Part shown: piece by piece, positions 1 through 64,000 of the stretch
Position numbering within the stretch: position 1 is the stretch's first letter
Layout of the letters: every line of letters begins with the position of its first letter
Assembly (NCBI RefSeq): GCF_018143015.1
Contig: NC_054758.1
Location: 22,436,001 to 22,500,000 of the forward strand
From: Lytechinus variegatus
Lineage: Eukaryota > Echinodermata > Echinoidea > Temnopleuroida > Toxopneustidae
Direction of reading: 5' to 3'
DNA: 64,000 nucleotides
Translations under genes and position numbers: made by a program
Notes under the pieces: generated by a model
Seen by the model: the letters and a program-made list of their open reading frames with translations, nothing else
Told to the model about the DNA's origin: nothing
The model's database searches: none

Positions 1-2084
1 AGGGTGACATATATCTATATATAAGTATACGATGATAAATGATAAATTTTCTTAAATCCTGTGATTGGAATATCCCTCTTATTGATAATTAGTTTTCAAG
101 AAATATCACTGTGCATTCTTGGCTACAGGAACTTATACAAATGACAAAGCCGGCGTCATAATAATAGCAGGGCCCGCTGGGGGAACAGTTTTCAGAACTG
201 AAGTTGCTTCCCTGGTTGAATATACCTATATTATTATTATCATATTATTATTATAATAGCCGGTCTTCTGTTTATAATTTAAATGCAAATGTTTTTTTTT
301 TATAGTAACACTATTTTTTGTCTTTCTTGTGTGAAGTTTAGAGTTGCTTCTTTTTTCTATTGATCCATTGCTCAGTCCTTGATTGTGTTTCAAGTAAATG
401 GATAAGCATAGGCAAATGGACAATAGCTGATATGCAATATCTACCCCTTCAATAATCATCTGCATTCTATACTATACTTACCAAGAAATGTAAGTATAAT
501 ACAAAAAAAGAGGATATTTTTTTTGTGTGTTTAAATAAACTCCAGATGTGTTTTACAGTATCATCCTATGTCAAACGTATGAATAAACAAATTAAATTGA
601 CATCTCACACGCTCAATTTCCAATATCCAAATATTGTACATTCTTGTCCAGGGGTGTGAGTTATTTAGTCTGAAATTCCATCCATATATTCTTACTTTTA
701 CATATCAGAAGTATTGGACAGTTCGGGAATGAATGTCTGAGCTTTTCTTCATAATCATACGTATGAAAACAATTAATAATCATTTCAATTTTCATCCCAA
801 CAGTACTAACGCTATTGTATGCTGTAATCTAGGCCTATCGATCGCACTCCTCTGCAAAAACACAAACTACTATTCATGTCATCTTGTTGCTACTCAATTT
901 TGACTACCATGGTAACAATGACCATCCAAACAGTATATCAAAATAAAGAATTTCGAGGGAGTTACCTTTGAATATTAAACACCATAACAATGTATTTATG
1001 ACGCAGGGTCTCTTCGAGGATGGATAGATGAGCTTATAATGAGTTACAGGTTAATTTTCCAATGATAATATCTATATTAAACAGTCTGTCAACGAGCGAT
1101 TCAGAACAAAGCTCGTGTAGTTACTGATGACTTTAATATCGAACAACTGAAAGTTTGGCATGTCGAGAAAGTAGCCCAAAACTAGATTTCAAATATGATG
1201 ATATTCATTAAAATACCATCACATTGTACTTTCCACATGTTTTAGTTTTTGGTTTTTGTTGCAATTTTTTAGAATAGATCATTAGAGGTGGGTTTTAGAT
1301 ACTGAGGAAAATAATTGCTTAGTTTTGGCCGCTAACAATTTTCTTAAAGACGCGTATGTAACAGTCTTTATTTTTACAATAACTGGTTTGGCAATCATTT
1401 TCAATCAGGGAGTAACATGAAAAGCTTTGAAAATCACCCCCTTCCTCCCTCTCTTCACTATAATTTGACGCTTTCTTTGTACATACCAATAATATCGAGT
1501 ATAACATGATTACACATTGAGTTTCATTCACGAGTATTATTTTTATCCTTACTATTTAGTAAGGATTTAACGGCATGAACAATGGGATGAGTTTCACTAT
1601 ATCAAAAAGTGATGTCGAAACGATTACTGAAGAGGAGAGGTTAAACATGTCCTAAATATGACCTTTAATTGTTAACGGGGGGGGGGGTTAAAAAAAAACT
1701 TTGTCATACCATCTTGTACTATATGAACATCTTTGTTTTTGATGAGATGTTACAAATATGCCTTGGATATTGTTTTTAAGGGGAAGGGGGGGGTTAAATA
1801 TCAAATGAAGGGTTAACATAAAACAGGACTTGATGAAAATAGTTATCATGTGGATGTACATACTTGACGCCGTATTAATTCTTGAAGCTAACTTGCCCCC
1901 CTTTCGGGATTTCCTTGTGCGTACTTCGGTTCCAAATTACTCATGCTTTGCGCATTTCCTTCATTTACATGGGCTCCACCCCCATTTGAAGAAGGGGCGC
2001 GGCCTGCTCTGCTTGCGGACCGTGTGCAAACATCCCCCCGACCCCTTCAACACAAGTCTATATGCATTCGACGCTGGGTTGCTC
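1..2084. other. Gene-free 5' flank of the first lectin gene
   Basis: No coding region with recognisable homology and no clear repeat family was seen. The stretch is AT-rich, with a short (ATT)n tract near 228-256 and a poly-G run near 1677-1687. The part just before the lectin gene (about 1890-2050) is richer in C and G than the rest. It presumably holds upstream regulatory DNA, but I can point to no specific site. Confidence 0.5.
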
Positions 2085-2192
2085 AATACAGTAGGACATT
2101 CCGTAATTTCACTCTCACTTGGTTTGAACATTGGGCAGGGCAATATATTCTGATATTTGCCTGAGAGGAAGAGAACAGCACACCTTTTAGCC

Positions 2193-3281
2193 ATGAAGTT
2201 GTTGGCATTATTACTTGTCCTGCCGGCGATATGTATCGCCCAGCAGCAACAAGGCCCCGGAGCAAGACAGCCTGGGCAGGGCCCAGGAATGAGACCAAAT
2301 CAACCAAACCAGCCAGGACAAGGGCCAGGAATGAGACCTAATCAGCCAAACCAACCAGGGCAAGGGCCAGGAATGAGACCAAATCAACCAAATCAACCAG
2401 GTCAAGGTCCAGGAATGAGGCCAGGACAGCCGGGACAGGGACCGGGAATGAGACCAGGACAGCCAGGACAGGGTCCAGGAATGAGGCCAGGACAGCCAGG
2501 GCAGGGACCGGGAATGAGACCAGGACAGCCAGGACAAGGACCGGGAATGAGGCCAGGACAGCCAGGACAGGGTCCAGGAATGAGGCCAGGACAGCCAGGA
2601 CAAGGGCCAGGAATGGGACCAGGAATGGGCCCAGGAATGGGGCCAGGTATGGGCCCAGGGCAAGGACAAGGACAAGCTATTGGTTCAAAATGTAAAGGAG
2701 GCTGGTTCCTCATTGGACAGCAATGTTTTAAGATGATGCCGAGAGCGCTGAAATGGAATGATGCCGAGTTGATGTGTGAGCAGAATGCCCCTTGTGGAAC
2801 CCCTGTACTCGCTGGTGTAATGACAATTCCCGATATCCAAACATCAAACGCAGTCATCAACCACCTTAAGAGCCTTTCAACCACAAATATGCGCATTGAC
2901 ATCCCGTTCTGGACAGGTCTTCACAACAAATGGAACCAGCTTCTTGAGAGGTATGAAGGGTGGAAGTGGCCTTCCGGTTGGAGCACAACACAACAGCCTC
3001 TACCGTTCGTTAACTGGGCACGAGGGGAACCTAACAATCAACTCCTGGATCAACAACACTCATACTGTGCAGCCATGAACGGGATGGGTGAGTGGTTTGT
3101 CCGACGATGCGACGAGCCTATGTATTCCATGTGTTCCATGCCAGTCAGTCCACCACTTACCGGTGCAGTACCTTCGAATCCTGGAATGGGTATGCTTGTT
3201 GAAACACCAGCTCAGATTCGCAACGGATACATTGAGCTTGAAAGCGGTCTGCTCATGAGGAGCAACGTTGGGGGCGCATAA
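2193..3281 (+). CDS. Secreted C-type lectin-like protein with N-terminal PGQM-rich repeats (spicule-matrix type)
   Basis: Single-exon gene, 362 residues from the chosen start. An in-frame ATG lies 12 codons upstream (2157), but the ATG at 2193 directly begins a typical signal peptide (MKLLALLLVLPAICIA), so I prefer it. After cleavage comes a low-complexity region (about residues 20-162): three units with PNQPNQ, then about six copies of an 11-residue unit QPGQGPGMRPG, then MGPG repeats. The CTLD follows (about 165-316), with cysteines at 167, 178, 195, 201, 292, 306 and 314, a WTGL motif near 240 (the family WIGL) and an EPN triad at 279-281. The second calcium/sugar motif WND is replaced by WFV. 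A 46-residue tail ends the protein. By family it should be secreted and bind mineral or matrix. It resembles the sea urchin C-lectin/spicule-matrix group; which orthologue is uncertain. Confidence 0.85.
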   Translation: MKLLALLLVLPAICIAQQQQGPGARQPGQGPGMRPNQPNQPGQGPGMRPNQPNQPGQGPGMRPNQPNQPGQGPGMRPGQPGQGPGMRPGQPGQGPGMRPGQPGQGPGMRPGQPGQGPGMRPGQPGQGPGMRPGQPGQGPGMGPGMGPGMGPGMGPGQGQGQAIGSKCKGGWFLIGQQCFKMMPRALKWNDAELMCEQNAPCGTPVLAGVMTIPDIQTSNAVINHLKSLSTTNMRIDIPFWTGLHNKWNQLLERYEGWKWPSGWSTTQQPLPFVNWARGEPNNQLLDQQHSYCAAMNGMGEWFVRRCDEPMYSMCSMPVSPPLTGAVPSNPGMGMLVETPAQIRNGYIELESGLLMRSNVGGA

Positions 3282-3546
3282 GACTCTGACAAACTCTTTA
3301 TCTTTTTTTTAAAATAATGTGCCCTGATTCTCGTCACCTAAGAATCCAAAATGGCGGACGTGTTAACTTTGACCCAAGGACATTCAGAAAAACAAGGAGG
3401 AAATGAAACTGTGAAAACTTATTAACAAGGGAATTTTCACCTTCCTAGCCTTGCCAGCAACTCTCTGATCGTTATTTCTCAGAATTTGCTATCCACTGAT
3501 ATTTAATTCAATTGAAGATGATAGTTCGAGCAATTCTCAGTAAGAA

Positions 3547-3552
3547 AATAAA
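3547..3552 (+). terminator. Candidate poly(A) signal of the first lectin gene
   Basis: AATAAA lies about 265 bp after the stop codon at 3281, in AT-rich sequence. It is the first canonical hexamer noted downstream, so it is the likely 3' end signal. Transcript data are lacking. Confidence 0.5.
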
Positions 3553-3859
3553 TATTTGTTCATTTTTTTAAACAAGGAATACTTTAACAATGATCTCATT
3601 TGTTATATTAGTTTTTATTTCAACTATAGTCAGTTTAATTGACGCAATGACAGAGTGTAGTTTTGTGATGTTGATATTTTCTATGTTACATTTGAACGAA
3701 AAAGATGTACAATATAATATTTTGCAACAAGTGTAAAATTACATTAAACGAATTTATTTCATTGTACATAATCGTATGAGTTTTCCAATTTGTTGCTGAT
3801 TGTGGACTGAGTTGGTAGGAACGACGTATTGTCTTTGATAATATGCATTCGATTGGTTG

Positions 3860-4376
3860 ATCAACTGTTTGAGGTATTGATTGATTAATTAAAAGTGATT
3901 GATTGATTTGGTGAGTGAATGAACAAAAGAAGAAGAGAGTGGGTGACTTGTGTGAGTGAGTGAATGCTTGATATATTGTTTTAATGTTTGGTTGGTTGGT
4001 TGATTGATTGATTTTTTATTGATTGATCGAGTTGATTGATCGAGTGATTATGAGACCGAGTGTATGAGTAATTGTTTGATTGGCTGATGATTAATGATCG
4101 TTTGTTTTCATGATTGGTTGATTAATTGTTTGATTGATTGGTTGATTAATTGTTTGATTGATTGGTTGATTAATTGTTTGATTGATTGATTGATTGACTG
4201 ACTGATTGATTGTCTGATCGATTGATTGATCGGTTGATTGATTGATTGGTTGATTGATTGATTGGTTGGTTGTTCGTTTGATTGCTTGATTGATTGACTG
4301 ACTGATTGATTGTTTGTCTGATCGATTGATTGATTGGTTGGTTGATTGAGTGTGTGGGCAGTTGAATGATTGATCA
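3860..4376. repeat. (TGAT)n tetranucleotide tract
   Basis: Imperfect runs of TGAT/TTGA interrupted by GG, CG and GT variants; 4110-4180 repeats a block of roughly 28 bp (TTGATTAATTGTTTGATTGA). Open frames on the minus strand here read only N, Q, S and I and are by-products of the repeat. Confidence 0.9.
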
Positions 4377-4765
4377 AGTCGTGGGTGTTTTGACAAACAA
4401 TATTAAATCGCCCTAGTAATGGCGTTGATGATGATGATAAAGATTATGATGATCAACAATTGATCCAGATAATCATAGCCCTGGGATTAACAACTATGAT
4501 CATCAACTGTTGATCATGGTTGTGAGGTAAATGGGGGAGGGGTCTTTCAAAATGTAATATCCTTCCTGATAATGTATAATTAATGGAAAATAGAATATAT
4601 ATATTTTTTCTATTGCCCCCTATCAACATGTCTTGGGGTTGACCGTGATGTTTAGGATGATGACAGTGATAATGATGATGATGGCGGTTGTGGTGTTCAT
4701 GGTAATTATCAAGAATGATTCATATGAAAAAGATTACAAAAAACAAGTACATCCCATTGGTTTTG

Positions 4766-4960
4766 ATGATTTTAATGATGATGATGATGATGATAGTGAT
4801 GATGGTGATGATGATGGTGATGATGATGATGGTGATGATGATGATGATGATGATGGTGATGATGGTGATGATGGTGATGATGGTGATGATAGTGATGATG
4901 GTGATGATGATGATGATGATGGTGATGATGATGGTGATGATGGTGATGGTGATGATGATG

Positions 4961-4992
<32 letters not shown>

Positions 4993-5019
4993 GGTGATAA
5001 TGATGATGATGATGATTAT
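4766..5019. repeat. (GAT)n trinucleotide tract, flanked by (AAT)n
   Basis: Almost pure GAT/GGT triplets over 250 bp. All three forward frames stay open and read poly-Asp, poly-Met or poly-Trp/stop mixtures; no signal of a real protein. An imperfect (AAT)n tract follows at about 5107-5265. Confidence 0.95.
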
Positions 5020-5311
5020 GATAAAAGATGTGGTGGAGATTGTGAAAATGATGCCGATTATGCTTATGTGCATCCCAATGATAAAGTGGCTATATTAGTA
5101 AAAGTTAATAATAATAATAATGAAAGTATTATAATGATAATGTAATAACAATAGGAATAATAATGAAAATAATTGTAGTAGTAGTACTACTAATAACAAT
5201 GAATAAAATAATAATAATTATAACAACAATGATAATCATTATAATAATGATAATAATAACATATTTTCTCTAAAAGAAAGACAGAAGATCCCATTTTTAA
5301 AGTCTTTAAAA

Positions 5312-5390
5312 CAACTCGGCCAGGGATTGCACTCAACCTTTCGTTCATGCTGAGACGGTTATTCTTACCACTAAACCAGCATGTCGGAAT
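5312..5390 (-). repeat. tRNA-like SINE head fragment
   Basis: Read on the minus strand, the stretch has an A-box-like GCTGGTTTAGTGGTAAGA and a B-box-like GGTTGAGTGCAATCC at tRNA spacing. The body of the element is not recognisable, so it is probably a decayed fragment. Confidence 0.45.
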
Positions 5391-5589
5391 GAGGATGATA
5401 AAATTGATGATGTCATGATGATGTCATGATGATTTCTAATTTTCTTTTCCAAATCAAATACACGTTCACTAATAACTTTTTAAAATATCAACCAGTCTTC
5501 TGATTTGTTTGATATGTTAGCTAAATCCAAACTAGGACTCACACCCTTCCTTCCTTTTTGTAGGCTTTTACGTAATTAGGCCTACTGAA

Positions 5590-6650
5590 ATCAGGCGCAG
5601 ATCGAGGAGGGATCCGGCCCCGGCCCCCCCCCCCTATTTTTTGACAACCTGCAGGAAAAGTGAACTCTTTATCTTGATAGAAACTACAAAAACAGAAAGA
5701 AAAGTAAAAAGGAGGTATATACCAATGATATGTAATTTACAGCCTCTTGACAGCCGGCCCGACCCCGAAAGGAAACAAGAAAAAGGTGAGGGGAAGAATT
5801 GGAAAATAGACTTTATATGAAAATTTTCCCTCGCGCTTCGCGCTCGCATTGCCTGTATAATGAATCCCATTCAAGAGGATTAAATGACACTTCATATCCA
5901 GTTCTAAAATCAATTTGTAAACAATATTTTAGCAGGCACATCAAGCTTTAATTATTTTGTTTGATTTATACAAACTGTTATATCAAAATTTTCAGCTCGC
6001 TCTGCGCGCTCGCATTGTTTGATTTGTGAGATATTTATCTTCTTTGCAAATTTTTCCAAAATTTGTCAAAATGCTCCTTTATCATGTCAGTATATAAAAA
6101 ATATAAGCTCATGCTTCGCGCTCGCATTTAATTGTTTGAGACACACAGCTTGTTCTTTATTCAAATAAAATAGCGCTTGTACTGTCCAGTTTTCAGGTCG
6201 GAATATCATTTTTTTTAGCTCGCGCTTCGCACTGTCATTATATTATTGGTGATACTTGTATCCTCTTTATTAATCACTAAAAACAGTCCTTATTGAGTCC
6301 ATTTTCACGTTACTATAATGAATTTACTGCTCGCGCTTCGCGCTCGCATTGTTTAGTCGGATACTTATTTTTGTTCATGATTATAAAAACTGCTTCGAAT
6401 CTTCAGTTCTAAGGACATAAAATATCAAAGAATGTAGCTCGCGCTTCGCGCTCATATTATATATTAATACCACACTAGATACCTTATCGTGTTAAGACTA
6501 ACATATACTTAAAACGTCAGTCTTTAGTTAGGACTACCCCGTGAAAAACCAATCAAAAATAGATTATAGCGGCCAAGCGAGAAATATGTTGATGAAAAAA
6601 ATTTCGGCCCCCCCCCTATTGTCGAAAGCTGGATCCGCTTCCGTAAATGT
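5590..6650. repeat. Degenerate tandem repeat with a GC-rich palindromic core
   Basis: A core close to GCTCGCGCTTCGCGCTCGCA recurs near 5830, 5996, 6112, 6220, 6330 and 6438, each in otherwise AT-rich, diverged sequence of roughly 105-165 bp. Poly-C tracts followed by CTATT and GGATCC stretches occur at both ends (about 5610 and 6610), suggesting the array is bounded by copies of the same flanking sequence. Only the core is well conserved. Confidence 0.75.
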
Positions 6651-7590
6651 ACTTACATCACCTACTTTTTTGATTAATAACCTTCCTACCAAGTTAACTG
6701 ATTGTTCACTCATTTATTTACTTATTTACTTCCTTGCTTAAATACTTACCTACACACTTATATATTTTTTTTTTCTAAATTACCATTTAATGATAATATT
6801 CACCACTTAAAATGATTACAAAATTAGAAAGTGTGGCATTCTCATAATTAAACCTAGGTTTATCCAATAGAATAAATAAGATATCTAGTTCACACTTCAA
6901 TGGAATGTTACATTTCATTTTACTTATTCATGATAAATATAATGTATTAAAATATTTTTAAAAAATAATTGTATTATCACATTATCAATATTCTTCTTAT
7001 TTCACAATTACTTTTTGACATTTTGCCATAGGATCAAAATAACTTTCACTTTAGACTAATTTACACTTATATTCTTAATATACAGCATGATATTTGCTCC
7101 CACACACTAACTATGTTACGATAGATCGTTCCATCCATATCTGTGATCGTTTAGACTGGAATGATATCGATTCTCAGGTTTACGAACGAAGTTATCGTTA
7201 TCATATTCGATAGCTGAATATACGAAAGTGTATAGTCAGTGCTCTGAAACGTTGAAGCATTAATGCCAGACTCATTCCAACCCAATTAGTATTATGTATC
7301 AGTGATTTGGGACTCTGCAAAGTTAAATTTTATGTTTTAATCAAGAAGAATGTAAGTTTGATAACGATTGTGGTGATAACAATAATAGTAGTAGAAGAAA
7401 TAATAATAATAATATGTAGAAGAACAACAAGAACAAGAAGCAAAAACAACAAGAAGAAAATTGGCATGATGAAAGTATGGGAGGTAATCTACAAGGCTGT
7501 ATGGTTATTTTTTCCAAAATGATATTTTTGCTAATTTGAATCAACCATGATAATTTATGCGTAAACCTACCTTTTTCTCTAATTCACTAA
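6651..7590. other. AT-rich intergenic DNA
   Basis: No gene, SINE or paired terminal repeat was recognised. A short GAA/AAT-rich patch lies near 7375-7460. Confidence 0.4.
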
Positions 7591-7594
7591 AAAC

Positions 7595-8055
7595 GGTTAC
7601 ACTTCGTAATTCCGAAGGTTCGTTATTCCGACAGTTCTTTATTCCGGAGGTTCGTAATTCCGAAACACGTAAACAGCCTATACCTCGATGTTCGTTAATC
7701 CGAAAACGTAAAAGGGTTCGTTAATCCGAACATTTGTGGTGTTATTCCGAAGGTTCGATAATCCAAAAACGAAATGAGGTTCGTTTGTCCGAAAACAAAA
7801 TAAGGTTCGTTAATCATTACCTTTTCGGACTAACGAACATCCGGAATTACCGAACCTCAGTTCGTTTTTGGATTAATGATCCTTCGGAATTACGAACCTC
7901 ATATCGTTTTCGGATTAACGAAACGTCGGAATTACGAACCTTCGGAAATACGAACCTTCGGAATAACAAACCTTCGGAATATCCGAACCTTCGGAATAAC
8001 AAACCTTCGGAATATCCGAACCTTCGGAATAACGAAGCTTTGGAATTACGAATGT
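7595..8055. repeat. Fold-back array of 16-20 bp units (TTCGTAATTCCGAA type)
   Basis: The left half carries units such as GGTTCGTTAATCCGAA, and the right half carries their reverse complement (CCTTCGGAATAACGAA). The orientation switches near 7825-7835, so the whole block can fold into an imperfect hairpin. The open frame at 7734-8081 (repeating NLRNNKPSEYP) is a product of the array. Confidence 0.85.
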
Positions 8056-9175
8056 ATGCGCTAAAAACAAAGCTTCAATAATCGGTGTTGATTTTCTTTA
8101 CAGCATTGCTAACAATTGCGAATGAAAAATAAATCTTGTTTAAAAAATTAATTTGTACCTTCTTATGCATTACTCTGTTTTCGACCATGTTTTTCTTTAT
8201 GTTTCGTCAAATTTATAGCAGAAATTTTTAGAAGCAAAAGTTATGCATAAATCAATAAACTCAGATGATTTAAGTAAGAATAATCACATTTTATACAAAA
8301 AAATGACGAAAAAGAAACCTCAATTTATATTGTTTTTGTAGACAAAATCCCGTTTTGTGGCAATTTTGGGGTCTGGCATGCATTTACCCAATGTTAAGTA
8401 ATTTCCCAACCGTATACCTAAACATCTATAATTTGGTGTCAATAGATACGTAGGATTTAGAAGTAATAATCCGCAAATACCATAGTCGAAAAATTTCGCA
8501 ACAGCGGAAAGGTCGCGGAAAATGTCGACGGTGTCGGATTAATTAGATTTTTAAAAATTCAAATCAACCGAATACTAGGATGGGGTAGTTAGGAAGAATA
8601 GGCCTTATTTCCCCCTTAGGCCTACTTAATAATCAGCAATTAAGGCTTCAGCTACGTTACATTGTAGCTGAAGCATGGATTCTAATTAAAAGGGAATGTT
8701 TCCCAAAGGGATCAGTTACAAATTGGACGCATATGTAATTAATTATTTGTGGTGTTACCAATCAATCAAGCATTTATACAAACATGGCAAATTGAGTTAA
8801 AACTCGTTTTATACAAAAAATAAAAACGCAGTTATTATCATTTGGTCGAGGTGAGAAAAAAATGATTATGTAAAATTGAAAAAAGAACATCATTTAAAAC
8901 ACCTTTTTCAAGACATCCACGCTTTAAGACATGCACATTCATCTAATGAAGTTTTGCAGAATCATTGTGCTCCTGGCTATTGTAAATGCTGTCACAAAAT
9001 GATGTTGCATTTTTCTTAGGGAAGTCGTACCCAATGACCAATAGTGGTATCTTAAAGGTTGCCCGACTTATCACCTGAGCCACTCTAAAATGGACGTCGT
9101 GATTGCCCTTGAATATATAGCACGTGAAGATGAAATTTGCCCTGAGGGGTTTACAAGACTGCTCTGCTCAAAGAC
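8056..9175. other. Intergenic DNA with one short perfect hairpin
   Basis: No gene seen. GCTTCAGCTAC at about 8646 is followed after an 8-base loop by its exact reverse complement GTAGCTGAAGC (to about 8675). The stem is only 11 bp, too short for a canonical microRNA precursor. Confidence 0.4.
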
Positions 9176-9645
9176 CGAGAAGGCACGGTGTGTTTGTGCG
9201 TCACAGCTTGGTTGGATTTGCGTATGTCTAACTGCTACACATTCTAATCTAAATGTTCATCTGAAAAATAACTAAAGATAATTTCTTATAACATATGCTG
9301 GAAATACTTGTTGTAGATATTTTCATATCTTTTTAGGATGATTATTTTAGCGCAACGTATTATCCCCCACCATGATCGTAATACACAATCGAATCGATTT
9401 TCACACTCGTTTGATCGAGAAGGCACGGGTGTTTGTGCGTCACAGCCTGGTTAAATTTGTGTAGGTCACACTGCTGAACATCTAAACGTTCATGTAAAAA
9501 AAAACAACTAAGGTTAATTTCTATAACTGGGAATACTTGTTGTAGATATTTTCACATCTCTTTTAGAAGGATTATTTTAGCACGACGTATTATCCCCTAC
9601 CATGATCGTAATACACAATCGAACCGGTTTTCAAGCTCGTTTGCC
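9176..9645 (+). repeat. 240-bp tandem duplication
   Basis: Two direct copies begin at about 9176 and 9416 (CGAGAAGGCACGG). Both contain TTGTGCGTCACAGC, ATACTTGTTGTAGATATTTT and CATGATCGTAATACACAATC, with scattered substitutions and small indels. No open frame is preserved in both copies, so it is not an exon duplication. Confidence 0.85.
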
Positions 9646-9702
9646 CCATCACTCCCTCCATTCTCTCTACCTCCCATCTCTTCCACTCTCTCTTTGTCTT
9701 TC

Positions 9703-9782
9703 ACTCACACACACACACACACTCGCACCTATCCACTCACACTCCTTCACATACACACTCACACGTGCACACACACACTCTC
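9703..9782. repeat. (CA)n-rich microsatellite
   Basis: Imperfect CA/CT dinucleotide repeat. The open frame across it reads H, T, S and L repeats and is not a gene. Confidence 0.9.
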
Positions 9783-10417
9783 GTTTGCCATTTGTTTTTT
9801 TTGAATTTCATTTATTTTTAGTTTACACATAATTTCATTAAAATTCCATTGCTTTTCTCCCAAGCTCTTTATGTTTTCATAATATTCCTAGTCGAAAATT
9901 AACAAACAATTCGAAAAGAGAGACAAGGAAATTGTTAATCAGGAGTTTATGAGATTTCTTTGGAGACTATGTTGCATGATAACTCATGTTCATGAGATTT
10001 CAATATACACTCCTACATTGAATTTTGAATAAAGTTGGATTTGTCTGCTGCTATGTGGCAAGGATAAATCAAATCCATTCTTCCAGCCTTTTTTCAAAGG
10101 ATTTTATTTCCTAATAGGTCTACAATATTACTGTAGTTGATTTCTATTTCCAAAATAAAGAATGAATTCAATGCTTAAACTTTAAAAGATGCAAATTTGC
10201 CTTTTGGAAATGGATGAATGCGAATTAAGATAAGATCTGATACCAAAAAGAGCAAAGGGTAATCCATATAATTTTGAAATATATACTATCCCTTCACGTC
10301 TTGGGTATATGTGCATGTGTTGGTGTGTCGGTGTGTGGATGTGTGTGTGGTGGAGTGGAACTCGATGGAGCAATTTATTGTGTACATGGAGAATCTCGTC
10401 GAGCGCCAAACATTTCA

Positions 10418-11028
10418 TTAAAGGTCAAGTCCACCCCAGAAAAATGCTGATTTGCATAAATAGAGAAAAATCAAACTAATACAACACTGAAAATTTCATC
10501 AAAATTGGATGTAAAATAAGAAAGTTATGACATTTTAAAGTTTCGCTTATTTTTGACAAATAGTTGTATGAACGAGCCAGTTACATCCAAATGAGAGAGT
10601 CGATGATGTCACTCACTCACTATTTCTTTTGTTTTTTATTGTCTGAATTATACAATATTTCGATTTTTACGAATTTGATGACTAGGACCTCCTTGCCTGA
10701 AGCACAAAATGTTAAAATGATTTGAATTCCACGTGTTCAGGGAGGAATGAAACTTCATTTCACATGACAATGACGAGAAAATCAAAATATTTCGTATTTC
10801 ATATAATGAAATACAAAATAAATAGGGAGTGAGTGATGTCATCAATTCCCTCATTTGCATACCGACTGAGATATGCATATAACTGTTTTGTGAAATGAAG
10901 CAAAACTTTAAGATGTCATAACTTTCTTGTTTTACAACCGATTTTGATGAACTTTTCAATATTATGCTTATTGAATTTTTCTCTTTCTATTCAAATCAAG
11001 TTTTTGTTGGGGTGGACTTGTCCGTTAA
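10418..11028. mobile_element. Fold-back MITE with TTAA flanks (piggyBac-like), copy A
   Basis: Flanked by TTAA at 10418-10421 and 11025-11028. The left end AGGTCAAGTCCACCCC pairs with GGGGTGGACTTG at the right end. Inverted arms of about 150-200 bp (TGTAAAATAAGAAAGTTATG versus CATAACTTTCTTGTTTTACA) surround a loop with GATGATGTCACTCACTCAC. No transposase frame: non-autonomous. TTAA duplication is the signature of piggyBac-type transposition; the assignment rests on that alone. Confidence 0.75.
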
Positions 11029-11662
11029 GAAAAAAAATCATTGCTAAGCATTATCCCTCAGAAATATGTTGTAATGATAAAATAGGGTCATTTAATTTTT
11101 GTCAGAGGGAGAACAACCTACCCCTCTTCAGCATGTTCAGGTAAAGTGGGATGGTATGTATTTGTTTTATCTTATTTGGGTGAGGGTGCGTGTGGATTTG
11201 TGGGTGTGTGTATGCATTCGTTGTCCCCTTCGAAAACTTCACGATACTTGTCAAATTGATAATTCTCATTAGCGTCTTCTATCCTCATACAACAGACCTT
11301 CGAAATTAAATTACAGGCTTGTTTTAGGAGTTTCAGCGCTTGAAGTGTGGTCAAAGTCGCCATGTGCTGGTACCTGATAAGCTGTGTACAGGGACTCGTT
11401 ACTTAAATGACGATTGGGAAGTGACGCCAATATTTCCGTCAATGAGGCCAATACGTTTGTGATATGAGGCCGGGTCGTTTGGTCAGATTAGCAGACATAA
11501 TATAAAACTTTTCTGATCTTCGGAAAAAAGACCTTCAGAGAAAAGTTCTGGTTTGCTTTAGCATATTCGCTATATCTGCTGAAATTTTAGGAATTACCGT
11601 CTCGTTTTCCGAATTCGTTTTTTGCAAGGGTGAGGATAATTATCATTTCCCGAAAATATATT
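11029..11662. other. Intergenic DNA with one unexplained short open frame
   Basis: A 63-codon minus-strand frame (11172-11363) has a non-repetitive composition, including a stretch near KVCCMRIEDANENYQFDKYR. I recognise no family, and no clear splice partner was found. It may be chance or a decayed exon. Confidence 0.3.
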
Positions 11663-11934
11663 TACACTGTAAAAAAAAGGATTGGGTAAAATTTTAACCA
11701 GCACTACGGTAATGTGTCCAACCAATTGAGGGCAGTATTTTACCAAATACGGGAAGCATATTATCCAGTAAGGTTAAAAGATAAGCAACAATTACTTTAG
11801 AATGGGCAAAATTTTCATCACACGTGATTAATACAAATGCCCAAAGAAAAATGTTGGTTGGACACATGGAGCATTTTTCCGGTGAAATTCGCCGGCGAAG
11901 TTTGGCGGCGAAGGGGACAGTATCTAAGAGTGTA
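11663..11934. mobile_element. MITE with CACTGTAAAA / AGAGTG termini
   Basis: Starts TA-CACTGTAAAAAAAA and ends CTAAGAGTG-TA, so the ends form a short inverted repeat with possible TA duplication. The interior has complementary segments around TTGGGTAAAATTTTAACC and GGTTGGACACATGG. No coding capacity. Similar ends recur near 50712, 52120, 54283 and 57400. Confidence 0.5.
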
Positions 11935-14694
11935 TGGAGTTTTGATAATCAATGGAACGAAACTTTCTCAAGACAGGTCTCCTTTTGTTTGCTGCTGAGC
12001 AATACTTGACGAATGGAGGTCATATGTGCCCCGCCTTGACTCTCTAGGTTACCCCCCTCGATAGCAAGGTAACATGTCGAACCCTAGATCTTGGCAATGT
12101 TTTCAATATAAGTTCAACAGATTATTACATGACTCATGTTGCAGGGGAAAATGACAAGGTAGAAATGGCGAAGAGGGAATTGAGAGAGGAGAATATAAAG
12201 TAAAAAGAGGGACTTAAAAATAATCACAGAAAAAACACAGTATGTATTTTCTATTCGTCAGATGAAACCGTTAAATTAGGGGGCTAAATGACTGTTATTT
12301 ACTGTTTTCCGATTCTAAATTGATTTGAGAGAAATATCTTATGATTCAAGTGTTTCTTCCATGTTCCCTCTAACAAATAAAAGATTGAAAGTGGTGAATT
12401 GCATGAAAAATGCATTTTTTTTAATTGTTGAATCATTGCCTATAATGTCATATATCACAATTTTAATCGATTATGGAATTGATAAATTAAAGCTTATGAC
12501 GCTGGCAAAGGCCGTAAATGTCCCATGCCGAAACGTCTAGGGGGGTTAAATATCAACTACAGTTCTACGTTCTCCTCTGCTGTAAATTGTAGATTTTTTT
12601 TTTAAGAATGAAGGATAAATAAAGTCTCGAGTGAGCGTCATCATTTTGATCTGACTCACAATGTATTCATCATATTTCTACAATGTTAATTCTGGTAACG
12701 ATTTTAAAAGAAAAAAAATTGAAAACAAATCTTTTTTTTTCAGGCATGAAGGACATCAAGACATACAGTAAAAGTTATAATCAAGGGTAGGGGATAAACA
12801 TACAAGTACATGTTACATTCTACTATGATCGAAAGATGGTCCTATAAAATTACAAGGGGGTTCAAATCTCAAAACGCCATTTCTTAAAATGAGTAGACAG
12901 TTTGTGATTCTTCCTTGCTAAAAAATATTCTATTTCTTTCTGTTTCTTAACAAAGGATTTAAATTTAACAATATTAGGGAGACTATTATTGAATTTGCAG
13001 ATATAAATATGATATTTCAATAACAACAATATTGAAAACAAATCTTTGTTTTAAAAACAATTTATATATTAGGAAACACAAATAAATCTAGTCTCATTTA
13101 TAGAGGAGTATGAAATGTATTTTGTGTGCTATGGAATACTTGTCTTTGAGGTTGACATTTTATGACCATGGTCAAGATCATGATTATTGTTGTACGTACC
13201 GATTGTTTGATCAATAAAAAGTTTCGAAAGAAAAAAAAATCAATCATTTACCCGCGGTTTGGCACAGTGGAGACACCATACTGCGCATCACGCCTATGAG
13301 TAATACTCGTGAGTAGGTTCAGATTGAAAGACAATAGATTCGCATTGGGACCTGAGATATCATTAGGAATCTTTCGTCGGTTTTCAACGAAATCTATCTT
13401 TAACAGTGACGCAAGGGCGTTGAAAGCTCTAATGACTTACCAATCCAACGCATGCAGAGGAATGCAGACATTGTGTTATTAGAATTTTTGTTCAATTGTC
13501 AATTCCAAAAATTCAATTAAAAATCAAACATTAAGCTCACTCTAAAATGAATTAGTATAAGTATTTTTACGAGGAATCCATATCCGGTGTGTAAAGTAAA
13601 GCAGAGCTTGTGAATAGGACCTCAAAAAATACGTTATGTATAATGCATCTAAGATGATGGAAGGAAGAAATATTTTGAAATGAAATGAATATTTTCAAAT
13701 AAATATCAAATCACACTTTTGAAGAGATGCAAAGCCAATTATGACTTAAGTATAGTAAACTTATTTCCGTTGTAAAAAAATCAACTGCGACAAATGGGTA
13801 ATCGTGATACGATTTTTTGAATATATATTCAAAAAATGACTTCACATTGAACACACAAAAGTTTCATACAAATTTACTTTCAAAAAAGTGAAACTGACTG
13901 TATAAACAAATGAAACTCACTTTTCATCGAGTGAATGTCGGTTCAATTCTTCAAAATATTAATTTTTGCTCGATTCGCTCAAATTTCCACTTCCAGATTG
14001 ATGTCTTACTTTTTAGAATCATCGTTGCAAAAAAGAGAACATAATGCTAGAGAATATAAAGCATTGTATAAAACTACTGTGGATTATTGACTTTTACCAT
14101 GACATTTTTTGTGAATAGCCTACACTTTAAACAGATGAAGAAGCCAATTATAAATTGAATAGGCCCTAAATCAAAAATTAATTCCGTTTAAGAAATATCG
14201 ACTAGGACAAATGGATAATATCTGACTCGTTTTTTTTTTTCGCAGATTTTTTTTAATGACCTTTATCTAGGTTTTTTTTATTTCATTGATATTATTACAA
14301 GCCTCAATTACTATAATATTCATGTCTTGACTAATTTCAAAGTATTTTGCAATCATTCATATTGAAATGAATGAATATTATTCTAACAATTGGGTCAAAG
14401 TAAAGGGGGTACAGTAGTGACATTCGAATGATTAGAGGGTCACAAAATTGTCATCTTTTATGACCTCTTACTTCCCCCACGTGATATACCCTAAATAAAC
14501 CTCATCCTTCCCCTACGAGTCTCCGGAACTTCCTGCCCCGTCTCCGTTATTGAAGATAACCCCATGCCCCCTAAACCAAGCCAAACAACTCCAGTTACTC
14601 ATTTGCAGTTGACATTTAGTGAATTTTCGGCCCAACCTGTCAAATTATACGAAATACGTCAAACGTTTAAGGTGGTTAAGGGGTTATGGTGAAG
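11935..14694. other. Gene-free AT-rich stretch
   Basis: About 2.8 kb with no gene or element that I can name. The part near 12750-13230 ends with ATCAATAAAAAG and an A-run and may be an old retrotransposed sequence, but it has no recognisable protein. Confidence 0.35.
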
Positions 14695-15283
14695 TTAAAG
14701 GGATGGTCCGGGCTGAAAATATCTATATCTTATTACATAGAGTAGAATTCACTGAGCAAAATGCGGAAAATCTCATCAAAATCTGATAACAAATATCTAG
14801 GTTATTGAAGTTTAAAGTTTAGCAATATTTTGTGAAATAAGTCGTCATGAATATTCATTAGGTGGGCTGATAATGTCACATCCCCATTTTCCGTTTTCTT
14901 ATGATATTACATAAAATCATATTTTGTTCATTATTTCATACTTGTGTGAATAATATGTCTCCCTTATATTGAAATAAGTCACTGCAATAGATATCTAATG
15001 CACTAAATCAGTTGTCAATCAAATTTTTCAATTTTTTTGAGGAAAAAATCTGAATAAACCTAATTTCATATAATAGAATACAAAAGAACAAGTGGGGATG
15101 TGACACCACCAGCGCACCTAATGAATATTCATGACGACTGTTTTCACAAAATATTGCTAAACTTTAAAATTCTATAACTCTGTTATTTGTTATCCGATTT
15201 GGATGAAATTTTCGGCATTTTCTCAGTGAATTCTACTCTATTCATGGAGTTATAAATACTTCCATCCCGGACCATCGCATTAA
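14695..15283. mobile_element. Fold-back MITE with TTAA flanks (piggyBac-like), copy B
   Basis: TTAA at 14695-14698 and 15280-15283. The left end AGGGATGGTCCGGG is mirrored by CCCGGACCATCGC at the right. Long inverted arms include TAGAGTAGAATTCACTGAGC versus the complementary CAGTGAATTCTACTCTA, and CATGAATATTCATTAGGTG versus CACCTAATGAATATTCATG. The centre carries GATAATGTCACATCCCC. No coding capacity. Confidence 0.8.
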
Positions 15284-15884
15284 AGCGATGATTGCTCATG
15301 GCTACAAGTGGCACATCAAAGGAAAAATGAGAAAAAATAAATAATTCATTCACGTTTTTTTAACAGATCTCAACTAGATATCACAGAATGACGATTTTTC
15401 CAAAAGAAAATAAATATGTAATAGAAAGATGTCTCAAAAGTGAAGGCAAATCGACATGATTCATTTTGTTTTAATTTCTTTTTGAAATCTTTTGATTTCC
15501 TTTAAAAGATTGCAATGTCAATTTTAAACTAAAAAAATGGCTTATTACCTTCACTTTGACACTCTCCTTGATGATTTTACTGCCAGAAAAATGTCCTAAA
15601 TTTTGACGATGAATTTCCCTTTTTAAATGGGCAGCTTACATCACAGTCTATTCTTAGATTAAGTTGGCTCGCCTCTTTGGCAAAAGTTAGTTTTATGTAT
15701 TTTTAGACACTTTGGCAATTTTCCGCCTTTCCGAAACGAGAGAGAAACAGACTATATTTGGAGTGATCGCCGGCATCCATTATAATGCATGCATCCGTCT
15801 TTATGAAAGTAACCATACCTCTCTGATGTAATTATCAATTGTTAAACTTTTACATTTGCGTGGTAAGATGAATACGAATTCGTA
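15284..15884. other. Intergenic DNA, nothing recognised
   Basis: About 600 bp between a MITE and a SINE. No gene or repeat family seen. Confidence 0.4.
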
Positions 15885-16170
15885 TTCGTTGTGGCCCAGT
15901 GGATAAGTCTTCTGACTTTGAAACAGAGGGTCGTGGGTTCGAATCCAAGCCATGGCGTAATTTCCTTCAGCACGAAATTCATCTTTATTGTGCTGCACTC
16001 GACCCAGGTGAGGTGAATGGGTACCCGGCAGGATCAATTCCTTGAATGCATGAGTGCTGAGAGGCAGCTCGAGCTAAAGCCGGGGGTAATAATGATAATA
16101 ACAACGCGCCTCGGAATAGAATATTTATAAGATAGATGGTGCTATATAAATGACTATTATTATTATTAAT
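15885..16170 (+). mobile_element. tRNA-derived SINE
   Basis: The head has an A-box-like TGGCCCAGTGGATAAG and a B box GGGTTCGAATCC near 15934-15946. The body contains CTCGACCCAGGTGAGGTGAA and GGGTACCCGGCAGGAT, then the tail GCTATATAAATGAC followed by (ATT)n. The same body occurs at 24476-24756 on the other strand. It is not a functional tRNA gene: the anticodon-stem region does not fold properly and the SINE body follows directly. Confidence 0.85.
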
Positions 16171-16724
16171 TCGTGCAGTCGATGTAGTTCTGCAGTGTAT
16201 GACTTTTTTACACTAAACTTCAATTGCCAAAATGTTCTCCTAACGAAAAATTAATAGATTTGGCTTTTTACACATAGAGATGCTGAACACATCAACTTTC
16301 CCTGGTTCAAACTGAACTAAAAACCGCGTCTCCAGAACATCTAGTAATATGTTAAATGATTATCCTGTATATGGGACTAAGGTGTAGATTTGAAGGGCAT
16401 ACATAAATTTTAACAAGGTGGGACTACATATAGCAGAAAGGTCAGAGCATATGTCATATCCTTCCCTTCCTGATTGAAACTTTTTAACCTCACCCTTATC
16501 CTGCTGTGAGAGATATCAGTTGCCAAGTACTTCTATTTTAAGAGATAGGAGGGAGGATGCTACTACTTTATGTTTTTATGCATTTATGATTGAATGTATC
16601 TTTTCTTATCAATTTGCTCTGACAGAATATAGGCCTACGTGATTTCTTGCTTGTTGTTGTTTAATGCGTACCACAGTGTGGAGTTAAATGACTGTATGAA
16701 GTCAGTGTGACCGCAGTGTAAAAC
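16171..16724. other. Intergenic DNA, nothing recognised
   Basis: About 550 bp with no supported feature. Confidence 0.4.
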
Positions 16725-16935
16725 ATACATCGTGTTTACTCAGTGACTCGGCTCGGGGTTCGACACGCGAGCCGTGCTCGACACGGCAAGTTTATTCTGT
16801 GTAAACGCGATGAGTGGGATCCATGAGCCGTGTCGAACTCACCTTTTTGTTTCAGTATAAACGGGATCACATTGCGGTGTTGAGCACGACTCGCGTGGAG
16901 AGCCCCCGAGTCGAGTCACTATGTAAACATGGCAA
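16725..16935. mobile_element. Short fold-back MITE with GTTTAC ends
   Basis: Left end GTTTACTCAGTGACTCGGCT and right end CGAGTCACTATGTAAAC are inverted copies. The interior repeats GAGCCGTGTCGAAC and its complement. About 200 bp, GC-rich compared with its surroundings, no coding capacity. Confidence 0.7.
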
Positions 16936-17329
16936 TAGTGTCACTCACTGGTGTAACAGCTTGTCCTTTCTGGTGTTGGTGCCCAAACCTTAACACTTTT
17001 AAGTGCGCGAATCACCGAGTGAGTCAGAAAAAAATGTCCAATGAGATTGAAGTTACTAAAGCATGAACATTGGTTTATTGATACATGTGTGTCCTGATCA
17101 TGCTGATATAACTATTTTCCCTCTCATTTTTTTATCATTTTCATACGGATCATCGCATGCATGACTGACTACAAGGTAGTCTCCAGACGATGGTATAAAA
17201 TCTCAATTGCGCCATATTGCTGGGAGAAGAATCAAACAAAGTGTGAAAAAGTAATAACTTGTGTGTAGGCAGAAAGTTCGACACCTACCCATTCTTCCAG
17301 ACACAGACATACAACCTCCTCCAAACCCT
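16936..17329. other. Intergenic DNA, nothing recognised
   Basis: Short unassigned stretch between a MITE and the 39-bp minisatellite. Confidence 0.4.
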
Positions 17330-18585
17330 CGCACACATCCCGGACCCACACCCTCTCTCACACACAAGTCACATCACCTCTCCCATACACCCACACACCC
17401 TCACACACACAAGTCACATCACCTCTCCCATACACCCACACACCCTCACACACACAAGTCACATCACCTCTCCCACACACCCACACCCTCTCTCACACAC
17501 AAGTCACATCACCTCTCCCACACACCCTCTCTCACACACAAGTCACATCACCTCTCCCATACACCCACACACCCTCTCTCACACACAAGTCACATCACCT
17601 CTCCCACACACCCTCTCTCACACACAAGTCACATCACCTCTCCCACACACCCTCTCTCACACACAAGTCACATCACCTCTCCCACACACCCTCTCTCACA
17701 CACAAGTCACATCACCTCTCCCACACACCCTCTCTCACACACAAGTCACATCACCTCTCCCATACACCCTCTCTCACACACAAGTCACATCACCTCTCCC
17801 ACACACCCTCTCTCACACACAAGTCACATCACCTCTCCCACACACCCTCTCTCACACACAAGTCACATCACCTCTCCCACACACCCTCTCTCACACACAA
17901 GTCACATCACCTCTCCCACACACCCTCTCTCACACACAAGTCACATCACCTCTCCCACACACCCTCTCTCACACACAAGTCACATCACCTCTCCCATACA
18001 CCCACACACCCTCTCTCACACACAAGTCACATCACCTCTCCCACACACCCACACACCCTCTCTCACACACAAGTCACATCACCTCTCCCACACACCCTCT
18101 CTCACACACAAGTCACATCACCTCTCCCACACACCCACACCCTCTCTCACACACAAGTCACATCACCTCTCCCATACACCCACACACCCTCTCTCACACA
18201 CAAGTCACATCACCTCTCCCATACACCCACACACTCTCACACACACAAGTCACATCACCTCTCCCATACACCCACACACCCTCACACACACAAGTCACAT
18301 CACCTCTCCCACACACCCACACCCTCTCTCACACACAAGTCACATCACCTCTCCCACACACCCTCTCTCACACACAAGTCACATCACCTCTCCCATACAC
18401 CCACACACCCTCACACACACAAGTCACATCACCTCTCCCACACACCCTCTCTCACACACAAGTCACATCACCTCTCCCATACACCCTCTCTCACACACAC
18501 AAGTCACATCACCTCTCCCATACACCCACACACCCTCTCTCACACACAAGTCACATCACCTCTCCCACACCCATCACCAACCACA
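17330..18585. repeat. 39-bp minisatellite, about 30 units
   Basis: The unit combines CTCTCTCACACACAAGTCAC with ATCACCTCTCCCACACACC (39 bp); some units gain about 8 bp (CACCCACA), giving 47-bp variants, and CACACA/CATACA variants alternate. Since 39 is divisible by three, forward frames stay open for up to 507 codons (17259-18782) and read a SHITSP-THPL type repeat. No signal peptide or domain; I treat it as non-coding. Confidence 0.95.
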
Positions 18586-18631
18586 TCTACCCTCATCTTC
18601 ATAAACTTGTGAAGGGATCAACATATCTGGA

Positions 18632-18988
18632 GGAGCCGTGGTGTAGTGGTTCTGACTCTCGCCTTGTAAACAGAGGGTCGTGTGTTCGAATCCCACCGCG
18701 GTCTGGCGTCCTTTGGCAAGGCGTTAATCCACACTTTGCCACTCTCGACCCAGGTGCTAAATGGGTACCCGGTAGGATGTGAAAGTCATTGTAGCTTGTC
18801 CAGTATTGTGTGCGCCTCACAGGCGACTGACTGGAATACTCCCCAGGGAGTGGAGGATGTGCACACATTGTGTGCGGGAATGACTGATTGAATCCGATGA
18901 CCGGGGTAATAATATATCTGTAAAGCGCTTAGAAACGTCGTTCCGATGGATTAAGCGCTATATAAAAGCGGATTATTATTATTATTAT
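18632..18988 (+). mobile_element. tRNA-derived SINE (second subfamily)
   Basis: Head GGAGCCGTGGTGTAGTGG with B box TGTTCGAATCCC near 18683. The body has GGCAAGGCGTTAATCCACAC and CTCGACCCAGGTGCTAAATG, and the tail TAAGCGCTATATAAAAGCGG plus (ATT)n. It shares subfamily-specific sequence with the minus-strand copy at 49648-49998. Its 5' end lies about 50 bp after the 39-bp minisatellite. Confidence 0.85.
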
Positions 18989-20400
18989 CTGCTTCCAAAC
19001 CAGGCATGCAAATTTGAATTTAAAATATGGGACAGTTTGTCAATATTTATCAACAAAGGACAGAACGAATGAGACTTTATGGATATGAGTAAATGTAACA
19101 CTGTTTTATGGGGTCTTTATGAAATTTTCAGGATGTTTTTCCTTATTTTGTTTTCCCCGGTAATTTAATTGAAAGGCAGAAAACTTAACGCTAAGAAACG
19201 TCTGTTTCAATCGCCCTACCAATGTTATATTGTTATCATTATTATTGTTATTATTATTATTATCATTATTGTGTGTGTGTGTGTGAGAGAGTGCGAGAGA
19301 GAGAGAAAGAAAGGTGAGGACTATGAGTGAGTGAGTCTGAATTTGTGGTGGAATGACTTTTTCATACTTTGTTTGATTCTTCAGGGAGATTGTCTCGTAG
19401 AAATAGCACGACGTTGCTATCATTTTGGAAAGTACCAAATAAAAATGACAGAGATGGAAATAGCATAGGTAAAAATGGCAGATGAAAACATACTTCATAT
19501 ATGTCAGTGGATATGCAAATTTCTTACGCACTATGAAGTATGATAAATCATTTTTTCTATTAAAAAAACCGCAGTCATGCCCTTTTGAGATCCCAAGTCA
19601 TGAAACCATATTGATACAGTCACACGAACGAAATTAGTCCAGACAAGAATCGATAATATGCCATTCAAAATAACGCAGTATTTTTGATCGGTCTGGAGTA
19701 AGGTTCATTCGTATGACTACGTCATAGCACAGGAAGCTGCTATACTTTGTCGGGAAATATCCCTCAGCACACATCATAAACCACTGATTTTGACTCACTC
19801 TGAGGCTCGATCATATCGATTATTCATCTTCCCCCCAAAATAGGCGAGATGGAAATAAAATTGGGGATGAAATGACACTACACGACACTGTTCACCAAAA
19901 ATAAAAGTAAAATCGAAATCATTTTATTAATATAAAACAGATAAAAACATATATCAAAACGACCAAATATACAGTCTTTCTATAAACAGTCTATTATAAA
20001 TTTGTATTTTCTAAAATAAGGAACCCAACAAAATGAAAATTCCGAAACCCAGCTTCCAACGAAAATTGTAATATTTGTTTTGTATTATTTGATGAGGTGT
20101 CAATTACCTCAAATCGGTATTTTATCATTTGTTTCTCATGAACACTCTTATTTAGACAATTACCCAGTCAAAGATAGATTAAAAAGGAACACACTGTAAT
20201 TGCGTTGATCGTAAATACATATTTCCCAGAAATGACAAGAAAACTATATTTAAAAAAAACCCGGCAAGATACATGTGCTACTAAAATCAAATTTACAATT
20301 ATTACTTGAGGCGTTGTTTCCTTCAAAAATAAAAAAGAATGACGGAAACAAGACATTACAAAAAAACATAGATAGAAAAGGTACGTAAAGGTAGAAAACT
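18989..20400. other. Intergenic DNA with a small mixed microsatellite
   Basis: No gene seen. An (ATT)n tract followed by (GT)n and (GA)n lies near 19220-19310. This is the 3' flank of the minus-strand lectin gene that ends at 20638. Confidence 0.4.
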
Positions 20401-20401
20401 A

Positions 20402-20407
20402 TTTATT
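20402..20407 (-). terminator. Candidate poly(A) signal of the two-exon lectin gene
   Basis: AATAAA on the minus strand, about 230 bp after the stop at 20638. Another AATAAA lies nearer, at 20527-20532 (about 106 bp after the stop). Either could be used. Confidence 0.4.
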
Positions 20408-20637
20408 TTACAGTGAAGAGATTGGCACAGAATCACTTGTATCATGTTTGCGTTAAGGAATGGCCGGTTTATCAACCCCAAACAGTATATAATTTTTTGA
20501 CCGGTCTTATAAAGTACAAACAGTTTTTTATTTACTGGCTCCCATTCAAGTCCTTCGGAAGGCTTATAGAGTCCATCGGATACGAGGAAAACGGGCCCGG
20601 TGTGTGATGATGAAGAAGATGATGTCCCGCGGTAAAT

Positions 20638-20790
20638 TTATGGTGTTTCTTGGTTGACTAAAAAGGCGGGAGGGGGAGCTTCGCCGCCCATCTCACAGAT
20701 GAACTGTCTCCTCATGTTACAATTCCTTGTTGCCCATCTGTTTTGGAAGGCTACAGTGCACATATTGGGTCCTCGTACGGGATTACCAGC
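20638..20790 (-). CDS. Exon 2 of a two-exon C-type lectin-like gene
   Basis: Encodes the last 50 residues of the protein begun at 25842-25504. The acceptor TTTTATATACAG precedes GCTGGTAATCCC, and the join is phase 0 on both sides. The exon supplies the second half of the CTLD: MCTVAFQNRWATRNC and then RRQFICEM, with the two C-terminal cysteines and a W/N position equivalent to the WND region (here WATRN). A 15-residue tail ends at a TAA. The frame stays open for 22 codons upstream of the acceptor, but that part (NVYYNFHIFYIFYI) is intron-like and includes the splice signal. Confidence 0.8.
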   Translation of the reverse strand, partial: AGNPVRGPNMCTVAFQNRWATRNCNMRRQFICEMGGEAPPPAFLVNQETP

Positions 20791-22516
20791 CTGTATATAA
20801 AAGATATAAAAAATGTGGAAATTGTAATAAACGTTGTATAATAATAGGTTTGCCAATAACGAACATGGGCATGAAAGTCGTTTAATATTAGGCCCAACTG
20901 AGGTTCTTCATCCCGCTCACACAGTTGATGGCAAGGAAGATGCTAAAACATTGCAGGGAAGCCCAATAAGAACGGATGCACGCTATCCTGAAACCAAAAC
21001 TATTAATGCAACTAAGTATAGTATATTTGTATTATATGCAGTTCCGTTTCTTTATGTTAACTATTTTTAAGATAGAAAATGCAACTTACGCATAGAGCCC
21101 ACTTTTATGTGATTCGTGAAGATTGAATATAAAATAAAGCACCGCATTTATTTAAATCAATAAACAATATCAAGTTATCTTTGACATGGATTCACACATA
21201 TATTTGCGTTTCCCAAAAATATGCGCTTTTTTTCATGGATTCGCTTTACAAAAATGTACTAATGATGTTTACAAGGCAAAATAATACAGCTATAAATTAT
21301 TTTTGCTTGTATTGCAAGTTTTAATCAATATTTTGGTTTCTTTAAAGGATTATCAGTATATCATTTCCTGGTTTGGACCTTTATTCCACTGCATATCCTG
21401 ACAGATTAAGAATCTCTCCTTAATCTCTTATCGAAAAAGAAGCGTGACCAAGCAAATGCATTTAACGCAAACCAGGTGTTTTAACTTCAAATAGATTTTC
21501 CTATAACAAATCCTATGATGAGGTAGCAGAAAATATTAAGGGGTTGCATGGTTTTTTTTAACCCTACACATATTGTGATATTTCACATACAAAAGACGTT
21601 GATTGCTATATGGAAAGGAACTTCAAAGCGAAATAAAATGTATGTTATTTTTCTTCATATTTTACAATCGAAGCCGGTGGGAAAAGCTAATCCATCCATT
21701 GGTCATATTGGCAATGGAAATCATGTCTTACTTGACATTCTTGATAGCACGAGAGGGGAAAATTCATGAAACGTCCCTTCACTTTCATCTATCCTTTTTT
21801 TCATTCCCATTTACTTGCCCCTTCCTCACTCCCTTCTCTTTGGTTTCCGACGGATGCCTTACCCCTCCCTGATCAACCGACAGGACTGACGTTATTCCGT
21901 TTGCTATTAATGCCCCGAAATCTTTCAAAGGGGTCTTTCCTTACAAGGTTTACTTTCTAAATCTGACTTTAATAGAGTGAACCGATGTTGTCATGGTGAC
22001 AAACAAACTTCATCCTGTTCTGATCTCCTGCCTCACGTACTTGAAACCCTGGAGATCACGAGTTTGAGGAGGAGTTAACCTTTCGTAAGTCTGGTCCCCG
22101 GTGGTCAGATTAGTAATAGTCAAGAACTTTTTAAAGTTTTAAATATCATATTTCAATATTTTCATGTATTTCCACCCCTTCCAAAATTTTATGTACAATA
22201 AGTGTATGGGTAATAGGTTTCAGCAAATAGTACATTTGATGAATTAATAAACATTAAAGGTATGCTCCGTATTTAATTTAGACTTACAGCAAAGTAACCA
22301 GGGTCTTTATGACATTATTTTATTCAGACATTATTCCCTGAAACGAATGCGCGTAGCACCTGCTCAGCCGAAGCCATGGTGTGAACACTTACAAACTTTC
22401 CATAAATCGAGTGATAAGCGCTTCCTAAGCTATTATAATTATCATTCAAAAACAATTATGTGAAGACAGAGCAAGGGTAGAAGTGTCTTGAAAGCGAATA
22501 ATTATACAGGGGCGTA

Positions 22517-23127
22517 TTAAAGGGGTACTCCGGACTGAAGATATTCATATCTATTTAATAGAGTAGAATTCACAAAGCAAATTGATGAAAATTTCATCAA
22601 AATCGGATAACAAATAACAAAGTTATTGACTATTAAAGATTTGCATTATTCTGGAGAAACAGTTTTTAGGCATGTCTTCATGAATATTCTTTAGGTGGGC
22701 TGATGATGTCACATCAACACTCTCCTTTTTCCTATGTTATTACATCAAATCATAATTGTTTCATTTTTTCATAAATGTGTTATGTGTCTCCATTATGATG
22801 AAATAAGTTGCAGCAAGAAATGACGCACTTAATCGGTTGTCAGTCCAATTATTTTAGTTCTTGGTAGATTAATACACCCTAACCCTAATAAATCCAATTT
22901 CATACAATAAAATACAAAAGAGCAAGTGGGGATATGACATTATCAGCCCACCTAATGAATATTCATGAAGACATGCCTAGAACTGTTTCACCGGAATAAT
23001 GCAAATTTTAAAATTCAGTAATTTTGTCATTTGTTATCCCATTTTGATGAAATTTTCAGCATTTTGCTTTGTGAATTTTACTCTATTTATTGAGATAAAG
23101 AAAGCTTCAGCCCGGGGCATCCCTTTT
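22517..23127. mobile_element. Fold-back MITE with TTAA-type flank (piggyBac-like), copy C
   Basis: Left TTAA at 22517-22520 followed by AGGGGTACTCCGG; the right end CCGGGGCATCCCT is followed by TTTA, a likely mutated TTAA. Arms match copy B (14695-15283): TAGAGTAGAATTCAC, CATGAATATTC, AGGTGGGCTGATGATGTCAC. No coding capacity. Confidence 0.75.
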
Positions 23128-24475
23128 ACTGTGAATTCTGAGCAGAGAACCAACTTGCCCTTATTATTTAGGAGCCTGAAGTAAGACAGGTATCATCAAG
23201 TCCCTAGGAATAGATCTCAAAACCCCGCTTAAATACCACCTTGCAAACAAAGCTTTTCTTTCTTTTTTTGTTTGTTTGTAGAAGCATGGTGTATTAATTA
23301 ATGACGTAACCAGAGTAAAAGAAATGAAATTAGATTAAGGAAATTAGGAAGGGGAAAGGGAAAGATGGGATGGGAAAGGGGGGCTTGCAGGAGGAAGAAT
23401 ATGATAGGCTGTAAAGACAGTTATAACAAAGAAATTCGCTGCGAGTGACATTTTGGAAGACAAAATGTAGGGTTAGCATGTTGAATGATTCATATGTAAA
23501 AAACATGTATTCATGTGCCGGAATGTGATTTATATGCCAATGTAATTTATATTTTTTTTTAGCATGACTATCTGAATATCTGTTTAACATAAGCAAGATT
23601 GACGTGATTTGTACCCCGCATATACACCAACATATTGTAACGGGCATGATCTACAATCATTGATTAAAAAAAACAACATTTTTCTCCTTTTACCTTTAGG
23701 GCTTTAATTCACGACTCCAGGGAAGCATTTAGACATTCATTTAATTTTCAAATTTTACTATTTCATGCATTTGCTTTCGCTGAAATATTATGTTTCATTA
23801 TTGCATTCTAGTGTTAAGATTTTTTTTTCATTCATTTTTGGTGATATGGCTAACAGACAATCAGTTCACCGTTTTACTTTGGTTTTGATGTTTCCGGTGA
23901 ACGGATAAATTCCAACGAGAAAATGAAGATGATGGCATCGATCCTTATCATTATTATTATCGTTATCGTCATCATCACTGTAAACATAATTTTAATTATT
24001 TTGTGTCATCATTAGTCCGATTTATTATTATTCCAATTATAACCATTATTAGTAGTACTACCATCATCAGGATAATAAGTGTTACCTATCATTGTTTATG
24101 ATATTGATATCGATGCTCTTTTACTTATTTCTTACAAGTTCTCCTCAGTAATATTTTGAGCCCCCAATCGGTTCATGGTGGCCATGGTAACCATTATCTT
24201 GCTAATTATCTCGAGATGTGTTTTAAATCAATACACCTATCAACGGATCAATCCAATTACTTCACCCACGAGAGTGTCAATATCCCTTTTCCTTGTATAG
24301 ACAGTTTCATTGAAGAGTCAAGTTGGATACTTTTGGTTCAATCACTGCCCTCGTCCAATCAACCAATTTCCACCATTTCGAGAAAAAAGTATCTTGCTCT
24401 TGGGAATACATGTTTAAATACTGTAAGTATTGTCAAAATGCCCAGGTAATTGAGACAAAATCAATAATGAAATTA

Positions 24476-24756
24476 TTGTAATAATAATAATAATAGCAGC
24501 TGGATTTATATAGCGCTTTCTGACTAAGGATACAAAGCGCTTGCTATTATTACCCCGGCTTTCGCTCGAGGTACCATCACCGGCGCTCAGTGCATGCAAG
24601 GCATTAATCCTACCGGGTACCCATTCACCTCACCTGGGTCGAGTGCAGCAAAGTGTGGATAAATTTCTTGCTGTAGGAAAACACGTCATGGCTACGATTC
24701 GAACCCACGACCCTATGTTTGAAAGACGAGAGTCAGGTCCACTAGACCACGTCATG
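24476..24756 (-). mobile_element. tRNA-derived SINE
   Basis: Minus-strand copy of the family seen at 15885-16170: B box GGGTTCGAATCG, body CTCGACCCAGGTGAGGTGAA and GGGTACCCGGTAGGAT, tail GCGCTATATAAATCC with (ATT)n at the low-coordinate end. It lies inside the intron of the minus-strand lectin gene, in the sense orientation of that gene. Confidence 0.85.
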
Positions 24757-25503
24757 CCACATGTAGTTACAATGCCTCATAATTAGATGTCACTGAAAGG
24801 CGGGGGGGGGGGATATAACCGTCGCTGTTTAAACATTGCTAAACTTTTATTTCGCAATGTAGATTGAAAATACAGTTTACACACCTACGACGTTATATAA
24901 CAAAGCCCCCCCCCCCCATCCACCTCCGATGACACCTAAATATGAGGCACTGCAACTACAACAATTTCATGATTGATGTTGTCACCTAGGGCATTTTGAC
25001 AATACTTACATGACTTATTTAAACATGTATAGGAAAGACTCACTCATTTCATAAATTTGCCCCGGAAGCCCTACTGTGCCAGGTCCCTTATTTGTTTTGG
25101 CTCATTTATGACACTGCATGAGATGGGATTGAAGTGGGTTATAGTATTATGTACAATCAATTAAACAGTTAAGGTTATGGTTAATGATGAAATCTAGTTC
25201 GGAAATATAGTAAAATATAAGCCTGAACATTTTTACTAATATCATATACCGGGTACTGTACGGAAGGACAGAAATGTTAAGACATCTCTGAAATGGTTAT
25301 CCTACCTTGTCATTCAGTGTTTAGTCTTCGATTAGATTATGTTATAGATTACTGTATGTGTATGATTTCATAAATAAAGCAAACAAACAGTAGTTATCAA
25401 CATCACCATTCTTATGTGACTTTAATCAACATCACTATTCTCATGTGACTATAATCAACACCACCATCACTTAAATGGCCATCGTAGTTCGTTCTATACT
25501 TAC

Positions 25504-25842
25504 ATGCCATGGGTTGGTGAGTCGTGGATTGAGGGGTTCGCCACTTGCCCAGACGACTGGGCCATTGAAGGTCCTTAGACCGAGCCAGGTCTCATTCCGG
25601 GCCATCTGGTTGTAGTTCAGGATGTCCAGAACCTGTTGGTTCTCAAAGTCGGTCGTGATGGACACCAGGTGTCCCCCGAATCCGGTCTCACAGGAACTAA
25701 ACTGTGCACATCTTCTTACCGCATCGTTATAGGTAGCGAACACCTGGGATACCTTGTAGCAAGATCTACCGGATTGGTGCCACCCAACCGGACATGCAGT
25801 GACCGCTAGGGCCAGGGCGGCAAGGCACATTAATCGTAGCAT
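25504..25842 (-). CDS. Exon 1 of a two-exon C-type lectin-like gene (short secreted CTLD protein)
   Basis: Encodes residues 1-113; with exon 2 the protein is 163 residues. A signal peptide (MLRLMCLAALALAVTA) is followed at once by the CTLD, opening CPVGWHQSGRSCYK. Other visible marks are cysteines at 17, 28, 46 and 52, the WLGL motif (family WIGL) and GEPLNP, close to an EPN triad. One N-glycosylation sequon (NETW) is present. The exon ends ...NPWH at the donor CAT/GTAAGT. Unlike its neighbours, the protein has no Pro/Gly-rich repeat, so it is a bare CTLD. Likely a secreted skeletal-matrix or extracellular lectin; the precise family member is not identified. Confidence 0.85.
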
Positions 25843-27139
25843 AGTGATGAGGTTAACTTCTCCCGGCGGTGTCGAGCGACAAAAAGTCTGATAAGATGTT
25901 GGGAATCCTCCTTTGGAATTGTTACGAGATGGACAAAGTCAATGGACCAACGTATGTGTTGCACTAAGGTATGAGTTTGCACAGGTGGGGCACAAGGGTG
26001 TTAAAGCGACTCAAAATGGGGCTAGAGTTGAGGGTGGTGCTGTGAGAGTTAGATTGGGTTGTTGAGTACGAGGCCTGGCTTGTTATCAAAGGGAACATGG
26101 AAATTGAGGGCGAAACTAGAGGTTCATGATGACGTACATCAGGGAAATTGATCCCCCGCAATGACAAAGTACATCGAAATATAGACGGGCGAAGAGAACG
26201 GGAAAGAGAGAGAGGGGGAGAGGGATACAAGATGGATATAGGTGTGCACTTTGTACGCATGCGCAAAAGACAATGAATCATTATCGAAATTGTCCAAGAA
26301 ACTGCTGCCACTGTAATGACGATCTTCCGAGAGCTTGTTTCAACCACGTCATTGATTTTACATGAGACTGAGATGTAATTTGTCACATAATTACCAAAAA
26401 GTCTGGAAAAAATCCACTTATTTTTTTCCTATTGTTTGATTGATAACGAATTCAATTCATTTTGAAAATTTCATCAAAATTACAAAGAAAAGTGAATTAT
26501 AATCTAACATAATGAAATGAATTGGAAACTTTCTGGTACGAAAACCTTGTTAACATGGTTAATAAAGGTTCCCTTCAAATAAATACGACATATTAATACA
26601 AAATTCAAAACATATGATATAGAAATTATCATATCTTGTAGAATAAAATTTAGATCCTAGTAAAATATAAGCTTTTTATCATATTCTTCCAAGTAAAAGA
26701 TAAACAAGGCTGAATAATAATACAAGATAAAACAAAAATGAAAGGAATACACGAAACAATACGTTAGAAGAATAGAACATAACAGAACGGTACAAGAACG
26801 AGGCAATAAAAACCATACAAGAACAACAGATAGCAAAATTTGTATACAAGAATGGCCAAATTAAAAAAAAAATAAAAAAAAAAAAATACGGACAAACATG
26901 AGGAAACATGAAAAAACACATCTGGATAGTATTACGTAACAATGCCTTGTATTTCCACACCAACAGTAAGGGTGTTATATTCAAAGGAGAACATTATGAT
27001 AATATTCAGAATATGATTGACGCCGTGAACTATATGGTGAATCATTATCATCCAGTGATTGAATTACCTTAACATCTCTAATAATTAATGGTATATCTAA
27101 GTTAATAATTTGTTTATTCTATAAATCAAATTATTTCAA
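25843..27139. other. 5' flank of the two-exon lectin gene
   Basis: No further gene seen. An ACGCATGCGCAAAA motif (NRF1-like palindrome) lies near 26253-26266, about 410 bp upstream of the start codon. Beyond about 26400 the sequence is AT-rich with A-runs and no recognisable element. Confidence 0.4.
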
Positions 27140-27149
27140 ACAAAGAGTT

Positions 27150-27810
27150 TAATCCAAAAGGAGCTAAATCCACTTCTGGTGTTTTTCTGTAGATCATGGT
27201 TTTTAAATCTTTTTATTTTTATATATGTGATAGTGATATCATCTTAGATCAATAGATGATGTTTTTTTAAATCTAGCATTCAATATCAATTTTTAAGAAT
27301 TTTTCAATGTCATTTTTCACGAATTTAGCTCCTTTTGGAATAAAACCTTACTTAGTTGAATGTCCATTTTTGCCAATTTAAACATCTTTGGTATTGGAAA
27401 TTGAATACGAAACACATATATTGTGCTAGAAGAACACATTTTACATCATTATCTGACGTAAAATGACCCATCATTGGAAATTTTGAAAAGAAAAAAAAGA
27501 TATTTTTCAAGGAGCTAAATCCCAAAATATTCATAAAAATAGTAAAATTATGTTGTATCCACCAAAATTTGCACAGAGGGTTTGAGCTCAAATTCACATC
27601 ATGCACCTATATAATAAATGTGAATGCATAACAAAATGTAAAGTAGTAAAAATTAACCAATTTTATATGACCCAGTTGTGGATTTAGCTCTTTTTTAAAT
27701 AAAAAACTCAAATTTGCGACCAATTTTTTTACCAAATTTCGCAAATGCGATATGGTGCATTTGATTCCCATTTGGTCAAAACTCGATTTAGCCTATTTTG
27801 AAATTAAGCT
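27150..27810. repeat. Repeat block with alternating GGAGCTAAATCC units
   Basis: The motif AAAAGGAGCTAAATCC and its reverse complement alternate at roughly 110-185 bp spacing (about 27156 plus, 27325 minus, 27508 plus, 27674 minus, 27782 minus). Sequence between cores is AT-rich and diverged. The same core type is found at 58300-59065. Confidence 0.6.
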
Positions 27811-28371
27811 CTTCACATATTGACCAGCAGGTTCACAGGCTAAAGGGGTAAATTTACATATCCAAATACAGTCAACATGTAAATTATAAGTATAGTATAC
27901 AAAATAATTATTATGATGACTGCATTGCATCAAGGGCATGATATGCATATGTTAAAATTGGATCTAATCTAAATCTAAAACTATGAGGACACATTTGATT
28001 AGAACTTTACAGAAAGGAATATTCAAATATCAGCTGCTGTTTTTATAGAAATCCGTGAGTTTGAGAGAGCTGTACAAGCATTGCTTTTTAGTGGGTCCCT
28101 CCATTTCCATCTTAATTTAATTTCTATTGAAAAATAGTATACTTATTTAAAACCTCCAATGTGTTGCCCAAATCGTGTAAGCTTTTTTTTCACAACATAT
28201 GTATTATTATTTTTGTTTCTTTGCAATGGATACAAATACTTATTTTTATATATATGGTATACAATTTGTTTTTGTTTGATGGAAGTGAAATAAATAAAAT
28301 TGAAAATTGACATTGAGAGAGCTGTGCATTTTTTTTATAAGTAGGCTAACGACCTATATGCTGAAGACGCA
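27811..28371. other. Intergenic DNA, nothing recognised
   Basis: About 560 bp of AT-rich DNA with no supported feature. Confidence 0.4.
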
Positions 28372-28652
28372 AGTGGAGCGTTTTAGGTCAGTGGATTATA
28401 GTTCCCGTACTTTGTAATAGAAGTCGTGGGGTCAGATCCCAGCAATGACGTACTTTCCTTCAGCAAGAAATTGATCCACATTTTGCTGCACTAAACCCAG
28501 GTGGGGTGAATGGGTACCGGTATACTAGGATTTATTCCTTGACCGGTTTAGCGCCTGTAAGGCGGCTCAGCGGGAGCGGGAGTAATCTTACGATACTATT
28601 AGTATCAAACGCAGTTGAGATCATGCACGTTGTAGCGACGCTATATAAATTG
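28372..28652 (+). mobile_element. tRNA-derived SINE (diverged)
   Basis: Head with TTAGGTCAGTGGATTA and a B-box-like GGGGTCAGATCCC, body ACCCAGGTGGGGTGAATGGG and tail GCTATATAAATTG. It is the same family as 15885-16170 but more diverged, so older. Confidence 0.75.
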
Positions 28653-29440
28653 TAACAGGTGGGATGGGGTGATCACCCATGTGACCTTATTCAAATAGTA
28701 ATTTTAAAAAGAGGGTAAATTTGAAAAAAATGGAATAAAGGATGAAGAAAAATACAATATATATACAAACGAGTAGCCTGACTTGTGTATCCCTACATGT
28801 ATATCCCGGTCCAGTACTCTCAAATGAGAGTGAAAAAATATTAGGTCACATCATCTGCCCCTACCAAATTGTTTGTTTGTTGTTAATCAAAGGCATAGCC
28901 CATGAGAAAGGGCATGCCATGTTACTATGTCGTTTATAGATGATTATCAACTTTTATTCCTTAAAGCATGCGCCACTGTACTGTGCGTCCGAAAAAAGGG
29001 AAATCGATTATTTGTCGATTTTCGCAACAAATGACTCTTAGTATTCCGTAAACATGGTAAAGTAAAATTGCTTACAACGGGGATCGCGAGACGTATTTGG
29101 ACATTTGTGTGAATGTGTGTGTGTAGGGGGGGGGGGGGGGTAACATGCATAAAATGACGATGCAATGTTGAGGGAGAGGTCTCGGTACCCCTCTACCCAA
29201 GGATTGGCCATGCTCAGCCGTGACAGTTCTGATTACAACCGCGGTCATGTTGTTAAGCACCTCGTTCACTATTTGCAGGTTTTTTGTCCAAGATATAGTG
29301 ACTTTTACAGGACTGTCAACGTGCTAAAGATGGTTGTAAATAAAGAAGCTTGAACATGTTTAATAGGAATAATTGTAATTTGTAAACAAATTTTCGACAT
29401 TACTCCTATGTGTTTAAGATCGTATGCTCGATCTGTGATG
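28653..29440. other. Intergenic DNA, nothing recognised
   Basis: Contains a (GT)n plus poly-G run near 29105-29140. No gene seen. Confidence 0.4.
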
Positions 29441-29462
29441 AGAATCATAAGTCAGAAAAAAT

Positions 29463-29545
29463 TGGAGCCAGTGGTATTCGAACCTGCCATCTACTGCTCG
29501 CCGGGCAGCGACTCAACCATCAGGCTATTCTGGTTCACGGCTAAA
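29463..29545 (-). repeat. tRNA-like SINE head
   Basis: On the minus strand, TAGCCTGATGGTTGAG (A-box-like) and CAGGTTCGAATACCAC (B-box-like) occur at tRNA spacing, with a cloverleaf-like arrangement. No CCA-less tRNA end or terminator is clear, so it is more likely a SINE head than a tRNA gene. It differs from the heads at 15885 and 18632. Confidence 0.5.
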
Positions 29546-30609
29546 TCACGATGAACTGCATGGAATTCAAATACCCTACTTCTTTCTGACCCATTGATAT
29601 GCAAATGCTGTCCGCTGTGGAGAGTAGATAGTAAATAAAGAAGCTTTTATCGGAGAAATTATAATTTGTTGTAAAAGATGGAGAAATTGTAAATTGTTAG
29701 ATGGAATAAAGTTCCATCCTTAAATCACGCCAGTAGTCATGGTAATGAGGAAACAGGAACCATGGTCCCTACCGCTAGGGAATGATAAGGGGAAGAGGAA
29801 AAGGGCAAAGATTTGAAATAGGGACAGGAGAAAAAGAAAGAGAGGGCAGAGAGAAGCACAAATCCAAAACTATATCACATCAAAGACTGGGTGCTTAAAA
29901 ACTAATCATATTGCAGAAACCATGTCGTTTTATCTTTTTAGATAAATAATAATAATTAACATTTATTTTTCAATTCATTTTTATATTTTCTCAGCATAAA
30001 ACAATATATAGTATATATATATATATATATATATATACAATATGTACATGTATAAGCGAAAACGCTAATCCTGAAATGTTTAAAGAAACTAGTGAGTTGT
30101 TGCTTCAAGTAAATTGATGAAAATGCATAATAACGATATTAAGCGAAAATATATACACACACAGCATTGCCATTAGCGGTCACTAGCATACATACAAGGG
30201 GGCGGCGGTGGGGAGGGCGGTAAATGTAGGATTAGGCAGGAGAAAAATTACTTTGAACAGTTGGATATATGCACAGGTTTTTTTTTTTTTTTACTAGGCA
30301 TTTATTAAATGAAGTTATTGTAGTTGAACACTTGACACTCGTCAGAAAGATTGCTCCATATACGAGGGCCAGTATGCCTTAATGGATTAAGTAGAATTTG
30401 TGTTTTAACTTTGGAATAGTGAAATTTAATACTTAGCCGAGTAATATGACAGTGAACAAAACGATGTTCATAATATGTATTTTCTCTGAATTGTCAATTT
30501 CTTATATATGTCAACGTATTTCATTTGATCCACACAGCATACATATATAGCGTCTTCTTCTGAGCAATATCCATTATATTTCCACATCGTCTTGAATTGC
30601 TAAAAAACC
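29546..30609. other. Intergenic DNA with a (TA)n tract
   Basis: No gene seen. A (TA)n tract lies near 30008-30040, a G-rich patch near 30200 and a T-run near 30280. Confidence 0.4.
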
Positions 30610-30612
30610 TAA

Positions 30613-31976
30613 AGCCCCAGTCACATATAGAGCCCGGACCACCCCGGACCATCCCGGATCTGATCCGGGGTGGTCCGGGGAGAGATCCGTGTTGGCACCT
30701 TGGGCATCCTTGGAGGTCCGGGGTGGTCCGTGTTGGTCCTTGAACGTCCGGGAGGCCAACACGGCAGTTTTTGACTGTCAAAAACATCCGGCGTCATCCG
30801 TGGACTGCCGTGTTGGCAAAGCCATCCGGGATGGTCCGTGTAGGTCCGTGTGGCTGCCGTGTAGGTCCGTGTAGCTGCCGTGTAGGTCCGTGTAGCTGCC
30901 TGGAGTATCCTTGGCAGTCCGTGTTCTTTTTTCCCCATCAAAATCATTACAGCGCTATTTACTTTATGAACTTTTCAGTAGTTATTAAACAGTTGACACA
31001 AACATGCTTAATTTATTCAAGTGGATGATTAAATGATTCAGGATATTTTCTTACGCTTTGGAGATTGGCCCCAACCTAATATTTGTAAACTTAGTGCATG
31101 TATGAATAATTTTTTTCCTAATATTTACCCACTACTTTGTTATCATATGTATATGTTATATGTTATGTACCTGTTACATCGAAATTGTACATTAAGTTTT
31201 ATACTACTGCCCTGCATCGACAGTAATATGCGTCATAACCTGGGCCTATCTTAATTGTTATTATGTTTTGTATAGACTTTGTAAATTTCTTTCCTTTATT
31301 GTGATTTTAATGAAGTGATATCAAATCAAATCGAAATTACATTTGTCGTTCAAGATTTAAAGTACTTAACATTTAACAACTACTGTTAAAACAGTAAACT
31401 GTGTTGTATAAAAAAACTGCGTTTTTACTGGTTAAGGAAATTTTGATATATTTTTAAACACAACATGATAATTTTGCGACAAGGATGAGAAAAAAATGAA
31501 CAAATAGATAAATAAATATATAATTAGATAAATATCAGCTCATTGTTGTGAACAGATTTTCATTTGCCGTGCTGGTCAATATAGCTGCCGTGTTGGTCCG
31601 TGTAGCTGACGTGTTGGTCCTTGTAGCTGACGTGTTGGTCCGTGTTGTTGACGTGTTGGTCCGTGTAGCTGACGTGTTGGTCCGTGTAGCTGACGTGTTG
31701 GTCCGTGTAGCTGACGTGTTGGTCCTTGTAGCTGACGTGTTGGTCCGTGTTGCTGACGTGTTGGTCCGTGTAGCTGACGGGTTGGTCCGTGTTGCTGACG
31801 TGTTGGTCCGTGTTGACGACGTGCTCTGCCGGCATGGTCCGTGTAGATCCGTGTGAAGCTGCCGTGTTGATGCCGTGTTTACAGTCATCCGGTTCAAAAC
31901 TATCCCGGACCTCCCGGATCATGCCGGTATTGCCGTGTTGATCCGTGAGGATCCGTGTCTATATGTGACTGGGGCT
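30613..31976. mobile_element. Non-autonomous TIR transposon, PIF/Harbinger-like, copy 1
   Basis: 1364 bp, bounded by inverted AGCCCCAGTCACATATAGA and TCTATATGTGACTGGGGCT and flanked by TAA on both sides (30610-30612 and 31977-31979), a 3-bp duplication typical of PIF/Harbinger. Subterminal regions are minisatellite-like: about 30630-30930 has GTCCGTGTAGCTGCC-type units, and 31565-31890 has about 12 units of 21 bp (GCTGACGTGTTGGTCCGTGT). The 21-bp period leaves frames open but encodes no domain. The middle (about 30940-31550) is AT-rich and ends in LINE-tail-like sequence. Confidence 0.75.
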
Positions 31977-31979
31977 TAA

Positions 31980-33168
31980 CTTATGTACATACATTATGTA
32001 ACTTTACTCCTTAAGGGAAGTCAGACCATGAAAACAAGTTAGGCTGTGTGAAAAAAACATCTTAATAAAAAAAATTAGAAAAATTGAATTAATAGTAAAA
32101 AAACCCTGATATAGACATTTGAATGTTGACATCACTAAGTTGACCCCCCCCCCCCCGATTTCATCGAAAAGATTAAAAAACGGGAAAATAGAAAAGGGAA
32201 ATAGGGAAAGAAGACAAAAAAAGAAAGGGAGAAAGAAGAAAGAAAGAAAGAAAGAAAGAAGAAAAAAAGGAAAGAAGGAATTTTGAAAAAAGGGAAAAGG
32301 AAATGGAAGGAGAGAAAAACATGTAAGGAAGTACAAAATATCCTGAAATACTAATGATTATCAAGAGAGGGTTATAAAATAAAAAGATATATCTCAATGG
32401 CACGGGCAAGAATGGCTGCAAAATGGGAGAAAGAGGAAAAAAAGAAATTAAAGTAGAGCCAAAAGCTACATTGAAAATCAGAATATGAAGAAAAGGGACA
32501 AGAACACGACCTGGCTGACGAGGACTGAAAAGTATAAAGACCGGGAAGAAAGGTGGATGGCATCTACTATAAGCTTGCTTAATTTTATGCAATAATGGTC
32601 GCAATCAAAACAAAAAAATAAAATCTTAGTCAAGAAATCAGCCAAGGGCTAGTTATATTAATTCCCCTATACTATGTCCTAAGTTTCCGAAGTAAAGTTT
32701 GACGCCGGCTAGATTTACCTTTAAAGCCCTTAATGAATGTTAACTTTGGCTAAATTTCTAAAGCTATTATCACATAACTAGAATTTTGTTTCAAAATCAT
32801 TTTAAATTCTGGCTCGATTCGCTCGCTTGCAACTTTACAAATTTTACCACACGGGACTTATGTTAAGCAACTTTTTGCCGGGCGCGCCATGCTTAATTTT
32901 CTGTACTTATTACGCATTGAGCTTCGCCCTAAAAAAAAATCCTGTTCATACCATGATATGACTGGGAATTTTTTTGTCTCTTGCCCCCCCCCCCCGACCA
33001 CCCACCCCCATTAAGCCCCTGTTTATTATCCCAACAACTCAAACTTTTTTTTATCTTATTCTTTGATTTACTAACGGAGCAGCTGTACTGACTTATAACG
33101 AACACCGAATTTATTAAAAACAATCATATATCATACACATGGATCACAGTACAATACATTTACAGAAG
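31980..33168. other. Intergenic DNA with purine-rich tract
   Basis: No gene seen. The part at about 32150-32320 is almost pure A/G (GAAAGAAAG type), which keeps minus-strand frames open as F/S/L-rich runs. Poly-C tracts lie near 32143 and 32985. Confidence 0.45.
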
Positions 33169-33759
33169 TTAAAGAGGAATGAAACCTTTTGAATAAAGAG
33201 GCTTGTGTAGAAACAGAAAAATCAAAGAATAAGAATAAAGAAAGTTTGAGAAAAATCGGACAAATAATGAGAAAGTTATGAGCATTTGAATATTGCAATC
33301 ACTAATGCTATGGAGATCCTCCCATTGGCAATGCGACAAGGATGTGTGATGTCACTGATGAAAAACTTTCCCTTTGGTGGACTATAAAATACCCTCAAAA
33401 TGTCTCTTTTTACTTTTTCTTATGATGATACAAACTCTTTATCCAAGATATATTCTTAAAAATATGTATTACATGCCCTCATGTAGAAAGAACACATGAT
33501 CTATGGATAGATGTGATAAAAGAGGCAATTCAAGTGAAATATAGACTAAAGTAATGGGGAGAGTTGTTCACACGTGACATCACACATCTTTGTCGCATTG
33601 CCAATTTGCTATCTCCATAGCATTAGTGATCGCAATATTCAAATGCTCATAACTTTCTCATTATTTGTCCGATTTTTCTCAAACTTTTGTTGATCTGTTT
33701 CTTTGATTTTTCTGTTTTCACACAAGCTATCTTGTTCCGATGGTTTCATTCTCCTTTAA
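33169..33759. mobile_element. Fold-back MITE with TTAA flanks (piggyBac-like), copy D
   Basis: TTAA at 33169-33172 and 33756-33759. Left AGAGGAATGAAACC pairs with GGTTTCATTCTCCT. The arms are long inverted repeats, for example AGAAAAATCGGACAAATAAT versus ATTATTTGTCCGATTTTTCT. The interior holds GTGATGTCACTGATG. It is a separate subfamily from copies A/E and B/C. Confidence 0.8.
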
Positions 33760-34023
33760 TGATAACATGGATGGTTTTTAGGACCCCGAGAGAAGCTCGG
33801 TTTGTGAGAGGGGCCCTGTCTAGATTAAGGTTTTGGGCTGAATCATAACAAACGAGCACCAAATTTGGAATTCGGTGGGACGATCGATGGGTAAATGCCA
33901 ATGCCAACTGACTAATGCAAGAAAAGAATGTTCGTCATTATTATTGTAGTCCTACCTCCGTGATGTATCAGTCAGTAATAGCATCGACAGGAAGCCCAAA
34001 TGCCATAGGAGTTCGTTGTAAGC

Positions 34024-34315
34024 ATTGGCGGCGGAAGCCAACAAAATTAGGAGGGGTCCACCTGAAATTTTGTGATGGACACAGGTAAAAAAAAAGAAGA
34101 AAAAAGGTCATCAACCAAAATTTTAGGGGGGGACCAAACACATTTTAGGGGGGTCCATATGAATTTAGGGGGGACGCAGGAAACAAAATTGACAAGCAAA
34201 AAAAAAAAAAAAGGTTATCAACTAAAATTTTAGAGGGGGACCGTCCGCCCCACCTCAAATTTAGGGGGATCTGTCCCCCCGTCCCCCCCCCCCGCTTCCG
34301 CCGCCTATGGTTGTA
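34024..34315. repeat. Interspersed repeat with GGCGGCGGAAGC / GCTTCCGCCGCC ends
   Basis: Begins GGCGGCGGAAGCC and ends GCTTCCGCCGCC. Inside are four diverged copies of an AATTTTAGGGGGG(A/T)CC motif separated by A-runs. Looks like a short non-coding element with tandem internal units. Confidence 0.6.
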
Positions 34316-35814
34316 AGCACGCATTAGATAAATAATAACATCTTATAAGAATACATAATACAGGAATAGTAAAGAGCGTATTTACAATTGGTCTAAACAC
34401 ATACATACGCATCCCCACACACTCACTTGCAACACACAGGTCAGCACGAGTAAACAAGAAGTCAAAGACTAACTTGAAAATTAATTATTTTTACAATAAT
34501 CTTTGGAATAACATCGCTTTAGCATGTTTAGAAAGGATTTTAAACCTCGAAAGCGTTGTACTGTTTGTTTGTTTTTTATATCAAGACAGTGGCAGCTTAT
34601 TTCATTCTCTGATACAAAAAAAAAGGAATCTTAGGAGAGATTTGTCCCAATATGAGACTGGTGTGTGTGTGTGATTCCTGTGGGGAGTATTATAATCATG
34701 CATCTGTGCATTGGAGGCAAACACACCTTGAGGACTAAACTAAATTAAACAATTAATCAAATCATTTCATGGTCTTTGAGGAACACCATAATTAAGTGAC
34801 GGTTTCTAGCGGGCAAATAAATGAAATCAGTAAAAATTCGTAAAATACGCGAATGCAAAAAAAAAAGAACAAGTTAATTTTGACGGTCGCAATTTATGCT
34901 GCCTAAGTTCACCAATCGTGGAGAGAGGTTATATTTATCACCGGTCTTGTTTTACAGTTTGGTGGATTTTTTTCTGAGCGATTTTCTGACCTTAACATAT
35001 TTTTCAATTTGGCTATTTTAGACCAGGATATACCGGGGTAAATATGACCATAACCCCCCCCCCCCCCGATCTCGGCCGCTGATTGCGCGATCGCCGCGAA
35101 AATTTGTTCGTGCGTAAAGGCGGATGCAAACTGCAAGGCTGTATAGTAAGATTTTCAAAAAATTAATTGGTTATATTTTTATCAATTATTTATGCAAATT
35201 AGCGTATGAAATTTGCCCTAATAGTGTTTTTGTGTATGTTTTTGTCCCAAACTCACTTAATATAGCTAGTAGTAATTTTTGGTTAGAGTATGAACTTTCA
35301 CATTTTCAACAAATAACGACAAAATTTGATAAAATATAGTTAAATGATATCTTATGTATTTTAGTTTTTTTAATCTTATGTATTTCTTCGTTTTTAAGAC
35401 TTTTTCCCCCGATGACCTTGCAATCATAAATAGCATGAAATAAATCCATTTAAACCATCACAATGGAAAAATGATCATACATTCATGACTTTTTATTGAA
35501 AAAACACAATTTGCATTGACTTTGTAAACGGAATCACGTTTTTGAACGATTTTTAGTCTGACATGCACTTGTTGCAGAATCTCGGAACCGCGTACCCGGC
35601 GGTCGCAAATTGAAAAAAGACTTGGAAGAAAAAGTCAGCAAGCGGTGCAGTAAAAAAAAATCGCGCGACGGCGTAGAAAATGAAATTTGTCGCCCCCCCC
35701 CGTTAAATAAGAGTTAAACAGGGACCTAAGCGAACTGGACGGCACAAAAGGGTGCGAAAAATATCATTAGAAGAAAAAACCTATCGAGGTGAAATATTTA
35801 AAATTTGTATATTT
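34316..35814. other. Intergenic DNA, nothing recognised
   Basis: About 1.5 kb without a gene. Poly-C runs at about 35056 and 35693. Confidence 0.4.
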
Positions 35815-35940
35815 AGATGTACATTCTGTACATACGTAGCATTTTGTAAATATCTTTATTGTTATTCAGGGCCCCATGGAAGACCACTACTTATTGGTGA
35901 ATGGGCTACCCTGTCAAAATATCAGAAATAAATAAATGAT
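35815..35940 (+). repeat. Likely LINE 3'-end fragment
   Basis: TTTGTAAATATCTTTATTG, GGGCCCCATGGA and the ending AGAAATAAATAAATGATT resemble the 3' untranslated tail of CR1/L2-like LINEs. No reverse-transcriptase frame accompanies it, so the assignment is weak. Confidence 0.35.
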
Positions 35941-35984
35941 TTCACCCATTCTTGATAATTGAGACACGTAATATGTAGTAGGAA

Positions 35985-36245
35985 TAGTGGCATACGTAGG
36001 ATTTTCCAAGGGGGGGGGGCAAATTAGTCCGCCAAAAACTTTGACAAGCAACCAAAAATAGGCTTCAAACACAAATAAAGAATTTCGTACCAGTGACAAA
36101 GTTTGACAAGAAAAAAAAGAAAAAAAAACAAGGGTCTTCACGTTCAAAGGAGCGGGCCACTTTTGGATCGTCAGGGATCAGTTGTGACTCGTCAGAGGGG
36201 GGGGGGGGGCAGTCTACACCCTCTGCCCCCCCCCCCGTAGTCACG
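35985..36245. repeat. Poly-G/C-bearing interspersed repeat
   Basis: GGCATACGTAGGATTTTCC followed by a G-run and GTCCGCCAAAAACTTTGACA, then a GACAAG(A)n stretch. A related inverted copy lies inside the TIR transposon at 38335-38505 (CGAAAATCCTAGGTACGCC after a C-run). Further G and C runs follow at 36197 and 36227. Confidence 0.55.
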
Positions 36246-36376
36246 CTAACGAGTAGGAAAGAAAGTTGCACAACTTAATTGTCCACCTGCCATGTGCATC
36301 ATAGAAGAGCGTCTCGCACCAACCAACGTTGATCGTATTATTTCGTATATTTCGAGTCCTATGCTAAGGGATCTAA

Positions 36377-36946
36377 AGGCCTGGTCACACCGCCCGAGCG
36401 TTGTTGGCGCAGTCATGGCGAGGACAGACAATATGCAAATGACACTTCAGACACTGAGCTTAATATAAATCTATTCAACGTCCTTTGTGATAGCAGCATG
36501 TAAATTTCAACATTATTGAAATTTTCAAGCAGTCAATGAGAGAAAACTAACAATATCTTGACAATTCTTCCACATAAGGATGCTTATTTGCATATTATGC
36601 AAATGAGGTAGATTTTTTTGCACTTTTGATTAAAAACATTGATTAAAGTTATTTATCATGAATTAAAATAAAACTGTTTTGGACACTTAATTTGTAATTT
36701 TTGGACTATTTTCCTTATTTTTCTTACTTTTTATGGCTAATTTGCATAATATGCAAATTTCATAAATTTCCACTGCTTGGATTTTTTGGGACTTTTAGTA
36801 TGTTGTTAAGGGGACCTTCCTGGAAAGCATTGCAGTGGAAAATCAAGTGTTGCAATTAGTGGTGGGTCAAACGCTATATTGACTGGGTGGTAGGGAGAGA
36901 GGGTCGAATTTCGCTCCAACAACGCTCGGGCGGTGTGACCATGCCT
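36377..36946. mobile_element. Non-autonomous TIR element, PIF/Harbinger-like (570 bp)
   Basis: Inverted ends AGGCCTGGTCACACCGCCCG and CGGGCGGTGTGACCATGCCT with TAA on both sides (36374-36376, 36947-36949). The interior is AT-rich with no coding capacity. Terminus and 3-bp flank resemble those of the elements at 30613 and 37756. Confidence 0.7.
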
Positions 36947-37149
36947 TAAGGCATGGACCTATTCCGCCCGAGCGTTGTTGGAGCGGTCGTGGAGCGGAGA
37001 GAAAAAATCATCACCGCTCGCTACCGTTCACCATTTTTTCTTTCGATTGTTTTCTTTTTGTTTTCGATTTTTCCCCACTTTTGTGAGCGAAATTCGACCC
37101 TCTCTCCCTATCGCCTTACGACCGCTCCAACAACGCTCGGGGGGGGGGG
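36947..37149. mobile_element. Second, shorter copy of the same fold-back family
   Basis: TAAGGCATGGACCTATTCCG leads into CCGCCCGAGCGTTGTTGG; the right arm CCAACAACGCTCGGG runs into a G-run at 37140 and the end is lost. GAGCGGAGAG and its surroundings resemble the right arm of 36377-36946. Confidence 0.6.
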
Positions 37150-37300
37150 GCGTTTCATGAAAGGACTTGTCGGACGTTTTATCCGACAAGTCCCATTTCA
37201 CCCGATAGTTACCATAGGAACAGTGCCTCTCAGCCAATCAAAATCATGGAAAGATGTCAGATCTGACATCTTGTCGGATGAAAATATTGATGAAACGCTT
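37150..37300. mobile_element. Small fold-back MITE with GCGTTTCAT ends
   Basis: GCGTTTCATGAA at the left pairs with TTGATGAAACGC at the right, and GGACTTGTCGGA / TCCGACAAGTCC form an inner hairpin. About 150 bp, non-coding. Confidence 0.6.
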
Positions 37301-37752
37301 CCCAGGCCTTAACCGTCTGGGACCTGTATCGCGGCATTGTGACGTCATTTCGTTCCGTTCCTTCATCTGTTCATGGTTGCACTAACAAATCTACATCGTG
37401 AAATAACCAAGGGACAAAGCGACTAAGCGTTAAGATTAAAATTAAATGCCAACTTAATCATGTTAATCCGCAAAGCAGACATTCGTGCTCATTTTCCCCA
37501 TGAAATGAAAAAAAATAGACGGCATTTTGATAAATAACTGGATTTTAATCAAACATTTTGTTAATGGTGTGTATATAAAGTGTAAATTGGTCTCACTCTA
37601 TATCTTGGGTTGTGCAAAAGAGTGAAGCGAGCAATCAATTGAATTGCGTAAAACGCAATTTCTTGAACATTTTCCTCATGAAACATTCCGCATCTTCCCC
37701 CTCCCCCAAAAAAAACTTCAAAAGAGAAGGGTAGAGATAATGAAAAATTGCA
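37301..37752. other. Intergenic DNA, nothing recognised
   Basis: A TGACGTCA palindrome (CRE-type) occurs near 37342-37349 without a gene nearby. No other supported feature. Confidence 0.35.
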
Positions 37753-37755
37753 TTA

Positions 37756-39285
37756 AGCCCAAGTCACATATAGACACGGATCCTCACGGATCAACACGGC
37801 AATGCCGGCATGATCCGGGGAGGTCCGGGATAGTTTTGCCCCGGATGACTGTAAACACGGCATCAACACGGCAGCTTCACATGGATCTACACGGACCATG
37901 CCGGCAGAGCACGTCGTCAACACGGACCAACACGTCAGCAACACGGACCTACACGTCAGCAACACGGACCAACACGTCAGCTACACGGACCAACACGTCA
38001 GCAACACGGACCAACACGTCAGCCACAAGGACCAACACGGACCAACACGTCAGCAACACGGACCTACACGTCAGCAACACGGACCAACACGTCAGCTACA
38101 CGGATCAACACGTCAGCTACACGGACCCACACGTCAGCTCAAGGATCAACACGTCAGCTCAAGGATCAACACGGCAGCTGTATTGACCAGCACGGCAAAT
38201 TAAAATTTGCTCATAATAATGAGCTGATATCCATTTATTTATTTATTTATTCATTTGTTTCATTTTTTTCTCATCCTTGTCGCAACATTATATTATGATG
38301 TTTTTTAAAAAGATATCAAAACTCAAAACTTCCAATTTGTGATTGAAAACCCCCTTTTTTTTGCTTGTCAATTTTTTTCGGGTACGAAATCCTTTATTTG
38401 TGATTGCAAACCGTTTTTTATTTTTATTTTTTGGCTTGTCAAATTTTTTTGGCGTACGATTTTGCCCCCCCCCCCTGCCGAAAATCCTAGGTACGCCACT
38501 GATTTGATATCACTTTATTGAAATCACAATAAAGGAAATAAATTTTCCAATTCAATAGAAAACATAATAAAAATTAAGATAGGCCCTGGTCATGACACAT
38601 AACTGTCGATGAAGGGCAGTAGTATAAAACTTAATGTACAATTTCGATGTAACAGGTACATAACATATACATATAACATGTTAAAAAAAAATGAAATGTG
38701 AAATAATAATAACAGACACAGTTGGGGTAAATATTAGAAAAAAAGAGGAGAAATTATTCATACAGGCACTAAGTCTACAAATATTAGGTTGGGGCCAATC
38801 CCAAAAGCGTAAGAAAATATCCTGAATTATTTAATAATCCATTTAATTATAAATAAATTAAGCACTGTTTAACAACTACTGAAAAGTTCATAAAGTAAAT
38901 AGCGTTGTAAAGATTTGATGGGAAAGAAGAACACGGACTGCCAAGGATACTCCAGGCAGCCACACGGACCTACACGGCAGCTACACGGACCTACACGTCA
39001 GCCACACGGACCTACACGGCAGCTACACGGACCTACACGTCAGCCACACGGACCTATACGGTAGCTACACGGACCATCCCGGATGGCTTTGCCAACCCGG
39101 CAGTCCACGGATGACGCCGGATGTTTTTGACAGTCAAAAACTGCCGTGTTGGCCTCCCGGATGTTCAAGGACCAACACGGACCGCCCCGGACCTCCAAGG
39201 ATGCCCAAGGCGCCAACACGGATCGCTCCCCGGACCACCCCGGATCAGATCCGGGGTGGTCCGGGGTCTATATGTGACTGGGGCT
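37756..39285. mobile_element. Non-autonomous TIR transposon, PIF/Harbinger-like, copy 2 (inverted relative to copy 1)
   Basis: About 1.53 kb. Begins AGCCCAAGTCACATATAGAC and ends TCTATATGTGACTGGGGCT. Flanks are TTA (37753-37755) and TCA (39286-39288), compatible with a decayed 3-bp duplication. Its left end corresponds to the reverse complement of the right end of copy 1. The 21-bp units (CAACACGTCAGCTACACGGA type) fill about 37900-38190 and related units fill 38935-39080. The middle has an extra block with a C-run (about 38335-38505) absent from copy 1, which explains most of the length difference. Confidence 0.75.
38335..38505. repeat. Repeat inserted inside TIR transposon copy 2
   Basis: Two diverged direct units (TTGTGATTGAAAACCCCC... 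and TTGTGATTGCAAACCG...) followed by a C-run and CCTAGGTACGCCACTG. Absent at the matching place in copy 1 and related to 35985-36110 in inverse orientation, so it most likely entered after the transposon copies separated. Confidence 0.5.
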
Positions 39286-39389
39286 TCAACTAACAGATCT
39301 ATCATTTTCGTCTCACCTGCATAGGCGCCACTTTTCCGACGGCGGCGGAATCAACACCAAATTTTACGTTTTTTAAATGACAGCATAAC

Positions 39390-42236
39390 TTAGAAAATGC
39401 TTATAATGGGAGACTTTAATTATGATCTTTTAGCGAGTGATACTAATATTTTAGCAAATGACTTTTTAGAGACATTCCTTTCTGCCTCCTTTTTGCCACT
39501 TATTTCTAGACCCACTAGAATTACTAATACTTCCGCAACTCTGATTGACAATTTTTTCTCCAATATTCGTTCAGAATTTAAAGCTGGTATAATTATCTCA
39601 GACATGTCTGATCATTTCCCAATTTTCATGTATTGTTCTAATCAATATCAGCCAAACAACTTTCCCAATTATGTACCTAAGAGGCGTGTATATAGTGATC
39701 TAAATATATCTCGTTTGAAACAAAGTTTAGAAGAAGAAACTTGGGATGATGTATTTAGTACAGAATGTGTTGACGAGTCCTACGAAACATTTATTGATAT
39801 CTTCATGAGTCATGTTAATGAAAATATCCCTTTTGCAAAGCCCAAGTCTAAAAATTATAAAAGATCACCTAGATTACCTTGGATAACGAATTCAATTCTT
39901 CGTTCGATAAATAAAAAAAATCGATTATACTATAAATATATATCAAGATTAACTGAGAATACTCGGAGCCAATATACCAATTATAAGAATATACTAACAG
40001 GGGTCATCCGTACTGCTAAAAAGGCATATTACCATGATCAATTTAATCAATGCAAGAATGATCTTAAAAAAACATGGAAATTGATCAATTCTACCATCAA
40101 TAATGGACAAAAGTTTTCAAAGATAACTAAGCTTATGCATAATGATTCTATTATTGAAGATAAAGCTCAGATGGCAAATATTTTCAATAATTATTTTTCA
40201 CAAATTGGATTTGAGCTCTCTAGAAGTATCCCAACAAATTCCCATTCATTTCATCAATATCTGGGAGATAGAAATCAAAGTTCTATGTTTTTTTCTCCTA
40301 CGAACGCACAGGAGATAATTAAAATTATATCTAGCCTAAAATAAAAAAAAGTGCAGGTTTCGATAACATTGATAACATCCTTTTACAGAAAACTATGAAT
40401 TATATAATTGACCCTCTTATTTATATATTCAATTTGTCTTTATCATCGGGAAATATTCCAAAATCAATGAAAATTTCTAAGATAATACCAGTCTTCAAAA
40501 AGGGTGATAGTTCTTTAGCAAGTAACTACAGACCCATTTCATTGCTTACAAACTTATCTAAAATTCTTGAAAAACTGGTTCACATACGAACCATATGTTT
40601 TTTTAAAAAGCACAACATCCTATCCGATACTCAATTTGGTTTCCGAGAAAAGAGTAGCACTTCCCATGCAATACTTTCTTTAGTTCAAACAGTTGCCAAA
40701 GCTTATGACATGTCTTCGAATACGATTGGTATGTTCTTAGATTTTTCAAAAGCATTCGATACAGTTGATCATAATATTCTCCTTTATAAACTTTCTCATT
40801 ATGGAATTAGAGGGGAACCACTAAAGTGGTTCAAGAATTATCTAACCGGGCGTTCACAGTTCGTTTCACTTGATGGTAATATTTCTGAACATAAACCTGT
40901 TCTTTGTGGAGTTCCACAGGGCAGCATTCTTGGCCCACTTTTGTTCATTACTTATATAAATGATATTGATATGTCATCAAGATTGCTTCAATTTATACTT
41001 TTCGCTGATGACTCTAATATATTTCTGTCGCACCCCGACCCAGATCAATTGATGCAAATATTCAATGACGAACTAAAAAATGTTTCTAATTGGATAACAG
41101 CTAACAAACTTTCTCTTAACCTAGAAAAAACTAGCTACATGCTATTTAGCAACAAGATTACGACTGTACCAAAAGATGTAATTTTAAATGATACTGTTAT
41201 TCAAAGAGTGCGATCAACTAAATTTTTGGGACTGATCATTGACGATAAACTTTCTTGGAAAACACATATTGATAATATTTGTAAAATCATTGCTCGCAAT
41301 ATTGGTGTCATTAGAAAATTAAGTCACTTCTTACCCCATTATATTTTGTTATCATTATATTCAACGTTAATTTTACCTTATCTGAATTACGGAGTTGTTG
41401 CATGGGGTAACGCAGCGAATTCTCAAATTAATAGACTTTTTATATTACAAAAAAGAGCGATTCGTATTATTAGTCATGCAGATTTCAGGGCACATACAAA
41501 TATTCTGTTTTTGAAAAATAAAGTCTTGAAGGTTAAAGATTTATATTCTTTTCAACTCGGACAGTTAATGTACAAGTTTATTAATAAACAATTACCGTTA
41601 CCGTTTGATAATATGTTTGTAAAAAATGATACAATTCATAAGCACTTCACTCGCCAGGCGAGTTCCTTTCATTTACCTCTGAATAGAACATCGTTTGCAC
41701 AGAAGACATTTGTTTTTACTGGTCCAAAATTATGGAATTCTTTTTCAAAGGAAATTATACAATGTAATTCAATACAAAATTTCAAAGGAAAACTTAAAAA
41801 ATATCTTCTGGATTCATATTAAATTATCGTTTTTTCACAAAGTTATGTAACTCAGAACTTAATATGTAAATGTGTTTGTTAATTTCTCTTTGTATATATG
41901 TTTAATCGTTTTATGATTTCTGTATACAGTGTATACTGATTCATTCATTTTTATTTTTATTTATTTCTATTCTTTATTTTTTATTCATTGTATATATGTA
42001 TTGTTTATTTCTTTATTTTATCTTATTTTTATTCATAAATGTATTTATGAAAGGGGGCCTTCACCCTACAAGCTCTGCTTTTTAGTTGGTCTCCTTCTCT
42101 TTCGAATTCATAGTATTATTGTATTATAGAAATGATTTATATATATTTTGTAAATATGTACATGTATATTGAACTATCATTGTAAATGTAAAAAGATTGA
42201 AAGAGAAAATAAATGAATTGAATTGAATTGAAAAAA
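39390..42236 (+). mobile_element. 5'-truncated CR1/L2-like LINE with reverse transcriptase
   Basis: Open frame 1 (39397-40344) covers the C-terminal part of an APE-type endonuclease: MGDFN near its start and SDHFP (residues 70-74) are the family motifs. Open frame 2 (40395-41822, 475 residues) holds the reverse transcriptase: NYRPISLL (44-51), FLDFSKAFDTVDH (114-126, motif A), GVPQGSILGPLLF (172-184, motif B) and FADD (203-206, motif C). The two parts are one protein interrupted by one frameshift at an A-run near 40342-40350. The N-terminal endonuclease and everything upstream are missing. The 3' end has AATAAATGAATTGAATTG repeats and an A-run, as in CR1/L2 tails. Nearly intact, so a fairly recent, dead-on-arrival insertion. 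Confidence 0.85.
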
Positions 42237-42240
42237 AAAT

Positions 42241-42830
42241 TGAATGCTTGGACCTAGTTCATGAAACTTCGACGTAAGGTTAATCAAGTATTACTAAACA
42301 TCCTACTTGCGTTTCACGTCATATGACCAAGGTCAAAGGTCATCTAGGGTCAATGAACTTTGGCCAAATTGGGGATATCTGTTGAATTACCATCATAACT
42401 TATATAGTTTATTGGTCTAGTTCATAAAACTTGGACATAAGAGTTATCAAGTATCATTGAGTATCCTGTGCGAATGTCAGGTCACATGACAAAGGTCAAA
42501 GGTCAATGAACTTTGGTCATGTGGGGGTATCTGTTGAATTACAGTCATAACTTTGAAAGTTTATGGATCTGATTCATGAAACTTGGACATGAGAGTAATC
42601 AAGTATCTCTGAAACATTTCGTTCGGGTTTCAGGTCACATGGCGAAAGTAAAAGGTCATTTAAGGTCATTGAACTTTGGTCATTTTAGAGGTAATTATTA
42701 CATTGCTGTCATAACTTTCAGAATTTATAGATATAGTGTATAAAATGTGGATGTAGGGGTGATCACGTTTCACTGACAAGTTTTAGGTCACATTATCAAG
42801 GTGAAATGTCAAATAACGTAGTATTATATC
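42241..42830. repeat. Satellite of about 150-165 bp units with AGGTCA half-sites
   Basis: Three to four diverged direct units, anchored on TTCATGAAACTTGGACAT near 42257, 42420, 42572 and 42737. Units contain GGTCACATGACAAAGGTCAA-type sequence, CAATGAACTTTGGTCA and GGTATCTGTTGAATTAC. Perfect AGGTCAAAGGTCA occurs at 42330-42342 and 42493-42505. It begins directly after the LINE tail. Confidence 0.85.
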
Positions 42831-44060
42831 ATTATATGAATGGTGTTTTTTGTGAATAATTATTTTAGAGTAGTTTTCAAAATCATCACTGCTGCTATAT
42901 TGAATCGCGTGATGCAGCTGAGACCGCCAGAGGCATTCCAGTTGTTAGGGTTTAGGAGTGGAATAAATTCGAAATCATTATACAATTACTAATCATTGTT
43001 AATTATATCCTTCATTCCTAAGCTTCATTTTTAATGCATATGCCTTGTATATCATAAATATTCTAAATGTTTCTTGCTTCTACCCTCTTCTTTCCTCCAA
43101 TGTTTCCTGTTCCCCTTTTATTTAGTGCTTTCGTTGTATTGCTAACTGTACAATGCAACCACAATCATACCTATCAAACTGACGTATTTAACAACTATTC
43201 ATCATGTCAGTTAGCCAGGGCGTGAAGTCTTGTGATCTTTTTAGGAAACATACGAAAGGCAAAGATATCGATCTTAAACCAAATGCCCCTCAAATCCCCT
43301 ACACTTGCAAAAACTAGCTTTCCCTTTTAATTCCATTGGGGCGCCAAAAGCCTTAAATATACTATTTGCTTTATTTTGACTTTAACGTTTTTGCGCCCCG
43401 TGCCTACAGGAACTCCCCCCCCCCTTTCGCGCGCCACAACTGACAAGCTTTATTAGTAATTTACTGTATCTATTTGAAAAATCGTACTAAAAGTGCAAGA
43501 ATTTGTTTACGACGCGAGTGAGAAAAATCCTCCGACTTTTTTTACTTTGCCCTTTGCAAAGTTTACATAAATTGAAAAATTCAACAGTCGACATTTTGAA
43601 CATGTTAAAAGTAAGAGGAACAAGAAGGGATGCTCCAATAATTGAATCCGAGCCAGTGTACTTGGGTGAAAATCCCGGGGGGGGGGGACAGAGGGACGCG
43701 TCCCCCTTCCCAAATTAGTAGGAGGACACCTTACAATTTCAAATGTCCCCCTGCTTTTTCGGGTCTTTTATGATGGAAAGAAATACATCATTCGAAATCG
43801 AAATAAAACATGTATTTTGGACGAGCTTTCCTTTTTTTCACGTCAAATATCTTTTGGTCTCGAAATGACCTTACATTTGGGGCAATAACCATTTTTTTTT
43901 TGCTTCTCAAACTTTTCAGCAATCGGTCCCCCTACCTTTGGGGAGAAATTTCCGCCTTTGCTAATGTATCTCTGTGAGTTGTTTCCGAATTTGACCAATA
44001 AAGCGCATTATATCAAGGTAGGCCAGCAATACTGAAAAGAAAGAAAATAGAGGACAAGTT
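42831..44060. other. Intergenic DNA, nothing recognised
   Basis: About 1.2 kb with C- and G-runs near 43417 and 43679 and no gene. Confidence 0.4.
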
Positions 44061-44129
44061 CCGTTCTTTGGATGTTGCAAGGACGGCACAATTTCTGGCC
44101 GCTAACCCTTCCCCCGCTTCGTTTTACTA

Positions 44130-45170
44130 CTCTTTTTTTTTTCATTGCGACTTCTTATTCTTTTGCTGCTGCTCCTGCTTCTTCTTCATCTTTTCTCTTC
44201 CTCTTCACCTTCTTTTATTTTTTCTTTTTTTTCTCTCTGTTCTTTTTTCTCTTCTTCCACTTATTCTTCTTTTCCTCTCCATCTTCCTATTTCATTTCTC
44301 TTCTTCATTCCCAACAACAACATCATCATCACCATTATTATCATCATCATCACCATCTTCTCCACCATTACAACAACCATCATCCCTATCCCCACCACCG
44401 CAAATATCAACATGAACATCACCACCATCAAGACCATCAATTTCAAAATCATCAATACCACCGCCAACATAATCATCATCACCATCATAATCAAAATCAT
44501 CATCATTATCATCATCACCATCATCATCACCATCTTCACCATCATCATCATTATCATTATCCTCATCATCATTATCCTCATCATCATCATTATCATCATC
44601 ATCATCTTCACCATCATCATCATTAACATCATCATCACCATCTTCACCACCACCACCATCATCATCATCACCATCGTCACCATCGTCACCATCATCACCT
44701 TCTTCACCATCATTATCATCGTTACTCTTATCGCCATCACTATTATTGTCACCGTCACGATCACAACCATCATCATTATCATCGGTGCAGTCGTAATCAT
44801 GAACACCAGTAAACATAAACACAGAAAATACACCATCCTTATATATTTTTTTCTGTTAGCAACCATGCTAACTGCAGCGAAAAACCATAATCCACAGTAA
44901 TGTTCATGAGAATTGGTAGCAGTTGTAGCAGTTGTAGTAGTAGTAGTAGTAGTAGTAGTAGTCATGGTAGTAGTAGTAGAAGAGGAAGAAAAGGAAAAAA
45001 GAAGAAAAGGGGAAAAGGAAAGAAGAAGAAGAAAAGGAAGACGAAAAAAGAAGAAGAAAAGAAGAAGGAAGAAAAAGAACAGAATGAGGAGAAAGAGGAG
45101 GTAGCAGTTATAGTGATAGAAGTACTACTAGTAGTACTATTTCTGCTATTACTACTACTACTGCTACGAA
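44130..45170. repeat. Compound simple-sequence region: pyrimidine tract, (ATC)n, (GTA)n, purine tract
   Basis: 44130-44300 is T/C-rich; 44320-44790 is largely ATC/ACC triplets; 44920-44975 is (GTA)n; 44975-45100 is A/G-rich; 45110-45170 is (CTA)n. Both strands stay open for over 170 codons (poly I/H/S or poly D/M), purely from composition. Confidence 0.9.
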
Positions 45171-45174
45171 TATA

Positions 45175-45740
45175 AAAATTAAAAATCCGCATACACACAA
45201 TCTAAAAAAAATCCACATACATTTTGAAATGTCAATAATCAACGTAAGAAAAATGCAAAATGGTTGATGCAAATTGAGTGTAAGAATACATTTTCGTTGA
45301 AATCTAATTTAATTAAGAATTCATCAAACATGAAACACACTTTCCAATATTTTACAAATTATACATCCTGTTTGAAACAAAAATAATCTGATGGGTCTGA
45401 CAAAAAATATCAAACATGAGTCACCAAATACAAGTCCATTCCTACGAGTGAAAGTTTTTCCGACTTATGAATTGTCCAACACATGGTGGCGCTAGACTGA
45501 TTTCGGTTCTTTACTTTGGAGAGTGTTTCGCTAAATCTAGTGGTTTCCAGTGAGGTTCCGAATGTCATCAGTTCATTTTCAACGGTATGAAAGACTTATG
45601 GCAGTTCATATGTAGATTCGAACATCATTTCCCATTTCCGTAAGTCGCATATCAAGGATCATACGCTTTAGAAAAAGTTAAGTTAAATGTATGTGGTGGG
45701 TGTACCAGGCTTATAGGTCAAAGAGTTTAAGTTAGTCTTT
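45175..45740 (-). other. 3' flank of SM37
   Basis: Presumed 3' untranslated region and downstream DNA of the minus-strand SM37 gene. No canonical AATAAA was found close to the stop codon; an ATTAAA variant lies at 45308-45313 on the minus strand (about 430 bp after the stop). Confidence 0.35.
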
Positions 45741-46811
45741 TCATGGCATAGCTATAGCTTGTGCTTGTTGGTACATCCTGGGTTGTTGCGGCCATCGGCC
45801 ACCACCTTGGTTGGGGTTCTGGGGGTTCCAGCCTCCTGCCCCAGGTCTTTGTGGATTCCATCCTCCAGCACCACCTTGACCTTGATTTGGGTTCCATCGT
45901 CCACCTCCTGCTCCTTGGTTGGGATTCCATCCTGCTCCTGCACCTTGGTTGGGATTCCATCCACCTCCTTGACCTTGGTTAGGATTCCATCGTCCACCGC
46001 CGGCGCCTTGGTTGGGGTTCCAACGCCCTCCACCTTGATTTGGATTCTGATTTCCCCAGCCTCCCTGACCGGCTCCTGCTCCTGCACCCCATCCTCCTTG
46101 ACCTCCTTGACCTCCTTGTCCCCAACCGCCACGTCCACCACCAGGCATACCTGGTCCCATTCCAGTTGATTCATTGAAGCCTCCTCTTCCTCCAGTGTTG
46201 ATATTAGGGTTGACGGTACCTGCCGGTGAAATCTCACAAATAAAAGCAGCTGCCATGTTGCATGCTTGATGGCCCCACTTCGTTGTACCTCCATTCATCT
46301 GCATTTGACCCGGAAGCGTCATACAGCGGCCGTTCCAGCGGAAGTTGGTCGGGTCAAAGGTTTGTCGAGGTTGTTGTCCTCCTGGCCTCTGTCCTGGCAT
46401 CATTGGTCTGTTTGGTCCCCAGTGCTCGTCAAGGAGGGCATTGTCATAAACTTCTGTACTGTCCCAAGTTGAGTTCCTACCTTGTCCTAGGCGGAAACCT
46501 AGCCAGACATTTTGCGGACGGAGCCTTTGGCCTTCTCCTATCCTGTTTCCACGGAGAGGTTGTAACAGGTCAAACCTGAGCTTTCGGACTACTCTGCGTT
46601 CCTCGAAAGTTGTTGGGCAAGCCAGGTGACCGGGAGAAATTCCGTCGCATCCTACGAACTCCTTGCACATCTGCGAGGCCATGTCATAGGTCCTCTTGCC
46701 ACCAAAAGCACGGTAACAGCTGTTCTCCACCTTCGTCCATGATGGCGGACACTGGGCCTGGACGGCTATTAAACCTGCAACCAAGCAGGCAAAACGGAGC
46801 GCTGCCTCCAT
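45741..46811 (-). CDS. SM37: Spicule matrix protein SM37
   Basis: Intronless coding region of 356 residues. Signal peptide 1-19 (MEAALRFACLVAGLIAVQA), then a CTLD from C21 to about C192: CPPSWTKVENSCYRAF opening, cysteines 32, 49, 55, 65, 163, 184 and 192, and WLGF at 103-106 (family WIGL). An insert around 133-155 is rich in P, G, Q and R. Residues 208-340 are a Gly-rich domain whose later part repeats a GGGRWNPNQGAG-type unit about seven times. The C-terminus PRMYQQAQAIAMP resembles the SM50-type tail. Sequons at 113 (NST) and 213 (NES). The classic EPN/WND calcium residues are absent. Known role: matrix protein occluded in the larval calcite spicule, made by primary mesenchyme cells. SM37-SM50 linkage is known in sea urchins and supports the name. 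Possible confusion: another SM50-family paralogue. Confidence 0.85.
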   Translation of the reverse strand: MEAALRFACLVAGLIAVQAQCPPSWTKVENSCYRAFGGKRTYDMASQMCKEFVGCDGISPGHLACPTTFEERRVVRKLRFDLLQPLRGNRIGEGQRLRPQNVWLGFRLGQGRNSTWDSTEVYDNALLDEHWGPNRPMMPGQRPGGQQPRQTFDPTNFRWNGRCMTLPGQMQMNGGTTKWGHQACNMAAAFICEISPAGTVNPNINTGGRGGFNESTGMGPGMPGGGRGGWGQGGQGGQGGWGAGAGAGQGGWGNQNPNQGGGRWNPNQGAGGGRWNPNQGQGGGWNPNQGAGAGWNPNQGAGGGRWNPNQGQGGAGGWNPQRPGAGGWNPQNPNQGGGRWPQQPRMYQQAQAIAMP

Positions 46812-47210
46812 TTTGGATTCAAATCAGAAAGCCTATTTATTTCTTGTCCTTTGCTTTTTAAGAGATTCCAGCACACAACTTTGTCCAAAGCTCTTACTCT
46901 GACTGAAGGTTTAGCTCGAATGAAATGAACGAAGCACGGAACCCATGGGTGCGCGGTCTTCTGCACACGGCACGCAGCAAAGTGGGTGTTACCAAACTTG
47001 GTTGTCAGTCACTTCTCCCCTATACCTCCGAATAGTCACGTAAGCACCGCCCATCTCTAAAGTCCCTCTCCTCTCACCTTCTGACTCAGTCCGGACTCAC
47101 GTGGTTTTCCCCCGTCTTCCGGAAAAGCGTAAAACGGGGTTAAAAATAGGGGGCAAAAATAGAACTCTCCATGAAGTACAAAACCATACGGTTTATGCTC
47201 TTTATAGGCT
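46812..47210 (-). promoter_or_regulatory. Candidate SM37 promoter / 5' region
   Basis: Upstream DNA of SM37. A palindromic ETS core TTCCGGAA lies at 47117-47124, about 305 bp before the start codon, and a TATAAA on the minus strand lies near 47200-47205. An ATAAATA at 46834-46840 is too close to the ATG to be a TATA box with a usable leader. The start of transcription is not defined. ETS factors drive skeletogenic genes in sea urchins, so the ETS site is plausible but untested. Confidence 0.4.
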
Positions 47211-48589
47211 GATAAAGGAAACAGAAAAACATTAGACTACGTAACTCATCATTATCGTATGCAAAGTGTGAATAATGATCGGTAGGAATTAACTACTCTT
47301 AATTGTGACCTTCGTTTCAAACGCACGATGAAATTCATTTCTTGACTGCAGATTGTTTTAAACACACGATTTAATTATTATCTTGTTTGCAGAATATTAT
47401 ACATGTTTAAAGACAATAATATGGACGTTTTAAGTTTAAAAAATATTATAAAGGATAACGTATTAGGATGATCCTGTTTACGATGAATTGATCTTCTTGT
47501 TTGGTCCTTATCAAATAATATGAATAACAATCGTAAAATGTTGATAAGCTGCGGAGGAATGGAATCTTTGAAAATTCCCAAGTGCATCTTAAGTGTTCAA
47601 GAAAGCTGAGAAATCGAAAGCTTTCATGGACGACAAAATTAATAAGCACAACAGTCTTTGAATAGAGAAGACAAACATGTGATAGGATGGGGCGCATGTG
47701 AAAAGACATCATGAAAAAAAATGAAAGTGAATCCCCCGTACTCAAAACGAGGGAAACACCGGGTGGGAGCTTATTTGGGATGATATGTTTTGCGACCAAG
47801 AAAAAAAAACGTGTTGAATTGGTGCTATTTGCAATTATTGATGCAGTGTACAGTGGTAGAGTTCGAATATTTCGGAAGGTGCGAACCCTTTAGCCTTACA
47901 TTTTGAACGCAAATAAACCATCCACCCTATATACACCATGGAATCAGAAAATCAGTGATTACGTGTGCGTGTTAGAGAGAATAAAGACACTATATTCAAA
48001 ACTAGTAAACGAGAGAAAAAAAACGAATATGTAAAAAATAGAATATTAGTACCGATCTTGAAGGGGAACCAGGCAATGGAAACAGCCTGATCGAATAGTT
48101 GAAATAATATAGACGGGAATCGGTTGTGCGTCGGACGGGACACGAATATTTACATTTTGTCAATGCTAAGTTTATGGTAAGAAGTAGTTTTGATACATCA
48201 ACTACAGATATGATGCGATTACACAAGAACAGATATGCACATTTGTTTCTGCAAGAATAATCATTCTCCGGATAGAGGTCTAAAACACAGTTATAATTAA
48301 GTAACACCGTCCTCAAAATTACCATTTCATGGTTCATTTTAAATTGTATCTCGCAGCCAGTGGCTAAAGTGTACACTGTGTACATTAAACAAAAGATACA
48401 AACATGGTTATGATAATAAACCCAACGTCAAAATCCACAACAAAATGTAACGTGAATAACTAGAGATAAATTTGAATAGAAATTAAAAAAAACATATGGC
48501 CAAAGATTATATATTTTAGTGTTTCAAACATTCTTCTAGAACTGTTGTATTTTTTAAATTCATTATTGAAATCTTGAAAATTTGACACA
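47211..48589. other. Intergenic DNA upstream of SM37
   Basis: AT-rich, no gene seen. A TAATTATTA homeodomain-type sequence occurs at 47372-47380. Confidence 0.35.
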
Positions 48590-48830
48590 CACCCTAAACA
48601 TGCTAAAAAATTGAGTAAAAGTTTACGCAGTATTGGGTAGAAATGGAAGACGCCTATTTGTTAAGTGGCTCCCCCATATTGGATACAAAATTAATGTTTA
48701 AAGTGTAGATTTCTACGCAACATTGCGCAAAATTTTAAACGTATTGGGTTTAATTTTATCCAGCAAACATACATCTTCCCAATACACGCAATATTGAGCA
48801 AATTTTTTTAGAGAGCAGTCAGTGCTAATG
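48590..48830. mobile_element. Diverged fold-back MITE with TTTTTTTAGAG end
   Basis: Internal GTTTACGCAGTATTGGGTAG, ACGCAACATTGCGCAAAATT and CGCAATATTGAGCAAA are related in inverted order, and the right end TTTTTTTAGAGAGCAG resembles the right ends at 50926 and 52120. Related sequence (TTTACGCAATGTTGCG, TACTCAATATTGGGTAAA) occurs at 51985-52125. Confidence 0.45.
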
Positions 48831-49647
48831 TTAGCAAACCTGTTTCAAGAAACATTTCAAACTTCAACTTTGTACAAAAGATGGAAATAAGCTTTGATTT
48901 ATCTTTCCCCCGAACTTATAACGCATGTTATTATTTGGTTATTCATTCATCGTTATAATAATAATAATAATAACAATAATAATATAGATTATATCTAAAG
49001 CACCAAATCCACATTGATTTTGCGCGTCTTGTGGAGTTTTATCCATAACAATGAAACTTAAGATAGAGATAGAGGGAGGGAAAGAAAGAGAGCATTAGAG
49101 ATAGAGAAATGTAAAATCAATCAAGAACCAAGACGTGAAAGTTGTTCTTGCACTTTTTTTCAGAGGCCGCGGAACGGTTTTCAAAGTGGGGGGGGGGGGA
49201 AGGGGGGGGCTGATCATGCAAAACATCACAATCATATGGTCATTTTTGAGTGGGGGAGGGCTGAAGCATACCCCCCAAGCCCCCTCGCTTCCACGGCCCG
49301 TGTTTTTGCATTTATTTCATTGTATTTTCCATTTGTGTACACAAATACATATATAGATTATCATGATTTTGTCTGCTTATCATAAGGAACAAAATTAAGA
49401 GGTTTGTTATTAGATAGAAAGAGATCAACACGGTACCATAATGGGTCATTTGTGTGTTCAGGTAGAACTCATATGAAAAAAAATCTAGCCTCCTAGCAAA
49501 AGCATGGCTATAACAACTGGCTTGACAAGCCACAAATTTCGAGAGGAACATAATATATAGCGTATGGGGTAAAAAGTGTGAAAAGCTACAGCCGAGAAAA
49601 ACTTTCGACATGTTTCTATTACAAATTCCAATTTCATGATAGATTTT
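48831..49647. other. Intergenic DNA, nothing recognised
   Basis: Contains an (AAT)n tract near 48957-48985 and G-runs near 49187-49208. No gene seen. Confidence 0.4.
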
Positions 49648-49998
49648 GATAATAATAATAGCCAATTTTTATAAAGCGCTTTTCCCAGAATGGCCCAAAG
49701 CGCGTTACAGCATATTATTACCCCGGTCATTGGATTCATTTCAATCTAGCACGAAAAGTGCACAATTTCCACTCCCTGGAGAGCATTCCTTGCATTCATC
49801 GCAGCCACATTATGGCGCTGGCAAAATCAAACATACAATATCTTTCTCATCCTACCGGGTACCCATTTAGCACCTGGGTCGAGAGTGGCAAAGTGTGGAT
49901 TAACGCCTTGCCAAAGGACGCTAGACCGACCGCGGTGGGATTCGAACACACGACCATCTGTTTACAAGGCGAGAGTCAGAACCACTACACCACGGCTT
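49648..49998 (-). mobile_element. tRNA-derived SINE (second subfamily)
   Basis: Minus-strand copy of the 18632-18988 type: head with GTGTAGTGGTTCTGACTCTC and B box TGTTCGAATCCC, body GGCAAGGCGTTAATCCACAC and CTCGACCCAGGTGCTAAATG, tail AAAGCGCTTTATAAAAATTG with (ATT)n. The head faces the 57-bp minisatellite about 90 bp away. Confidence 0.85.
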
Positions 49999-50084
49999 TT
50001 GACATTAATAGTCAAACAATAAGATCATATCTTACCTTTTTAAATATTTTTCCTTATTTTTTTTCTTTGTCGTTAAAATTTTTG

Positions 50085-50633
50085 GGCCCCGAAGTCCCTC
50101 CCCATCTGTACTGAAGTGGCTAAGACCATGAGGGCTCGCATCCACCCTAGGCCCTACCCCATCTGAAATGAAGTGGCTAAGACCATGAGGGCTCGCATCC
50201 ACCCTAGGCCTTACCCCATCTGAAATGAAGTGGCTAAGACCATGAGGGCTCGCATCCACCCTAGGCCCTACCCCATCTGAAATGAAGTGGCTAAGACCAT
50301 GAGGGCTCGCATCCACCCTAGGCCTTACCCCATCTGAAATGAAGTGGCTAAGACCATGAGGGCTCGCATCCACCCTAGGCCCTACCCCATCTGAAATGAA
50401 GTGGCTAAGACCATGAGGGCTCGCATCCACCCTAGGCCTTACCCCATCTGAAATGAAGTGGCTAAGACCATGAGGGCTCGCATCCACCCTAGGCCTTACC
50501 CCATCTGAAATGAAGTGGCTAAGACCATGAGGGCTCGCATCCACCCTAGGCCTTACCCCATCTGAAATGAAGTGGCTAAGACCATGAGGGCTCGCATCCA
50601 CCCTAGGCCTTACCCCATCTGAAATGAACTCAA
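50085..50633. repeat. 57-bp minisatellite, about 9 units
   Basis: The unit runs from TGGCTAAGACCATGAGGGCT through CGCATCCACCCTAGGCC to CCCCATCTGAAATGAAG. Units differ mainly at one base (CTAGGCCCTA versus CTAGGCCTTA), which alternates in the first six units. The 57-bp period is divisible by three, giving an open minus-strand frame reading VDASPHGLSHFISDG; I treat it as non-coding. Confidence 0.95.
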
Positions 50634-50709
50634 TTATTGATGATAAATTCCATTTGCTTCATAGTATCGTGTGTGACAGTCTATATCAGGTGCATATAGC
50701 ACAATGATG

Positions 50710-50926
50710 TACTGCAGTCTAAAAATTCGAATGTTAAATCAACATTTGAAAGGTTGGAGGAGTGAACACCTTTTCCAAATGTTACATCCAACCTTGTATA
50801 AAGCTGAATCCAACATTTTAAGTGTGGGATAGAACCATTTAAAGTGGTAAATGCAACATTTAGAACATGTTGTCACTCCTCCAACCTTTCAAATGTTAAG
50901 TTAACATTTCTTGTTTTTAGAGTGTG
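50710..50926. mobile_element. Fold-back MITE with a paralogous empty site nearby
   Basis: Left CAGTCTAAAAATTCGAATGT and right CTTGTTTTTAGAGTG are inverted; inner arms CAACATTTGAAAGGTTGGAG and CTCCAACCTTTCAAATGTT are near-perfect inverted repeats. The flanks (CACAATGATGTACT and TGGGAATTCG) are joined directly at about 50999-51022, which looks like the same sequence without the insertion. Confidence 0.75.
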
Positions 50927-51654
50927 GGAATTCGCTTGAGCAGATTAGGATCATATATCTTTATTCCAATCCTTAACACACTTTTATGAAAAATATAGCA
51001 CAATGATGTACTTGGGAATTCGTTTGAGCAGATTACGATCATACATTTTTATTCCACACCTTTATGAAAAATATTTAATGTTATATATCTTTATTCATTT
51101 TCATTTACTTAATTATTCCTAATTCTTTTTATTGAAAATTCTACTACTGAAGATCAATTTTGATTTTCAGTATATTACAATCTATGTAAAAATGAATTTT
51201 ATGCTTACTATGTTCAAATACATCCTGTCTTACATGTATGCTATTTCCCATTGATGCCTTATGAATATTGAAATGAATAAGCTGACGTCATGAGGATATG
51301 CTAATATCCTTTTCATTCGGGGGGTTCACGGGATTGAGAGGGCCTCCGGTAATGAGCTGATACCAAAATAGATTTCTAATCTCTACCCATACTACTCCCG
51401 GATCATACGCCATCCTGTGCTGTATGGATACACCCTGTAGGGTAGTATATGGGGCATCATCGATTCATGTGATGCACAATATCAATATGTTAAAATTTAT
51501 AGTGTGAAGGTGATTTCACATAATGCCTCCCACACTGTGAATATTCTATGGGACACAGTGTGGTACGCTGTGGGGGTGTTTCCACTAAAGAATCCTCCAC
51601 TATAAATGTATGGAATTACTAACCATTTTGACTGTGATCGATGGAAGCCGCTAT

Positions 51655-51905
51655 ATTTATTTATTGATTGATTGATTGATTCATTCATTGATCGATTGAT
51701 TGATCGATTTATTGATTGATTGTTTGATTGATTGCTTTATTGATTGCTTTATTGATTCTTTGGTCCATTCATTCGTCCATTAATTGATTGACTGATTTTT
51801 TTATTGATTCATTCATTCATTCCTTCATGCATTCATTCATTCCTTGTTTGATTCAATCATTCATTATTTGCATGATTGGTTGATGGATTGATCGAACGGT
51901 CAATA
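51655..51905. repeat. (TTGA)n / (TTCA)n tetranucleotide tract
   Basis: Imperfect TTGATTGA and ATTCATTC runs. Composition alone. Confidence 0.85.
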
Positions 51906-51984
51906 TATGGATTAATTAATTGAAACATATCAATCTGATTTTTAAAATATAAAAATATGAGTACACTTTTGATCGGGTTTTGTA

Positions 51985-52125
51985 AAGTTTACGCAATGTT
52001 GCGTTAAAATAGCCCAATAATGGGTAAAAAAAGAAAAAAAATGAAAAATACCCAGCAAGCATGCATGTTAACTTTTTACTCAATATTGGGTAAAATTTTA
52101 CGCAGTGTTTTTAGAATGTATTAAT
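51985..52125. mobile_element. Short MITE related to 48590-48830
   Basis: GTTTACGCAATGTTGCGTTA on the left, and TACTCAATATTGGGTAAAAT and TTTTACGCAGTGTTTTTAGA on the right, form inverted arms around AAGAAAAAAAATG. About 140 bp. Confidence 0.45.
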
Positions 52126-54282
52126 TAGAAAATTGTTCTGTAAACTCGTCTTTAACAATATATACACAAAGAAATAATAGCTGTATGTTTTTACAATTAC
52201 ACTTCTTTATAAATTAGAACACATTTATAATAATCAATAACGGTCTTAAACAGTACACGAAAGGGCAAAAATTTAACTGTTTTCTATTTCGAGCCATGGT
52301 TATTGTCAAATACATACATGTATATGTAAAATGCACTTTTGTCATTGTACCAATAATTCACACAATTATTATGTCGAACGCTCGAAACAAAGACAATTGA
52401 CAGTAACTAATTGATAATATGGTGCCCTACAAAAGAAGTGTTCTGGGATCAAATCCGAGCAATGAGTATAATTAATGAGATATCTCCCTGGTATAATGAA
52501 TTGTTTTACTAAATACGGAAACATACAACCTTAACAATCCGTTGCAATCGAAAAGGATGGTGTTTCAATCTTAAACATGTTAAAGCTATTTGTAATTTTC
52601 GAAACAACTTGATAACTTGTTTTCATCAATTACTTCGAATTGGCACATGGTCGAGAAGGTGCTAAGACAACGAGCGAATTATATCCATCATTATAGGCCT
52701 ACACCTGTTCAGGTGTTAATAAACCTTTTAGGAAATCACCTTTTCCTGGGATAATTGATATTATCTTTAAGTGTGGTGCCAGTTTTGACAACCTGCAATT
52801 GATGAAGATTAGCAAAGGTATTAAGATAACTCTTACACGCAACTCCCTGTTAATCTTCAATTGAATATATCATATACTATTACATGTCAGTCAATATCAG
52901 TGGCTATTGTAGGATGCTCACACCTTGACTTGCTTAATTTGAATAATATAGTTGTTACCATTGTCGGTTTTGAAATATTTTTTCTATTAACGTCGGTGAT
53001 TTATGTCCTTATTCTATTTGTCAGTAGAATTGTGAGTGAATGCATATTTCAACATCATCAAAATGGTAAAGATCACTTTTTTATTATATTCGTCCTCACC
53101 GTCAAAACATAAATAATAACAAAAAACCGAGAAAATTAGAAATGAATGAAAGAGTTAAGTATTGCATAGTATAGTATTTTTTGGTATAAAAACACATACA
53201 AAAAATGCAAAACGGATGGATAGCCCATATTAAGTTTAGTCGACATGACTACAATTCTCCATATAGGGTCCATATACAATAAAAAGTTAACACATACATG
53301 ACATATGAAAAAAGGAAAGAAGCTCACCATATACGGTAAATCAAACAAAATAACAAAGTGATATCATGTGTCATGTTACTAATAAGAAAAGATCATAGAA
53401 TTCAATAGTTTGGCTAGAATTTACACGAAATATTTTATAAAATTAATTCATCTCTATGATGATCCCGACATAAAAATCACAAGAAGAGAGAAAACAAAAT
53501 GAACCGCTTATTACAAATAATGTTGATCTCACATGGAAAGGTTATCATGGACAGCCAACCCTTTCTCCCCCTTTTCCTAAACCCATATTTCCAGGTAGCA
53601 GTTCTCAAGACCCCCATTTCATGTTAAATCCCCGCACCCCCATTTCAAGAGGGTTAATTTTTAAGCTCCTCATTACAAGAGCAACTTCCGTTCTGTAGGG
53701 TATGGTTTCAGATTTGGGGGCCACACATCCCTACACTTTCCAGATCCGAGTGGCCCCCCCCCCCCCCCCGAATTGTCATTCTTATTGAAGTTATCTCGTT
53801 ATTATTTTTGCAAGATCTTTTTCCAAAATCTAAATCAGGATCGCTACCTTTGCCAGGGTTAAGTGATGAGTTTATATATATCTTTTTTAATTTGCCGAGG
53901 ATTCCGGCAATCAAACTTGAACTTTTGATATTCAGGCAAAATATTGAAGCCAAAATGAATAGCTAAAGAACCTCTTAACCACTCAAAAAGTCCGTGACTC
54001 GAAACCCACAATTCACCATTTGGCAGAAAAGTGCAATATTTATATATTTTCATGGTGTCCTCAAAAAGTTCCGATAATCTATACGACGTTCATTCAAAAT
54101 TATTTTGACAGAGATTTAACAGATACAGAACCTTTCCAAAAGTCTTATTTCATACCAGTTTTCCCATTTTTTGACCGAAATTAAAAAATGCTTTGAAAAG
54201 GCTCATACCAAGGCAAATGTGTCTATGGCAGGTCAATTGTTGTATGATTTATCGTATTTTATATGATTTGGCTTTTTCCACG
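52126..54282. other. Gene-free intergenic DNA
   Basis: About 2.1 kb without a recognised gene; a 14-base or longer C-run at about 53755-53769. A (52861-53112) open frame of 83 codons has hydrophobic stretches but no family resemblance; I do not call it. Confidence 0.4.
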
Positions 54283-54607
54283 TACACACTAAGAAATAAA
54301 GGTTCAAAATTGAACCCCGAAAGGTTGATGCAAAATCAGCACCCTATGGGTTCAAAAATTGAACCCCTGATTTGGGGTTCAAAAATTGAACCCTGCGGTT
54401 GGGGTTCATTTTTGCACCCTGTGGATTCCAAACTGCACCCCTAGGGGTTCAATTCAAAATTTAGGGTGCAGTTTAGAACCCGCAGGATGCAAAAATGAAC
54501 CCCAACCGCAGGACCTCAAATCAGGGGTTCAATTTTTGAATCCATAGGGTGCTGATTTTGCATCAACCTTTCGGGGTTCAATTTGAACCTTTGTTTCTTA
54601 GTGTGTA
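54283..54607. mobile_element. 325-bp near-perfect palindrome (fold-back MITE)
   Basis: Ends TACACACTAAGAAA and TTTCTTAGTGTGTA. The two arms mirror each other almost to the centre near 54443 (ACTGCACCCCTAGGGGTTCA), with units such as GGGGTTCAAAAATTGAACCC inside each arm. No coding capacity. TA at the outer ends may be the target duplication, as in mariner-type elements, but this is inferred from two bases only. Confidence 0.8.
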
Positions 54608-55084
54608 CATGTATTTAACATAATACAACAACGATATGGTATCAGAAGACTCTAAGACAAGGCATAGTTATTCATCTGAATTAACATACAGCGATTTGAA
54701 ATTAAAGACAATTAAAAAAACATGGTAAAATATGAGAGAAACTGGATTAAACAGCAAAGCTTGTTGAATCTACATGAGTAAGAATGAAATACACTTGGAC
54801 CTTTGCATAAATTCTAATGTACCAAGATCTAAATACATTTCATTTTGGAGACACAATACTTGTTATGCATCAATCTTTGTGAAAATTCGAGTAAAGTAAA
54901 TATCATACCCTGAAATTTCTGGCGATTTTGAAAATCTCAAAGTGGTTTTATGTCAAACATAAATTTAATGGGAATATTTTCATTTTTTGCACCAGAAATA
55001 AATGCTAAGTTTTTAATTTAATATCATCTGCGCAATAATAGTAATGACATACGCATTCATCTGATTTACGGGGATATGCCAAAA

Positions 55085-55559
55085 TTCAAGGGCAAGTTCA
55101 CTCCATCACAAATTGATTTGACTACAGGAAAAAAAAATCATCAAATCGGATGTAAAATAGGAAAATTATGACATGTTGAATATTCGCTTATTTTCAGAAA
55201 ACAGTTATATGCACAGTTGGTCAATATGCAAATGAGCGGACCGATGACATCACTCACACACTATTTCTCGTGCAATTGTTTTTATACGAAATATTTTTGT
55301 TTTCTACCTTTAAAATATTGTATAATTCAAATTATAAAACAATGAATAAATAATGAGTGAGTGACATTATAGACTCCCTGTTTTGCATGTCACAGAGCTG
55401 TGCATATTACTGTTTTGTGAAAAATAAGCAAAAATGTCATGTAGCTTTCCTATTCATGTATTTTACATCAAAATTTGATGAAATTTTTAGGGTTATAATC
55501 GTTTGACTTTTCTCTATTGATTAAAATCAACACTTTCCAAGGGTGAACAAATCGTTTAA
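55085..55559. mobile_element. Fold-back MITE, TTAA-type (piggyBac-like), copy E
   Basis: Left TTCA (mutated TTAA) then AGGGCAAGTTCACTCC; right GGGTGAACAAATCGT then TTAA at 55556-55559. Arms TGTAAAATAGGAAAATTATG and its complement, and centre GATGACATCACTCAC, match copy A (10418-11028). Confidence 0.65.
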
Positions 55560-55839
55560 AAAGAGTCTTTAAATAATTACCACAATTATTTACTGGAATA
55601 GATAAGCGGGGCTTTTTTCGTGAAATTTTATACCCTTGGCACCATACAAGTAGATGTGAAAAAAATGAAAATGAAAGATAAAAGTAAAAATCCATATTTC
55701 ATTGTTCGAAAGTGAAAACTGAAATATGCATTCTCCAAAAACCAATTTTGCCAAATTGTGCTCGGCAGTCACTGTGCAACGCCAGATCAACAATGCTTCG
55801 TCCCTTTATGTTGAACGTCAAACAGGGTAGCAGCAACTC

Positions 55840-55945
55840 CCCTATTTTAACGTCTTTTGGGCTGACGCTTAAGGGGCTTGAACTGCCGACCTCCCGGTTG
55901 TGAGACGGACGCTCTGAGCCATCAACTGAGCATTACGTGCTAAAA
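55840..55945 (-). repeat. tRNA-like SINE head
   Basis: On the minus strand, GATGGCTCAGAGCGTCCGTC and GGTCGGCAGTTCAAGCCCC give A- and B-box-like sequences at tRNA spacing. The flanking GACGTTAAAATAGGGGAG may be its body. A third head type, different from those at 15885 and 29463. Confidence 0.45.
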
Positions 55946-57172
55946 TCCATGAAAAGCAAGCTTTACGAATTAATAACAATGAAATTAATCATTTGAAAAA
56001 CACACACGCAATTTTGATGAAATAAGGTTGATATTGTTAAATTCGGAAAGCGGAATGATATAAAATGAAAAAAAAATGAATAAATAGAAGAGAAATGTTC
56101 GAAAGGGGAAGACAGATCGATTTTCTTTGAGCTTGGCGTGTAACCACAGACTTGGGTCTTGGTCATAGAAGATTTATGATGGTCGGTCAGCAGAAAAAGG
56201 GGGTTACTCTGGTTATGACAAGACAGAAAATATATTTGACCCCTAGACAGAGGAACATATCATCCACCCCTGCCATGGGCACCCTTTCCGTACCCTTAAT
56301 CCACGCCGGAAGTCACCGGTTTCCCCTAGACCAGATATGCTCCTCTTGGTCATGACGTTGGAACTCTTCTGAAGACCCAGTATAAGGTCAGGAGCTATTT
56401 TAAACTGAATTAATCGCATATTTTCTGACTTGTTGCCAAATTTGTAATAGGTCAGGCCGACCATACAAATTACTCAAATTAGATTTGAAAAATTTGGGGG
56501 GAAAAATCTTCATTTTGATATAAGTTATAAATAGCCATTTTGCTGAGTTGTTGCCAACGTTTGCTTTCGTATATCGACCTATAAATGATATTTTAACGAA
56601 GTTTTTTAAGCAGACGGCATGGGATGTGTGTGATTTCCCTTATACTGTGTGACACATTCAACATGCTTAAAGTTGAGTGAATAGGATTAAACACAGGAAA
56701 AACGTTATTTAGGTTTAATCATTTCGTGATGCTTTTTTCACTGCATTTACAGAAATTTTGAAAACATTTTGATCGGCGATACATAATATTTAGGAACATT
56801 TCTGTCAGGAGTGAATGCTTTAATCGTTAAAATATCAGTATCACATTCTTTACTTCTGTTCATGAAAAATATAAGAGGTTTGATATAGGGAAACATTATA
56901 GAGAAAGTTATTACTGAAATTCAATGTCGACGAATCGAAGTATCAATTGGATTTATTTTGAATACATCGACTTAAAACGGGTGCACATTACCCATGAATT
57001 AGAAATGATCATTAATTACAAGTTTGAACCCTGAAACAGTGTTTCAACGAAAAAAGGGTAATGGTGTATGGGGGGGGGGGCAGGGAAGGCAGACGCAGTA
57101 ATCATTTTAGGGCAGGGGAGCAAGCGATCTTTCTCTTCTCTGAAGACCGCTACCCTGAAATTGTAGTAAAAG
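55946..57172. other. Intergenic DNA with one GC-richer block
   Basis: The block 56150-56400 is clearly richer in G+C than its surroundings and not part of a repeat I recognise. Short open frames occur on both strands but match no family. The rest is AT-rich, with a G-run near 57071. Confidence 0.4.
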
Positions 57173-57402
57173 TACGCAGCAAAAACTGTGGTGTTAACCG
57201 GTGTACATAGCGGACCACACCAATGGTCCGCTTTTACACCGGTGTTAAATTGGTGGTTTTAGTTTTACACAAATAGGTGTTATTACAACACCTATGGGTG
57301 TTACATTTACACTCTGTGGTGTTATGTTCAATCTCTAGGGTGTTATTTTAATACCTGAGGGTGTGGTCCTCTATTAACACCAATTGTCAGTTTTACAGTG
57401 TA
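57173..57402. mobile_element. MITE of the CACTGTAAAA type
   Basis: Right end TTTTACAGTG-TA; left end TA-CGCAGCAAAAACTG, a diverged inverted copy. Inside, GGTGTTA-type units recur in both orientations (GTGGTGTTAACCGGTGT, ACACCTATGGGTGTTAC). Non-coding. Confidence 0.6.
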
Positions 57403-58299
57403 TCATTTCTTATGTAAAACATGATCACATAAAACCAGATATTGAAGAGAGTTGTCAGGGTGTGACGAGTAAAGGTGATACGGTAAAAAGAAAACCTCGG
57501 ATTCGATAGGAAATTTTGATTCAGGAAACTCCGTCACCTTGCCTTGAACGTGGTAAAGTAAGAAGGGGGAAACAGTTCAAGGTTACAACATAGCACGGGG
57601 GATACAGATAAGTTGCATGTAATAATGTCTCAGTGTGTTTAAAGGGGGTTGATAGGTTTAACCAAGCTTTTCAGTTTGAGATAAAGAAATTGTTAAACGT
57701 AGTTTCTGCTTGTGGTAATGGTCATAACGTGAGTTAGAATATGATTCAACAAAATGGTAAAAAAATAAGTTATTCATGTGCATTTACATATATGTACGAT
57801 ATATCTATTGTAACGAAATATTATTTTCTGAAATAATTTTTTTAAAAGTTTTCATTCAGTGGAGAAGACGGGACTTTTTCAGTTAGCCCTCGTAAAATAC
57901 AAGTGCACACGCGCTTACTTCGAATGACGATTTCTCCCCCAGCGTAATCGCGGTAATGTGTTTTAGTCTAGATTTAAATTACTTTACAGCGTTCGGTCTC
58001 CATAAACTATGTATATAATAGATATTTTTCAATGAGTTCTTATCATCTAACCAATCTTATGTAATTAGATGACCGTTGTACATTTGTGTACATGCTTATT
58101 GGAAAAACGGGCGACCGAAGCCCCCTTGAACTCCGCGGTAACGTGACCCATGTAAGCCATATGATTTATTGCAGTTCACAGGTTATAACAAAGTTTAACT
58201 TCAAAGTTACTCATGTCAATTCATGCCATGACTGCACATGTTTAAAAAATGATTTCTACAGAATAATGTGAAATTATAAGACCAGCATAATGGTTATCA
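57403..58299. other. Intergenic DNA, nothing recognised
   Basis: About 900 bp without a supported feature; 57480-57620 is slightly GC-richer. Confidence 0.4.
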
Positions 58300-59065
58300 A
58301 CAAATGAAGAGTTTGGTTGTAAAATGGGTTATGTCCACTTTGGACCATTCCCAAAAAGAAATCACGTTTTTTTTTATTCTCACTTATAGCAATATTCTTA
58401 TGAGAAACTCAGTTATCATGATGTACTATCCTGCCATGTGAACATATTTGGGTATAAAAAATTTCATTGTCTTCAATATATTTTTTTCTCAAAAATTATG
58501 ATATTGAACCAGACCTCTTTTGCAACAAACTGAAATGAATTGAATCTTTAAAAAAGTTTTTTCCTTTGCCACTTTCACTCACATTTTCATGTACTGAATT
58601 TCAAATTTTCTTTGGTATAAACAGAGCGAGTAAAATTCTATGGGTTTTGAAACAAAATCATTAAAATTTACGAAAAATTGACCTAATCCAGCTCTTCAGA
58701 AGAGTTTGGTTGCAAAAGGGGCTAGGCCCACTCGATTTCTTTTATTCTCCCATATTGCTAATATTTTAATGCGAAACTAAATTTTCATGATACCCTGCCA
58801 TGTGAATGTGAAATTGGGTATAAAAGAAATCTACCTGTCTTCATATATTTCTTTTTCTTTTCCAAAAATAATTCTTTGTGGACCTAATCCCTTTTGCAGC
58901 CAAACTGAAATGGACCTAATCCCTTTAAAAAATGTGATTTTTGTTCACATTTTCATGGGAATCTTAACTTTTCTTTGGCATTAAGAGCTACTAAAAATCT
59001 ATACATTGAGACAAAAAAGAAAATCAACTTTGATGAAAAATGTACCTAACCCCTTTCACAACTGA
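58300..59065. repeat. Duplicated block of about 385 bp with ACCTAATCCCTTTTG cores
   Basis: Two direct copies start at GAAGAGTTTGGTTGTAAAAT (about 58306) and GAAGAGTTTGGTTGCAAAAG (about 58699). Both contain CCTGCCATGTGAA, TTGGGTATAAA and GTCTTCA. Each holds inverted cores such as GCAAAAGGGGCTAGGCCCAC and GTGGACCTAATCCCTTTTGC. The core resembles that at 27150-27810. Confidence 0.7.
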
Positions 59066-61989
59066 GGTCTTCAAAACAATTATTTTTGGAAAGACATACC
59101 TACATACTTCTCCAAAAAAAAAAAAAACAGAAATAAATATGCATGTATACTGTTCATGGTACTTCATGCAATTATATAATCAAATCATTTTCTGCATCAT
59201 TATAAATGATTTTAAAGAAAAAAAACGAATGAATGGAGGAATATGTTAGTCAAAAGCTTTGCATGAAAGAAAACAGGTTGAAACATAGCTGGCGCTCTTT
59301 TGAATGTTTTTAGGTAAACTCTCCTTGTCGCTCCAACTGAAATCATTATTGTTATTGTAATAATTATATAATTATAGTCACTAGTATTGGTATAATTAGT
59401 GTTGTTAAAATCACAATTATTAATATTAATGTCCTCATTATTATTGCTGTACCCACCCAAACTAAAATCAGTAGAAGGTTTCTCTTTTTTACTTTCGAAA
59501 CTTAGGTGGATCTTGGAAATATTGTAGTTTAAAATGTATACCATCATCATTGTCGTCGTCGTCTTCATTGTTATAATTTTGCTATTCTTGATATTAGTAG
59601 TATTTCTGCTAGTACCTCCATTCAATTATATATCATTCTTATACTTCTTTCTATCTCATCATTAGCCAATATACAATCGCAAAACCATATCAAACCCTTT
59701 CACTGACTTTATGCTATTTCAGGGGTACCTAGTTTGATTAACCCCTTCGTCTATTGTTTCCGTGGCATAGTCAATGATTATTGTTAATTGATTGCATTAA
59801 ATGATTAACACATATAATACCGCATATCAAACTTTTCTGGCAGACCCTCAACTATAGAGTAACAAAACATTTTGTTACCAATTATTGTATTGTAAAGGAA
59901 TCATGTTTTTTCGTATAATGTTGAATGATTTTTTATTCAGGTAATCGTGAAAGAAAGATTAATGTTGTAAAAGTGATTAGGGCTTATTTTCGATAACGTA
60001 TATATTTTATTGTTTTAACAATGTATGATAAAAGCGCAAAGAATGAACTACATCCGATATTTTGATTAACGAAATTGCAAACATTTAGTCGATAACTTTC
60101 TTTAAATCAATCAATGACGTACGGACAAATAAATGGAGTATGTATGTATGGAGTCTAGTCATAATTCTTTTTTTTTTATATATATTATCATTTGATTTTT
60201 GATGATGTGATTATAATGATCATTATAATCATCATTGTGTCATACATAGATTTAACTTGACTTTAGACATGGTCTCAAACAAGACCTGGTTGTCTTTACG
60301 TCATCGCTTGAATCATTGTTAGCTTATATAATCAATCAGGTTATATATCTTAAAGTATTGTGTGTGTTGGAAAGCTACGTAATGAGCCAACAATTTTTTA
60401 AGGGATCAGATAAGGCGAAGAGGCAAAAAGCTTCTTTTTTTTACTGCAAGCGAGCGAGCAAAAAAATGGACATCTTTTATTACAAAGATTCAATTTTGTA
60501 ATTGATTTTGACTTAGTTAATGTTAAAAAAATATATATTTTTCACCATTCTCTCTTTCCTTTATTTTCCTTTTGTCTTGTTTTTCTTGGCTATAATTTTT
60601 AATGGGGGGGGGGGGGCAAGCGACCCTAAGCCCCCCACCTGTACGCAACCGGAGTTAGGTTTGAGTGGGTGGGAGGGAGTGTGAGTGTGTGTATATGTCT
60701 GGGTGTGTTGTGTGATTAGTATAGCGGCTAATGTTTGGAACTAATATTCACTTGAAGTAAGGTGAGACATTAGCATGATTAGGCCACAGTCTAAGGTTAG
60801 ACGACTTTTGAAAAAACAGGTTGATATCAGTCTGTATAGTCCAGACAGGTCATGTCTTATTTTCTTAGGAATATTTATTCTTCCTTTTCTTTATCACTCT
60901 TCTAATTTGTAAGCAATTATTTTAAATTGCCTTATTCAAAACTCTTCTTAATTATCTCCTGTTGATTAAACAGAAAAAGTTTGTATTAACATAATTTTTG
61001 TTGTTTCCAATGTTGTTGTTGTTCTTCTTGTTGTTATTCTTCATCATCATCGTCATCACCACCATCATCTTCTTCTTATTGTTATTCTTATTTTTTCTTC
61101 TTCCTATCATTATTATAATTATTATTATCATTATTATAATTATTGTTGTTATTTTTGTTATTATCATTATTATTGTTGTTGTTGTTACTTTTATTATCAT
61201 TAGGAGCAAATACTGTTACTACATTACTGTTTTTGTTGTTTCTGTATATATAAGGAGACAAGGACTATGATCATTATCCGTAATGAGCAGAATATTACTA
61301 AAGCTCGAGTGATTTTTTTTTACAAACAATTTCATTTCGATTTCTACATTAGACAAGTAATTATATTACGATGAATAATAAATCTCAGCATAATCTTTAC
61401 AGTTATGATTTACAAATTTTCTATGATCTATATATTTGCATTATTTATTATCTTTAATTTACCCAAATAATCCAAAATAAACTTTCATGCATTAATCATA
61501 GACTTTTTTCATGTTTAGTGAATTATTATTGCTTATGAAAATTTTTAAAATAAAAATGATGAAACATCTATTACAGTTTTCCAAAGTTTACGTACGAACA
61601 ATATTTTCAACCTTTTTTGTTCCCCAAGTGAATCATAATTTGAACTCAACAATTTCGTGATTCCAAATGCAGTCGACCTTCAGATAATCATAAGACCAAA
61701 ATGAAAATACTTGAAATAAATGCTATTCCAAAGTTTTGGTGACCTTTGAATAAATTCGGAAAGATATTACAATCTTATCTTTTTATTTCATTTGCAAAGT
61801 CTTGTCCTGGGTGACACATATTGCGTATGGGGAATTAAAGTACTAACTGAGATTTTAGGGTGAGCCATAGTGTCGGTGTATGTCAGAGAATATAACTAGG
61901 CATATCTTAAACCGCATGAGGAGCATTGCTCAGGAGGCCCCATAGTTATGCACACCGTATATTACAGATAGCCTATACACATGGACACC
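59066..61989. other. Gene-free intergenic DNA before SM50
   Basis: No gene seen. ATT/ATC-rich patches lie at 59340-59600 and 61000-61205 and a G-run near 60605. Otherwise AT-rich with nothing recognisable; may contain distal SM50 control DNA. Confidence 0.4.
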
Positions 61990-62401
61990 CACATTCGCCT
62001 ATACACACCCTCACTCCTACAGGAAGTCACACTCATTATGGGTAATTATGCGCTCATCCCAAAGCCCCTGACTCAAGTTTCCCTTTCGGAACCCCGGCTA
62101 GGTCTGGATGTGCGTCAATCTTACCAAACCCTCTGATTGGTCAAAAGTGTAAAGCCCACTTTGGGGCTTCTGCGCACTTCCCCTGCGCATGGGGCGTGCC
62201 CTGAGCTTACTCGACCACGCCCCATTAGACTCCTGAGCTCGGGGAAGGGTTACGCCTGTTGTGCGCGAGGTTCGGAGGTACGGCTCGGGCTTTCATTCGA
62301 GTTTGCTGGTGGTTGTGAATGCATCAATCCCATTTCTTCTACAGTTCGAGAATCAAGAAAGAAATATTGTACCCAGATTGCCACAGGTTTCAGACCGAAC
62401 C
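61990..62401 (+). promoter_or_regulatory. SM50 proximal promoter and 5' leader
   Basis: GC content rises sharply from about 62050. Visible sites are ACAGGAAGT (ETS type, about 62019-62027), ATTA at 62035-62038 and TAATTA at 62043-62048 (homeodomain half-sites), GATTGGTC (inverted CCAAT, 62135-62142), and two CACGCCCC boxes in opposite orientation (62189-62198 and 62216-62225). No TATA box is evident. ETS and paired-class (Alx1) factors are known inputs of skeletogenic genes; site use here is inferred. The start of transcription is not defined. Confidence 0.55.
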
Positions 62402-62505
62402 ATGAAGGGACTTTTGCTTATTTTGGCTAGTCTTGTAGCCATTGCTACAGGTCAAGACTGCCCTGCATACTATGTCCGGAGTAGCTCCGGTGCATCATGT
62501 TACAG
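62402..62505 (+). CDS. SM50: Spicule matrix protein SM50, coding exon 1 (rest lies beyond the window)
   Basis: Encodes MKGLLLILASLVAIATG (signal peptide), then QDCPAYYVRSSSGASCYR, the opening of the CTLD with its first two cysteines (20, 33). This closely follows the known SM50 N-terminus. The exon stops after TACAG at the donor GTATGTTT (62506), splitting the Arg codon, the position where SM50-type genes carry their intron. The frame is open upstream of this ATG, but only here does a signal peptide start. Exon 2, with the rest of the CTLD and the Gly/Pro/Gln/Asn-rich repeats, must lie downstream of 64000. Role: major occluded matrix protein of the larval spicule, needed for skeleton elongation. 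Confidence 0.9.
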
Positions 62506-63809
62506 GTATGTTTATACATTTTTAAAGCTTTTACTATCCCAAGGATGACTGTTTCTTCCAGTACCCAATATTAAACCAGCATTTGGTGACAACTGCGTAC
62601 CTATTACATAAAGCAGCTTACCAAATGTGTATGGTATTCAGCATTTAGATGTACAGTTTTTCTTATTAAAGCCGACGCCCTCACAAGTGCCACAAAATCA
62701 TCTCCTCCCAGGTGACTTTGTGGATCGAGAGTGGCAGTGCTTTGAGGAAAGATTCAAGTTTTTAAAAGCATAGCAAGGAGGAAGTCACATTGACCTTGTT
62801 GTTGGAAATTAAAACCCGAAGAAAATAACACGTTGATTGTTACTAACCGACTTTCACCTTACCAAATGCCAATACATTTTGAAAAGGCATGTCCCTAAAA
62901 TTCAGCTTCATTTTCCACCCGGATAATGATATCCCATGCTGCCTCGTTCTATCATAATGACATTGTCTAACATTTATAACATTAATGCAGCAAAATGATC
63001 GCCACTAACCTTTTTCCACGACTAATGTGTGTCTTGATGCTTTTGGAACAAAAGGTTTATTTCCAAAGACATGTAGGTACATAGCCAAAATTTAGGTATA
63101 GCCTAATTGTACCGGTATTCTGGTTTCCATCGGTCACGATCAGACGAGAGGTATCGTCAAGGCTACTACCGATATTTTACTGAGCCGATCCAGCTATCGT
63201 TTAAGAAACGATACCGGCTTCCGGCTTCGAATCGCCCACTCTTGCGCCGCCATTTTTTTTGTCTGTCTCTATCATACTAGAATGTGCAGATATGGCAGCG
63301 CATTTTTTCCTCTGCAGTCTTTATAACTTTTCTTAACCTAACTATTCTAACGTCTAAAAGATTATTGATATATTTTGTGTGTTTCTCTATGTTGGCCTTC
63401 TAACAATGATCTTTCCTCCATTTTTGTCAATTTTATCGAACATTGTCGCCCTTCTTTCCTCTTCTCTCTCTCCCTGTACCCCCCCCCCTCTCTCTCTCTT
63501 TCTCTTTGTAGCTAACATAAAACGTCTTGCCAGGAAATTGTTTGCTTTATTTTGGCTGTTGTTCTCTATGATGTAATAAGAAAACTATAGATCAATTATA
63601 TTTTGTTGATTTGTCTCTATATTGTTTAACGATTTGCTGTTTGAGTCAAAGATGTTTCCAGTTTAAGAATTCTGTCAGTATTTGGTTTTGACGGCCTTTC
63701 GGAGATCCCACTTTATGAATTAAAAACAGCAACAACAAAAATAATCAGCGACTTTGACAAAATTAGTTCCATTCACCAGATGAAACGATGAAGGCTTGAA
63801 AAGTTCTGC
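62506..63809 (+). other. SM50 intron 1, first part
   Basis: Starts GTATGTTT. No exon with the expected CTLD continuation was found up to the end of the window. A (C)n(TC)n tract lies near 63480-63510 and GCCGCCATTTTT (YY1-like) near 63246. Otherwise unassigned. Confidence 0.6.
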
Positions 63810-63813
63810 ACAT

Positions 63814-63933
63814 TGACGTCACAGCTCGATGGGCTCAAGGCTCAATTACTTTTTTTGTATATGGGCGGGGTTCAAGATCGTTCAACGCATGCGCAATGAT
63901 GGCCTTCGTATGCCAGTCGCCTACTCTCAAAAG
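63814..63933 (+). promoter_or_regulatory. Possible second promoter with short exon inside the SM50 locus
   Basis: Within 120 bp: TGACGTCA (CRE palindrome, 63814-63821), GGGCGGGG (GC box, 63863-63870) and CGCATGCGCAA (NRF1-like, 63886-63896), then ATGATGGCCTTCGTATGCCA leading after 38 bases to a strong donor AAAAG/GTAAGAT (63934). This grouping is typical of a housekeeping-type promoter and first exon. It could start another gene, an alternative SM50 transcript or a non-coding RNA, or be chance. No downstream exon is visible in the window. Confidence 0.35.
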
Positions 63934-64000
63934 GTAAGATAATCACTCTTAATTCCTTTCTCGGTTACTTTTGCTCATGTCTGGTGTGACGTTTTCCTTC

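Follow-up and report, generated by a model that had tools for sequence, protein, structure and literature searches.

How did four secreted CTLD genes of the biomineralisation type come to lie side by side in the Lytechinus variegatus genome, and do they descend from a single gene? The first-pass annotation of the window (the whole 64,000-nucleotide stretch analysed here) described four genes, each encoding a signal peptide plus a CTLD, in a cluster suggested to have grown by tandem duplication and then diverged. All four gene models hold, at positions almost exactly as claimed (Table 1), and with the exons beyond the window they make up a CTLD array of about 70 kb (2,193 to 72,550 in window coordinates), flanked by a methyltransferase gene about 18 kb before it and a GPCR gene 15 kb after it. 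The array contains a PM27-type gene, a bare CTLD gene that we refer to as G2, SM37 and SM50/SM32; because two in-phase second exons are present at the SM50 locus, these are four loci with five products, and all five have hydrophobic N termini when the translations are read by eye. We consider it probable that this is a spicule-matrix-type array in which local duplication of a single CTLD gene gave rise to SM37, G2 and SM50/SM32.

Table 1. Coordinates of array genes, repeats and promoter motifs, in window positions.
Feature	Position	Strand	Details
PM27-type gene	2193..3281	+	single coding exon, 362 aa
Pro/Gly/Gln/Met-coding tandem repeats	2274..2624	+	42-nt units, then 33-nt units
G2 exon 1	25504..25842	-	signal peptide and most of the bare CTLD
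G2 exon 2	20638..20790	-	CTLD end, short tail, stop
SM37-type gene	45741..46811	-	single coding exon, 356 aa
SM50 (presumably also SM32) coding exon 1	62402..62505	+	104 nt, GT donor
SM32-like second exon	67139-67817 (window-equivalent)		outside window; in phase with exon 1
SM50-like second exon	71668-72550 (window-equivalent)		outside window; in phase with exon 1
CATTCGA at PM27	2065..2071	+	128 bp upstream of ATG
TTTCATTCGAG at SM37	46915..46925	-	its CATTCGA 111 bp upstream of ATG
TTTCATTCGAG at SM50	62291..62301	+	its CATTCGA 108 bp upstream of ATG

The gene initially described as a PGQM-repeat lectin is real, and we correct its description in that its architecture is that of PM27. Its signal peptide is followed by about 145 aa of 11/14-aa Pro-Gly-Gln-Met repeats (PGQGPGMRPGQ / GQGPGMRPNQPNQP-type), a CTLD that scores 29.4 bits against Pfam Lectin_C, above the cut-off, and a tail of about 43 aa; the predicted product is 38.3 kDa with the signal peptide included. 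A Pro/Gly/Met repeat N-terminal to the CTLD is also given for PM27 in the published passages and, judged from its predicted product, the gene is PM27-type. The bare two-exon CTLD gene is likewise confirmed; G2 is 163 aa long, its GT-AG intron is 4,713 bp, and it has the Lectin_C score of 43.5 bits. SM37 consists of a signal peptide, the CTLD and a Gly/Asn/Gln-rich repeat tail, and scores only 17.5 bits (E 0.007), under the cut-off of 22.6 bits that PM27 and G2 exceed; the SM32 second exon matched no Pfam family on its own. SM50 and SM37 point away from each other, with 15.6 kb between their starts. The gene is present as claimed, although the window holds its coding exon 1 alone, with the second exons beyond. 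Exon 1 has a single copy in a genome search and is splice-compatible with both second exons, such that SM50 and SM32 would have their signal-peptide exon in common and differ in the second exon to which it is spliced.

A profile search of C19:22336001-22600000 (264 kb, extending 100 kb on each side of the window) found no further CTLD genes. Among the 6,417 stop-to-stop ORFs at least 25 aa long, six had E below 1e-4, every one an exon of the array genes, and the next ORF had an E of 0.61; the window genes match this profile by construction, since three window CTLDs, together with three others, went into it. Genome-wide, Lectin_C occurs in at least 150 places at E<=0.001 in 869.6 Mb (150 scored among 513 candidates), and simple arithmetic with even spacing of all 513 candidates gives about 0.04 expected per 70 kb. 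CTLD clusters are found elsewhere in the genome (e.g. on contigs C2, C3, C8 and C15), and because CTLD genes cluster anyway, the density excludes chance scatter while leaving room for separate origins.

The Pfam search for other genes took in 20 ORFs at E<=0.01, and the interval may hold more non-CTLD genes. In the first set of ten, four matched (methyltransferase, GPCR, RING-variant and LINE reverse transcriptase) and six did not, the remaining LINE ORF and the exon of SM32 being two of these; in the second set one of ten matched, a reverse transcriptase. The LINE noted in the first-pass annotation is real (RVT_1, E 8.8e-38). Scans of the window for tRNAs and Rfam families gave no matches. 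Single-sequence structure predictions of the SM37 and PM27 CTLDs were uninformative (mean pLDDT 35.3 and 33.1).

Sugar-binding C-type lectins carry EPN/QPD and WND calcium-site motifs. Read by eye, none of the five array products has the intact set: PM27 has EPN but WFVRRC replaces WND, G2 has EPLN and WATRNC, and SM37, SM50 and SM32 have neither EPN/QPD nor WND. When a profile was built from the five CTLDs, 74 distinct solved sequences matched it at E<=0.001, including CEL-I, CEL-IV, ovocleidin-17 and struthiocalcin-1. Predicted isoelectric points are 9.6 for PM27, 10.0 for SM37, 8.9 for SM50 and 8.5 for G2, with SM32 acidic (5.9). PM27, SM37, SM50 and SM32 have a short-repeat domain rich in Pro, Gly, Asn and Gln that G2 lacks, and a comparison of coding sequences found no intron position common to different loci: the SM50/SM32 intron follows the second CTLD cysteine, that of G2 lies late in the CTLD, and the coding sequences of SM37 and PM27 are intronless. 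The proposed divergence in exon structure and repeats is supported. All five products share an extra cysteine (C-x5-C), also present in a chromosome-4 gene and in none of the other 15 CTLDs compared. The CTLD cysteines number seven in G2, seven in PM27, five in SM50, five in SM32 and eight in SM37, and because the number is odd in four of the five, the extra cysteine could link one chain to another.

Growth by tandem duplication has a more mixed outcome, with moderate support for SM37, G2 and SM50/SM32 from genome matches and one of two trees, and with PM27 joined to them by neither tree. The best non-self genome match of SM37 is G2 (1.4e-5), and SM50 matches only its own exons, SM32 and G2 (3.1e-6). 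G2 itself is closest to a chromosome-17 CTLD (1.5e-7), with SM37 second (3.5e-5), and shuffled comparisons place five CTLDs from outside the cluster ahead of SM37 as partner of G2, and two partners ahead of G2 for SM37. A genome search with the PM27 CTLD returned no cluster member at E<=0.1; in alignments it pairs best with the chromosome-4 gene, from which the reverse search ranks PM27 35th of 132 rows. In a tree of 16 CTLDs, G2, SM37, SM50 and SM32 group at 86/89 (below the starred level), with G2 joined to SM50 and SM32 at 86/88. The other tree, which included five partial rows, lacks this four-row group but does not reject it (p-AU 0.437). A clade of all five products is rejected with the fragments (p-AU 0.014); once these are left out, it is no longer rejected (p-AU 0.093). 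PM27 falls outside the other array members in both trees, and SM37 and PM27 are long branches.

Upstream of the ATG, three of the four loci (PM27, SM37 and SM50) have a sense-strand CATTCGA, and it is absent from the 1 kb upstream of G2. At SM37 and SM50 the motif is part of an 11-mer, TTTCATTCGAG, with just these two copies in 264 kb; the TCATTC within it fits an initiator consensus. Null rates for CATTCGA, which was noticed first and tested afterwards, are 0.011 against 20,000 randomly drawn quadruples and 0.0018 against 5,000 shuffles. Pairs of 1-kb upstream regions have between zero and two common 11-mers. No Alx1-type palindrome was found in the four 1-kb upstream regions, and a scan of these for Ets-type sites gave lowest background fractions of 0.04 (two strict sites at SM37) and 0.08 (five loose sites at PM27).

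Published passages on expression and proteomes back PM27, SM37, SM50 and SM32 as skeletogenic, as their description as biomineralisation-type genes had it. SM50, SM32, SM37 and PM27 are described there as abundant in the spicule, tooth, test and spine matrices of S. purpuratus, and in Heliocidaris crassispina SM32, PM27, SM37 and SM29 fall in one skeletogenic subcluster and SM30 marks another; SM37 and SM32 are also reported from digestive-cell subpopulations. Nothing in these passages points to G2.

Most likely, SM37, G2 and SM50/SM32 had one CTLD ancestor, duplicated locally, with intron change and independent repeat growth to follow; G2 would be the least derived member, and PM27 may have taken the same route and changed too far to be recognised, or have joined the array on its own. 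Each product would be secreted into the mineral-deposition space, presumably by skeletogenic cells, the CTLD acting as a compact unit, held together by disulphides, that contacts protein or mineral, and the Pro/Gly/Gln/Asn repeats, following the published model for this protein group, as a disordered, gel-forming part. A fuller and rather doubtful version makes G2 the ancestral bare two-exon founder of SM37 and SM50/SM32, perhaps also of PM27; each descendant would have gained its own repeats and carried or regained a common initiator-type promoter, and the genes, with their chain-linking cysteine, would form one co-expressed unit apart from SM30.

The array might instead have been assembled by relocation, with CTLD genes of different origin brought together and perhaps held by shared skeletogenic control, and SM50/SM32 the only recent duplicates. 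The position of PM27 in matches and trees, the differing introns, the C-x5-C of the chromosome-4 gene and the rejection of the five-row clade in one tree are consistent with this, but G2 is the best genome match, SM32 aside, of both SM37 and SM50, one tree recovers the four-row group, and TTTCATTCGAG sits at matching places by SM37 and SM50, its only two copies in the 264 kb; we regard relocation as unlikely. That the array is an ordinary local CTLD expansion, one of many and of no skeletal meaning, would fit the clusters elsewhere, and is highly improbable given that the repeats and the order of the parts match PM27, SM37, SM32 and SM50, which the published passages give as matrix proteins in another urchin.

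G2 lacks a repeat domain, so we do not file it as a repeat-bearing matrix protein; among solved structures it best matches endocytic receptors (PLA2R and LY75, for example), and its upstream region is without CATTCGA. It might be an immune or other lectin that lies in the array by chance, or be the source gene, which never acquired a skeletal role. We think this somewhat unlikely, as G2 is located between PM27 and SM37, shares the C-x5-C cysteine and, in one tree, falls with SM50. Published passages also describe a spicule matrix protein, Sp-Clect_25 (Glean3:11163), with a well-conserved CTLD whose sugar-site residues are not conserved, tentatively of the SM50 family; it is a candidate match to G2 by description, the identity being a guess.

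The array bears on how skeleton proteins multiplied, and it predicts joint regulation of its members. Skeletal matrix proteins outpace ordinary orthology, and a fixed gene array would supply positional landmarks. Vertebrate mineralisation genes form clusters of their own, the SCPP genes. Were G2 a skeletogenic founder, it would give a concrete start for the attachment of disordered repeats to a lectin fold, in parallel to the SCPP clusters.

Ovocleidin-17 and struthiocalcin-1 are CTLD proteins of the calcium carbonate mineral of bird eggshell. They resemble the array CTLDs in matching the five-sequence profile but are from birds and lack a repeat domain, and independent recruitment is likely. 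Published PM27 (Heliocidaris erythrogramma and S. purpuratus) has, in the passages at hand, a Pro/Gly/Met repeat ahead of a single CTLD, as here. The array's PM27-type product has a tail without clear repeats. A paper title on PM27 names a 34-aa domain, against a repeat domain of about 145 aa in our gene. Linkage of SM37 and SM50 in sea urchins is already in print, reportedly in Lee, Britten and Davidson 1999. Our find mostly extends what was known, and duplication with repeat gain has also been proposed, in published passages, as the growth route of urchin skeletal C-type lectins. In the literature consulted, no paper places PM27 beside SM37/SM50, though one may be in print. The S. purpuratus genes SM29, Sp-Clect_13 and Sp-Clect_14, described in part of the literature as SM50-family genes adjoining each other, have no counterpart as extra genes within 264 kb here. 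The S. purpuratus models for SM32 (Glean3:18810), SM50 (18811) and SM37 (18813) have neighbouring numbers in the published excerpt, which suggests that the genes are adjacent, close together as in L. variegatus, where the array additionally holds the PM27-type gene and the unnamed G2.

Sequence was read across the window (C19:22436001-22500000) and 100 kb on each side (264 kb in total), and searches covered the 869.6 Mb of the genome in 33 contigs. The four genes encoding C-type lectin-like domains (CTLDs) proposed in the first-pass annotation are all present as it described them, and searching the 264 kb revealed no CTLD beyond those of the cluster genes listed below. The names SM32, SM37 and SM50 are provisional, based on characteristic sequence features and published linkage. 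The SM32-like and SM50-like second exons are each in phase with SM50 exon 1; since the exon 1 part of the query has a single match in the whole genome, the simplest reading is that SM50 and SM32 would have a common first exon and alternative second exons. The SM37-SM50 part of the cluster was already known, as that annotation had said; what this analysis adds is that the same array contains a gene of PM27 type and a bare CTLD gene without a name (G2), plus the SM32 exon. The test for non-CTLD genes covered only 20 open reading frames (ORFs). Separately, the region 30500-39300 looks like an inserted repeat element.

Features of the window, its flanks and other contigs (C4, C7) of the same genome; positions beyond the window are window-equivalent
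Feature	Position	Description
Methyltransferase ORF	~16 kb before window start	
PM27-type gene	2193-3281	single coding exon, 362 aa; hydrophobic signal-like start, repeats, CTLD
39-bp tandem array	17347-18570	29 copies
G2	25842-25504 and 20790-20638	two exons, GT-AG intron; 163 aa, essentially bare CTLD
21-bp tandem units, arms	31694-31915 and 37818-38039	95% complementary, 5.9 kb apart
Further 21-bp units	30816-30934 and 38909-39108	
LINE-type ORFs	39394-41822	two overlapping frames, directly following the 21-bp-unit element; second matches RVT_1, first matches no Pfam family
SM37-type gene	46811-45741	356 aa; CTLD and Gly/Asn/Gln-rich repeat tail
57-bp tandem array	50100-50628	9.3 copies, 98% matches
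SM50 exon 1	62402-62505	
SM32-like second exon	67139-67817	260 aa product, NQP-rich tail
SM50-like second exon	71668-72550	328 aa product, GFGGQQP repeats
RVT_1 fragment	81686-82396	
GPCR ORF	starts at +87.6 kb	
RING-variant ORF	+112 kb	
Bare CTLD gene, C-x5-C, secreted-looking	C4:34291674-34292975 and C4:36810652-36811921	two copies, 90.6% identity over 3.3 kb
Two-exon CTLD gene	C7:35995292-35998180	possible SM30-type candidate

The first-pass annotation suggested that the array grew by tandem duplication; duplication with repeat gain has already been proposed for urchin skeletal lectins (PMC7351957; PMC4336488). In genome-wide protein searches the first match of SM37 is G2 (1.4e-5), and SM50 matches its own exons, SM32, then G2 and nothing else. 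G2 matches a chromosome-17 CTLD first (1.5e-7) and SM37 next, and PM27 matched no cluster member at E<=0.1. With the C4 CTLD as query, the 132 matches include PM27 (2.8e-6, 35th row) and SM37 (0.028). When each of the five products was compared with 20 others against shuffled sequences, SM50 and SM32 were each other's top partner, followed by G2; the partners of SM37 were the first exon of the C7 gene, a CTLD on contig C1 and G2, in that order; five non-cluster CTLDs outranked SM37 as partners of G2; and PM27 paired first with the C4 gene, with G2 fifth. The C4 gene is the best aligned partner of PM27, and this relationship is not reciprocal.

In a tree of 16 full CTLDs, G2, SM37, SM50 and SM32 group together at 86/89 and PM27 falls outside, although a clade of all five is not rejected (p-AU 0.093). 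An earlier tree had 21 rows, of which five were partial, and rejects the five-row clade (p-AU 0.014); the group of four is not shown there, yet it is not rejected (p-AU 0.437). All 21 rows were matches from these searches rather than a random sample, and near-copies, second domains and loose fragments were omitted. These sequence comparisons give moderate evidence for common descent of three loci (G2, SM37 and SM50/SM32); PM27, outside in the trees, may have arisen by the same tandem duplication or separately.

An extra cysteine, located six residues past the conserved helix cysteine, is shared by the five products (CAQFSSC, CKEFVGC, CEQNAPC and, twice, CEMVTPC). Among 16 other CTLDs compared, it is present in the C4 gene and absent from 15, one of which has C-x8-C and another an insert of similar length with no cysteine. 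The SM50 and SM32 CTLDs are without two later CTLD cysteines. Counting the extra residue, there are 7 cysteines in the CTLDs of G2 and PM27, 5 in SM50 and SM32, and 8 in SM37; because the number is odd in all except SM37, a chain-to-chain link through the extra cysteine is possible. Sugar-site motifs, read by eye, are intact in none of the five.

Upstream of PM27, SM37 and SM50 there is a common CATTCGA in sense (at -128, -111 and -108 relative to the ATG), which is missing from the 1 kb upstream of G2. The longer TTTCATTCGAG has two occurrences in the 264 kb, one at SM37 and the other at SM50. Among 20,000 random quadruples, 1.1% had a 7-mer common to three of four upstream regions within 20 bp; among 5,000 shuffles the figure was 0.18%. 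As the motif was noticed before being tested, this is suggestive only. CATTCGA may be a core-promoter initiator, judged by the initiator consensus.

The biomineralisation-type nature of the cluster is borne out. By abundance, SM50, SM32, SM37 and PM27 are reported to rank in the top third of the proteins of S. purpuratus spicule, tooth, test and spine (PMC2909932). Other studies report sm37 expression throughout the L. variegatus skeletogenic syncytium (PMC13200730), pm27a and sm50 as markers of a skeletal cluster in S. purpuratus (PMC10396339), and SM37, PM27 and SM50 among listed primary mesenchyme markers (PMC8615465). In H. crassispina, SM32, SM29, PM27 and SM37 are placed in one subcluster, separate from SM30, and SM37 and SM32 are also present in digestive-cell subpopulations (PMC11817407). 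No expression evidence for G2 was found in the literature consulted, which also included PMC2527298, PMC13419447, PMC5460417, PMC4614444 and PMC11719709. The published PM27 has a repeat composed of Pro, Gly and Met (PMC6771980), given as PGMG (PMC2614417), and its long disordered part is N-terminal to the CTLD, in contrast to the C-terminal position in other spicule matrix proteins (PMC6771980). The first gene of the window, with repeats of 11 and 14 residues (PGQGPGMRPGQ; GQGPGMRPNQPNQP), has the same order of parts as published PM27, repeats and then CTLD, and we therefore refer to it as PM27-type.
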